This document shows positions 1 to 54,459 of a stretch of 54,459 bases of DNA, one piece after another. The notes under the pieces were generated by a model. That model ran no database searches. It was not told the origin of the DNA and was given only the letters and a program-made list of their open reading frames with translations. Made by a program: the position numbers and the translations under genes. Numbering within the stretch: position 1 is the first letter of the stretch; each line of letters starts with the position of its first letter. Origin of the DNA: Pleurostoma richardsiae (lineage: Eukaryota; Ascomycota; Sordariomycetes; Calosphaeriales; Pleurostomataceae); NCBI GenBank assembly GCA_030052745.1, contig JANBVO010000084.1:1-54459 (forward strand), read 5' to 3'.

Positions 1-260
1 GCGATGGGCTCGGCGAAACCAATGCCTCGCAGCTGGCGCCTGATGTCGTCGACGGCCTGCTCGTCCGTCCACTCGTCCCTGATGCGCTCCCGAAGCTCCC
101 TCCTGAGCGTCTGCTTGGCGTTCCGGAGCTTGCGGCGCGTGTTCAGGTACCGCGCCGAGTCCGGCCGCAGTCCTCGGAGCTCGCTGGTTAGCTTCCTGAC
201 AAGGGGATGCGTGAGGACGGATGCCGACTGCTCCGCGGTCAGATTCAGCGGGATTTTCGT
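1..260 (-). pseudogene. DUF3435-type protein, C-terminal exon fragment running off the window
   Basis: The minus frame is open from a possible acceptor AG near 261 to the window edge. It reads like the helical region downstream of the recombinase core in fungal DUF3435 ('FluG-domain') proteins, with segments such as LTAEQSASVLTHPLVRKL and DEWTDEQAVDDIRRQLRG. No matching upstream exon was found at higher coordinates, so this is either a terminal exon of a gene continuing to the left or a relic. It is a different subtype from the intact DUF3435 gene at 29499-32127. The family call rests on remembered sequence character, not a search. Confidence 0.45.
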
Positions 261-288
261 CTAGTTAGGGTACCCCAAGGTTGGTCAG

Positions 289-1386
289 ATGATATTTCCC
301 AGGCTGGCTTCTGTCGAAGACTTTCGCAAGAAAGAATTTCCGATCCCGTCAAATATGGCTAATCGCTCAGCGCGAACCGGCACGATGCCATTGTCGAGAG
401 CCAGAATCACGATAATCGGTCTGATGATTGCGAGCCAACTTCGCTGCAGTGATTTAGAACTCGGGGTACGTATTCTCTCCTTTGTGCTCGTCTCTGGCAC
501 CGATCGAGTGAAGAACGGCTTGCGCAGGTCTTCAATTCTACCAATGTTGTCTGACCTTTATAGCTTTAGCATGGATGTCCTGCTTTCTCTCGACCCCGGT
601 CCCCGCGATATTCTCTACAGAATTCGACGCAGCTCTGAAAAGCGCAGTCGAGTCTTATATGTCACCGTCACTGACTTGGCTGTCATTCCTGAAGAAAAAA
701 GTACCCATGGACCATCGGTCATCGCAGAGCTGAGCAAGTTGACAGAATGGAGCGATTCTTGGACAACGTTACACGTCTTTAAGGAATGTGGCAAGATTAG
801 GTGTGAGATGGATACGTTCTGCCCACATCGGCTGCCGACTGAGAATGTCCGCGATTTTTACCCTACATACGATATCCTTGACTTGAAGACGATCAACGTA
901 CTGAACCATCGAGTCTCCGAGGTCACCCTCAATGGACGAGCTTGCGTCCTCAAGATTGCGCGATTTGCACACGAGATGCCATCGTTGATCCGAGAAGTAG
1001 AAGCGTATTACCATCTCGCCGAATCGTCTTTGGCGCCGAAGCTGATCGGATACGCCTATGAAGAGACACCCGACCGCATAATTGGACTTTTAATTGAACA
1101 CGTCGACGGTCGTACCGCAGAGAGTTCCGACCTCGAGTCATGCCAAAAATCTCTTCAACAGCTGCACCGTTTTCTCATACACGGCGATCTCTGCAGATAC
1201 AATATTATAATCACACCCAACGGGCCAAAGTTCATTGACTTCGAGAGTTCCATTCTCTGCGAGACAACTGGCTGGACGAAGAGCCTAATGGATGCCGAAA
1301 GCTCTGGTCTGTCGGACAGACTGGCGGACAAGTCTGGATCTGGGCGCCCTTGGGACGTTCTGGGACGTTCTGAGATCTGCACCTAA
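289..1386 (+). CDS. Protein kinase-like (aminoglycoside-phosphotransferase-like fold) protein
   Basis: A single open frame of up to 365 residues. The C-terminal half has kinase-fold signatures: an ATP-lobe-like stretch around CVLKIARFAHEMPSLIREVE, a hinge-like LLIEHVDG, the catalytic loop HGDLCRYNIII and the metal-binding IDFE. This pattern is typical of the many fungal kinase-like/phosphotransferase proteins of unknown substrate. The first 85 residues look non-coding in character, and ATGs at 544 and 571 are more likely starts; the one at 571 begins MDVLLSLDPG. No intron is needed. It is intact, while most neighbours are decayed. Substrate and role are unknown. Confidence 0.6.
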   Translation: MIFPRLASVEDFRKKEFPIPSNMANRSARTGTMPLSRARITIIGLMIASQLRCSDLELGVRILSFVLVSGTDRVKNGLRRSSILPMLSDLYSFSMDVLLSLDPGPRDILYRIRRSSEKRSRVLYVTVTDLAVIPEEKSTHGPSVIAELSKLTEWSDSWTTLHVFKECGKIRCEMDTFCPHRLPTENVRDFYPTYDILDLKTINVLNHRVSEVTLNGRACVLKIARFAHEMPSLIREVEAYYHLAESSLAPKLIGYAYEETPDRIIGLLIEHVDGRTAESSDLESCQKSLQQLHRFLIHGDLCRYNIIITPNGPKFIDFESSILCETTGWTKSLMDAESSGLSDRLADKSGSGRPWDVLGRSEICT

Positions 1387-1440
1387 CAATTTCTTGATTC
1401 CCGACTCTGCCAGGTTGACCTCTCCCTTGTATCACCTCGC

Positions 1441-1626
1441 TTAACCGCTAGCTAGACAAGTCCTACATTTGTGCGTGGACACCTTTTGTTCACTGTATAC
1501 CCAATTTCGACACCGCTTATCCTCCTGGTTCTCATGCACGGCGCATTTCACAAATTCGCTATTGATGCTATGCCCACACTGATAGCGGATCTGATACTGT
1601 GTACAGACGCTTGGTTTCGAAGGCAT
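1441..1626 (-). CDS. Small cysteine-rich hypothetical protein
   Basis: A 61-residue ORF starting MPSKPSVCTQ, with spaced Cys/His residues: Cys-X(n)-CGH-X(n)-C-X2-H-X(n)-C-X(n)-C-X2-C at the C-terminus. The layout suggests a small zinc-binding or structural fold. The frame extends upstream to 1944, but the Cys-rich part begins at the internal ATG. It has no signal peptide. Similar small 'CGH' proteins are common in fungal genomes and functionally uncharacterised. It could be chance coding. Confidence 0.4.
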   Translation of the reverse strand: MPSKPSVCTQYQIRYQCGHSINSEFVKCAVHENQEDKRCRNWVYSEQKVSTHKCRTCLASG

Positions 1627-1952
1627 GCCGCCGGGTTCGGTAATTTGCTTTGTATCTATCCACTCAGCAGAGTTCTTCACGTCCGGGGGGTGGATTGTGT
1701 ACAAGATGGTCAGGTGAGCCTTGGCCCTTTGGTGGAATGGCAGGGTCGCTTCTCGGCAGAGAAAATGTAGAGATAGTGGAGGGATTTCAAATACATCAAA
1801 ACCCCTCATTTTATATCTGCTAACATCGTGCCTTGGCCGGACATCACATGCTACAACATGCGCACCAGTTATCACCTTGACTTGGGCACGGCTGTTACAA
1901 TACTCTGGGTGCTCCCCTGAGGAGCACCTGGATCTATCTAGCACGTGAGGCG

Positions 1953-1983
1953 CCAGGCCTGGCCTTATATAAGGCAGGCCTGG
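1953..1983. repeat. 31-nt near-perfect palindrome centred on TATATA
   Basis: The arms are CCAGGCCTG and CAGGCCTGG around CCTTATATAAGG, with a one-base asymmetry in each arm. It lies about 330 bp upstream of the Cys-rich ORF start. It may be a symmetrical core promoter or a relic of a palindromic element end. Confidence 0.6.
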
Positions 1984-2189
1984 CAGACAGATATCCCAGA
2001 TAGAGAATCAAGCTCTTACCACCATATTACCTGCTATCCTGACTTGAACGTCATGCCTTAGTCTATGCAGACTCCCACGCAGTCAGTCATGACTGCCTGC
2101 GTGCTAACCTAAGCAATAAGCAGCCAACTTATTGTAGCAACGGCTTAGCGCTTGATGTTGACTGTGTTTAATAGAGTCCCTCTGCTTTT

Positions 2190-2435
2190 TTATCTAATAC
2201 TAGACTAAGATTAAATTAATTTAATTTATTACTAAAATAAATTTAATCTAAATAATAGGGGAAAATTAGATTTATAAGTTAAGAATTTTTATAAAGTTTT
2301 AAAATATATTTAATATTATAAAAGTATTTTATATATTTAATAATAATTAATTTTATTCAATAATTTATATAATATTAATTAGTTAATATTAATATTTGAT
2401 ATCTTAAATTAATATTTACTATATTAAAATAGTAA
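2190..2435. repeat. Very AT-rich block
   Basis: About 245 bp of almost pure A/T with many TTAAT/ATTAA runs, sharply bounded by normal-composition DNA. No gene is seen. This is what repeat-induced mutation or an old AT-rich insertion leaves. It is a composition boundary that could mark an element edge. Confidence 0.75.
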
Positions 2436-3289
2436 TCGAGAACACGCTGTTGCCCCCTCCGGGAATGGCGCCACTCTCCACACTTCCCATTCAGGTTTAG
2501 CGCTGCCCCCGGCCGCATCAAATTCCCTCGGTGTTGTCACGCTCCAGCATAAATAGATCGCTGCTCCCCGACGTCCCCTCCTTGTACTCTCGACTTCGCA
2601 CTCCCCCATGTTCAACTTTTCCGCCGGCCACTCCTGCCGCGCGCTCTGATCTCATTTGCGAAACATCCTGGCTCTGCCCTGCGACGCTGGCTGCCTCTCC
2701 CTCCGGCCTCTCCCTCCCTTCTCGCCCTTTCCTCTCGTCCCCGTGCTGGGCTCTCTGATTCCTTCGAAAGCGCCATACTGTTGTGCGGCATCTGAGCCCT
2801 ACGCTTCCTACCGCTCGTCGTCCGAGACCCTTTAACTCTCCCGTTCATCTCGATCTTAACCTCGAACTTCGACTCGACTTCCGACTCCGCTGAGCCATCA
2901 AGATCTGCCTCATTTCCTTTAGGACCCCCAACTTTTCGCACGTTGGACCTCGGGCTTCACGCTTATCCACTTGCCAGGGCTGCCCGCCATGTTCCTCCCT
3001 TCGTCCGTGAGGCCGACTCCGTGTCTGCCTAGCGGACCCTCGGCTCGAATCGCACACGCCCGCCTCTTCTGACCAGTCACGAAAATGCCGCGGGCGTCGA
3101 GCGGACCAATGGAGAGACACCAGGAGGCCTCCTGCCTTGCATCACTAGTCCATGACGTCTGCGCCTGCGGCTTGATCGTCTAGTTGGTCGGGATCGGACC
3201 GATTGCCAGCGCAACTGCGGCAAGACATGCAGAGGCGGATCACGCGGATGCAGGGTGCCCATCTGATTCAGCGACTGCCTGTTTCTAAC

Positions 3290-4100
3290 GCACCTGCTAT
3301 TGGTGGTGTTGCGAATGTCATGATCAGGAGAAAGCCCGAGATCATGCAGAAGGTGCAGGAAGGCGCCAGAAGGAAGAGACGACGCACCTGTATCACATCG
3401 GCTAGGCCGCCCTGGCCAATCTCCGGAGCCGCTGTTGGCCATGCGTCATCGACTCAGGGACGTGCTTCGCAGCGACAACGATCTCCTACGGGGGGTTGTT
3501 TCGCCAGCTGCACTTCTGTCTGTCTCGGCAGTTACATGATTGGCAGAGATACGAAGGACTGAGCAGTTTCCCGCTTCCGGTTTCCTGGCTCCAACGTTCG
3601 CGAGACGCAGGAAGCAGAGCAGAGGATCCGAGATGACGTGGCTTCCCTGGCGTTCGTGGTGCGTCACGAAGAACGCCGCAGGGACCTGAGGAGCCTTGTG
3701 ACGGATCTGCACCTCCTGCCCATGATGATCCATGTCTGGAGTAGCAGCAAGGCAGATTTCGACTGTGGGAAAGTACTGGATAAGCTGAGACAGTGGCGAT
3801 TGCCTGGCAGCTCGGTGAGATCGCGCCCCTACCGTTGGCGGTCTCGGAAATTACATGATAAGGAGAGGGTCCGAGAATCATGCAGGTGCAGCATTAATGA
3901 TGAGACACCTCCGAAGGCGCCGTATCCATACGCGGTCAAGTCAGAGGCGTGATTCGCAGCGACGGCGTATCCTGGGAAGACCACCTTGACCGGCTGCCTC
4001 CTGGTCCTCTCGGCAGCTGCATGATTGGCAGATGTACGACGGAGGGAGGGATTGCGCTCCTGTCTCCTGGCTTGGACGCGGAGCATCGTTTGCAGCCGAG
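3290..4100. repeat. Diverged direct repeat pair upstream of the MYB/SANT gene
   Basis: A segment at about 3290-3610 recurs at about 3830-4100 in the same order. The shared blocks are CATGATCAGGAGAAAG / CATGATAAGGAGAGGG, ATCATGCAG...GTGCAG, TTCGCAGCGAC and TCGGCAGTTACATGATTGGC / TCGGCAGCTGCATGATTGGC. No convincing gene is seen between 2440 and 4308. A TATA-like CATAAATAG lies at about 2546, with CT-rich DNA after it. Confidence 0.6.
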
Positions 4101-4308
4101 CACGATTATGGGCTGTAGGTGACGGGAGCAGTCTTTGCTGATGCTGTGAATGAGCCCGCCACCTTTTACGCACGCAGATATATTACTGTCGCCGTCCCAC
4201 GACCATCGATGCCATCATGCTGAACTCGCACGCAAAAGGCTTCCAAAAGCATTGTTTCCGAAGTCTTTGGGATCTCTTGCAATCCGTCTGCTCCTCGACA
4301 GTGGCGAT

Positions 4309-6170
4309 ATGATGGCTAACGTCTCTCTTGACGCTCCTACGGCGGCATTTCCAAAGCCCAGAAGCCAAAATTTCTATGCTCAGAATGGTAAACCCTCTGC
4401 AGGAGCCTCCCAGAACGATGTGCTTCTAATCTCCAGCGATGACGAGTCTGATTACGGTCATTTCGAAGAAGACCAGTCTGACACCTCTTTTCCGTCCCTT
4501 GGGGAGCTTCCACTACCTGGCAGGCACCAAGGCGGTAAATTTTGCAGGGTTGTCGGGAGTGCGCACCTGAACCCTCCAACCCTCGGCGAGTCGTTACGCT
4601 AACACATTGAGCAGACCAACCTTTCAGTGCCACATCCAGTGCTAGTGGCGACAGCGACGCGAAGGAGTCATCAGCCACCGATGGAGCGGACTCACACAAT
4701 GAAACTGTCTCAAGCTGGCAGCAGCAAAGACGTGGCCTAGAGCATCCTCCAGCAGCGTCATCTACACCAGCGCCTCTGCGGCCATGGTGTGCGTCGCCAG
4801 GTCCGTCCCAGGCCAAGCACGACCAGCTGGCTCAGTCAATCCCCATAGGCAATCCTCTGTGTGGGCCGGGGTTGGCAGCCGATCCCCAGGACACCACATG
4901 CGGCAAGATGGCCGAATTCGGTGCACAGCATTCGCACAGCTTGCGTCTTTCCGGCTCACCGTCTCCCTGGTCAAGGCTTCTTCAAACAGACCAAGGTTCG
5001 CCCGACAGAGTTGACAACGCCTCATGTGAAGGCAGCCAAGTACACGATTGCGACAATGCTATACGAGACGCGCTGGTTCGGGAGACACCCGGCGCTACAA
5101 CCTGTGGACACGTGGTCGAACAATCACCTAGCTCAAGCCGAGAGACCACGTCATACCTTGAAGGCGAAGTAGAACCGTCGCCTGACCCGCAATGGGAAGA
5201 GAACCCACCTCGAGAGAACACGCCATGCCTTGATGCAGCCAGCCACGACTTGGGCGGCCAGAACGTCCAACAAAGTGGCTCTCACCTCGGTGGAATAATC
5301 GACAACGGAGCTGGGCCGCCTAAGGCGATGCGGGAGTCGACACGGACGCGGAGGGCGGTCTATCGTACCCGAGTTACCGACAGGCCTCGTGACACCTATT
5401 CGGACGACGAGGACTTGGGGCAGAAGTCTGACAACCACGGCTACGCTCGTGACGACACTGATGGCGAGGAAGACTACCGACCTACCTCACTTGAGGGTAG
5501 CGAGAGGGAGTGGGATGAGGAAGATGACTTTGGACCACCACCAAGCAAGCGTCGCAAAACCGTCTCTGCTGTTTCTACGACGCCCAAGACCGCTGCCACT
5601 CAGCGTCTTCGCTCGAGCGGTTTCGTCTCCCAATCGCGAAAGGTCCAGTCCCCGGCGCACGGCAGAAAAAGCGGTTCTCGGCGCAGCATTTCCAGTCCCC
5701 CATCTTCACGCGCGTCCCACGATGGAAAAGGCGCAGCGGGAGCCGTTTTCGCAAGCTTTGAGGAATGGCCACTCGAAAGCGTGTCGCTCAAACGCGTAAC
5801 GGAGAACGGCATGACGACATTCCAGCTGCAATTCAGCTGGGACTCTTGCGAGCATGCCTTCGAAAGCCCTCGCCCCGAATGCCCGGTGAAGAAGCGGAAG
5901 TTGACCAAGCCAGGTCCCACAGCGAGAGTTGCCATTACGCGTGACGAAGATGACCTTGTAATAAAGCTGAAGGAGGTGGAGAAACTACGATGGCAGGACA
6001 TCCACAAGAAGTTCACGGCGGCCTTTCCCGGGCGGAATCGGAGCGTTGCGACCCTGCAGGTGCGTTACTGTACAAAGTTGAAGCGGAGGCGTTGCGATGA
6101 CGAGATGGGACGAGCCGAGCAAGGCCTACTCCACGGCGGTTCCCGCCGTCGGTCTTCTAAGGTTGGTTAA
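4309..6170 (+). CDS. MYB/SANT-like DNA-binding domain protein, intact two-exon copy
   Basis: Exons are 4309-4534 and 4615-6170. The 80-bp intron has donor GTAAAT, a GCTAACAC branch site and acceptor GAGCAG, and the join keeps frame, giving 593 residues. The N-terminus is acidic and low complexity (VLLISSDDESDYGHFEEDQS). The middle is disordered with a basic patch, SKRRKTV, likely a nuclear signal. A C-terminal SANT/MYB-like helix-turn-helix at roughly residues 505-560 contains ITRDEDDLVIKLKEV, LRWQDIHKKFTAAFPGR and LQVRYCTKLK. Such domains bind DNA in fungal regulators and transposon-linked proteins. A frameshifted second copy lies at 18299-19012 on the other strand, so the gene is repetitive here. 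Either of the adjacent ATGs at 4309 and 4312 could be the start. Confidence 0.75.
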
Positions 6171-6383
6171 CGGCGACGCGAGTAACGTGAGGGCTGATGG
6201 AAACATGGGGCAAGTCTTCCCTTTGATGGAGATAGTTACAACATCGGCACGCAAGAGAGCTTCATCTCCAACAGAATGCGCTGCTAAATCGGCCAATTCG
6301 CAAGACCTCCCTGGACGGCAGTTGGAGGTTTACGGGACTCACCCCGTAAAGACGGCCTGTTCCTCGGACACAACGTACTCCGA

Positions 6384-6754
6384 CATGGCGGGCTTTGAAC
6401 GACTAATGAGCGGACTGAAGAGGTAAGTGCTCACGAGGATTCGAATATTGCGGTATCCGCTAGTCATTGCGTCTGTTCTACGCTGGAAACGTCGGCCCAC
6501 ACTCATAGGGCTCGTGAACGGGAAGAGCACATTGACCTTGTGCTTGTCTGCGGCCCTGAGAGATATCCCGTCCACAAAGTCATCGTATGCAGCCAATCGC
6601 CAGTTCTCCACGCGGCTTGCACCAAGCCTTTCAAGGTTCGTGCTCGGACGGCTTTATATGATATCAATACAGCTGACACCATGCAGGAAGCAGCATTAGG
6701 GGAGTATCAACTGGTTGAGCAGTCGCCGGTGATTGTGCGGCTCACAAAGACCGC
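6384..6754 (+). pseudogene. BTB/POZ domain protein, 5' fragment
   Basis: Starts MAGFERLMSGLKR. An intron (donor GTAAGT at about 6422) leads to a frame with IDLVLVCGPERYPVHKVIVC, the first strands and helix of a BTB/POZ fold. A second intron (about 6636-6690, acceptor CAG) leads to ALGEYQLVEQSPVIVRL. The fold then stops where LINE-derived sequence begins, so the second half of the BTB domain and the C-terminus are missing. BTB domains dimerise and recruit Cullin-3 or transcription partners; this copy is unlikely to work. Confidence 0.7.
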
Positions 6755-6799
6755 GAAGAGGGCTTTCGCTCTTTGGTAGCAAAAAGGACATTGCGCCGT

Positions 6800-7065
6800 C
6801 CAAGGCGCTGGATGGTAAAACGCTAAAGAGAGTACACCGAAAGGCGGAAGACTGGGCCGCAAAGCACGGCTCACAGTTCGCGCCAGCGAAATACGAACTC
6901 GTACACTTCACCAGAGACCCCGCGGCCAACAGCACAGCACACACGCCCTCCGCCTGCCGCACGCTACGATTCCGGCCTCGCCCTCCTGCAGATACCTTCG
7001 GCCTCCAGATGGACACCAAGCTTCGGTGGGACTATCACAGGGAGTACGAAGTTGAAGCAGAGGAA
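6800..7065 (+). mobile_element. Tad-like LINE reverse-transcriptase fragment
   Basis: The translated sequence [20 protein letters not shown] continues through [10 protein letters not shown] and, after frameshifts, [13 protein letters not shown]. It matches the C-terminal side of the reverse transcriptase in the full-length LINE at 23-29 kb, but in the opposite orientation and clearly diverged, so it comes from an older related element. It abuts the broken BTB gene. Confidence 0.8.
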
Positions 7066-7211
7066 TTGTGAGGAGAGAGATGGGAATGAGCCGAGCAAGG
7101 CCCACGGTTCCCGCCGCCGGTCTTCACAGATTCGTTAACGGCGACGCAAGTAACGTAGGGGTTGATCGAAACATGAGGCAAGTCTTAGTCTTTGATAGGA
7201 ATAGCTACATT

Positions 7212-7992
7212 TGACTTTCATTGACTTGAGTGTCTCTGGTAAGGCTCATCTTATCATCTAGCGAGTTATATCAACACTGTTCGTCATTGCTATCTGCCTT
7301 TACTGCCACGTCCTCCGCCCGACTTCAGACAAACGAAACTAGCCTTAAAACCCCACCACAACCTCCACCAGATCTGAGACGCTGGGATGATAGATTCTGG
7401 TGAAGTGTGAACTGGGAGCAGATGTGACGTTCGATGTGAACTTGACAAGGCCGCAGACCCACGACCTCTAGATACGGCGTTAGAGCGCGGATGACTTAGC
7501 AATCACATTTGGGGCTATAAGAGGATGTATCAAAAGCTTTGCCGCCGAGAGAGTGTAATATTTAATGTCTGGATGTAGGCTAGGGAAATTTGACGCAGAT
7601 TCCGAATCAATCATAAACGGGAGCTATAGATGTATAAATACTACTTCAGCGGTGAGAATGAAGCTGAGATGAGGATCCGCGAGCCCCTTCACATGATCCC
7701 CTCTGCAACTGGTTCCACCGAGAGGTCGTGATTGTTAACGAGTATGTCCCATTAAATAGGACATGTAAAGAACGGTACGGATTGAGTTGAAGCTTCCTTG
7801 GAGGAGCCTTCTCTGATACTGAAGCAGACTATCGATGACGACAGAATTGCAGCATTCTGCGATTGCGATTCGAACTCGAATATGGCAGGAGCTGTCGCAT
7901 CCCGTTTTCAGCAACGACGATTCCAGTCGGACATCAAGGAGAGTGTGTGGAACTTCAGCCGTTGTCACTCGTGCAATAATGATGCTCTGTGC
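7212..7992. other. Intergenic, no gene recognised
   Basis: No supported coding frame. It contains the 3' flank of the P1B ATPase on the minus strand. Confidence 0.5.
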
Positions 7993-10900
7993 CTAGATCT
8001 TCGACCAACGCAGAAGCACCGCGGCAGCAATGACTGGCAGCACGCTTACCAACTCTCCCAGTCCCGCAAACTCTGGAGGAATCCTCGCGTTGACAAAGGC
8101 ACCGGCAGCAAGAAGAACTGCGAAGGTGTTGTACACGAAACTCCACGCAAAGTTGAACTTGATGCGGTTGACGGATTTCCGACTTGCGTTCATCATGGTC
8201 AGAATACCAGCCAGGGAAGGACGCATGAGAACAACGTCCGCAGCGGATTGAGCAACATCCGTGCCTTCGTTCATATGGACGCCGATAGTAGCTTGCGCAA
8301 GAGCAACGGCATCGTTCGTGCCGTCGCCGCAGAAAACGACAACCGGCTTCTTGCGATCTGTGGCAGTACTGAGGAGAGTCTGGATGTAACCCTTCTTGTC
8401 GGCAGGCGAGCTTCGAGAGCGCACATTGTTACCAGGAATGCTAAGCTTGGATGCCAAGGTCCGAACGGCTCCGTCATCATCGCCAGAAACCACATGCACC
8501 GAGACACCACGCTTCTGCAAGGTTTCAACCGTTTCCGCAGCATCAGGTCGAAGTTCGTCCTCAAGTCCATAGACCGCCATCAGCTCATTGTCGATCGTAA
8601 AGCAGAACACAGTGCAGCCTTGAACAAGCATCGGCTGGACGAGTTCATGGTCCGACACATTCAGCCAGCGAGAGTTCCCAGCTCGAAGTTTCCGACCGTC
8701 CAGGGTGGTTTCGACACCTTTACCAGTCAAACTCTTCGGCTCAGGAACAGTCGAGGCCATGATTCCGATGTCTCTGAGGTGGACAGCTACGGCAACCGAA
8801 ACCGGGTGTCGACTGTTTTCAACCAGACCCAGAAGAAGTGGAAGTTTGTCCTCGTCGACGCACTCGTGTCCAACAACGGAGAGCTTTCCTCGAGTCAAAG
8901 TCCCCGTCTTGTCAAACACGACGTGCGAAGTCTTATGGGCGACTTCAATAGCGTCCGCGGACTTGAAGATGATACCCCGTTCAGCCGCGACTCCGCTGGC
9001 AATCACAATGACCATCGGAACAGCCAATCCAATTGCACATGGGCAAGAGACGATGAGAACAGTGATGGCGTAGGTGATGGCCTGGATGGTAGCTTCAGAT
9101 CCTCCATAACCACGGACAGTCATGCCCACTGCGACCCAGATGACGAACGTAATGATCGTCAATGCCACCACCACAGGGACAAAGTAGGATGCTACCCGAT
9201 CTGCCAGGTCCTGTAACTTGGGCTTCGACAGCTTGGCCTCGTCAACCATCGCAGCAATGGCGTGGATGGTATTGTCACCAGGCAGACGGTTCAGCCGAAC
9301 AGTCATGACTCCAGGTCCATTGATAGATCCAGCAATCACTACCGATTTGGAATACTTCTCCACCGGTCTGGATTCACCCGTGAGCATAGACTCGTCGACC
9401 TCAGAAGACCCGGTGACAACGGTGCCATCGGTCGGAATCCTGGTGTCTGGAAGAACCTTGAATGTGTCGCCATATTGAAGAAGTCGGGCGTCGATCTCAC
9501 GTTCCGTTCCACTTTCTTTGTCGACAAGGATGGCTGTCGGTGCCTGGAGTGACCGGATAGAAATGGACTCAACAGCTCTTTGACGAGCGAGAGCTGCAAC
9601 CCATCGGCCAACCATGATTAGAGTGACCAAGAGAGTGCTCGTTTGGAAGAATTGTCCAGTCGAAAGGGGTTTCCCTGCGATGAAGTACCCAAAAGAGACC
9701 ACAGAAAAGATGTAGGCAGCACTGGTGCTCAAGACAATCAAGAGGTCCATTTCGACAACTCTGGAGAAAACAAGCGCCTTCAGAGCCTTAGGGTAGAAAG
9801 GTCCTGCGATAACAAATTGAACGATGGTTGCCAACGCGAGTGAAGCCGAGGAATAGGCCAACTCCCGCTCGGGAAGAGGAGCCCATGCCATGACAAGAAC
9901 AGGAATCGCCAAGACAGCGGAGAGAAGCGTCATGTATCCAACATGACGAACATGCTTGCTGCCAGCCTCCAGCGACGGATCGCCACGAGGGGGAGCAAGT
10001 TCAATGGGTGGACCCCAGATCTTCTCGGCGAGGTCTCGGGCTCCCACAATCTTCGAGTCAAACGCAACTCGTACCGTCTGCTTGTCCACAAGCGCCATAT
10101 CAATGACACCCTCCGGCCATGTCTGACTCATGAACTTTGAGGGCTCGTCGGAAACGATAAGATCTAGGCTAGATCCCTGGTTCTGAACTCTTTCGCACTT
10201 GAATTCGGTTGTTCGCTCCAGATGTTTCATGACTTCTTCCACCGAGCCGAGGCGAAGGTCGATGTTGAACTCAGCTCGTGAGAGAACCAGGCTCGTCCTC
10301 AGGTCTTTGACAGCGGGAACTGTAGCGAGAGTTCGATTGAGCTTTGTCTCGCAGCCAGTACAAGTCATGCCAGAAATGCTGAGAACAACATGTTCCTTGC
10401 CGGTACCCTGATTCTCTATGTCTGTGATGGCCTGAATCGGGGCTTTCTCAATCTCCAAACCAGGATCGGGCGCAGCAGAGGAGCAGCAAGCATCGGCGCA
10501 AGAGCCTTGAGGGCTGACCGGCCGCTTTTCTGCGCAGCGAGAGTCCGCGCAACTAGTTTTCGGAGTCTTCACGATATGCTGCTTCGGTGGCTTGCAGCAA
10601 GAGCCAGAGCAGGCGGTATTGGGGGGCTCTTTGGTGATCGTATTCTTAACTGTTCCGCAACAAGATCCTGCACACCCACTAGTTGGAGGTTCAACAGACT
10701 TGACCTTCGGACAGGACGAGTCGGCAGCTATGCTCTTGGTGTCATTGTCTTTGACACGCTTGTCTCCGGGATAGCAAGATCCGGCGCAGCCGACCTTGGG
10801 AGGGGATTCTTCGACACGGGGAGTCTCCGAGCAGCAAGTGTCAAAGCATCCAGTTTGGGCGACAGGCTGCTTCGCAGGCTTTTCGACGGAGCAGCAATAT

Positions 10901-11724
10901 TTAGCGCAATTGACCTTGACGGATGGAGCCTTGGCGGGCTTGTCCTTCAAGCAACAAGAGCCAGCGCAGGCATCCGTGTAAGGCTTCTCGACAGGCCTGC
11001 CGCTTTCACCAGAACACTTTCGCAGGCGAAGGCGGTTCTGCGCGGCCTGGTCCTTGGTGGCGGGACCGCTGCTGATGCAGGAATCCAGCGAAGTGCGAAG
11101 AAGGGAGCGAGCAGACGACTTCTTGGAGCACTGCTTCCCGTCTAGCAAATGACGCTCGCGAATTTCACAGCAGGTTTCCTGGCCAAGAGCAACGAGAGCG
11201 CGGCAGATACATCCCAGGGCCTGTAGAGTAGCGCCATATCGGTCGAGGGCAGAGAGACTATGCTGGCCGCATGCCTTGCCGTTGGTAGCTCCACTGCAAG
11301 CTGAGGCGAGTTAGCAATCTTGAATGGCCTTCTCAAAGAGTGGCTACTCACTGTTTGTCTGAGCGGTTGGGCCGGGGGCAGCCGCAGCACTCATCTCGCA
11401 CTCCCGCATAGCCAAGTGGTCAAGACAAGACGTGTCGCAGCATGGGCCGGCTTTACCACGGCAGCAATCAGGCGCGTCGGTATCATCATCGGTTTTGTCG
11501 TCCGCGCAGTTGCCAGAAGAGCAGCAATCATCCGATTTCTCCTGTGTGGGCTCTCCCTGACCCGGAGCCTTCGTGTCGAGAGGCTCAGCGTCGCCATCGC
11601 AGCAAGAATCCTGGCAACTGCTCGTCTCCTCAACTCCCAAGTCGGGGTTGGGCCTCCCGACGCTAGGCTCTTCCGTAGGGGACAGGGCATGCTCATTTTT
11701 TGGTTCCGCTGACATGATCTCCAA
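7993..11724 (-). CDS. pcaA: P1B-type heavy-metal (Cu/Cd) ATPase with Cys-rich N-terminus, Pca1/PcaA-like
   Basis: Exons are 11352-11724 and 7993-11300. The 51-nt intron (GTGAGT, TGCTAAC branch, CTCAG) preserves frame, giving 1226 residues. The first ~400 residues hold about twelve degenerate Cys-pair repeats of the CAGSCC...K type. A heavy-metal-associated domain follows with GMTCTGC at about residue 435. The P-type core is complete: TGES about 765, the metal-binding CPC (SCPCAIGL) about 877, phosphorylated Asp in DKTGT about 921, the P1B-diagnostic HP dipeptide about 956, and GDGTND about 1116. Eight membrane helices are expected. The layout matches yeast Pca1 and fungal PcaA, which export cadmium or copper; in Pca1 the Cys-rich part is a metal-sensed degron. 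The gene is intact, and a broken copy lies at 19110-20785. Cargo of this type is known from metal-resistance Starships. Confidence 0.92.
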
Positions 11725-11871
11725 TCGATTCGATGTTGCTAGGTTGTTGGTATCTGTTGCTAGAAAAATGGTCGTACGTACAATGGGATCTGCCCGTTCA
11801 ATGAAAGGAGGGCTGGTGATTTAAGAGCCACGTTAGTCCGAATGTGGGTTCGGTCGCCACGTCGGAGTCTG

Positions 11872-12122
11872 CCAATCACAAGTAGGACATGACACACTCC
11901 CCCTAGTGTCTAGCCTCTCGTCGCATTGAAATGACTAGGCGGTAAAACCCGGATGGGCAAGGTCTTTTTCTCCACTACTGTGAGTTTTACCCAATCATGT
12001 CCGGGGCATGACAGGCATCGCCACCGTAAATCAAATCAATGCATCCGCATCGGGACAGCTCAGAAGCTAGGACGTGAGTGTTACCGACTGGGGTGGTATC
12101 CAATCATTGGGGGGCCATGACA
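11872..12122. promoter_or_regulatory. Three CCAATCA-N9-CATGACA motifs upstream of the P1B ATPase
   Basis: Copies at 11872-11894, 11991-12013 and 12100-12122 share both half-motifs with exactly 9 nt between them. The copies are 119 and 109 bp apart and are partly embedded in a diverged repeat (GTGAGTGTTACC / GTGAGTTTTACC). They lie 150-400 bp upstream of the ATPase start. The CCAAT part is a classical CBF/HAP-type box. The CATGAC part is the complement of the GTCATG word seen in the multicopper oxidase-metallothionein intergenic region. Regulatory function is inferred. Confidence 0.5.
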
Positions 12123-12149
12123 CGCTCCCCAGGTAAGCCGATGCCACTG

Positions 12150-12872
12150 AACCCCACTCCGTGGCGATGGTCTGGGCGACACCGCCTTCGTGATCTGTCA
12201 CAACCATGACATCTCGATGATCTTGACCAAAACCAAAGGACTTGCCATGATATTTTACATCACGAACTACGCCACCAAATTAGACACGCCCATGTGGAAA
12301 CGCCTTGTCTTCGCGGCTGATGTTCTTCGACAGCTTCGTGAATCTGCGACGCCGAGGAAGCCGAATCTTGCCGAACTGGATGCCCAGCGCCAGGCGGTGG
12401 TAAACGAAAGCCGTCAGTTTCTGATGAGGGCGGCCAACCGAATCTTTTCCGAGAGACAGCTTTCGGCCGTAGAGGTCTGCTACTTCCTGCTTGGCTATCA
12501 AACGGACTTTACTAACGTACCGCACTGGTCCTACATAAATCTGACCGCACTCTATTGGACCATTTTCCGGCGCTGGACACACCTCCGTCGCCAGGCCAGT
12601 ACGCAAACTGACGCCGAAGAGCCGTCGGAGACAGTACATTTTCGGGACAGTGGCCGGACTTTATTGTATCTGGATGCCTACGCCTCTCGAGGCTCGGTTC
12701 TGAAGGACGTGTGTTTCTATGACTATATGTCTATGATTATCCTGGAGCGTCGTCGTAGCCGAGATGAGGATGAAACCCGTATTGCTCTGGAAGGTCCTCC
12801 AGAGTGCGACGGATGGATCCAAAAGCTTCGCCAACCCCCCGAGTACGCTGTGCCGATCTTTCAGGGATTCAT
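12150..12872 (+). mobile_element. Helitron RepHel protein fragment
   Basis: The open frame contains stretches typical of the region between Rep and helicase in fungal Helitron proteins: GLAMIFYITNYATKLD, FSERQLSAVEVCYFLLGYQT, LYLDAYASRGSVLKDVCFYD and GWIQKLRQPPEYAVPIFQGF. Neither the HUH Rep nor the PIF1 helicase motifs are present, so it is an internal piece and non-autonomous. It runs in frame into a multicopper-oxidase tail at about 12872. Upstream, an in-frame stop at 12148 closes the frame. Confidence 0.75.
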
Positions 12873-13193
12873 TAATCCTATGCATCTGCACGGCCACAAA
12901 TTCTGGGTCCTTGGAACCGGCAGTGGGCCATTTCCATATGCCACCGCCCAGGAGGTGCCCTCGTCGCTCTTGAACTTCCAAAACCCGCCCTATCGTGACA
13001 CGTTCGAGCTTCCAGCGTCCGGGTGGGCTGTTATCCGGTATGTCTGCCTAAGCATAGAGGAATACCTCTTTCTCGATCGCTAACTCCAAAGATACCTTAC
13101 GGATAACCCTGGGGCTTGGTTGCTACATTGCCATCTGCAATGGCACATTGCCGTAAATTCGAGGACCCCTGTCGCCTTTGAGCTATATAGCAG
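12873..13193 (+). pseudogene. Multicopper oxidase (laccase/Fet3 type), C-terminal fragment
   Basis: Begins at PMHLHGHKFWVLGTG, the third-domain copper motif of fungal three-domain multicopper oxidases. It continues with LLNFQNPPYRDTFELP and, after an intron beginning with GTATGT at 13041, DNPGAWLLHCHLQWH, which carries the HCH and type-1 copper ligands. The intron join restores frame (VIR-YLTDNPGAW). Domains 1 and 2 are absent, replaced by Helitron sequence. It is therefore a captured gene tail. It is unrelated to the intact two-domain enzyme at 14082-15474. Confidence 0.75.
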
Positions 13194-13249
13194 CGCTTAC
13201 AGTCTGGATGTAGAGTGGTATGGCACTGGTCCTCGTCGAAGGTGATGAC

Positions 13250-14081
13250 AAGCTTCCTGGTCTGGTCGGCAATTCTACGATAGAAGCATCGGTCGGCCAG
13301 ACTCGTCGTACAGGCTATTGGGTTATTGTAGTGGCCATGACGGTTGCGTGTGTGGTCATTTAGCTGTCCGTCATTGCTTTGTTCCCATCCATGGTTTGAA
13401 CTCTCCGTTTTCGGTGATAGAACGACGCGGTTCCTCTTGGGACATGGAGTAAACTGAACGGCACAGTGGAAGGTCATAGAATCCTCTTTTCTCTAGACTT
13501 GTGCGATACTTTGCCAAAGGAACTTACAATATCCTTCTTTTGGGCAGCTGCAACCGTATCGCCAATCTCCAGTTGTCCTCACATCCTTGTCCCACGTTTT
13601 TTTGACGGGGGCAACGGCATTATACGTGCATCACGGTGAGGCATAACACATCGCCGTCATTCCTCGCTAACTACAGATCTTCCATCGGCCAGTCCGTATG
13701 TAGCGCGGGGTCCATGGGATGTCAGCCCCCTTTTCTCAGGTGCCTTCTGATATCCGCGTTCCTCAAAACTTGTCGTGCTCAGTTGCTTCAGGAGGCCATA
13801 ATGGTCTGCACCTTTTTCAGCGCCATAGCTGGGACACAGAGACGCACAGTCTCGCAGAAGAAGACTGATGGCTCAGGACCATCTGTTCAACATGTGCATG
13901 TAACTTTTCTGGAGTGTCACATAGTAGAGCATTTCAGCCGTCTTGGACACTTGTACCTATACACGCTTTCTTCGTTCTAGACAGTATTCCCGTAGTTTGT
14001 GTGAATGACTCCCCGGTTTCACTCCCCGATCCCCATATTGGGCGCACTCCGTTCATGGCTCCGAGGGCTATGAGAATATCC
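13250..14081. other. No gene recognised
   Basis: Short open frames on both strands match no family I know. The region separates the captured oxidase tail from the 3' end of the intact oxidase gene. Confidence 0.45.
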
Positions 14082-15474
14082 TTATGTAGCCTGGTACATG
14101 ACAATCATGCCCATATCGCGATGGTTGAGAACCTGACAGTGGTGGACCCACATACCGGGGTTGTCCACCACCATGGTTAGCGATCTAGTCTGAGCAGGCA
14201 AGACGTTTATCTGTTACGATTGTTACTCTCGCTCTTTCATCATTGGGGTGCAGAGACTTACGACATCAACTCTCTGCTGAGCCCAATACAGTGTGTTGCC
14301 GTGCCAATGGGGCGTGTGAACATTGAGCACATTGCCCAACGCTTGCTATTGCGGGACTTAGTAGATTCAGAAGACGACGGTGAAGGCCAGACTTACAACA
14401 TGCCACCGGGCGTTACTCCCTACCGTAAGGTTCAGGCCAAAGAGGTTTCCAAACATGCGGCCGTTGATGCTATGCTTCAAGTTGCTTTCTCTGAACCCCG
14501 GGTCCAACCGGTTAACTTGCAGCTCTCCTTCGGTGATGCTTGTCTTGTTGAGAGTGTTTTCATCGATATAATACGACTGGTTTTCGTCGACAATGAGAAA
14601 TAAAGTCAAGACCTCTTCGGTCAAGTTTGAGCCGGCAGGTGCAGGTACATCTAGTGTGTGCCGCGCGAGTTCACCTGGCCGGTATACAATCGAGGCTCCC
14701 ACTAGGCCACTGAACACATCTTGCGTTCCAGCAAAATCCGAGTGGTACGTCCAGGCCAGAGACGGAGGATCCAGAGGCCCGGGTCCGGAGCGTTCTAAAC
14801 ACGATTGCGCAGGTCAGACGATAATTCTGTGCAAGCTGTAATGGGGCATCTCACCAGGAACTTCCCACGTATAGGTCCACGTTGAACCAGGGGCAACGGC
14901 GTTGCCCCCAAATTCCTGCCCTGGCCCCGAAAGGCCCTCACTGTCCTTGGCGTACCGAAACCCGTGAGGGTGCATAGTGTGGTTGTGCGAAGCCATGTTT
15001 TTGAAGACTACTTTCACAGTATCTCCCACTTCCGCCCGAATGATGGGGCCAAGCATGCCCAGCCACTACAGACGGTGTTAGCAGATGACGCCAATCAGTT
15101 TCTACCACTACTTTACCTCAGGGCGTGGCGACTGTTGTGTGAAAGAACCATCCGTGTATTCGCGAAAGAGTGCTTTCTTATACACATGGCCAATCCTCTG
15201 ACCGTTCCTGCCAGCAACAGCGGCTGCCTGCGGGGACTGCCCTATCTGCACGCCATTAACCATATCCATTCCGCTGGAACATGTTCCATTAGTTACAAAT
15301 TGACTGGTGAGGGGCGGAAGGTGCTTGCAGGGCCTACCTAGGCATATAATCCCATTCTCCTTCTACGGCAGCCACATAATACGTCCTTGTGGTTCCATTC
15401 TGGTACGAGGCCGGGCCCGCAGCTGAAGCAGCTGCAAGCAGGTACAGGACCAATGTCCACGTGGATAGAGGCAT
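14082..15474 (-). CDS. Two-domain multicopper oxidase (ceruloplasmin-like), secreted
   Basis: Six exons: 15338-15474, 15117-15273, 14855-15065, 14397-14794, 14262-14345 and 14082-14210. All joins are GT..AG and in frame, giving 371 residues. An N-terminal hydrophobic signal (LSTWTLVLYLLAAASA) predicts secretion. Domain 1 has HPHG (130-132) and WTYHSD (183-188); domain 2 has HTPHWHG (311-317) and HHCQVLNHRDMGM (352-364). The type-1 copper ligands (His311, Cys354, His359, Met364) are present. The usual HSH and HCH pairs read HSD and HCQ, so two of the eight trinuclear-cluster histidines are replaced. The enzyme could oxidise Cu(I), Fe(II) or phenols, or act as a copper buffer. It shares a 641-bp intergenic region with the metallothionein, transcribed the other way. 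Confidence 0.85.
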
Positions 15475-16115
15475 GATCCTAAGTTAGGTTAAGGGAAGAC
15501 TGGGGTGCTTGTGTGGGTGAGGGCTCGCAAGAAACACTTGTTAAATAACAAAATGTGAGATCGACTATCTGAGGAAAAGCGAGTCCCGGGAGGGGTGAGA
15601 GAAGAATAGGAGGCAGCTTTTGGATGCCGAAGTTTAGAAAATGTTAAACAGCTGGACGTCCATATTTCAGTTTAGGGGTGAGAACAACTCTGCCGGGATG
15701 CGATCCACGAATGGGTGAGAACAAGTAACAATTTCTCAGTGAAGAATCTAGTCGTGACGACATGACCGACTCTTCTAGCCTGGTTGTCGCATTCTCGACA
15801 AGATACCGGCGAACAGGAAAAGCTTGACGTCATCCCGCGGAGATTAATAGAATACTTCAAGATGTCGTCATGACTACGACTTCCGCGAAGCTTTTCTCAG
15901 GGAACAAGACATAGGTCATGATTTCGTCATGGTTCCGTCTTGGTTACATCCTCACAAAATCCAAGCCTTCAAGGTCATAAAACGGCTAGAGAAGCCATTT
16001 GACTCCTGACACGAATGCATGCCAACCGGATCACATACAAATATCCGCGAACCTTCTTGTTCACCAGATCTTCTAAGCAAAACCTGTACTTCTTGAACTA
16101 GAGCTCGTCGTCAAG
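15475..16115. promoter_or_regulatory. Divergent multicopper oxidase-metallothionein promoter with GTCATG cluster
   Basis: GTCATG or its complement occurs at 15761-15766, 15867-15874 (palindromic GTCATGAC), 15915-15920 and 15926-15931, the last two 11 bp apart. A CRE-like TGACGTCA lies at about 15825-15832. Chance expectation for a 6-mer on both strands over 641 bp is about 0.3. The same word occurs three times upstream of the P1B ATPase. No other gene fits in the interval. A metal-responsive or stress-responsive role is inferred. Confidence 0.5.
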
Positions 16116-16289
16116 ATGGCTTGTGATTGCGGTTCGTCCTGTGCTTGTAGCGGGCCTAGCTCCTGCACCTGCGGTCAGGGTTGTTCGTGCAAGGCATGCG
16201 GAGTCAGTACAATCAGATTTCCAACTCATGGATACCTCGCTTACATGATTAGAAATGATTCCAATCAGCACCTGAACGAAATGGAGTGA
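16116..16289 (+). CDS. Metallothionein
   Basis: Read with one intron (16203-16268, GTCAGT..ATCAG) it gives 35 residues with nine Cys in CxC and CxxxC patterns (MACDCGSSCAC, SCTCGQGCSCKAC) and a short polar tail. Read straight through, the frame is also open and gives 57 residues with a non-Cys tail. The spliced form matches the size of ascomycete copper metallothioneins (25-40 residues). These proteins chelate Cu(I), Cd or Zn in the cytosol. It is divergent from the multicopper oxidase and convergent with the AspRS-like gene. It sits within a block of metal genes, which supports the call. Confidence 0.88.
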   Translation: MACDCGSSCACSGPSSCTCGQGCSCKACGVSTIRFPTHGYLAYMIRNDSNQHLNEME

Positions 16290-16590
16290 AAAAGCAGTAC
16301 GGGGTACTGAAGACTGCTTTGGACATCAGTCATTATAACTTTGGTACGCTGTCGGATGAAATATGTAACGGCTTGGTCTGAACGAGTTAGACTTAGAAGT
16401 CAATATTATTTCGCTTCTGAATTGCCGGGTCCTCGGTACTACTGCATTTCATCGGCTATAAACCACATTTGTCCTTGTAGTCTGCAAGGCATTGCCTTTA
16501 TTATGGCAACACAAGTAGTGATATTCGACAGCCAACCAAAACAGACGGTAGCAAAAGTGACAGTCAAAGTTTTGAGAGCAGATAGTACAG

Positions 16591-17767
16591 TCAGCATGGC
16601 ACAAGGCCTCCTGGTAACCCAAACCAGTGGCGGTCTTCCAGCCGAAGCAGCGCCGCGACGAGACGCTCCAGACCCAGACATGCGCCGCCGTGAGGAGGGA
16701 CACCCAAGTCAAACCCGATCAGATATTCCTCTATCTCATCTTCGGCTATTCCTGCATCCCTCATGCTCGCCCGGAGTTCCTGCGGGTCATGGATGCGTTG
16801 ACCGCCGGTGCAAATCCGCTGTCCGCGGATAAAGACATCGAATGAATTGGTCCACGCGGGGTTTTGGGCAATTTTCTGTATGCAGAAGGACCGAGCAGTT
16901 GCAGGGAGTCTGTCAAGGATGTAGTAGTCACTGTCATATCGTTCTCTGACCAACTCTCCCAGGCGTTTCTCATCCTGGGCGGACAAGTCCATTCGCTCCA
17001 CATGTAGACCGTCTTCCCATAGCATCCCTAAACCCTCCTCATACGGGATTATTATTGTCTTGTTGGGCCATACGAGGTCGTGGCTCGGCCATCGCTGCCT
17101 TAAAGTTTGGAGCTCGCCCATGGATTGTACGGCAGTGAAGGTAGCCTTCAGGAATCCGTCAACAACTTGTATGAGCTCGTTGTACGTATTTGAAATGGCC
17201 ATCTCGATGTCAAGGCCGACGTACTCGGCCAGATGCTGGCTAGGGCTGGAGCCTTCAGCATGGAAGACAGGACCTATCTGTAAAGGGGTATGTCAACGAC
17301 ATACTTACTTCAACTACCTTTTCAAGACTCACTTCATAGACCCTCTGAAAACCTGCGACTATTGCCATTTCTCTCGCAACGTGGGGACCGTGAGTCAAGG
17401 ACGGTTTCCCTCCGAAGTTGCAGATATTGAGCACTCCGGCACCCGTGTCTGCTGAGGCCTGCAACTTCGGTGTATGGATCTCGATGAAATCCTGACTTTC
17501 GAGAGTTCTGCGGAAGGCCCCGACAACGGCGGCACGGATGCGGAACAGAGCATGGTTTGTGGGATTGCGGCGGGCCAGCGTGCGGTCTGAGAGTCGCTCA
17601 GGAGCAGCGCTTGACGGGTAGCAGTTGTCTGATGTTGCGTCACGGCCGGAATTAAAGAAGTGCATAGAGAGAGGGCCTTCAATATCGGAATGATCAGTAG
17701 GCTCCTGGGCGTTGCGCAAGATGCTGGCGACTTCCCCTACCTCGGGCATGTCGACAACCTCTGTCAT
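16591..17767 (-). CDS. AspRS-like class II synthetase paralogue, catalytic domain only, altered active site
   Basis: Exons are 17333-17767 and 16591-17277. The 55-nt intron (GTGAGT..TTACAG) keeps frame, giving 373 residues. It aligns with cytosolic aspartyl-tRNA synthetase from just before motif 1 (RRNPTNHALFRI, FIEIHTPKL) to motif 3 (CLGLERLV). The N-terminal OB-fold that reads the anticodon is replaced by about 55 unrelated residues. Motif 2 FRAE reads FHAE (His151), the substrate loop QSPQ reads HGPH (126-129), and the ATP/Mg acid in GEEI reads GQRI (297-300). The HDPQ segment and the motif 3 Arg are kept. The usual FPRD...P ending is absent. The frame has no stops, so the protein may be used for something other than tRNA charging. 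Alternatives are regulator, amino-acid ligase or slow decay. Confidence 0.8.
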
Positions 17768-18298
17768 CGTGGTTAGTCACGAGCTTCTAGGGTCCGCGCT
17801 TCAGGCCATCTTGGCACACCGTTGCTGATGTCTGACTCTGCACCTCCCTGCTCGGCCATCAGTAGATTGGGCGGCCCGTTTGCTCTAGTTGTGTCCAGCA
17901 CTAACAGCGGTTTATTTAAACATTTGGCGCGAACGGTTGGAAGTGCAGGGGTGATGGATTGCACTGTTCATTGCCTTCATCGGAGAAAATCCCAAGGTTC
18001 CTGAGCGCTTCGGTCTTTGTTGTAGGCCTTGGCAATATGTAAATTATATCGACCGTTGAGCTGCGGTCGCACGCCGGACGCTAGCATCGATCATCTGGAG
18101 GAGGGTGCAATTGATTGATTCTCTCTCGAATTGCCCAGTAGAACCCAATGCCATCGACAGGCTTTAGTTTAGACAGTAGACCTATACCCATACTTATAAC
18201 CTCCAGAAAAGCAAATAGCATAGCTACTCTCACTACTAAGCATTTACCGTATGTAAATGTCAAGCGCACTTAGTTAGTTCCTATAGACGGCCGTCTCC
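17768..18298. other. Intergenic, no gene recognised
   Basis: Contains the upstream region of the AspRS-like gene, with a TATTTAAA-like box at about 17913. No GTCATG word is present, unlike the other metal-block promoters. Confidence 0.5.
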
Positions 18299-19012
18299 TT
18301 AGCTTAATCGCCTCCCTTCAGCTTCGTACAGTATCGCACCTAAAGACTCTGCACGCCGCTCTCGCTGCGGGAAGGCATCTGTGAACTTCTTGTGGATGTC
18401 CTGCCACGGCAGGTTCTTTAGCTCGACGAGAAGGCCGTCTTCTTCAGGCGTGAAGCGAGCTCTTGTTGATGCGCCTTGTTTCGTGGTAGGACGCCGCTCG
18501 GCCGGTGACTGGTACTGTAGCCGTCTAGTTGTAGGGTCTTTGCGTCTGTGATTCGCGCAGAAGTCCCATGCGAACTGTAGCTGGAAAGTCACCATGCCGT
18601 TCGCCGTTACACGCTTGAGAACCACATCCTCAAGCGGTCATTCCTCGAACTTCGCCATAGGGACCTGGACGCCTCACCTGTCCATCGCCAGAACCTTGAG
18701 ATGATGGCGGGCTAGGTATGCTGCGCCCGCCGGAGCTCTTCCGACCTGGAGCTGATGTTTGGACCTGTTGGGATCCGGAGGTGCCGCCGTTCGAGCGAGT
18801 CCGTCCGATGGACGTCAAGGGTTGACTGGGCAGGAGAAATTGTCTTAAGGCGCTTGCGTTGCTGCGGGCGAATATCATCGTCTTCCTCGTCCAGGTCTCT
18901 TTCGCTAGCTCTAGGAGGATGGTAGATATCCTCGTCCTCCCTGTTGTTGCGCCGACGACGGCACAGATGGCGTCGACGGCTGTCCCGACCTTTGTTTGAG
19001 TTCGGAATACCA
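18299..19012 (-). pseudogene. MYB/SANT-like gene, frameshifted second copy
   Basis: Homologous to the copy at 4309-6170. The C-terminal part LKRVTANGMVTFQLQFAWD and the SANT domain FTPEEDGLLVELKNLPWQDI are in one frame. The preceding RKSSGGRSIPSPPSSQGS and the acidic DEEDDDIRPQQRKRLK segments are in other frames. After FTDAFPQRER the last helix is lost. The N-terminal exon is missing. Its 5' end nearly abuts the broken ATPase copy, which reads the other way. Confidence 0.75.
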
Positions 19013-19109
19013 TAGCTCGGGCGAAATCTCGAAGAGATCTTGTGGCCTCCTTCCGAGGCCGCTTGGAGCGCTGGAGGCTTCCGAAGAGCAGTTTCCCCCA
19101 GCGCAGCCT

Positions 19110-20785
19110 CTGATTCAGGATGGCAAAGACAGCTGCTGTGATGAGGGAGGTTCAACAGCCGACAACATCAGCAAAGACGCTTGCTGTGGCGACAATGAGC
19201 CTGGCCAACCAGCTATAACCAAGTTCGCTTTGCAATGACAGCTCTCGTGGCGATAGCAATGAGCCAGTCCAGGACCACGGTTACAAGCCCAATGAGGCTT
19301 CGGTACCTGCTAAGTGCCGAGACATTCGCAGCTCTAAACCTTCGGGGCAAGCAAAGAAGAACGACCGCTGGGACAACAAGACGGCGATGCAGGACGACTG
19401 CTGCTGCAAGCCACCCGAGATTGTCCCCTCCAGCTGCCAAGATGGTTGCTGCAGCGGACCGACCAAGGAGACGCAGGGCAGCGTCATCAAGGTCGACGAT
19501 CAACTGCTGCGCTACCAACCCCGCCGACCACGATTACAAGAACAGCTGCTACTCTGCACCAGAGCTATCGCAGGTTGAGGAACCCAACAAGCCCTGCTGC
19601 TGCAAGGACAAGCCTTTCCCTTGCTGTAATGTGTCCTGTCTCGATAGCGTTACGCTACGCGCGTGCGAGAACGAAAAGCAAGCGGCTCAACTTGAAGAGA
19701 CATCCAAGAGTAAGCCAGAGTTCGGCCTTCAGCTCAATATCTATTGCTAACATCGCCAATTACAGCTCCCACCGGATCTCGTTCAAGCTCCCAGTGCCAC
19801 GAAGGCGAAGACGGAAAACCATACAGTCACCACACTCGTATCACCCATGATAGTTACGCGGCTACATTAGAAGGTCTCGGTTACATATGTCACGCTTTAC
19901 TGGCCGTCGGACAATAAACTTGCTGTGAGCTTCAACGTTCATCCGTTGAGAGGAAGAGCTGTTCGAAGCGGAGGTCTTTTCAGTCTATGCCACTCACTTC
20001 TGTCGACTCTTACTCTACTACCGGTACACAACAAGTATCTTTGCCGGAAAGATGCTACCTCGGCCGAAGAAGAGCTGCCATAATGCCAGTCCGAAAGCGA
20101 AGAGCGATGCTTGTTTGAAAGGCTCCCCCGGTGAATCTAAGGCTCCTAACTCGTACATTGATACCTGCTGCGCTGAAACCAAGCCCAGTCGTCCTATCGA
20201 GAAGTTGAAGGAGACATTCACCGACGTGTCTCACGCCACCGATCTTGAGAAAGGGCTTTCGGGCAAAGAGTATGTTATTCTGAGTATCTCTGGCACGACG
20301 TGTATAGGATATGAGACTAAGCTCAAGCGAACATTTAGTATAGTTGAGTCGGTGAAGAACCTCAAGACTAGCTTAGTACTCGCCCGAGCCGAATTCGACC
20401 TCGATCTCGGCGCTGTGTCCGTCGTGGAAGTCATGAAGTACTTGGAAAGACCACCGAGGTCAAGTGTGAGAGGCTTACGAATCAAGGATCCAACATCGAT
20501 TTCATCGCACCCGACGATCCATCCGACTTTGTAAAGCAGTAGTGGCCAGACAGAGTCACAGAGATGACTATCGCTGACAAGGAAACGGTCCAAATCGCCT
20601 GTGACCCCAAGATCATAGGTGCGCGAGACCTCGTCGAAAAGGGCTGGGGAACTCCTATCAACCTTGCCGTTCCTCGCGTTAACCCGACACTCAAAGTTAG
20701 TAGCAGACATGTTCGTCACGTCAGGTACATGATCTTACTATCCATTGCTCTAACTATTTCAGTCCTTATATTAGCTTGTGACACG
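19110..20785 (+). pseudogene. P1B heavy-metal ATPase, truncated and frameshifted copy
   Basis: Cys-pair segments (DSCCDEGG, DDCCCKPPE, PCCNVSCLDSVTLRACE) lie in shifting frames. An intron at the same place as in the intact gene ends ..CGCCAATTACAG. A region like GQETCCE carries an in-frame TAA. The HMA domain then follows with GMTCTGC changed to GTTCIGY, and LVEKGWGTPINLAVPR and RHVRYMILLS up to the first membrane helix. The remaining catalytic core is absent; unrelated DNA starts at about 20778. The conserved intron position shows a genomic-level duplication, not retrocopying. It cannot encode a pump. Confidence 0.85.
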
Positions 20786-21794
20786 GCAGGCGCGACCTGC
20801 CTCTGATCTTGCAGGGTGTCAGGCGCGACCTGAATCACCCGATGGGTAAGCGCCGCCATGCGACGCGAAGCCCGCTTCGCGGCTTCCTTGAGCTTCTTCT
20901 TCTTGTTGCGAGCCCAATTCTTGCCCGCACCGGCAGGCACGACGAGAGAGTGGTCGCCGAAAGCGGCAAGTGCGCCCGACAGGGCAGCGTGGTCGCTGCG
21001 ATCGGCCTTGAACTGAGCAGCGCGGAGCGCCTTCCTCGATGAATCCATTGGGCAAATCGACAACAGGGAAGGTGCGATGGAAGAGAGGCTGCCAAACGCG
21101 TTTGGCAGGAGCGATCGACTGTTGTTGTTGATCAAGGAAGGAAGGCGCGATGGAAAATCGCGAGTGGGACTTTTGCCCAACTACGGCAGTCACGGAACTC
21201 GCACCCAACTGTCACCAGACAACAACCTGGAATTTCTTTTGTGAATCTACAATAAGGGGCTTAATCACCTCAGGATGTGTTACCGCTGCCCTGAGCGCAG
21301 TGTGGGAACTGCCTGAGGCTACTAATGCTTTGAACGCAGTGTCGAGACTGCCTGAGGCTAATACGGAGTGACGAGGACCTCAGAATGGAACTCACGGAGC
21401 CTCCGGACCGAGAATTGACGACAACAAGGCCGGCGCTGAACAGCCACTCGGAGCCTTCGGCACCGAGCGGCTGGGGGGTGTGTCGCAAGCTGCCGGCCCC
21501 ACTCGGCGTTATCGAGGATCTGACTCGTGGCCCACACCCTCTTCGGTATAGTGGAACACCAATAAGGAAAAAGCTTGGTAACAACGAGTCAGCCGCCCTT
21601 AGGGAGGTCTCTGGATCAGTCTGACAACTGCGCTTACAATTGGTGGAATACTACAGTAGTTCAGCCTCACTGATGGGTTAGACGCAGTTCCCAGGGGTAA
21701 TCGGAACACTCTGAGTCAAGGGATGTGTATATAGTCTAGCAGTTCAGACCTGACTTTTGGCACAGAATAGATCAAGCGTTTACGTGCGGACCGA
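20786..21794. other. Unassigned, transposon-like DNA
   Basis: The junction with the ATPase relic begins TGTGACACGGCAGG, resembling the 5' end of fungal LTRs, and carries a small inverted repeat (GGCAGG..CCTGCC). A direct duplication of about 32 bp lies at 21292-21323 and 21331-21362 (GCAGTGTSRRRACTGCCTGA type). A TATA-like TGTATATAG is at about 21726. No reverse transcriptase, integrase or transposase motif was seen, so the element class is open. Confidence 0.3.
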
Positions 21795-22285
21795 TCTCAC
21801 AGATCTATCGTTTGTCGGCACCCCTTAATGTCCTGGTCAAAAGGGCCCAGGAGTCCTCAGGGAGCTGTGTGACCTTGGAGGAAGTCGACAGCGACGTATT
21901 CTTACGTTTCGCTCAGTTCCTGTACACCGGTGCTTACACAAGACTCGCGCCCCGGGAGAAGAATGCGAAGCCCAGCAGCGCAGTTATTTTGCAAACAGAG
22001 CAGACAAACCATACCAGGCCCCTTGAGCAAGTTGTCAGCCACGCATAGACTTGGGTATTGGCTGATACATATGCTATTGATGGGCTTAAGGACCTCGCTT
22101 ATTCGTTTTTGGCCCACGACCTGGCACGATGGACCATCTCGCCATCGGCGTTCATTCCCGACTTTGGAAAACTCGTCCGCTATGTGTATAGCATTCGTAC
22201 AATTGGAGGAGAGCATCTGGGACGGCTCGTTGCACAGTTTGCGGCTCACGTAGCCAAGGATGTATCTGGTTTGCCGCGGATTTGA
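21795..22285 (+). pseudogene. BTB/POZ domain protein, 3' part
   Basis: Contains CVTLEEVDSDVFLRFAQFLY (second half of a BTB fold) and then, past an in-frame TAG or unrecognised intron at about 22047, VLADTYAIDGLKDLAYSFLA, FIPDFGKLVRYVY and LGRLVAQFAAHVAKD, the C-terminal helical region usual in fungal BTB proteins. The start and the first BTB strands are missing. It is complementary in extent to the 5' fragment at 6384-6754, but that does not show that they were one gene. Confidence 0.7.
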
Positions 22286-22388
22286 TTGAGCAGCTGGTGA
22301 TCGCGAATACGCCAATCCGAAGCTTGACAGAGAGGGAAGGGAAGGGGGTAGTGATTGTCGAGGTTTGCTAGGGAGTTAGCTGCGAGAC

Positions 22389-22410
22389 GGCCCGCTGACG
22401 TCAGCGGGCC
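22389..22410. repeat. 22-bp perfect palindrome containing a CRE (TGACGTCA)
   Basis: GGCCCGC-TGACGTCA-GCGGGCC reads identically on both strands. It lies about 100 bp past the BTB relic. It could be a bZIP (CREB/ATF) site or a hairpin end of a lost element. Confidence 0.8.
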
Positions 22411-22727
22411 CCGGCAAGACCGCGGAGATTCAGAACGGCTAGATACGTAAATTGAGCTTCTCATATTCCAAGTAGCCTCCCACGCGTGATTGCCTCCCTC
22501 TCGATGGTCCAAAGTAGCGCTACCCCCTGTCCGATGCTACCATCTCCCAGATGCAAGCCGTACCCCTTTTCCCGCGGATTTCGTCCATGTTTCCAATACC
22601 ACTCTCACAAAGCTCTTGATATGCATATGGGATATCTCTACCTTTACGTCGAAGTGACGTATGGAATCACGGAACAACGGCTGGCTCTAAATCTGTTTTT
22701 GGAATCATGCTGGGAGACGAGGGAGTG

Positions 22728-23088
22728 CCCTAGGACGGAAGGGATGGCCTAGGACACTGGTTTGTCCTAGGACGGGGGAGTGTCCTAGGACGGGGGAGTG
22801 TCCTAGGACGGGGGAGTGTCCTAGGACGGGGGAGTGTCCTAGGACGAAGGAGTGTCCTAGGACGGGGGAGTGTCCTAGGACGAGGGAGTGTCCTAGGACG
22901 GGGGAGTGTCCTAGGACGGGGGAGTGTCCTAGGACGAGGGCGTGTCCTAGGACACTGGTTTGTCCTAGGACGAGGGAGTGTCCTAGGACGGGGGAGTGTC
23001 CTAGGACGGGGGAGTGTCCTAGGACGAGGGAGTGTCCTAGGACGGGAGTGTGTCCTAGGACGGGGGAGTGTCCTAGGACGGGGGATTG
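22728..23088. repeat. Minisatellite, about 20 copies of an 18-bp unit
   Basis: Unit TCCTAGGACGGGGGAGTG, each centred on the 8-bp palindrome TCCTAGGA. Most units differ by 0-2 bases. An ACTGGTTTG variant occurs near the start and again mid-array. It is translated without stops on the minus strand but carries no sign of being a gene. It directly abuts the GATT tail of the LINE. Confidence 0.95.
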
Positions 23089-23374
23089 ATTGATTGATTG
23101 ATTGATTAATTCATAGACTGTCCCAGCCGCCCTGGGGCGGCTATGCAGCGTACAACTACCAATACAGGTGCCTCCGTTTCTGGCTTCGGGGAGAGTGGCC
23201 ACTCCTGCGAGAATTGCGTCGTGGTCAAACTTGGCTCTTCTCGCTGGAGTGGGTTCCCGTCCGCTCGAACTTTGGCTCTCTACTGACAATCATTCTGGCT
23301 GTTCTATCTCTATGCACTCGTCAGGCCTTTCCTGGCCCTCCTCGCCTTCTGTTTGCTGATATCACTCGTCTACG

Positions 23375-26300
23375 CTAGGAAAATTGGAGTACTGTCGACG
23401 GGACCGCCCTGAATTGCTTCAGGAGTCCCGTCCTGAGCATCATCTTTGCTGCTTGTACCGCCATGGTCGGACTACAGAGAATGCGCTTGAGGTCCACGCA
23501 CGGAGTCTTGCCTGCCCACATCTGTTGTCGCTCTTCCGCCCAGTGGCGGCATTCCAGGAGGATGTGTCGCACTGTCTGTGGTCCGTAGCCGCACTCGCAC
23601 TGATCGGTGTCGGCTTGGTTGATGGCGTAGAGGTATGCGCGTAGGCCGATCTTGCCTACACGCATCTGGGTGATGACCGAGCTAATCGCTCGGTGCGTCC
23701 CTTTGTGGATTTTCAGGATGCCCTTTCCTGGCTGGACGCCGAGTCGGTGGAGGTCCCGGCCGTGTTTTGCGTACTCCCAGGCCGCGTCCCACTCGTCCTT
23801 CATCCTCGCGCGGATGTTGGTCCTCGTGGTGGCTATCAGCGTCCGCGCGGTCGTTGGTTGTTGTTGTGTGCTCGATCCCATGCCGGCGGCTTCCTTGGCC
23901 GCTTGGTCGGCTGCTTCGTTGCCGGGCACTCCGACATGTGCGGGGATCCATCGGAACTGGAGCTCCCATCCTTGATTTCGGAGCTCATCCAGGATCAGGA
24001 TCGCCTCCGCCAGGATGTACTGGCCCGACGGGCATTTCGGATTCCGGATCGCCTGGATGGCAGCCTGGTTGTCGGTGAAGATGGCGCACTTGCCGGGGCT
24101 GCTGGTTTCGGTGTATATGTCTTGTACGATCTGCATTGCAAGCACCAGTCCTTTGAGCTCCGCCGCGTACACCGTGGAGGTGTCGGACGTGCCCATGTAC
24201 TGCAGTCGTTTCGACCTAATGTCGCTGTTGGACAGCATTGGCGCCACCGCTGCGGCGCCCACGTGGTCGTTGATCCCGCTCCCGTCGGTGTAGATCCGGA
24301 ATGTTCCTGGGTCTGTAGCGTCATGCTCCTGGACGGCTTCAGTGGCGGAGTCGTTGATCCGGATGAACGGCGGCGTCCACCATGGTGGTACCACGTGCGG
24401 TTGGCGTTTCTCTAGGTGGTCAAGTTGGAGGCCATGTTTATGTTCCAGGATAGTCGAGAAACGGTCCAGCGGGCTCTGAGCGTCCCGCCGGGGTGTGCGG
24501 CCGTTGCGCGCCGTTGGTGCCATATCGCTGTACAGCGGGCTGGTTCGAATACGCATGGTGGCTTCCAGCGCCGTCTGCTCGAGCTGCTGTTGCACCGGGA
24601 GCAGGTTGGCTTCGACGTCTACTGCATCGCCAGCCGTAGTTCTGAATGCCCCTGTGATGGTCTGGGCCGCCCGCCTCTGGATCTTCTTGATGGCGTTGAC
24701 CATCGAACTGCCCCTCCTTGTCGGGCTCTTTCCGGGGATGTACCACACGGAGCACCCATAGAGCATCTGCGGGATGATCATCGCGCGGTACACGTGTCGG
24801 AGGTTCATCATTCCCGTGCCCCATGTTGAAGACGCTAGGGCAGAGAGGGCTGAGAGTCGTTTTGTCGCCGCTGCCTCTACCTTCTCGCGATGGTGGTCCC
24901 ATCGGAGCTTAGTGTCCATCTGGACACCTAGGTATCGGCATGACGGGGACGCCTGGATCGTGGCGTGTGGTAGGCGGAGTGCGTGTGTGCTATTTGCCTT
25001 GGGATCCCTGGTGAAGTGGACTAGCTCGTACTTTGCCGGCGCGAACTGCGATCCATGCTTCTTCGCCCACTCTTCTGCCTTCCGGTGGAGGCTCTTGAGG
25101 GTCTTACAGTTACGCTGCGCAGTCGGGCCTACCGCTAGGATCGATACGTCGTCGATGTAGCCGACCGCTTCCGTGTCCTCCGTCTTGCTGGTCTCAATGA
25201 GGTCGGCATTGTAGAAGAGGTAGAGAATGGGCGAAACGGGCGATCCTTGCGGGATGCCCGTCTGGATGGGTGTCGACGGTGCTGTATATTCTTGTAGCTT
25301 GAGCGTGGTCGAGCGGTCGCTTAGGAACGATGCCACCCAGCCTATGATCGCCGGGCTAACCCGGCGTTTTCGTAGGTTGTGGAGCAGCCGCTCTCGCGAC
25401 ACATTGTCGTAGGCCCCGGACACGTCAAGCAGTAGTAGGGAGGCCACCTTGTTGTCCGCCCACGCTTGGTGGATTCGCTGGAGGAGGAAATGAATCGCGT
25501 GGTCGGTCGAGGCGAGTTTCCTACCTCCTGTGTGTCGGCTCGGAAGGAGTCCGTGGGCGTCCGCGAGGTAGGCGAGTCGGTTCGCCACGATGGCCTCTAA
25601 TGCCTTTCCTAGTGTGTTAAGAAGGGCGATCGGTCGGTATGACTTTGGCTGGGTATAGTCGTCCTTTCCTGGCTTCCGAAGCACGACCGTGACAGCCTCC
25701 TTGAAGTGTGCAGGGCAGTACCCTAGGCGGAAGCACGCGTTAAATAATATGTGGAGGCTCGGGAGCAGGATGTCGAGTGTCTGGTGCAGGATCGCGTTCG
25801 GGATCCCGTCTGTCCCAGGCGCTTTGTTCGGGGATGCCCTGCGCACCGCCTTCTCGATTTCCGCTTCGGTGATGTCTGGACATTCGATAGGGGTAGGGTA
25901 TTCGTGTCCCTCCAAGTCTGAGAGGTCCGCTTGGTGAGGGGGCGGAAAGAAGGACTGGCGCAGCACGTCAGCCTTCTCCTCTGGCTGCTGCGCAAGTCCC
26001 CCGTCCGGTCGAACGAGCGCGGGCGTGCTCGCCGGTGTCTCGTTGTGTCGGTTCTTCGCCCATTTGACGAGCTTCCAGAGGCCGGACGGGGATTCGGACG
26101 CTTCCTCGACCCTCTGTCGGTGGGTATTGCGGAGAACCTTCTGTATGTGTCGACCCTTCTTGTTGCGTGCCTGTCGGTAGGCTTCGTAGTCGTCGTCTTG
26201 TCTCGTCCGCTGCCATCGTCGGCGGAGCCTTTGCACCTCTAAACACAGGTCCTTGCACTCTTGGTCGAACCCCGCGATGGAGCGGGGGGACGGGTTCGAC

Positions 26301-27283
26301 CATGGTGTCGACGCGTCGATGGCGACCTGGATCGCCTCGACGATGGCTGATACAAGATGGTCAATGCTGCTGTGGTCTGTAAGCTCCGTCCCGTCCCCCG
26401 CTGCGAGGAGGCGGTCCTGGAGTGTCTGACGGAGGACCGCTGGGTTCGTCTTTGCCCAGAGGCGTTTTCTTGTCGGGGTTGCTGGCTGCCAGCGCCAGTT
26501 GATGGTTAGTTCCAAAGGGAGGTGGTCCGAGTCGCAGTCGAGCTGCTGGTCGATTCGGCAGCAGACCAGTCGGGATGCTATCTCCGGGGTACCGAAGGCG
26601 AGGTCGATTGTAGATTCCCCGTCCTTCCATCGGTGGGTCGGGGTTCCTGGCACTGTGAGGAGTTCCAGCTGAGCGTCTTCGATCACCGTGAGAAGTGGTT
26701 GGGCGCTGGGTCCCTCGCTTGCCCGTCGGTGTGTTGTTGACCAGAGGGGGTGGTGCAGGTTAAAGTCTCCGAGCATCACAACGTCGCTGTCCGGGTCGAG
26801 GGCGGCCAGGGTTTCTGCCACGGTGGAGAGTGTATCTGTCCCGACCTCGTTGTAGACGTTGATGATGTGGAGCTGTCTGCCGGAACTTGGGCTGCGGATC
26901 GCTAAGGAGACGATGTCCTTGGAGATGTATGAAACGCTCCATGCTCCTGGGTCGATCCGCTTGTTGATATAGAGGCATGCCCTCGTGGCCGTGTCGTCGA
27001 AGTAGGTAAGTTGAAAGTGTGTCTTGAGAGGGTGGTAGGTGGTGTTGATGAATGGATTCCGCCAGGGTTCTTGGATTGCCAGGATGTCGTACTCGAGGAC
27101 TCGCGGGTTTCGGAACAGGCTGGCGAGGACGACGTCCCTTGACTTCTGGACGTTGTACTGCAAGATTCGTAGCTCTTGGTGTCCTAACATTCCTGTGGTG
27201 CTGTGCTGGCACCGTATGTTGGGGATTGGCTTCGTGTCGTTCTGGTCTCGGTTCGCCCGAGCGAGTCCTCTATGGGGGTCCAA
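23375..27283 (-). CDS. LINE ORF2: endonuclease, reverse transcriptase, RNase H
   Basis: Up to 1302 residues. Order: APE-type endonuclease ([42 protein letters not shown]); reverse transcriptase ([30 protein letters not shown], catalytic YIDD); RNase H ([40 protein letters not shown]); C-terminal zinc-knuckle-like CECGYG...HILLECRHW. All catalytic motifs are present and no stop interrupts. The start at 27190 ([10 protein letters not shown]) overlaps the ORF1 stop in ATGTTAG and is as likely as 27283. It carries out target-primed reverse transcription in the nucleus. Confidence 0.93.
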
Positions 27284-29361
27284 CCTGGGATAGCAGAGCT
27301 ATATTTCCCTCGTGTCTCGTGGACCACTCTCAGGTTCCGGTGGGCGTATTTCTTCCTCATGTGCTTGCGTAGTTCGGCCGTGATTTCGTAGTCCTTGCCG
27401 CAGTACACGCACACTTTCATGCAGACGGCGACGGTGAGCTCTGCATCCTGCGTTGGCCAGTCGCTGTATATATCCTGGTGCTCCGGACATTTACATCCTT
27501 TGTAGATCGTCCCTTGCGCCGTGCGCGTGTCTGTCGCCATAGAGGTAGGCGGGGAGGGCTCCTCTACTTCGGGGTTGTTCAGCCAGTCATCTGCGTTGTT
27601 CGCCATGTTTTCCAGCCACTCATCTGCTTCTTGCATGGCCGCCCTCTCCGTCTCGTCCATTGGGTATGCGGACGTAGAGGGCTGATTGTCCATAGCCAAG
27701 AGCTGCGGATCAATTGCCAGGTCGGGCGCCGGTGCGTTGTGCGGCATCGCGGGAGTTTCCCACGCCTCCTCATTGGGCCCCTCGGTCGGGGATGGTACTA
27801 CTATGATGTCAATGGGTGCCGGAGCCTCGGGGGGCGCGGTGTCCTGCGGCGGCGGGGTGCGGTTGCTTTCCGGCAGACGCGGGCTTGTCCCCCCTGGCTG
27901 TCTCTCTCCTGCTATGTGCCTAGGGACCTCTACCTGTGGTATCCTGGTTTGTCGGCGCGTGTTGGCGATGTGCGTCGGCGCACTTGGCGGGGTTGGCGTC
28001 TCCTTGGCCGGGACGTGCCAGTAGATGCTGCGGGCCTCCTTAGCTTGTTCCACTCTCCGCATTTCCTTTCTTCTTGCTGGGCAGGCATTGCTCCATGCTG
28101 TGTGGGCTTCTTTGCACATTGTGCATCGGGGGGTGAAACCTTCTGCTCCCTTCTGCTTGCAGTGCTTGGTCTCGTGTAGCTCGGCGCAATAGCCGCAAGT
28201 TTGGGATGCGTTGCATTGAGTGCCGATGTGGCCATACTGGTAGCAGCGGAAGCATTGCTTCACTCTGCAGGCGCGGTCGTAGAGTTGGCATTGGTGGATC
28301 TGGCCTTCCCACGCCAGCCCGGCGTAGATGACGGCGTTGGCCATCTCCGGGTCCGTGAATTCGACAACGATCGAGGATGCTCGCTTGAGTGTGGCCTCTT
28401 TGGTAAGCCATCCTATGTGCGATATATCCGCTCGGGGGATCACTGTGTAGTTGTCTGCGAGCATCTGCTGGATCGTTGCTTTCTGGTCCTTCATGTTGAT
28501 GGAGCTGGTGGAGATACCATGGACGATGACTCCGTACGTCGGGACAATCACTTCTGCATGTTCTCCCAGGCCTCTGAGCCATCCTTTGTTCTGCTTGAGC
28601 TGCGTGGCCTCGGCGGTTGTGCTGGTGAAGATCTGGATGTCGCCGCTTTTGAGTTGATGCGCGGCGACTATCTTGGCCGTCTTGGTAGCTGCGTTACCGT
28701 GTACCGCGGTTTCCACTTGATGCCGTATCCAGGTTGCCGGCTGGGTCCGATATCGCTGGGCGATGCCGTGGTCTTTGACCTTGACTGTTACTACTCGGTC
28801 TTTGTATGCTGTGACGGTGGAGTGGGTCTTGGACGCGGATGTGCTCGTGGGAGGAGGGCCTTTGGCATGTGCCGCTACCTGTGCCCACGACGGGGCTGCG
28901 TTTTTCCCCCGGTGGAAATTGGCTGCATTAAGCGGTGTTGTGCTCAGTCCTACCGAGTTCTTGATGATGGTGACGTCTCTCTGAATGTTCTGTGTGCATC
29001 TGGCCGCGTCCTGGACTTGCTGGAGGATCTCACTCATCGCAGGCTGTCGCAGGACTTTGCCAATGAGCGCCAGGGTAGAATCCATGTATTGCTGTACTAC
29101 GTTCCATGGTACCAGGTCCTGCCGTCCTCTCTCTACCGCTTGCAACTGGCTGCATGCTTCTCTGAGGTATGTGGCGTGCTCGTTGATGTGGTCCGGGCCA
29201 ATGTTTACCTGCGGCCATTTAGGCGCCATTACCGCCGATAGACGCGTCATCACCACACGGTCGAAATTGGAAGAACAGTACGCTGTTGGACTTTCCGGAC
29301 ATGATCGGCACTGCGTCCTGGGGGTGGCATGAATCTCGGTACCGTACCGTCCCTGCTTCAT
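27184..29361 (-). CDS. LINE ORF1: gag-like nucleic-acid-binding protein
   Basis: 725 residues. The N-terminal half is helical; three zinc knuckles follow in order: [14 protein letters not shown] (CX2CX4HX4C), [13 protein letters not shown] and [16 protein letters not shown] Pro/Glu-rich linker and a further C-terminal Cys/His cluster ([20 protein letters not shown]) complete it. This is the usual ORF1 arrangement of fungal Tad-clade LINEs, which coat the RNA. Some upstream start ambiguity remains. Confidence 0.9.
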
Positions 29362-29498
29362 TCTTTCTCAGGACGTAGGCATCAAGGTAGAGCACGCCCT
29401 CAATGTGCCCAAGTCGTTGTAGGGTTGGTCAAGTGGATGGAGGAAATTCATTCAGGTTTGTTGTCTAGGATGAAGGTTAAAGTCCAAGGTAAATAAAT

Positions 29499-32127
29499 TT
29501 AGGCCCTTAACTTGACGCCGTGAATCGTCTCTACGTGGTTTTTAAAGTGGTTCAAGTGCTTGAACCTCAACGCCCCCCCCTGACACTTGGGGTGGTTGCA
29601 TACTATCTGCTTCGCATCACCCATATGCCTCGCGTGTGTCCTATCGAAGTGGTCGTACATCACAGCAGGCCGACAGTATTGGAAAGTCCTCTCTTCGTAG
29701 GACAGGCTCTCGTCCCCGATGCAGCGCGGGCATTGCGTCCTCTGCATCAAGAGCGGAAACGTGTCTGGGCTGGGAGACTCCTCCTTCACCATAACATCGG
29801 CGGGCGCTCTTTGCCGAATGCGTTCCCGTTTGACGGTCTCTCGCTTGCCACACAGGATAGACATGAGCTCGCCCGCCCGGATGCGGACTGCAAGGAGCGC
29901 GGTGGAGCTCAAGTCTTCCGGCTGTTTGCAAAGGATCTGGGCAAGCTCGGCACGCTCCGGGATGTGCAGGTCGACGGCCGGCTCGACATACTCCTGCTCC
30001 TCCTCCCCATTGGCCTGGCCCTCAATATCCCAGGTCGGGCGGTGGTGGAAATAATCCTCCCGGTACCCCCGCCGAATATTCTTGCCACGCTTTGCCCGCT
30101 TTTTGGCGATCAACTTAGTAAGCTCTCGAATCCGGTCCTCGTTCTCTGTGCCTGTAATCCGGTATTGACCGCCTTTGAGCTCTGCTCTCTCCGCCTCCAG
30201 CGCGAGGATCTCCGGATCGGGGGGCATTTCGGCCCAGACCTCATCAGGGACCATATCCTTGCGCGCGCGGGGGTCGCACATGACGCTGATGTGCGAAAGC
30301 ATTCCGATCAGGCTGTCTTCGGTCGGCTCGTCCAGGACTGCGTTCTGCAGGTGGAACTGGACCTTCTCGTTGATATATGCGCTGTTGAACGTGGCCCACT
30401 TCGGATCGTGGCGCATCATCTGATCGCGGACAGCGTCAGACGCGTTACCTGTTCACTCTTAGAATAAGCGCCACCCTCAGGGCATGGAAAGACATACCGT
30501 TAGCCGCATTTCCTGCTCCTCTACGCCAGGCCTTGGGCTCAATCGGCCTCTCACATCCATAGTCTAGCGATTGTCGCGCCATGTCGTCTCTCAGTTTGTG
30601 GTATGGGAGAGGTTCGTATGGAGGAGGTTCATATGGAGGAGGCTCATATAGAGGAGGTTCATCTGGAGGAAGTTCATATGGAGGAGGTCCATCTGGAGCA
30701 AGTTCATATCGAGGAGGTCCAGCTTCTGAATGGGTGTGTTGACTCCCGCTTGTCCCGCTGTGTGTGTGCTCTGCCGCACCTGCACTCGCTGAAATGATGG
30801 TGCCGTCGAACCGGCGGAAAACAGGCCTCTTGAGCCATTCCTTCTTCCAGCGGAGCGGCGTGCATTTGACTGGGCCGCGATTCTTCACTTGAAAGACTCG
30901 ACTGACGCTGGTCAAACTCGACGCCGCGAACGCGCCGTCGTGCACTGCAAGACTGACGATGATGGTGATAAGACAGAAGATCAGCCGCTTAGTAAGCGTG
31001 AAGAAGAAGACGGTCCTAATTGCAGATCGGTTAGGCCCAAGACCATTTAGGAGAACTGGGCAGTACGTACGGTTTGGGCTTGTTGTCTGCCCCCTTGTGG
31101 TGGATGAACTTGATGGACATTGCCAAGACGTCCTCGCCGGTGTCCGGGTGGCGCACGGCCATCAGCAAGATGTCTTCGTAACAAAGACACTTTGGACGTC
31201 CGCGGCCCACGGTCTCTTGCGAGAGTATCTCTTCCAGCACCCTGGAATCGTCATCTAGCGCATAGTCTTCGTCTTTGCCGGCGGAGGACCCCTCAATAGC
31301 TTTTGGGCCGAAAAGCTCCTCCAAACACCCGTCCTTAGGGCTCTTTCTCTCGCCGTCCACGAACTCGGCCGGCCGCGCCCCCGTGAAGGCAAGGCCGAGG
31401 TAGCACCCCGATAGGTTCATGCGATGCCTCTCCCAAGAGAAGATGCTGGTATCGTAGGCAATATTGAAGGTCAGAAGGGCTAGCAGATCGCCGGAGTCGG
31501 CAACGTCCTTTCCGCCGCTGTTGGGCGCCTGGAGATCGAAGCGAGGGACTAAGATGGCATCGTGCCACTTGCACTCTCCGTCAGCATTGGCGTCATAAAC
31601 CAGACGCTAAGACGAGACTTACCTTGAGCACTTCTCTGCTGTCATTCCTGTCCATGTAGCGACCTGTGGCGCTGGCGTACAACTGCTTGTATTGGCGAAA
31701 ATATTCCCACGATGTGCCCCAAGACTTGATCCTGTATGCTTCACACAAATGGAGGAGGAAATCCATCGCCATTGCTCGGTCTGCTCTTTTGATAACCTCT
31801 TCCCAAGTCCCTATCAGGTCGGCAGATACGCAGTATCTCCATGTCAGTTAGCCACGGTGCTGATTGAGCGAGAGAAGGGCCCATTTACCTCTTCCATTTT
31901 CGTAGCATGCCCGCAATGTTGATCTTGGTGTTGTCGGCATAGTCTGGCTTGAGGAATTGAACGTCCTTGAGCTGCTCGCGGAGGGCGGCATGCTGGGCGG
32001 CTGTGAGGGCCTTTGGCCTTTTGGAAATTCGCCTCTGCGATTCTTGCTGCGTGAAGCGTTGGATGAAATCCGCGCCGTGACGCTTGAGATTGTTTGGGAG
32101 CGGTCGTGCGGGGGCACGCGGAGCCAT
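29499..32127 (-). CDS. DUF3435 tyrosine recombinase, candidate Starship captain
   Basis: Five exons: 31889-32127, 31623-31836, 31071-31567, 30498-31015 and 29499-30448, all GT..AG and in frame, 805 residues. It matches DUF3435 ('FluG-domain') proteins throughout: N-terminal SAM-like part (LRKWKRYCVSADLIGTWEEV), the Arg-box FTGARPAEF (Arg216), LPYHKLRDDM (Tyr455), WRRGAGNAANG (Arg481) and the nucleophile segment TFNSAYINEKV (Tyr514). These fit the R-Y-R-Y catalytic set described for captains. A C-terminal region has a CPRC and Cys/His zinc-finger-like cluster ending in HFKNHVETIH. A Pro/Tyr-rich tandem insertion sits at residues 412-452, just before Tyr455. Captains cut and paste very large transposons and lie at their 5' end, reading inward. 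A LINE now follows the gene. Confidence 0.92.
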
Positions 32128-32155
32128 GTCTTCGAATGAAGCTGAATGCGAAGCC

Positions 32156-32180
32156 CTCCGACTCTAGTGCAGAGTCGGAG
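32156..32180. promoter_or_regulatory. 10-bp-stem hairpin in the captain 5' leader
   Basis: CTCCGACTCT and AGAGTCGGAG are perfect inverted repeats around a 5-nt loop, 29 bp upstream of the captain ATG. It could be a recombinase or repressor site, or an mRNA hairpin that limits translation. Confidence 0.55.
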
Positions 32181-32348
32181 AGCGCGAAATGTGCGAAAAC
32201 CGCCATTTTGTACCATGCTGATGGGGAGCCGAAAATGGAGGTCAGGTCCTGAATCTGGGATGCTGGAAACATGTCCTTAAGAAACAGAATGCCCCAAGCC
32301 TTGCGCTTGGAACATGGGTGGGGCGGCGGCTGTGGACCAGCTGGGTGG

Positions 32349-32387
32349 AGGGGTCAAGCCGCGCAGGGGTCAAGCCGCGCAGGGGTC
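32349..32387. repeat. Tandem 16-bp repeat, 2.4 copies, upstream of the captain
   Basis: Unit AGGGGTCAAGCCGCGC, two exact copies and a 7-bp partial third, about 225 bp upstream of the captain start. Short direct repeats near the 5' end of mobile elements are often recombinase-binding sites; this is inference. Confidence 0.7.
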
Positions 32388-32504
32388 GGAGAAGTGGTAC
32401 TAAGTACGTGACAGTGACTAATGCGCCTCACTGTCAACGCCGCTGAAATTAGCGACATGCGCCAGCCAAATTCGGCGGCCAGAACAGCGATTTCTCGACT
32501 TAAT

Positions 32505-32572
32505 GTGTAATTTTTATAAAGATAAGGAAATTAATTAATTATTTTAATATTATTATTATTACTCTCACTCTC
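32505..32572. repeat. AT-rich stretch, possible outer edge of the element
   Basis: A run of TTAATTAATTATTTTAATATTATTATTATT type bounded by normal-composition DNA. No gene is present between the captain and 32670. Confidence 0.45.
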
Positions 32573-32669
32573 TAACCAGTCACCGACTCTTCTCCTAGTC
32601 TCCGCTTTCTAACAAACTCTCCTTTCCATTGATTCTTCGCTACTTTTCCTAGGACGTGATCCCAACGGG

Positions 32670-33107
32670 TCACTCCATATTAGGAATGCGGTAGTAATGA
32701 TATCTAATTACAGCTTCCTGTGGGATTTGACCACTCCAGATGACGTAGACATCTCCGTCCAACATGACGGGGTACTCGAAGTCCACGTTGGGTCCAATGC
32801 TCGCAAGATTGCGCCAAACAAGACCAGTGACATTGACCTGTGCTAGTCTCATGTACATTTGACCGTTCATGCTGCCGTTGTCTTCAGCCCGTCTGACCAC
32901 ATCTTCGGGTTTCTCAAAGGCTAGGATAAGCCCCGTGTCCCTAACCGCATATGTGCATTCCCACAACTCTCTGTTCACAGCTTGTTTTTCAGCCAACAAC
33001 CGAGGAAACTTCGGATTCCCAGTGATACCGCCACGAGCTTCCCAAACCCCCAGCTCGCGTTGAACGAGATCCGCCAAAGCAACGTACATAATCCTCTGTG
33101 TCGCCAT
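32670..33107 (-). CDS. Hypothetical protein, 145 residues
   Basis: Uninterrupted frame starting MATQRIMYVALADLVQRELG and ending YHYYRIPNME. The hydrophobic pattern and amino-acid composition look like a real soluble alpha/beta protein. No signal peptide or family motif is recognised. It is transcribed in the same direction as the captain and lies on its 5' side, so it is probably host or neighbouring-element DNA and not cargo. Confidence 0.5.
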   Translation of the reverse strand: MATQRIMYVALADLVQRELGVWEARGGITGNPKFPRLLAEKQAVNRELWECTYAVRDTGLILAFEKPEDVVRRAEDNGSMNGQMYMRLAQVNVTGLVWRNLASIGPNVDFEYPVMLDGDVYVIWSGQIPQEAVIRYHYYRIPNME

Positions 33108-33819
33108 TGCGCCTCACGATTCGCCACCAACTAACCGTCTCACACCCTAAACACAATATTCGAAGGGATAAGACCAGAAGAGCAATGGACTGAAGAGAAG
33201 TGAAGGAGAAAAAGAGAGAGAGCATTATTTTAAAAGGGGTGGGAGAGAGAAGTGGCGGTATATAGAGCAGGGGCAGGCTTTTCCGCGTATGTCACTATGA
33301 GAAATAGAAGGGAATAGAATGCTATGGAAGAACAGTCGCGGGTGAGTCACGTCACATACAGCAAAAGAGGGTTTGTGGTGCTGACAGCTAACAAAACCGC
33401 GATTCAACATGCGCGGAACCTGCTTGTTTGACACGAAGCTCATGCGACAGCACGTGCACAATCACGTGATATTTGGCGAAACAGGAGGAACCGTGCTGGC
33501 AAGCGGCACGCCTCAGGAAGCCTGGAGGAACGCTCAGCTTTTTGGGTTTTCTTATTCCAGTGGTGCGTTGTTGCCCCTGTATCGTGGCTAACGAAATAGC
33601 CACGTAGGTTGAGCTTCTGCAAGAGGTAAGGGGTGGATTATGAAACTTATTGAAACTCGGCTGAACCAAGGTAGGTAGAAGCTCAACACGGCAAGCCGTT
33701 GTAGAACGGGCGCGGGCGCCGGCAAGCACATACCGATCTTCGCTGCCAAACACCCACGCTAGATCTTTCTTTTACGCGCGAGACGCACCAGTCGTCGTGG
33801 CGAGGAATCAGCCTACTGC
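33108..33819. other. No gene recognised
   Basis: Contains the upstream region of the 145-residue ORF, including an ATTTTAAAA box at about 33227. Several short frames match no family I know. Confidence 0.4.
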
Positions 33820-34179
33820 GTTGAAGCTTGCGTCGGAAGTGCTTGCTCAGGTCGGTGGGAGTGTAGAATTCGTGGATGAGGTCCTCCACTTCGCGAGCGC
33901 AGCCCCGACGCACAAGAAGCAGCGCCCCGGCCGCTCCTTCTCGTCCTCAACGAAGACCGACATCGCGGCGAGAAACACAGACTGTCTTGCGGGGGGCTCG
34001 CGAGCACCGTCAGCAGCCGCGACGACAGTCGACGTGGCGCCGGCGCGGCGGACGGTCCCGATGGCAGTGTCCCTCCATCGGTAGTAGCCTTCGACGGTGG
34101 TCTTTACGCGGGCGGTGAACGCGACGACCAGCGCTTCTGTGACAGGTGGTATCGGTTGTGATAGGCTCGGTGAAATCAA
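33820..34179 (-). pseudogene. DUF3435-type protein, C-terminal relic
   Basis: Minus-strand sequence with ARVKTTVEGYYRWRDTAI, RPGRCFLCVGAAL and, after a frameshift, DLIHEFYTPTDLSKHFRRK. This is the Cys/His-rich tail typical of one class of fungal DUF3435 proteins. The recombinase core is absent. It lies in the same orientation as, and 1.7 kb outside, the intact captain. Confidence 0.6.
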
Positions 34180-34401
34180 TGCCTCGTAGTTATGTTCGAC
34201 GTACTGTGGTCCGACTGGCCATTGCTAGCGTTTGGACTGATAAGACTGCATGTATGGCCCGTCCTCCTGAGCTCTTCAAACGTATCTGGATACAGACACC
34301 AGCGGGGTCTGGCGGTCCATGAACGCGGCAGCGTGCTTAATGGCGAGGGGTATAGCTCGGGAGGGTGGACTAGGTCACTCGCATCGGCATCGTCGTAGCC
34401 C

Positions 34402-35000
34402 TCATCGAGCTTGTTCTCGCGTTAGTCGTGACGCCTGATCTTCATCCAAGGTCGGCACCTTGTAGACGTTGTCCATATTGCCCGTCAGCATCTCTGGTGT
34501 ATCCACGCTGCGCGACGTGATGAGGATCGATCCGTGAGGGCTTTTCGGAATGAGTAACTCGATCGACGGCTCAGTCGTACAGTCGTGAGGACGGCCCGAT
34601 TGAAAGACTTGGACGTCGTCGGAATTGTCCAGTATCGTCAACTACCGTTCATTTTCCTCATCGCATAGCTAGTTGCGCACTAGCCCGGGCGTGTCGGTAT
34701 TGGGATCAGCATGCCGCGGCAGTTGTAGCTTGGCTGCTATGTCTCGGTAGGCCGCCTCGAGACGGCTCCTACTGCTTGCAGGCACCCAGAAAACTCCGTA
34801 CTCTCCCAGGACGCTATCGGATCTCGTACGCATGCTGTAGGGCGAGCTGGGATTCCCTGGTGTCGTCAGCGCGGTCTGAAAAGTCTGGAAGATCCTCACC
34901 TCGGCCGTTGAGTTTCGACGCCGCCATGCTGAGGCGGATGCATCTTCCACTGTGTACAAGCCACTGTCCAAAACGACGCAAGGGCCTCGTGTCTGTCGCA
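34402..35000 (-). pseudogene. NB-ARC (NLR) domain relic
   Basis: Segments in order: GVFWVPASSRSRLEAAYRDI with DPNTDTPGLVRN (before Walker B), then, after a frameshift and stop near 34640, LTILDNSDDVQVFQSG (Walker B-like) and HGSILITSRSVDTPEMLTG with VPTLDEDQASRL (the following NB-ARC strands and helix). The P-loop and repeat domains were not found. NLR genes are frequent Starship passengers and heterokaryon-incompatibility factors; this one is dead. Confidence 0.7.
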
Positions 35001-35479
35001 ATGGTGCTATCGACGATCTAGTAGAAGAGAACGGCTTCACACGCTAGGTCGTGAGGAATACGACGCCGTCGAAGCATTCCAGCTCGCACAGGAACACAGA
35101 GACAAGGCCATTCTGGCACGAAGCCGCATGTATCCAACCACGGTGTACTGTAGAAGCCAAGATTCCGATGCGGGCGGAGAACCTGGTCGCTGTCAAACTG
35201 GAGCTCGACTGCTTTCCCGTGAAGCTGCGATAGGCCCAAGCCGCCCCCTCGTAAGAATGCATTGGTCCGCGGCCGCAGCCGGGAACAGCTCCGACCTAGT
35301 TTTAGCAGGGCGGCCTGCGTGGGTTCTTTGTGCCGCCGATAACTAACGCTATCTTTACTGCGAGGCTTGGCCAAAAGTGGCTGATTGGGTGTCGGAATGT
35401 GGCGGAGCATCATGCCGCAAGGTTAAGAATCATTCGAAAACGCTGTCCTCATCATCCAACCCTACCACAGTCGCGTACC

Positions 35480-36475
35480 CATCATGGAAGGCCAACCATG
35501 GTCGGTGATCATCAAAGATGACCCTATTGGGGAGCCTTTGGATACTTTTCGCGCCCTGTTCAATTCAATTTGTGAAGACAGGAACATTTCTTGTACGCCT
35601 AACGCGCTTGGCCAGCTTGAACATGAAAGTAGGCACGACCAACTTTGTTGCCTTGCTTCGCTGGTTCCGACCCAGACCTCCAAGCCTCACTCTTGATCTC
35701 CTCTCAGCGCAGCAACGCCTGCTCATCTCTCGTCTGCTTCCCTCCGGCGGCCGAGACAAGAATCTCTTCGGCGATCTGTTGAGGCTCAATTCTACCGTTA
35801 ACTCCGACGACTTCAACTTCGACCGTGTTAAGCCACTTCTAACTACAGACCTCGCCGAGAAACCCGACGACCAGACCTGGGGCTAAGTCTCCAACGCTGT
35901 TATCGGATCGACCCCCCCTCCCCGATCGATAGCCTCGTCGCTCCAGCAGACCCCCGTGGCTCCGCAACACGAGCAGCTTTCGCGAACTCGTCGGAACACC
36001 GCAAGTACGTGGACGATGTGCTCAAGGAGGAGCTCGGCCCTATGGTATGTTGGGCTCCGCGGCTTCCACGAGACATATATTTTAAAGACGTGCTCGACCT
36101 TGACCCAGCGTCTAAGGCGTCCTTCCGGCGATGTTTGTAAGGCAGTGATCCGCTCTTTGCCGACGGCTGGCGGACGTGGCCGAGAGACGCTAATCAGGAC
36201 GACGTGCTGAACTGGGTCACGACTTTCGTCGAGAAACTGACGGCGTTTGCAGAAAGCTACAAGCCGATGCCGGTGAACAGAAGGCCACTGGCACAACTAG
36301 ATAAGCCGATTCGCGGCTCGACGGCAGAGCGCAAACTGGATGTGGGCTTCGTCAACAACCGTGATGCCAAGAAGGATTCGAGATGCGACTGGACTGAGAT
36401 TCTTGTGCCGGAAGAGCTGAAGAGCAACACATCTGCCGATAGGCCTTCGGAAGCGTGGCTCGACCTGCACGCCCC
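35480..36475 (+). pseudogene. FunK1-type fungal kinase, N-terminal half, broken
   Basis: Recognisable pieces in several frames: LLRLNSTVNSDDFNFDRVKP, a TAA at about 35883, ANSSEHRKYVDDVLKEELGP, QLDKPIRGSTAERKLDVGFV, RCDWTEILVPEELKSN and PSEAWLDL. These are the conserved N-terminal region of FunK1 kinases. The sequence ends at AWLDL, where another gene begins. The catalytic part is absent here; a FunK1 C-terminal piece lies 5.9 kb downstream on the same strand. Confidence 0.8.
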
Positions 36476-36480
36476 TCGAT

Positions 36481-38893
36481 GAGACCCACCCTGACAGCAG
36501 CGACGGGACCACTGATGGAGACCCTACTATCACGTTTGCGGAACGGGCGTGGAACACTCTCCCTCATGATAAGATCGTGATGACTCTCCGAGCCGAGTTC
36601 AGCGGCTGCTCTCTCCTTCCCAGGTGCAGTGTCAGAGCCGCGGAGTACTTGGCCTAGTACGCCACGCGAGCTCGAGACCCAGCCGCCCGTGGGGATTCTC
36701 CCGCTGACGCCGACGCCGACGCCAACGACCCGGCGTCCGACCTGGCCGTGCTTCTCCTTTTTTTTTGGGCCAACCGCGCTTTCATCCAAGAGATTCACCG
36801 ACACCTTGTATAAGGTCTCAGGGAAGAAGGCAGGGCAGAGAAAAGACGGTGACGCATCCACCTCATTGCCGCCATTCAAGACCTTCTACCACCCGCTCAT
36901 TACTGCGGCGCTATCACGGTATGGGGCAGAGGAGACTGACTACCGCCACTGGGTCGCATGTCTCGACCAGGACAAGAGGAAGGATCATGGCTGGATCATC
37001 AAGTTCGAGCCTCGCGATATTGCTGGTGCAATAAAGGCTTGTCAGTTCTACCTCCTCATATCTTTGCGTTTCCTTTTTAATCCTCCCTCGCCCTGAGATT
37101 CACACATGCCTCATGATCTGCATCCTTATGCCTGGCCCGCCGAGATCGTCTGTATGATGGGCTCGCAATTGACCGCTGTTTCGTGGCACAGGTCAGGACA
37201 ATGTCGCTGGCGAGCAGGACGACGAAGACGCTCTCGAGCCGTCGGAACAAAGCAGCGGTGAGGACACCTTGGACCTCGAGGAAAGCACGATGGAGGATGA
37301 GGGCAACCGTATGCCTTTCTTCCCTAGAGAACAAGCATCCGACCCTGCGAATAAGGAACATAGCATGGAAGATCAGCGATCCGACGACGACGGCTCGCGT
37401 CCCGGGACAGTCGACCGTATCCCGAGCCCAGAGCATAGTCGCAAGCACCGACCGTCGCTGTTGCAGATAGAAGAGGCAGTTTCATTCGCGCCGGTAGAAT
37501 GCGATTCGGTCTCGTCCTGGGCAACGGATAGTTCTGCCACGTTCGCCCCTCATGTCCCGGTACACTTACTACTGAGGATGATCTTGAGTCAGGAAACGAG
37601 GTCTTTGGCTACAGAAACCGCGTCGTCAAAAAGAGAGCACAGTCCTGGACCCGACGAGACGCTGAGGAAGATCGCCCGAATGACAGGGAGCCTGCAGGTG
37701 TCACCGCCCCCTGGAGATCCAGCAAGCTATCACCAGCCAAGAGAAGAGACTGGGCAGCTGGATGGCACGCCGCGATCAGGAGAAGATATTGTGGTGTTGG
37801 CTGACTCGCCTCGTGATCGTCTCAGCTCGTCGCCGGAAACTGAAGATCCCTGGGCTATCGTTTGTGGTGATGACCTGGCCCGGGTCTCGGACAGAGACGG
37901 GCAGGAGTCAATGCTCAACGACTGCCTCGTCAACGCATTCGTCCACCTGTGCTCGGCGTTTCGCGACGATATGGAGGCGCTGCCGTCGACAATCCCATGC
38001 GGACCTTCGGCGGAGCTCCTTTTTGACCGGCATGACATATGCGACTGCCGCATCGTCGTGCCACTTCATCTCGGCAACCATTGGGCACTGGCAGTCCTGA
38101 AAGTGCGGGAGCGCCGGTCGATCGTCATGGACTCCCTCAAAGGCGACTCGGTCAACAAGGCCGTCGTGCCAATACTCTGCGATGTCACATCGAGGTTCTT
38201 GCCGACACCGTACGACGACTTTGACAGCTGGCAGGTGCAGCAGCTGCAATGCCCTCAGCAGCGAGACGGCGTCAGCTGCGGGCTCTACGTCTGCGTTTTT
38301 GCCCTTTTCCAAGCCGCCGACCTCGACCTCCCACAGTCTCTCGATCCTCCGCTGTGGCGTAATGTACTCCACGCCATTGCAGGGAATCATGCCCTAGATG
38401 AGACTCGCATTTCACAAGATATGCTGCGTGCCCAACTGGGAGACCCCAGGCCAGCCAGCGAGGCACCAGACGACAACGGCTCAGCTGCCGAAAAGGTAGC
38501 CTTCCATCTCCGTCAAGCCCGGGCGATTGGTTCTCGCGCGAAGTCGGAGTTTACGCACAGGCTCACTGCTGTCAAAGAGTACATCACCGGCGTGCGGGAA
38601 GCCGAGCGGGTAGTCTCGACACTTGTGAGGCAAGCCAGCAGCCCCTGGATCGAGGAGGCGCTATTAATACTTCTCGCGGAGGAGGCCTGGCGGAGCCAGG
38701 ATGTGGCCGGCCGATCATGGTCCAGCGGCGTCGCGTGCAGTCGCTCCGAAAGCTGCGGGATACCTCCGTGCTGAGGCTGCAGAACCTGGGCCTCCAGGCC
38801 ATCATCCACGCGATGGAAGGCGTCGCCAAAGACTATGACGGCGCTCTCCGCGAGCTGGAGGACGCGCTTCATTTTGCAGAAGCGGGCCAGTGA
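36481..38893 (+). CDS. Ulp1/SENP-type (C48) cysteine protease gene, probably frameshifted at its 3' end
   Basis: The main exon runs from about 37192 to a stop at 38774. The catalytic domain is clear: substrate-binding MLNDCLVNAFVHLCSAF, His in LGNHWALAVL, Asp in IVMDSLKGD, and Gln and Cys in QQRDGVSCGLYVCVFAL. Upstream coding pieces include DPTITFAERAWNTLPHDKI, LLLFFWANRAFIQEIHRHL and HWVACLDQDKRKDHGWI, joined by introns (one ends GTGGCACAG at 37191). After about 38700 a helical frame (LRLQNLGLQAIIHAMEGVAK) continues in +1 to 38893, so a one-base shift probably removed the coiled-coil tail. Such proteases cleave SUMO; domesticated or transposon-borne copies are common. Exact exon ends upstream are uncertain. 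Confidence 0.65.
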
Positions 38894-40774
38894 TGTAAAC
38901 AGCACATCGTGGCGTCACAGTTCTGGCTTGTCCTCTTTCGCTTACGCAGAAGATAGCGCGCTACAGTGTCTGGCGGAAACGTGTTTGCCCTTCTAACCTC
39001 TGCTATGTAATGATAGCTAGACTCCCGTGCAGATGGCTCCGTCGTACTTGGGCACAGTGGAGTGAAGCATTCTGTGTGGGATATTGGACCATCCTCTCCA
39101 ACTTTATTTCAGCCTCTGCTGGAGGGCGATGTATTGCTGCAGGTATTCCTAGGCGGCGATCCGTGATCCGGAACGTGATCCAGGGAAATGAATTGTCTAT
39201 ACAAGACCACACTCCTTCCATAGCTTAGAACATAAACCCCCGCCCGGTTACCTACGTTAGGTATACCTGGATTGTCACAGGGTAGGTTTGCGCTTGCACT
39301 GGCCAGGCAGCAGGGCAGGTACAATATCTGAGCGAAACTGCGAGAGCTCCTGCCAATGACAGCGTATTACAGCGACTGATTCCTAGGTACTTCAGCTGCC
39401 CTAGAGAGCGCCATGACAACCACATTACTGCGATGCCATCAGCAGCAGTGGTTTCCCGCCGCTTCCTCCTGGCCCGGCTCCAGAAGCAGCCGTCCAGCCG
39501 TCCAACGGTCATAGCTCTTAGTTCACACCAACCGCTCCGCTTTAGGAGGCACCCCACTACCTGGGGGTTTGGATATTGACGACTACCGGTTTTAACATCT
39601 CTAATGCCACACTGTACATCACTCATTGCAGTACAAAGAAAGGCTCAAGTCCACTATTGGATCCTTTGGGGATTCCGGGTGACGCCAGTTTCATTCACGA
39701 GCCCGAGAACCATCTGTCGTATTAGACCGTGGCCGATGAATGCGAGGAGGAATATGATGGCTCCACTGGGTAGACTCCTCTTTGGTCTTCCTTCGACCAC
39801 TCCAGCAAACTTTCAACAAAGATTACGCAGCCTGGGATATCATTCTGGAGGGCGAGCTGAGAATACCCGCCGATGTCCTTCAACTTCGCATCCCTTGGCA
39901 ATTAGCCAAGTAGCGCCTGCTTCCGGTCACCTTGTGGTACCTTTTGCATCTCAATGACAGACAGCTAAGTCGGCTCCAGGCCGCTCGATAGCTGTCATGA
40001 CTGCGTCAGACGTTTCTTCAACGAAATACGATCGTTCCACGGCAAAGACATCCGCGGATCACTGTGGTGGTATTTGCAGGTCACTAGATACCCGCCAAGC
40101 TGTAGGCTTGCGGTACACGAGCGCGATGTCCAGCCCCACCTGCCGGAGGCGCGCGGTGCTGTTTTGGATCGACCGATGCCTCAGGGTTGCTAACAATTCT
40201 GTCTTGTGGGTGGCTACCCGTCAATGCCCGTCTTCACACTGTCTGGCTGTGGGCGCCACGCGCAAGACGACCCGTCACGGTCGACCGCCACCATGGTGCC
40301 CGGCTCGGGCGGACAGGGATGGCTGGTTAGGCGATCGAGCTAACTTATAAGTCTTCGACACCCGTGTGCTCTCCTAGGTCTCTCCGGTCGCGCCCTCAGT
40401 CGTGATGGCTGTCAATACACATCTCCCTTCAGATTCCGCCGTTGACTTGGGCCCAGACCAGAGTCAATTCATTGGCCCGACGGGCCTAGACCACGGAGAC
40501 GCGGTTCGTGGACTCTTCTGTCTGAGTGCAGCCTGCGCTGACATATCCAGGCCTCCTTCTCCTCGTCCACCACATCTCTGGACCGGATCAGTGAGGACGC
40601 CAGTGGTGCGTTCCCGAACCCTCCCGCGCGGCCTGCTACTGACCACCACTTTAGCGTCCAATCTACCAGACGATCAGGTAGAACACCCCCGCCGCTAATG
40701 CTTCCTCATCTACTGACCGATTTGTTGCCAGGACGAGCAAAACAGAATCGGTACCGTCTCAAACAGGCCTCGCG
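38894..40774. other. No gene recognised
   Basis: Only short frames. A 15-bp inverted repeat, TACCTA-CGT-TAGGTA, lies at 39249-39263. Codon character is not gene-like. Confidence 0.4.
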
Positions 40775-40779
40775 ATGTC

Positions 40780-41600
40780 CTCATTACTGACACGTCCAGC
40801 CTGCCATCGTCGATTGTACGAGGTCCTGGGAAGGAAACTCCACCTCAGCCCTCCGCGGAAAGGCGGCCGTGTCCTCGACCTCGGTACCGGGGCCGGCGAC
40901 TGGGCAATCGACTATGGTGCGTCTAGTGCGAGGTCAAGATTCTCCAGGCTGACAGGCGGAAGCAAAAGTACGTCCCGAGGCGGAGGTTGTAGGCACTGAT
41001 CACATGCCCATCCAGCCCCAGAAGTGAGTTTATCCCTCACACGTTCCTCCGAGGACTGCTCAACTCAATGGTGCATGATCCCCGGTAACTGCAGATTCGA
41101 GATCGACGATCTAGAGCAGCTCTGGACCTGGAGGCCGACATTTACTTTCCTCTTCAGCAGGCGCACTTAGACTCCTTCAAGGATCTGCAGAAGCTATGCG
41201 GTCAAGCCTACCGGTACGTCGGCCTCTATCGTTTTGGCAATAACTGACGGCCTCCCTCTCGCAGCACGCTGGTCCCGGGCGGGTATTTCGAAGTGCAAGA
41301 AATCGATGAGTCCGACGATATTGCGGACCGATACGAGACTCTGATGGAGCAGGCGGGGTTCGTTGACATCACAAAATGGACCCGGACTCTGCCCACGATC
41401 TTCAGACCAGCAAGACGGAACAGTGAATGGAGCCAACATATGCGCGATGGCATATCCTGCGGGCCGGAGAGCTGTTGCAAAGATGCGCGAGAGATGAGCA
41501 GGGAGATCGCCAGTGATCTGAAACTGTCAGGTGGCCATCCCCGAATCTAGAGGCGCCGCTGACATTCAGACAGGATCGTTGTGTACGGCCGCAAGCATGT
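40780..41600 (+). pseudogene. LaeA-like SAM methyltransferase relic
   Basis: Pieces in order and in different frames: VLDLGTGAGDWAID (SAM-binding motif I) near 40871, CRFEIDDLEQLWTW near 41090-41125, LVPGGYFEVQEIDESDD near 41270-41315 and LMEQAGFVDITKWTRTLPT, then IVVYGRK near 41575. This is the order seen in fungal class I methyltransferases of the LaeA/velvet-associated group. Stops and frameshifts separate the pieces. Confidence 0.7.
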
Positions 41601-42360
41601 GTCTCCGGTCGACCTAGGCTCAGGTCCCGTGTGCGTACCGCGACAACCGGACGAGACCGTTCTTCTCGCGCTGGTTTGGATGGAGTTGTTTCGGCCTTTG
41701 CGGTTGACAGGGAGCGCAAGCGCTGCCAGAAACAGCGATGGACATTTTGTGATCAGGGTAGTTCTGCACGCGCTGGTACGACAGATTGAGATGCTGGGGT
41801 TGTAATAAAATGAACAGCGAGAGTAATCTGGGACGAGGCTCTGATTCAATAATACCATTCACTCCGAGATCACGTTTGCTTCGCTGCTTTGGCTAGGAAG
41901 TGAGATGCCGTTCGACGCACTGCCCCTGACCAGTCTATCCGCGACATCGACCGCCGTGACAGCACGCGGCACGCATCGTGCACGTTCCCTGCCATGATCT
42001 GATCACAGGGGTGTCGCTGTTCTCACACTTCTCGCCTTCATTTGCAGCATCCCAGGCCACCATGGCTGCCCAATCTCCTTCGGTAGATAGCCATACCAGC
42101 AGCACGATGCGGCTCTTCCGCCAACATCCATAGTAACCTGGTGTCAAGCGCACCCGTGGCAGGGTGGGAGCAGCTGGGCTGCTTGATTACCCAACAGGCA
42201 CACACACCGTGACAGCGTGGCAGAATATGGCATAGCTATGCGTCTAGGAGTATTGATCACAGCTTCGTCAGCATAGGACGCCTGACACTTGTCTGCCGCC
42301 GAGCAAGCGGGCGTACTCAGTTTCTCTAACCAAGGCGCCTAGTGGCCCTGTACCGAATTA
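41601..42360. other. No gene recognised
   Basis: Short frames only; no motif seen. Confidence 0.4.
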
Positions 42361-42846
42361 AGTTCGTTAGTAGGCCATTCTCCGTCGATCTACAAGGCCA
42401 GTTCGTGAAAAGCCCTGCTATGCGGGCTTGAAGGCCTGTGTTGAAGGACACGAGTATTTGCACAAGGCCGACTTTCTTCGTGGGGACATCTCAATCAACA
42501 ACCTTATGATCAATATAGACTGCGATAATCCTTTACGGTCTTCCGTTTTGACCGACCTGGACCTCGCCGTCAAAGAGCAGCGAAAAAGTGCCTCGGGAGC
42601 GGCGAGGAAGACTGGCACGAGAGCTTTAGTGGCTATCGAAGCACTTCTCGGTGAACACCACTCCTTTAGACATGATCTCGAGTAATTCTTCTAGGTGTTC
42701 TTCTGGATATATGTTCATTATAAAGGGCCAGACTGGGGGAAAGTCGTTCAAAGATTTGAGAAGTGTAACTTTACGGAAACCGAGGAGCTAGTCGGGACGA
42801 AGCTTGGAGTCATCGCTTCACAAAACCATGACGAAATTCTTCACTA
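42361..42846 (+). pseudogene. FunK1-type kinase, C-terminal fragment, broken
   Basis: Contains GDISINNLMIN (catalytic loop, preceding His changed to Arg), LTDLDLAVKEQRKSASGA (DFG-equivalent DLD), KTGTRALVAIEALLGE and HSFRHDLE, then a stop and VFFWIYVHYKGPDWG plus FTETEELVGTKLGVI. It is the activation segment and C-lobe of a FunK1 kinase. The N-terminal counterpart is at 35480-36475 on the same strand. The His-to-Arg change and stops make it inactive. Confidence 0.8.
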
Positions 42847-43974
42847 AATGCTACGGGCCAATGATGCCCTGAATCAACAAGTTACGGCGGGTTGTCTTTC
42901 CCCAAGGAGGCGCTGCCTCGAGAATAGGTGAAAAATGGGTTAGCTGAGCAATGAGAGCGAGCAAGGAAAGATGAGACGCAATGGCTTCCTTGCTGAGGAC
43001 AGAGAGGGCGGGCAATGGGGTCACGAAGAGGGAGAGAAGAAGAACGGCCAACGGGAGGCGGACGAGAACGGAGAACGCCCATGGCTTAGGAGCGTCGGCA
43101 GTCAGGATCTAAGGGTATAGAGAAACAACAGCACAGAGGGACGAGCGTATGCTCTGCTGTGATGCCGACCGCCTGGTGGCCATGTAGAAGGAATTCAACT
43201 TTGGGCGCAGGAGTCGTCATTTTCGGGCCACCCCTGGGGAACCTTTTTGGGCCACCTCGGCTGAAATTGAAGCACCTGACAGTCTGCTGTGGCATAGCCA
43301 CGCTTAGGAGGGGAAAAGTGAGCAAGGGTGAGTAGCGCTGGAGTGGGCTAGATGCGGAAGCTCTAATCAGCTACCCGGGGTGGTTTCCCCCCGACGATGA
43401 GGCTTATCTAGCCAGGCAGCCATAAGACCGCCTGGCCCCACCGCAATGAAAGAACCAGCGAGCGAGCGCTCCCTCTCTCCTCAATCTGTTTTCTGCGACG
43501 GAGACACATTTGAGTCATACCCAGAACCGTAGCGAATCAGAAATCTACGATGGGCTCGAGTCAGAGCCGTTGATGCTTGGAGTTCGGCCATGGGTTGCCT
43601 CCGCCAATTCTGTTTTGTCTATAGAGTAACATGAGTGAGTCGTTCAATGCCGTGTATATTAACATAGGACCGTGGTTAGCTGGTTTTGGGGATGATCAAT
43701 GCATCTTCAACAACTCGGATATGGAGGAGTCTTACACGCCATGAAATATTTCCAGTTACTAATTAATCATCTATTTGAATGAAGTCAAGCAAGATTCTCA
43801 ATAATAATGTCTAGAGAGTCGGGCGAGAAGTCCTAATGTCGGGTATTGATAAGATGCTTGTAAAATTCGATTCCGGAACGACAGCATTTGATCCCTGTGA
43901 AATTTATCTATTCCATCAAAGTAAACTGTTCACCATCTCACAAGAAGCCCATCCTTTGCTGGAGGTAGCCATCT
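42847..43974. other. No gene recognised
   Basis: Open frames on the minus strand are Ser/Leu-rich and unconvincing. Poly-purine and CCACC-rich stretches are present. Confidence 0.4.
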
Positions 43975-44386
43975 TCATGGCTTCGTAATGGCGGGAGCTC
44001 TCAGAACAATATCAGCCTGAATTTTGAGAGTGACCTCGGGGTCGCTCCAAATACGGATGGTAAACTCTAGGTGCCCGATTCTGAGTGGACCTACTACCCA
44101 GTTCTGCGGGGTCGACCCATCTTCAGCACCGCGAGAATTTCCTGCTACCGTCAGGGCCCTTACGAGGAAACTAAAAGTTGAAGAGGCACGTACCAGTCGA
44201 GTTCGAAGAAGGATCTCCCGGAAATTTCTCTGTCTCCGCTGAAATAGACGACTGTGCTTCCTGAGACTCGAGGATAGACGCTGTAAGAGCCTCTTCGTTG
44301 ATGAATGATTTCCGAGCGATTTCCTCCGTAAGAGATAGCGTAGCAGGAAGCCCACGCTCAGGGGAGTCTTCAAAGGACGATGTCAT
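43975..44386 (-). CDS. Hypothetical protein, 112 residues, two exons
   Basis: Exons are 44194-44386 and 43975-44120; the 73-nt intron has donor GTACGT, a CCTGACGG branch-like site and acceptor CTGAAG, and the join (GAT) keeps frame. The N-terminus is Ser/Glu-rich (LTEEIARKSFINEEALTASI); the C-terminal exon looks like a beta-rich module (WVVGPLRIGHLEFTIRIWSD, LKIQADIVLRAP). No family is recognised. The in-frame splice between two coding-like pieces is the main support. Confidence 0.4.
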
Positions 44387-45849
44387 GGTCGCGTTAGTTT
44401 AAGGCTGCTACTTCCGAAGGTGGTCCTGAAGAATTGGGAAGTGGATATGCTTAGAGAGCTCTGTGAGAGTAAAGAGGCAACGATACCCGGGAAGCGGGAC
44501 AGACCTGTATTTATGTACAGGCTCGTCTAGGAAGTTCCATTCAATCACAATGACTGACGTGTGCCTTTCCACCTCGTGCAGATCATGGGTGTCTTGGGCT
44601 AGCCATGTAATGTAGAGTAATGAACGTCAGATAGAGTCCCTCCGGTTCGGTTCAGGGGCGAATTGGCTTAATCGTGGACGTGATGGTACACCGGCAAAGA
44701 CGGCCCACGCCGAGGACTACAGCGTGAAAGAAAGCTTGCTGGCGTCATTTGCATTGACCCGGTGATAGCTAGGCAGAACTGGATCTAAAGTATGGTGGAC
44801 CTAGACACGATTGCATGTGTACGCCACCGCCACCTGCAAAGTGTTGGAGATCAGACATCCTATACGCACACCGTGATAGCATCGGCGGCCTGGGTTGCAT
44901 TGTGAAACGTCGGTCATGGTGGACAGGGCGATCTCCTCCTCTACAGTAGAGAGCAATCTCCTGAAATTGCAGCTCCAATGTCTGCTCCTGGGTTGGAGGG
45001 GCCACAACGCCTTTGAAACTGGCGGCGCCGTCGCATGTTCTGATTCAGTGGTTAAACGCGCGTGAATGTACGCAACAACAGCGTGAGTCTTAATACGATC
45101 ACATGTGAGGGCAATCGGAGCAGTGGTCATCAGCTGAATATTGACTCACTCATACCCCACGACCTAGCATTGATTTCATGTGGCAGGGATCCTGCTTGTT
45201 TAGAGAAGGGTGCCCATCGCACAGACAATCTTGGGATCCGACATATACGGACAGGTAATGGCTGTTCAGGGGTGAGTTGAAAGGAAAGACAGACACAGAA
45301 ATATATGACGCCTGCAATGTACCGATCGTTTAGGAAATTTCATCAAGTCGTAGAGTTGTGCGAAATATTCAGGAAAACGTGTCTCTGTGGAAGGTCCGAC
45401 GGTGTCGTAGTACATGCCCCATCAAGGCCTGGGAACAGCTTCTCGTCAATTGGCAGCAAGCTGGCATTGATGGTTAAGATGATCAATGACTGGGCCACGA
45501 TGGCACTAGCTTAGTATTGAGGATGTAAATACGAGCTGATGCTGCCCTGCGTACCAACTCGACGAAATCGCGCCACATACTCGACCAATAGTTTCCTAAA
45601 CCTGTGGACAACCTCAATTCATTTCTTACTAGGCGTAGGAGGGTAGCTCCTAAGATTGAACGCCACACTGCGTTTCGAGGCAGTGAGAAAAGGAAACATA
45701 CTATATAGCGTCCATGCTCACTGCGCACAAAGTGCATGTATGGGCTGTTCTGTCATTATTCTACACCGCACTACGTACTGCCACAGAGGAGCATCAGAAA
45801 AGCGATGTCTTGTTAGCTAATTAATAGCAAATTAAGAATCATCATTCGC
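44387..45849. other. No gene recognised
   Basis: Short frames only, on both strands. Confidence 0.4.
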
Positions 45850-46335
45850 CTATCCTGTTACTTTTATTTTCAGCGTTTCAAGGGTTTTCAGGTTAGCGGG
45901 AAGCAGAAAGTAGAACCCTTCATATGAACATGTAAGGAAGTTGCTTCCAGCAAAATTCCCTTCTCCCAGATGCAGACATTCCAGTAGGTAACGACAATAT
46001 TCTGCGGACCTCATGTAGTATTCTACGGCATCGAGTACATAGACTGTCAACTGAGCGCTCTCCTTATTATCAACCACAATGCCGTAGCAGCCAGTGGTAG
46101 TGCCGGAATTGTTGCGGTCATAGTCTTTTATATGGCAGATTGTGACTGTCCATAGCTCTAGCCCCCTCCTGTCGTGCAAGGAGCGTTCTCTGCAGAATAT
46201 ATACCCATCTAGTACGTCGACAACCTTCCGTAATGTCTTTGCCAACTGTGCTGTGTAAAGGGCTTGTCTTCTAACTTTTTTCTTCGTTAACGTCGTCTTG
46301 ACAACTGCTAGGCGATCAGGGTATCTTGACGACAT
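45850..46335 (-). CDS. Hypothetical protein, 161 residues
   Basis: Uninterrupted frame starting MSSRYPDRLAVVKTTLTKKK and ending LKTLETLKIKVTG. It has a basic N-terminus and a Leu/Tyr-rich C-terminal half with several Cys. No motif is recognised and base composition is ordinary for the region, so chance coding is possible. Confidence 0.3.
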   Translation of the reverse strand: MSSRYPDRLAVVKTTLTKKKVRRQALYTAQLAKTLRKVVDVLDGYIFCRERSLHDRRGLELWTVTICHIKDYDRNNSGTTTGCYGIVVDNKESAQLTVYVLDAVEYYMRSAEYCRYLLECLHLGEGNFAGSNFLTCSYEGFYFLLPANLKTLETLKIKVTG

Positions 46336-48987
46336 TATGAGTCCGGTTAATTATATGTCTGATCGACTGGGTGCAGTATGATGAACAGCAGTAGTTAGCG
46401 AGTGAATTCCGGTAGTTTCTAGAGGTAAGGCATCAACGTTCTTTATGCTACCCAGACGGCTAGCCACCTCTTTCTGATAGATTTTGTGTGCTGGCTACTT
46501 GTCATCGTTTGTTTCATCACTGCTGTCATCGGTCATCCGGTCAGTGTCTCTGATTAGGGTCGAGGTACTTGCACGTAATCAATCCCCTGATCGAGCTAGA
46601 ACGGAGCTGTCATCTAGCCAAGCATATGTCGTGCACATTCTGTGACTTTGTTCGAAAGACCTGTTCGCCGGTCGTCCCAACGCGTTCAGGTCACCGAGGC
46701 TCCCGGTCCGCAGGTTGCAGACGACAGGCTATGTGCTTTCTCTGGCAGTGGCTTTGATGCTAGAAAGACCACTTCCAGCAAACTTGGAGACTCTAGTTTG
46801 GGAATGGATGTCGAAACTCGGGACTGGTCATGCTCGTGGAGTGCGAGGTGTCAGCGGAACGGATTTTGTTTCCTGGAACATCCTCTGCATTGTTTCTCAC
46901 ACGGTGTGGCTGAACGCGGCTTTTGTATATGTCGACGCTGTCCCATCATCACATCCCGTCACTTGAGGAAAGAAGCAAGAGTCAAAGGGCTAGATTGTCG
47001 GGCGGTGAAGCTATCAACGCCATGGCGACGACCGCAGACATGGATATTTATCATGTGGGGTCCGCGCGGGACATATCCGACCGAAATGGTAGCAAAAATC
47101 ACCGGCTGGTGCTTTGCTCAAGTATCTGGCCTATTTCGCCTCGTTTGGCGATAGCTCTAATGAGCAGAACCAGGACGGAAACGCAGCCAAATTCTCCCCG
47201 CAAGATCAGAATCTTCTTACTGAACCATCACACTGCCGTCTCACGTCATCCTATCCAAAATGTTTTTGCTTCTAGGGTGAGAACATTTAGTGTATAGGAA
47301 GAAGCCACCCCAACGTTACATGACGAAGCCCACGTACGATCTACTTGATGGTCGCTCAAACATCTCCCTGAACTCACCCCAAGGGATCACGAGAATCTCG
47401 CCATCCACATGAGGCCCTTGAAGTACATACCCTCCTCGCTCTCGGCTAACGTGAACAGGCGTGGCGTCACCCTCCAGCCGCACCTTCGCCAGTTCCAAAC
47501 GTCCAGCTATTCGGATGACAGGCTCCAATCAGCAGGCTCAGCCCGTACGAGCATCTCCAGAATCCAGCGCGGCGATACCACCTGCAAAGCGGGCGCCCCC
47601 GCCGACCCGCAGCATGAACTCCTCGAGAACGATATGCACCAACCTCGAACCTCCGGGGCTCGAGCGCGGTGCCCACAGTGGCACACTCTCCCCAGGAGCG
47701 CTAGTACGAAGAGACGAGACTAGCGAAAGCGCAGAAGCCGTTAAGTAGCCCTGGGCAACTGTATAGATCCTGCACTTAGGTGTTCCTTGATAGACTTGTC
47801 TTCCTTGCCCCCAAAGCCCAGACCAGTGGCGGAGGAAGCCTAGACGGTGGCGATGCGGGCGAACTGAGCTCGGCACATTCGAGGTGCTTCCTGCCATGCG
47901 AGATGCTGTCTAAATCGTACTCGAACCAGTACTAGGAGGTGGCAGCCTCACTGGCAGGACATTAAAACGTCGAGTCTCCCCTGACCAGGCTTCTGTCCGT
48001 GGAACGGCCCACATCAACCCAGGTGTCGGATATGGCGTCTTAGGACAAGCGTTGCATTGTATTGACCGTTGTGCTAAACAAATGCTTCACCTCGCTGATG
48101 ACGACTCATTGGTAGCTCGTGTCTATGATATGGACATTACCACTAGAATCGGGCACGCTGAGGGTTATGAGACCGGTGTCTCGCGCATCATCGTCATCGC
48201 CGTTATACCGTCAAGGTTCGCTGATAGTTTCGCAGGGTACACCTAAGCTTATGAGCCAGCACAAAAGTTCGGCCCTGACGGGGCAAGTGACGTCAGGCGC
48301 CGGGGCTAGATCCGCCTTTGGAGAGCTTCGTTTGTGGCTGCTTGGCTCGTGGTGAGGAGAGAAGAGCCGCAGGAGCTAAGCACCTGCACGGGCCTTCTTC
48401 TGCTCCGGGACCGCGCGGTGCCGGTTTTCAGCCGCACACACGTGCCAGACGCGTAAATCAACGTCCTTTCCTCACGCTGCCTTTCAGGTCAAGCATCCCG
48501 GCGGGCGCCAGCTGACTGGCTTGAAGATGTAATGCCAAGGCTATCATTTGGCCAGTGCATTCCTATTTCAGGGAAGCATCGAGGGACTGTGCAACGAATC
48601 CTGCACGTCAACATCAGTCCGTTACATTGCTATGCAACCAAGCAGCTGAAGCATCCGCGGTCTCGCAGCAGCTCTGTAGGCCTGTTGCTGAATATTCTAT
48701 CAGTACGATTCGTGCCTCTACCGCTTGCGAAATTGAGAGACATCTACGGAGAGAATAACTTGTCGCCGTCCTAGCATTCCATGAATTGGGCGCCCTCTCC
48801 AGCTATTTCAGTAGGTCTCTCGCTGATTGGTCCTCCCACCAAGGCCGCCTTTGGAGGCGCTCCAATGCTGACGTGCTGACACTACTCTAGCCACATTTCA
48901 ATTCTGACTACCGCCATGCTGCTGTGTATAGACCATCTAACAGATGAGCTATAGTTACAAAAGCTGTCCATGCCTAGTGGGCAACTC
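46336..48987. other. No gene recognised
   Basis: Several 60-170-codon frames exist on both strands, none with a motif I can name. A minus frame at 47316-47528 (GGYVLQGPHVDGEILVIPWG) looks somewhat protein-like and may be a decayed exon. Confidence 0.35.
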
Positions 48988-50834
48988 TTAGAGCTTAGCC
49001 TCACCATGTGTTTCTTCAGGAAGCCTCCGCCCACCATCGTCCTCGAATTTTGGCAAACCCATCACAAAGTCTTCTGATTCTTTCTCATTTATAATCGACG
49101 CAGTGACATAGGTTGCGACTTCAGACTCGTCCAGTAACTGTGGGAGGAGCGGAAGCACGTTGCGAAGTGCTCTGGCTTGCCTATCAGCCGCCTTGGAGCG
49201 CGTAAGGCCGGCATTCTCATTGTACCAGCTCAGATCGTTTGCTATGCAGGATATCTCAAAGAATTCCAGTATTGCATGGTCCAGACCCGAAGACTTGGCC
49301 GCTTCGTATGCCATCCGCTGGCCAAGTGCTCCGACAAGTTGGCCGCACATAGGAAGGATATATCTGTCGAACTCACGGCCGCGATGCCCGCCCGGCATTC
49401 CCGCGAGCTTTTCACGCGCCTCTCCAAAGATTCCCTGTTCATATTTGGCGAGGAGGCCCTCTCGCTCTTTGGGAGCATGTAGCGCGTACCGACCCAGTAG
49501 AAGTTCAGAAGCGAGTCCTGGAAGACGGCCTGTCAGACTACCCGCCGCAATCGGGAACAAATCACTCACGGATGCACAGGACTAGTGTATCGCCCTCAGC
49601 GATGGAATTTCCCTGAATTGTCAACGCCAGTTCGGCTATCTGATTGTGGTTGAACAATCCTTGCCATCCACAGCGGTGCACAAGCTCATCTAACGTCTTC
49701 ACCGAGCGCATGACGAGCGCCTTGAACACGGTCGCCAGCCCGTGACGCACACGCTGATCGAGCGAACGATTCATAAATTCACCAACGGTCCATCTTGCAT
49801 ACACGTCGAGAACCTTGGAGGAGACAAGCCCTCTAATGATGGGCTCCTGTTGGGTGCTGAATGTGAAGATCGGCACGCGCTTTCCAGTACTGGTGTTCTC
49901 GACAAGTCTCTGTTGGCTGTATCGTGCGGCGATATAGCTGCCGACTTTCAGTGCCGAGACGCCCATGATGGACAGCGAAAGAGTGCCGACAGATACGCGC
50001 CAGATCTGCTTCAAGAAGTCGGACCGAATGTTATCCGGCGGCGACACAGAACCGAGCAGTGCTCCGCGCGGGAGGTGGACGTGGTCGAAGCTTGTGATTG
50101 AGTGGTCGAGGGGTTTCGTGCCCGGACGTATGGGGAGAGCACGGGATGTGACACCCGGGCGCATTCCGACTGCATCGTTAAGCCATACGAGGAACGGTCT
50201 GACGCCGACGTCGTCGCCATCGATCATGAGTCGAGCAAAGACGACGGCCACGCGGGGCACTCCCGCCTCAGGGGTCGTCGGAGGCATGGCCTTAGCGGCC
50301 GCGAGCGTCGGGGTGTGCAGATCGAACGAACCATCGGAGCACATATGGGCCGTAGTCTCCAGGTTGCGCGCGTCGAGGCCGTGCCCAAACTCTGTGAGCA
50401 TGAATTCACCGCAAACCTCGAACCGTTCAAGCTTAGCTAGTATTGGCAGGAGATCAGGCCGATTGTCCACAAACGCTCCTATCGTGCCGACACACAGGTT
50501 CAGATGAATAGTAGCGATTATGAATGCTGTCATGTCTCGAGCCGCAATGACTCCTGAGCGTCAGCAAGGATCGGAAGTTGAGGCTTCCAGACTCACGATC
50601 GAAGTGGAAATCCCAGAACTTAGAAGTTAGATGGACGACGTCACTGACCGTCAAGCCTGGGAACAGTCAGTGAACCACATCGCAGGACACATGCGCGGCA
50701 TACATACCACTCGCTTCGCAAATGGCTTTGGCCCGACCATAGTGGAGCTGGATCTTTTCGGCCGGTGGACGGACGTCCCTGTCCCTGGAGACTGACCAGA
50801 GGTCTCGACTCAGCATAGACCTGGAAAAGGTCAT
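48988..50834 (-). CDS. Acyl-CoA oxidase/dehydrogenase-like flavoprotein, peroxisomal
   Basis: Exons are 50708-50834, 50597-50656, 49570-50535 and 48988-49529, all GT..AG and in frame, 564 residues. Features: LTEFGHGLDARNLETTAHM (FAD-contacting GHG region), VVFARLMIDGDDVGVRPFLV (middle beta domain), SITSFDHVHLPRGALLGSV and the C-terminal helical domain, with LSWYNENAGLTRSKAADRQA near the end. The last three residues are AKL, a PTS1 peroxisomal signal. The last intron is only about 40 nt. The start is the first in-frame ATG before the conserved part; an upstream exon is possible since the protein is short for the family. It probably oxidises an acyl-CoA. Intact, unlike most neighbours. Confidence 0.8.
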
Positions 50835-52187
50835 AGCCGTGACTCTTGCTATTTGTTCCGAGAGCAAAGTGGATGAGATAGAGAGGTTGAGACAACACGC
50901 CTAGACAAGCACCGGCGCCTGTTGTACCACGTACGCATGCTATATGCAAATTCGCCCGCTCGGGGAACGGCTGACATTGACCCGTGACGCCCATATAATA
51001 CGTACGAGGAGTGCACGTCAGCAAGGGAAGACATGCAAGTTACCAGCTGACCATGACGTTCTCCGTGTCACGGACAGGATGATTACTCAGACCTCCCTAA
51101 TATGACCGACGTAATCCCCGCTAACTTTGTGCATGCAGCAGCCATTATCTGATGATGGTCATGCCTATACCCGACTTGCTATAGTATATTGTGTCATCAA
51201 GCACTTCGAAGATGAGAAATTGTCTCAGGTTATTAGCGACTTGCGACAGAGGCTTTACCCTTGCGTCCTGGTGCAGCACACTCGCGATTCTCCACGCCAT
51301 CGGCGAGAAATGTTGTGCTCATAGGCTGTATCACTTGTGCGCCGGTGCCGCTCAACCTGCAGGCTCAAGCATTGCCATAGCATATGAGGAGAACAATTTA
51401 CGCCCGTGCCAAGGATTGCGAAGCTGTAGATAGTATCGGAAGCTATCTGCGTTATCTGTCCCTGCATCACCAAACAAGTCGCTTGAGCGTTGCATATGTT
51501 AGCGGCGAACGAGGCACGCTAGGAGGACTTGAGCGGACGAGAGAGCCTCCTTGCCCTGCTACTGCCTCTGCTATGATGATCTCCTATGCCATATGACGAT
51601 AAGCTAGTCAACGGACGCGGTAAAGGAATATAGACGTAGAAGAATAGATACGAGATACAGAGGCCTTAGCGAGGAGTCCACAGCGGTGAAATGTTGTGGC
51701 TGAAGCGGAAACCGACGGTTTGATTCAGGCTTCAATTAGGATCTTAAATAATTAGTACAGTACTACAGTGGCCAGGACAAAAACTCCAGTGTGCTGCGAT
51801 CTGGCTGAAAAGCAAAAATAGAACCGGTTTCTCGTTTTAAGCGTCAAGTCGTCTATACATGGCTTGATCCACTCGTACTCGTACCGTACGGCGAACCCTA
51901 CATTGTCTTCTGGTTTCTATATTTAACATGCACCACGGAAATTGATAGCTTGATTCAGGAAACACTCTCTCCGTAGACTCATTCCCAATAAGTGACTTTG
52001 TCATGCTATCTATTTCTGTCACAATGTTCTAATTATAGACAAGTTGATATACGGGCCGTCATGTCTAAATTAGTTCCGACCTAGAATACCACCGAGTCTT
52101 AGGCTCGATCATATAAGCATTCATCCTCAACCAGATGGCTAGAAGGTGTCGAGATTGGACGCAATATAGGCTAGACACCTCTTAAGC
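50835..52187. other. No gene recognised
   Basis: Upstream region of the oxidase gene and further DNA with short frames only. Confidence 0.4.
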
Positions 52188-52955
52188 ATGAACCTAGTAT
52201 CACACATCAAGTTCGCCAATGCATCAGGCAAGTACGACCGCATCTGGAGCATTTTGTTCCGCGACCTGTCATTTGTCGATCGGTGGACCAGCAACGGGAT
52301 GACCTTTTTGATCATTGGTTGCAACCTCGCCGTCATTTTTGCTACTAACGGTTTAGAGCGCCTTTCGTCGCGACCTTGTGGCGATCTGTACCTGGCTCTG
52401 CTCGTGGTGAACGAGAGCGGTCTCCGACTGACTCAAGACGACTGGAACGACTTCAGACGATGCTTGCGGGCACATGAGTTTAACGAAGACAACTATGAGA
52501 TGATCTTCAGTAAGTTGAATATAAGGTTGAACATTGATAACTTAATATGTCACCAGGAAACAGTAGTCGCAGAGCCCGACCGGTTGGTTCATGACTATAT
52601 GCAGAATCGGACGACGCGTACATATTCTACATGTGCTACAACCTATGCGGAAACACGAAGAGGTAGTAGCGCAGGACTCCGAGATGAGGTTAGTGAGTAT
52701 CGCAGGAACTGCGGTTATTGCATCAAGCTCGAAGTAGCGGGCGAATTGCGGAGTTGGAAGATTGTACCCTGGTGGGCTGCCTCTTACGATTCTAGTACAG
52801 CACGTGGACACTATCTTCGACCTCAAGATCACGGACTGGGAAGTCTAGTCACTTACGTGAACGACGCTCCTACCGATGGGCTTCCAAGAGGGTTGGGGGC
52901 TTCTGTGCGAAGGAATCCTCCAGTGGGGCGTTTCCGGGCGTCTCCACGAGGCTAG
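52188..52955 (+). CDS. Hypothetical protein, up to 255 residues
   Basis: Single open frame. The first ~110 residues look protein-like (IWSILFRDLSFVDRWTSNGM, DLYLALLVVNESGLRLTQDD). A possible donor (CTTCAGTAAGTTG) and acceptor (ATGTCACCAG) at about 52509-52556 would shorten the protein; beyond it the frame looks less coding-like. No motif is recognised. Lies tail-to-tail with the HMG-box gene. Confidence 0.4.
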   Translation: MNLVSHIKFANASGKYDRIWSILFRDLSFVDRWTSNGMTFLIIGCNLAVIFATNGLERLSSRPCGDLYLALLVVNESGLRLTQDDWNDFRRCLRAHEFNEDNYEMIFSKLNIRLNIDNLICHQETVVAEPDRLVHDYMQNRTTRTYSTCATTYAETRRGSSAGLRDEVSEYRRNCGYCIKLEVAGELRSWKIVPWWAASYDSSTARGHYLRPQDHGLGSLVTYVNDAPTDGLPRGLGASVRRNPPVGRFRASPRG

Positions 52956-53032
52956 ATAGTATAATGCTTTTCGGATTCTAGGGCCACTATATCATCATAA
53001 TCTCCTAAGATGGTGTCCTTGGACACAAGGGC

Positions 53033-53822
53033 TCAACGATGCACTCTTGACGGGGCCATACGTCTATCTCGAGGTCGCGAGAAGTGCAACTTATAGTCAG
53101 GATGAGCTGCCCGGTGAGCTGCTCTTTCGATGGCCGCCCACCATCTGAATTGGGCTCGTACCGTCTCTGCCTCAATGTTCCAGCTCTTTCCACACAAGCG
53201 TGAGATGTCATTATATCTGAAGTTGCATCGCTCCAATACGTACCCTTGAAAGGCTTTCCTGTAGAGCATGAACGCGTTCAAGGGTCGAGGAATTCTCCCT
53301 TTGATTTCCCGTCGCCGGAGATCAATCGCCCTATACACATACGCCTCGACTTCATCCACTGGGACACAGTGCAATAGCTCGCTCAATGGAAGCTCAAGTT
53401 CTCCGAGTTTCCCTGCAGCCTCCATCATACCTTGGTTGCGGGGGAAATCGTTGCTCTGAGATGTTAGAAATGGCAGATATCGCTACATAGGAAAGAAATA
53501 TTCTTACGTTAGAGCCGGACTTTAGGTTCGCGCAGTAAGACGGTGACTCAGGACTCCGCTGTGGCGGCAATGCAACGTAACGCTCTTGGCCCGAGGCAAG
53601 GTCACTATTGTGAAAGGCACCAGCCCTGTACTGCTCTGCGAGAGGCTCAAATGTCGTGAACGTGGGGACCATGGAAGAAGCCAACAGACAGCCGAAGACG
53701 GCTTGATTAATAGGATCCGCGTCTTCGAAACAGTCATTCGCTCGATATTGGAGTTCGTAGGCCCAAGTGATTGAACCATCGTCGATCGGTGTCGTTGATG
53801 CAAGAGACGAGTCTACGTCCAT
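53033..53822 (-). CDS. HMG-box (MATA-type) transcription factor
   Basis: Exons are 53508-53822 and 53033-53455; the 52-nt intron (GTAAGA..CATCTCAG) keeps frame, giving 245 residues. The HMG-box at about residues 160-230 has the MATA_HMG signature: IPRPLNAFMLYRKAF, NDISRLCGKSWNIEAETVR and HRAAHPDYKL, then a basic tail (RPRDRR). This is the mating-type-related subgroup seen in MAT1-2-1 and MAT1-1-3. The N-terminal part is unlike either. No alpha-box gene, APN2 or SLA2 was found nearby, so it is not evidently the MAT locus and may be an accessory paralogue. It binds bent DNA in the nucleus. Confidence 0.78.
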
Positions 53823-54459
53823 CTTGTTAAAAGAATCTACTTATGAAAAAGAGATACCACAAAGACTGTTGAAGCATCTACACATTATATATAGATAAAA
53901 AGTTCGATGACCACATTACATAATACACAGACGTTGTGAACACGTAATCATGCCAGTGATATAATGAATGAGACGGTGCCGTAAACCACACACTTGACAT
54001 CTATGTTGCACAAGCAATGACGATTGGTCATTTTCTGACGGCCGCCGCATGAATTGTCAGCAGATTGAGAGAGCTAACCACGTTTTAGATGCGATAAGCA
54101 GTACATTAATAACTAGAAACTAACGATCCAGGTCAGGCCAACATATTTATGACACTTGTCAACCACGTCCCCTAGACGGTACACAAAACTGTTCGAACTG
54201 TCCTTCAACGGGGCTACAACACAGGGCCGTGTTGCAATGCGGTCCGTTGAGCATCTCACTGTCTTCGCCATGCTGCTGGATGTGCACGGATCTCCGTCTT
54301 CTCAATCAGTGCATTGGTGGTATTATGGTCTTATCTGAGTGTTACATGGCCGGCAGAGATCAGCTTAGTAGGCTTAATTCTTCCGCAGCGACGGACGTGG
54401 AAGGGGTGGTCTGGGCCTGGGAATCATCAAGACAATATTGCCTTTCTCTTTAATGCCGG
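53823..54459. other. No gene recognised
   Basis: Upstream region of the HMG-box gene with a TATATATAGATA stretch at about 53886; otherwise short frames only. Confidence 0.4.

Follow-up and report, generated by a model that had tools for sequence, protein, structure and literature searches.

Evidence for a complete, probably mosaic Starship with a putative metal-defence cargo and for its sister element in Pleurostoma richardsiae

Fungi exchange genes by way of Starships, yet for many proposed elements of this kind the ends have not been defined. As far as the available text of the sources goes, Hephaestus from Paecilomyces variotii and its family resemble the locus analysed here in exhibiting an inward-reading captain at the 5' end, a TTAC(N7)A target and a metal-resistance cargo. 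Hephaestus is reportedly larger than the element described below. Within the Hephaestus family, one cargo transporter suffices for cadmium and lead resistance, whilst the accessible portions of the same papers do not mention the metallothionein and ceruloplasmin-like protein found here (PMC12153272, PMC11623301). TTAC(N7)A is given as the canonical Hephaestus target, and terminal inverted repeats were reported for 18 of 20 Aspergillus fumigatus Starships, in the accessible text of the source (PMC12153272). In the case of Nebuchadnezzar, a family member from A. fumigatus, the target TTACA(N5)AAT resembles that of our element but the cargo differs: an arsenic resistance cluster is carried, and a pump combined with a metallothionein is not mentioned in that text (PMC12153272). 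The ATPase of the locus shares the HMA_PCA1 domain, the Cys-rich N-terminus and the CPC motif with PcaA from A. fumigatus and the PCA1 cadmium pumps, although it is element-borne and the metal it transports is a prediction; its copper protein, by comparison with the three repeats of ceruloplasmin, is equivalent to a single repeat. The open-access literature searched contained no joint mention of a Starship with a metallothionein, of a multicopper oxidase with a Starship captain or of a Myb protein with a DUF3435 Starship captain, and Myb, aspartyl-tRNA and ceruloplasmin were unmentioned in the Starship-transposon papers among the matches listed.

The window, a stretch of 54,459 nucleotides, corresponds to contig C120 in a fungal genome of 39.4 Mb. 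A sequence-only reading of it had proposed that a captain at the 5' end reads inward within one Starship that includes a block of metal genes, with a left end guessed at about 2.2 kb and a total length of about 30 kb. This agrees with what we found: the guess was nearly exact (2432 and 30,075 bp; Table 1), and the termini recur in a sister element on contig C64, whilst the flanks of the two elements differ. The ends of the C120 element are unusually well delimited. Homology between the elements begins sharply at AATTACA and stops equally sharply at GATTAC at the far end; the ATTAC direct repeat is present at both ends of each element, and the TTAC(N7)A insertion site was found in both. The terminal inverted repeats are imperfect, with 14 of 16 positions matched in C120 (equally good in 0 of 5000 shuffles) and 13 of 16 in C64 (9 of 5000). 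Across the 39.4 Mb, the 3'-terminal 21-mer was found with zero mismatches only at C120:2432-2452 and C64:154824-154844; the search returned two further rows with three mismatches each, and a backwards control likewise returned two. The C120 element sits in AT-rich DNA, and no empty site for its immediate flanks (32513-33822; 2143-2431) was among the matches listed from the same genome in a search that skips simple and common words.

Table 1. Features of the C120 element and its sister element (coordinates refer to the window unless a contig is named).
Feature	Position	Strand	Remarks
Starship element	2432..32506	-	30,075 bp, one direct-repeat copy included; both ends common to C64 element
5' direct repeat ATTAC, flank copy	32507..32511	-	
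3' direct repeat ATTAC	2432..2436	-	followed by TATTTTA-A, i.e. TTAC(N7)A
5' inverted repeat TCGAGAAATCGCTGTT	32483..32498	-	14/16 against 3' repeat
3' inverted repeat TCGAGAACACGCTGTT	2436..2451	+	partner of 5' inverted repeat
Captain, DUF3435 tyrosine recombinase	29499..32127	-	805 aa; exons 32127-31889, 31836-31623, 31567-31071, 31015-30498, 30448-29499
LINE retrotransposon	23085..29243 (ends approximate)	-	inserted just behind captain; AATC tail
18-bp tandem array	22716..23085	.	20.5 copies; abuts LINE tail
Degenerate PCA1-type ATPase fragments, several pieces	19429..20776	+	in-frame TAG in HMA piece
Degenerate Myb-like gene fragment	18341..18803	-	contains stops
AspRS-derived protein	16591..17767	-	373 aa, two exons; catalytic motifs changed
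Metallothionein	16116..16258	+	30 aa, 9 Cys, CxC motifs; exons 16116-16202 + 16253-16258
Secreted two-cupredoxin, ceruloplasmin-like copper protein	14082..15474	-	371 aa, six exons; divergent from metallothionein
P1B ATPase, PCA1/PcaA type	7993..11715	-	1,223 aa, two exons; Cys-rich N-terminus
Open frame with Myb-like domain	4611..6167	+	recognisable gene nearest 3' end; common to C64 element
Sister element	C64 70041-154844		84,804 bp; both termini as in C120 element, flanks unrelated

For the sister element, paralogous copies of the repeat into which it is inserted serve as empty sites within the same genome: all eight copies fetched are uninterrupted and join exactly at the target, and the interrupted repeat resumes exactly at the far end of the element. 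Segmental duplication of one locus was ruled out as the source of the two elements, given that flanks, size and cargo arrangement all differ. A PCA1-type pump and a Myb gene are also found between the termini of the C64 element, and thus pump and captain go together there too, with the orientation of the ATPase relative to the Myb gene inverted between the elements; of the open frames that follow the captain in C64, four were compared with Pfam and none matched. Since C64 counterparts of the multicopper oxidase-like, metallothionein and AspRS-like genes were absent from the matches listed, these three genes are assigned to the element by position alone.

The captain had been described as an intact, leftward-reading DUF3435 gene, and its start (32127) and stop (29499) proved exactly right; it encodes 805 aa. 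Its ATG lies 379 bp inside the 5' end, where it is the first gene and reads inward; the model, which like all exon models here was read from the sequence, comprises five exons and four canonical introns with no stop within, and matches PF11917 with E = 5.4e-50. The C64 captain has 799 aa, and dN/dS between the two is 0.33: by sequence, the captain is intact and under constraint. In the captain alignment, both captains exhibit a lysine (K478) where HhpA has tyrosine (Y381), and so recombinase activity is not assured, whilst a tyrosine occupies this position in the other captains L002, L003 and L004 (alike in that stretch) and L007. To our knowledge, a tyrosine at this position does not define the Hephaestus family. 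HhpA Y381 has been reported as necessary (PMC12506042), and this substitution, together with internal decay in the form of degenerate ATPase and Myb copies and a LINE insertion, would fit a decayed, immobile Starship whose ends and genes persist around a dead captain. We consider this unlikely, albeit deserving of attention: the open frame is full, the introns are conserved, the dN/dS value speaks against a dead gene, R216, E219, R481 and Y514 are all retained, and the same substitution is present in two elements that have both inserted.

Comparison of the C120 and C64 elements reveals strongly unequal divergence along their length. The 5' leader is identical at 352 of 363 positions (97%) and the captain introns at 193 of 211, as opposed to 554 of 716 (77%) at the 3' end (leader vs 3' end, Fisher p 4.5e-20, gap columns left out); captain dS is 0.115, Myb dS is 0.35 and the ATPases are synonymously saturated. 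The highly similar block stops at 29243, the LINE junction, and does not resume in C64 62,001-82,000 and 143,663-156,344. Judged from these alignments, the two elements are mosaic, and exchange or homogenisation between the two would have affected the captain end of the C120 element much more recently than its cargo end. The unequal divergence of captain and cargo could also be attributed to selection only, with no exchange, as the coding sequence of the captain is constrained (dN/dS 0.33); this is improbable, however, given that the noncoding leader and introns show the same contrast with the 3' end and that the synonymous values themselves rise from captain to Myb gene to ATPase.

Between the captain and the 3' end, the gene cargo consists of the pump, the multicopper oxidase-like gene, the metallothionein, the AspRS-like gene and the Myb-like gene, and we infer a function of this cargo in metal defence from the protein families. 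The pump was recovered on the strand previously read; it runs from 11715 to 7993 in two exons encoding 1,223 aa and has the HMA_PCA1, HMA, E1-E2_ATPase and hydrolase domains expected, and its core is 57.5% identical to a resident genome copy on C52. A second, degenerate ATPase copy at about 19.4-20.8 kb, absent from the first reading, lies in the same element. The metallothionein likewise held up, with 30 aa, 9 Cys, a single intron of 50 nt (16203-16252) and a position divergent from the oxidase-type gene; it gave no Pfam match, being very short, and owes its family name to the Cys pattern. Like the Neurospora-type copper metallothionein, it is small, exhibits CxC motifs and ends in CG-K, and it differs in its 30 aa and 9 Cys. 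The neighbouring gene had been called a secreted multicopper oxidase: a secreted gene of that type is indeed present from 15474 to 14082, but "oxidase" overstates its case, as the catalytic residues are partly lost. Residues 25-369 of its 371 align to ceruloplasmin (whole-chain E 2.4e-198), and each of the three ceruloplasmin repeats matches nearly the entire protein. The copper ligand set of a multicopper oxidase is incomplete, with YHSD in place of the YHSH of ceruloplasmin repeat 1 and CQ as in that repeat; presumably two of eight trinuclear ligands are missing, with YHSD and HCQ standing where a full oxidase has His. Both the metallothionein and the one ceruloplasmin-like exon searched gave one genome match each, on the element. 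Pump, metallothionein and ceruloplasmin-like protein together look like a ready-made metal-tolerance module.

The AspRS-like gene was found on the strand previously read, at 17767-16591, although the designation as a synthetase went too far, since catalytic residues have been lost. A working self-resistance or housekeeping synthetase is very unlikely: its 373-aa frame is intact and matches PF00152 (E 9.7e-53), but HGPH..RE is aligned to QSPQ..KQ, the FRAE of motif 2 has become FHAE and a Pfam match to an anticodon-binding domain is absent. The protein is thus probably not a tRNA ligase. The Myb-like frame was matched to PF13921 with E 0.0013, below the cut-off for this domain.

A LINE that was absent from the first reading separates the captain from the metal block; ORF1 lies inside a stop-to-stop frame (27187-29367) and ORF2 (23378-27298) encodes endonuclease, RT and RNase H. 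No target-site duplication of at least 9 bp was found for it, the longest shared word being 8 bp, and one of its two occurrences lay within the LINE and not at the LINE's end. The notion that mobility is confined to a short captain unit, either a solo DUF3435 or a Crypton-like one of about 3.3 kb, with the metal genes as ordinary host neighbours, draws on the end of the highly similar C120/C64 block at 29243 and on solo DUF3435 genes being described as common in the available text of PMC12134995, but it is so remote that we rule it out, as 29243 shows the start of the LINE and no element end, whilst the matching end, with inverted and direct repeats common to C64, lies 30 kb away.

Taken together, we are highly confident that the locus represents a complete Starship with a putative metal-defence cargo and a mosaic history, and one that can probably still move. 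The captain would bind both ends via the ATTAC direct repeat and the inverted repeat, presumably catalyse their recombination and use TTAC(N7)A as the site of insertion, with the ends, the repeats and the insertion junction of the sister directly observed. By family, the cargo would reduce the toxicity of metals to the host along three routes: the PCA1/PcaA-type pump would export cadmium or copper, the Cys-rich metallothionein would bind Cu+ in the cytosol, and the secreted ceruloplasmin-like protein would bind, and perhaps oxidise, copper outside the cell. One genome thus provides two elements of the same family with both ends and repeats, and eight natural empty sites for one of them; because of this, two questions become testable, namely whether captains are swapped among Starships, as raised in the accessible part of PMC12134995, and why Starships land in AT-rich repeats.

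As regards the second question, we tentatively propose, as a possibility that may well prove wrong, that C->T changes by RIP, the genome's mutator directed against transposons, create TTAC(N7)A from CTAC or CCGC in repeats, into which this Starship family then inserts. If true, and combined with exchange of captain modules between residents, the picture would be of elements that take refuge in RIPed, silent repeats and whose captains are renewed. In this genome, the density of TTAC(N7)A in AT-rich DNA is about eight times that in normal DNA. At the C64 target, TTAC is present in the copy that was hit and in the copy on C98, whilst seven of the eight other repeat copies are without it, and all differences between the target and these seven are transitions, as made by RIP.

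A genome search (39.4 Mb in 136 contigs, the 54,459-base window being contig C120; fungal) with window 29400-45400 for copies of the captain region, the captain being the DUF3435 recombinase gene that reads inward from the 5' end of a Starship, returned one close copy, on contig C64: window 32512-29243 matches C64 70035-73274 at 93.7%. The similarity starts at AATTACA in both, the preceding DNA being unrelated, while window 2432 and C64 154844 each terminate in TGTTCTCGATTAC, followed by unrelated AT-rich DNA. The terminal 21 bases occur free of mismatches in the genome only at these two 3' ends, and the two additional matches, with 3 mismatches, equal in number those of a reversed control (2 hits). 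Both elements end in imperfect inverted repeats (window, 14/16, with 0/5000 shuffles as good; C64, 13/16, with 9/5000 as good), and these ends, together with the ATTAC direct repeat, give sizes of 30,075 bp for the window element, counting one repeat copy, and 84,804 bp for the C64 element. Captain, pump, Myb gene and 3' end follow one another in this order in both elements, with the pump inverted relative to the Myb gene between them. The Starship with metal cargo proposed by the sequence-only reading therefore stands: the ends are defined, the captain is 5' and the cargo lies between captain and 3' end. The locus is a real, well-delimited Starship with a predicted metal-defence cargo, and the features testable here place it in the Starship superfamily.

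Features of the window element
Feature	Position	Description
Element	2432-32506 (-)	5' end at 32506
Direct repeat ATTAC	32507-32511 and 2432-2436	
Captain	29499-32127 (-)	ATG 32127, stop 29499; 5 exons, 4 canonical introns, 805 aa, no internal stop; gene model from sequence
LINE ORF	27187-29367	without Pfam match
LINE ORF	23378-27298	endonuclease, reverse transcriptase, RNase H
ATPase		1,223 aa; HMA_PCA1, HMA, E1-E2 ATPase, hydrolase; intact exon model
Copper protein (secreted, ceruloplasmin-like)	14082-15474 (-)	371 aa; intact exon model
Metallothionein		30 aa; intact exon model
AspRS-like protein		373 aa; intact exon model

The captain is intact, as had been proposed, and matches PF11917 (DUF3435) with E = 5.4e-50; the genome holds 34 matched stretches for this domain, each exon piece counted separately. 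Window and C64 captains share 91.7% identity over 799 aligned residues (dS 0.115, dN 0.038, ratio 0.33). The residues listed for the Sanctuary captain are R260, A263, K308, Y424, R427 and Y458, and Y381 and Y416 of HhpA, the Hephaestus captain, which are needed for function, are equivalents of Y424 and Y458 (PMC12506042). To these the window captain aligns R216, E219, a KG.DNKPKP stretch that is conserved, K478, R481 and Y514, K478 being the sole catalytic position seen to depart. The same Lys is present in the C64 captain, and Tyr occupies the position in each of four further loci alignable across the box (L007, and the trio L002, L003 and L004, alike in this stretch). Some archaeal integrases have KxxR instead of HxxR, so this Lys need not be fatal to captain function. 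Ahead of box II the gene contains a 15-bp coding tandem repeat of PPPYE type (30587-30721), unequal in copy number between the two captains. A second, distinct DUF3435 gene at window 1-252 is truncated by the contig end, and pieces 93-96% identical to it lie near the ends of C129, C44 and C87: this repeated captain seems to have interrupted the assembly.

C64 was compared over 62,001-82,000 and 143,663-156,344, on either side of the middle of its element (82,001-143,662). The 5' leader is identical at 352/363 positions, its 19 gap columns coming mostly from a single 16-bp tandem unit, and the captain introns are identical at 193/211, whereas the 3'-terminal 750 bases agree at only 554/716 (49 gap columns; leader versus 3' end, Fisher p 4.5e-20), the Myb gene pair has a dS of 0.35 and the ATPase core pair a saturated pS of 0.77. 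These values argue that the captain end is a much younger shared piece than the remainder of the element. The ATPases may be separate acquisitions; the noncoding contrast is independent of them. Since the change in divergence coincides with the LINE junction (29243), where C64 similarity also ends, the breakpoint can no longer be placed exactly. Whether Starships swap captains from one captain family to another has been raised as an open question (PMC12134995); the present pair suggests, at the level of sequence, captain exchange within one family. Immediately behind the LINE tail lies an 18-bp array of GACGGGGGAGTGTCCTAG (22716-23085, 20.5 copies).

The repeat that houses the C64 element is strongly RIPed (values for the 5' flank, then the 3' flank: GC 0.16 and 0.17; TpA/ApT 1.37 and 1.35; (CpA+TpG)/(ApC+GpT) 0.07 and 0.13). 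Queries of 1,500 bases from the two flanks produced 16 and 13 matches, the C64 site itself counted; we used the 8 places where both flanks abut, and set aside single-flank matches (C80, C126, C52, C1 and another C87 locus), as well as short opposite-strand matches. All 8 paralogous sites are uninterrupted across the junction with one target copy each, which shows that the C64 element inserted precisely and is bounded by a direct repeat of 5 bp. No empty site was found for the window element: among the matches listed, none falls in its immediate flanks (32513-33822 and 2143-2431), in a search that skips simple and very common words and scores only its best candidates. A dispersed repeat of ~248 bp (1893-2140) adjoins its 3' flank, and whole or partial copies of it account for at least 32 of the 47 matches listed in the search that covered it. 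TTAC(N7)A, the canonical target of the Hephaestus family (PMC12153272), fits both insertions (window, TTAC-TATTTTA-A; C64, TTAC-GTTAATA-A), the final A being weak evidence by itself given the AT-rich flanks.

Insertion into TEs and AT-rich DNA has been noted for many Starships (PMC12134995). Of the eight other copies, four carry CTAC at the C64 junction (C119, C57a, C57b, C64c), and the rest have TTAC (C98), CTAT (C64b), TCGC (C87) and CCGC (C104): transitions alone separate the hit copy from these 8 there. Across 349 bins, each of 500 bases and drawn from the window, the two C64 stretches and 27 further loci, the density of TTAC(N7)A per kb is 8.26 at GC < 0.25 (47 bins), 7.32 at GC 0.25-0.40 (41) and 1.06 elsewhere (261). 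CTAC(N7)A shows no comparable rise (1.79, 2.59 and 1.22). We infer from one insertion and this density that RIP itself may create the landing site; AT-rich composition alone increases the density of any AT-rich motif.

The metal-block genes named by the sequence-only reading are present, and intact when modelled exon by exon. The A. fumigatus protein PcaA pumps cadmium (PMC5909057, PMC10581124). HMA_PCA1 occurs at four genome places: two in the window (the ATPase and, at 20.5 kb, a broken copy), one in the C64 element and one in a resident C52 gene, the window ATPase core being 73.5% identical to C64 and 57.5% to C52. The copper protein aligns over almost its entire length (within residues 25-369) to every ceruloplasmin repeat, and it retains HPHG, HTPHWHG and a type 1 Cys-His-Met set. 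It reads YHSD where ceruloplasmin repeat 1 has YHSH, and HCQ, repeat 1 also having CQ; we take these to be two missing trinuclear ligands, so that oxidase activity is doubtful. Genome searches with exon 3 of the copper protein, the one exon used as query, and with the metallothionein each gave a single match, at the window locus, although a metallothionein of different sequence could escape such a search. In its second exon the AspRS-like gene shares 55% identity with a C45 gene and 41% with a C1 gene; the Pfam search gave no anticodon-domain match to the protein, and with HGPH..RE versus QSPQ..KQ and FHAE versus FRAE in the alignment it is best seen, on sequence, as a putative pseudoenzyme. 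Among the genome matches listed for window 12-18 kb, none is on C64. An open frame at 12151-13080 (+), whose C-terminal part matches laccase/ascorbate oxidase and whose N-terminal part resembles a fungal Helitron/PIF1 helicase, is possibly a transposon-captured laccase fragment, distinct from the copper protein.

Outside the element, pieces of 34200-45100 are 69-93% similar to several small contigs (C105, C16, C103, C117, C124, C129, C19, C31 and C7); on the first four, one piece lies ~12-13 kb from a contig end, and the region is possibly subtelomeric. TTAGGGTTAGGG is absent from the whole window on a sequence scan. A Ulp1-type protease domain (PF02902, E 6.1e-12) lies at 37173-38771 (+), and left of the element an open frame at 265-1383 (+) encodes an APH/RIO-type kinase domain.
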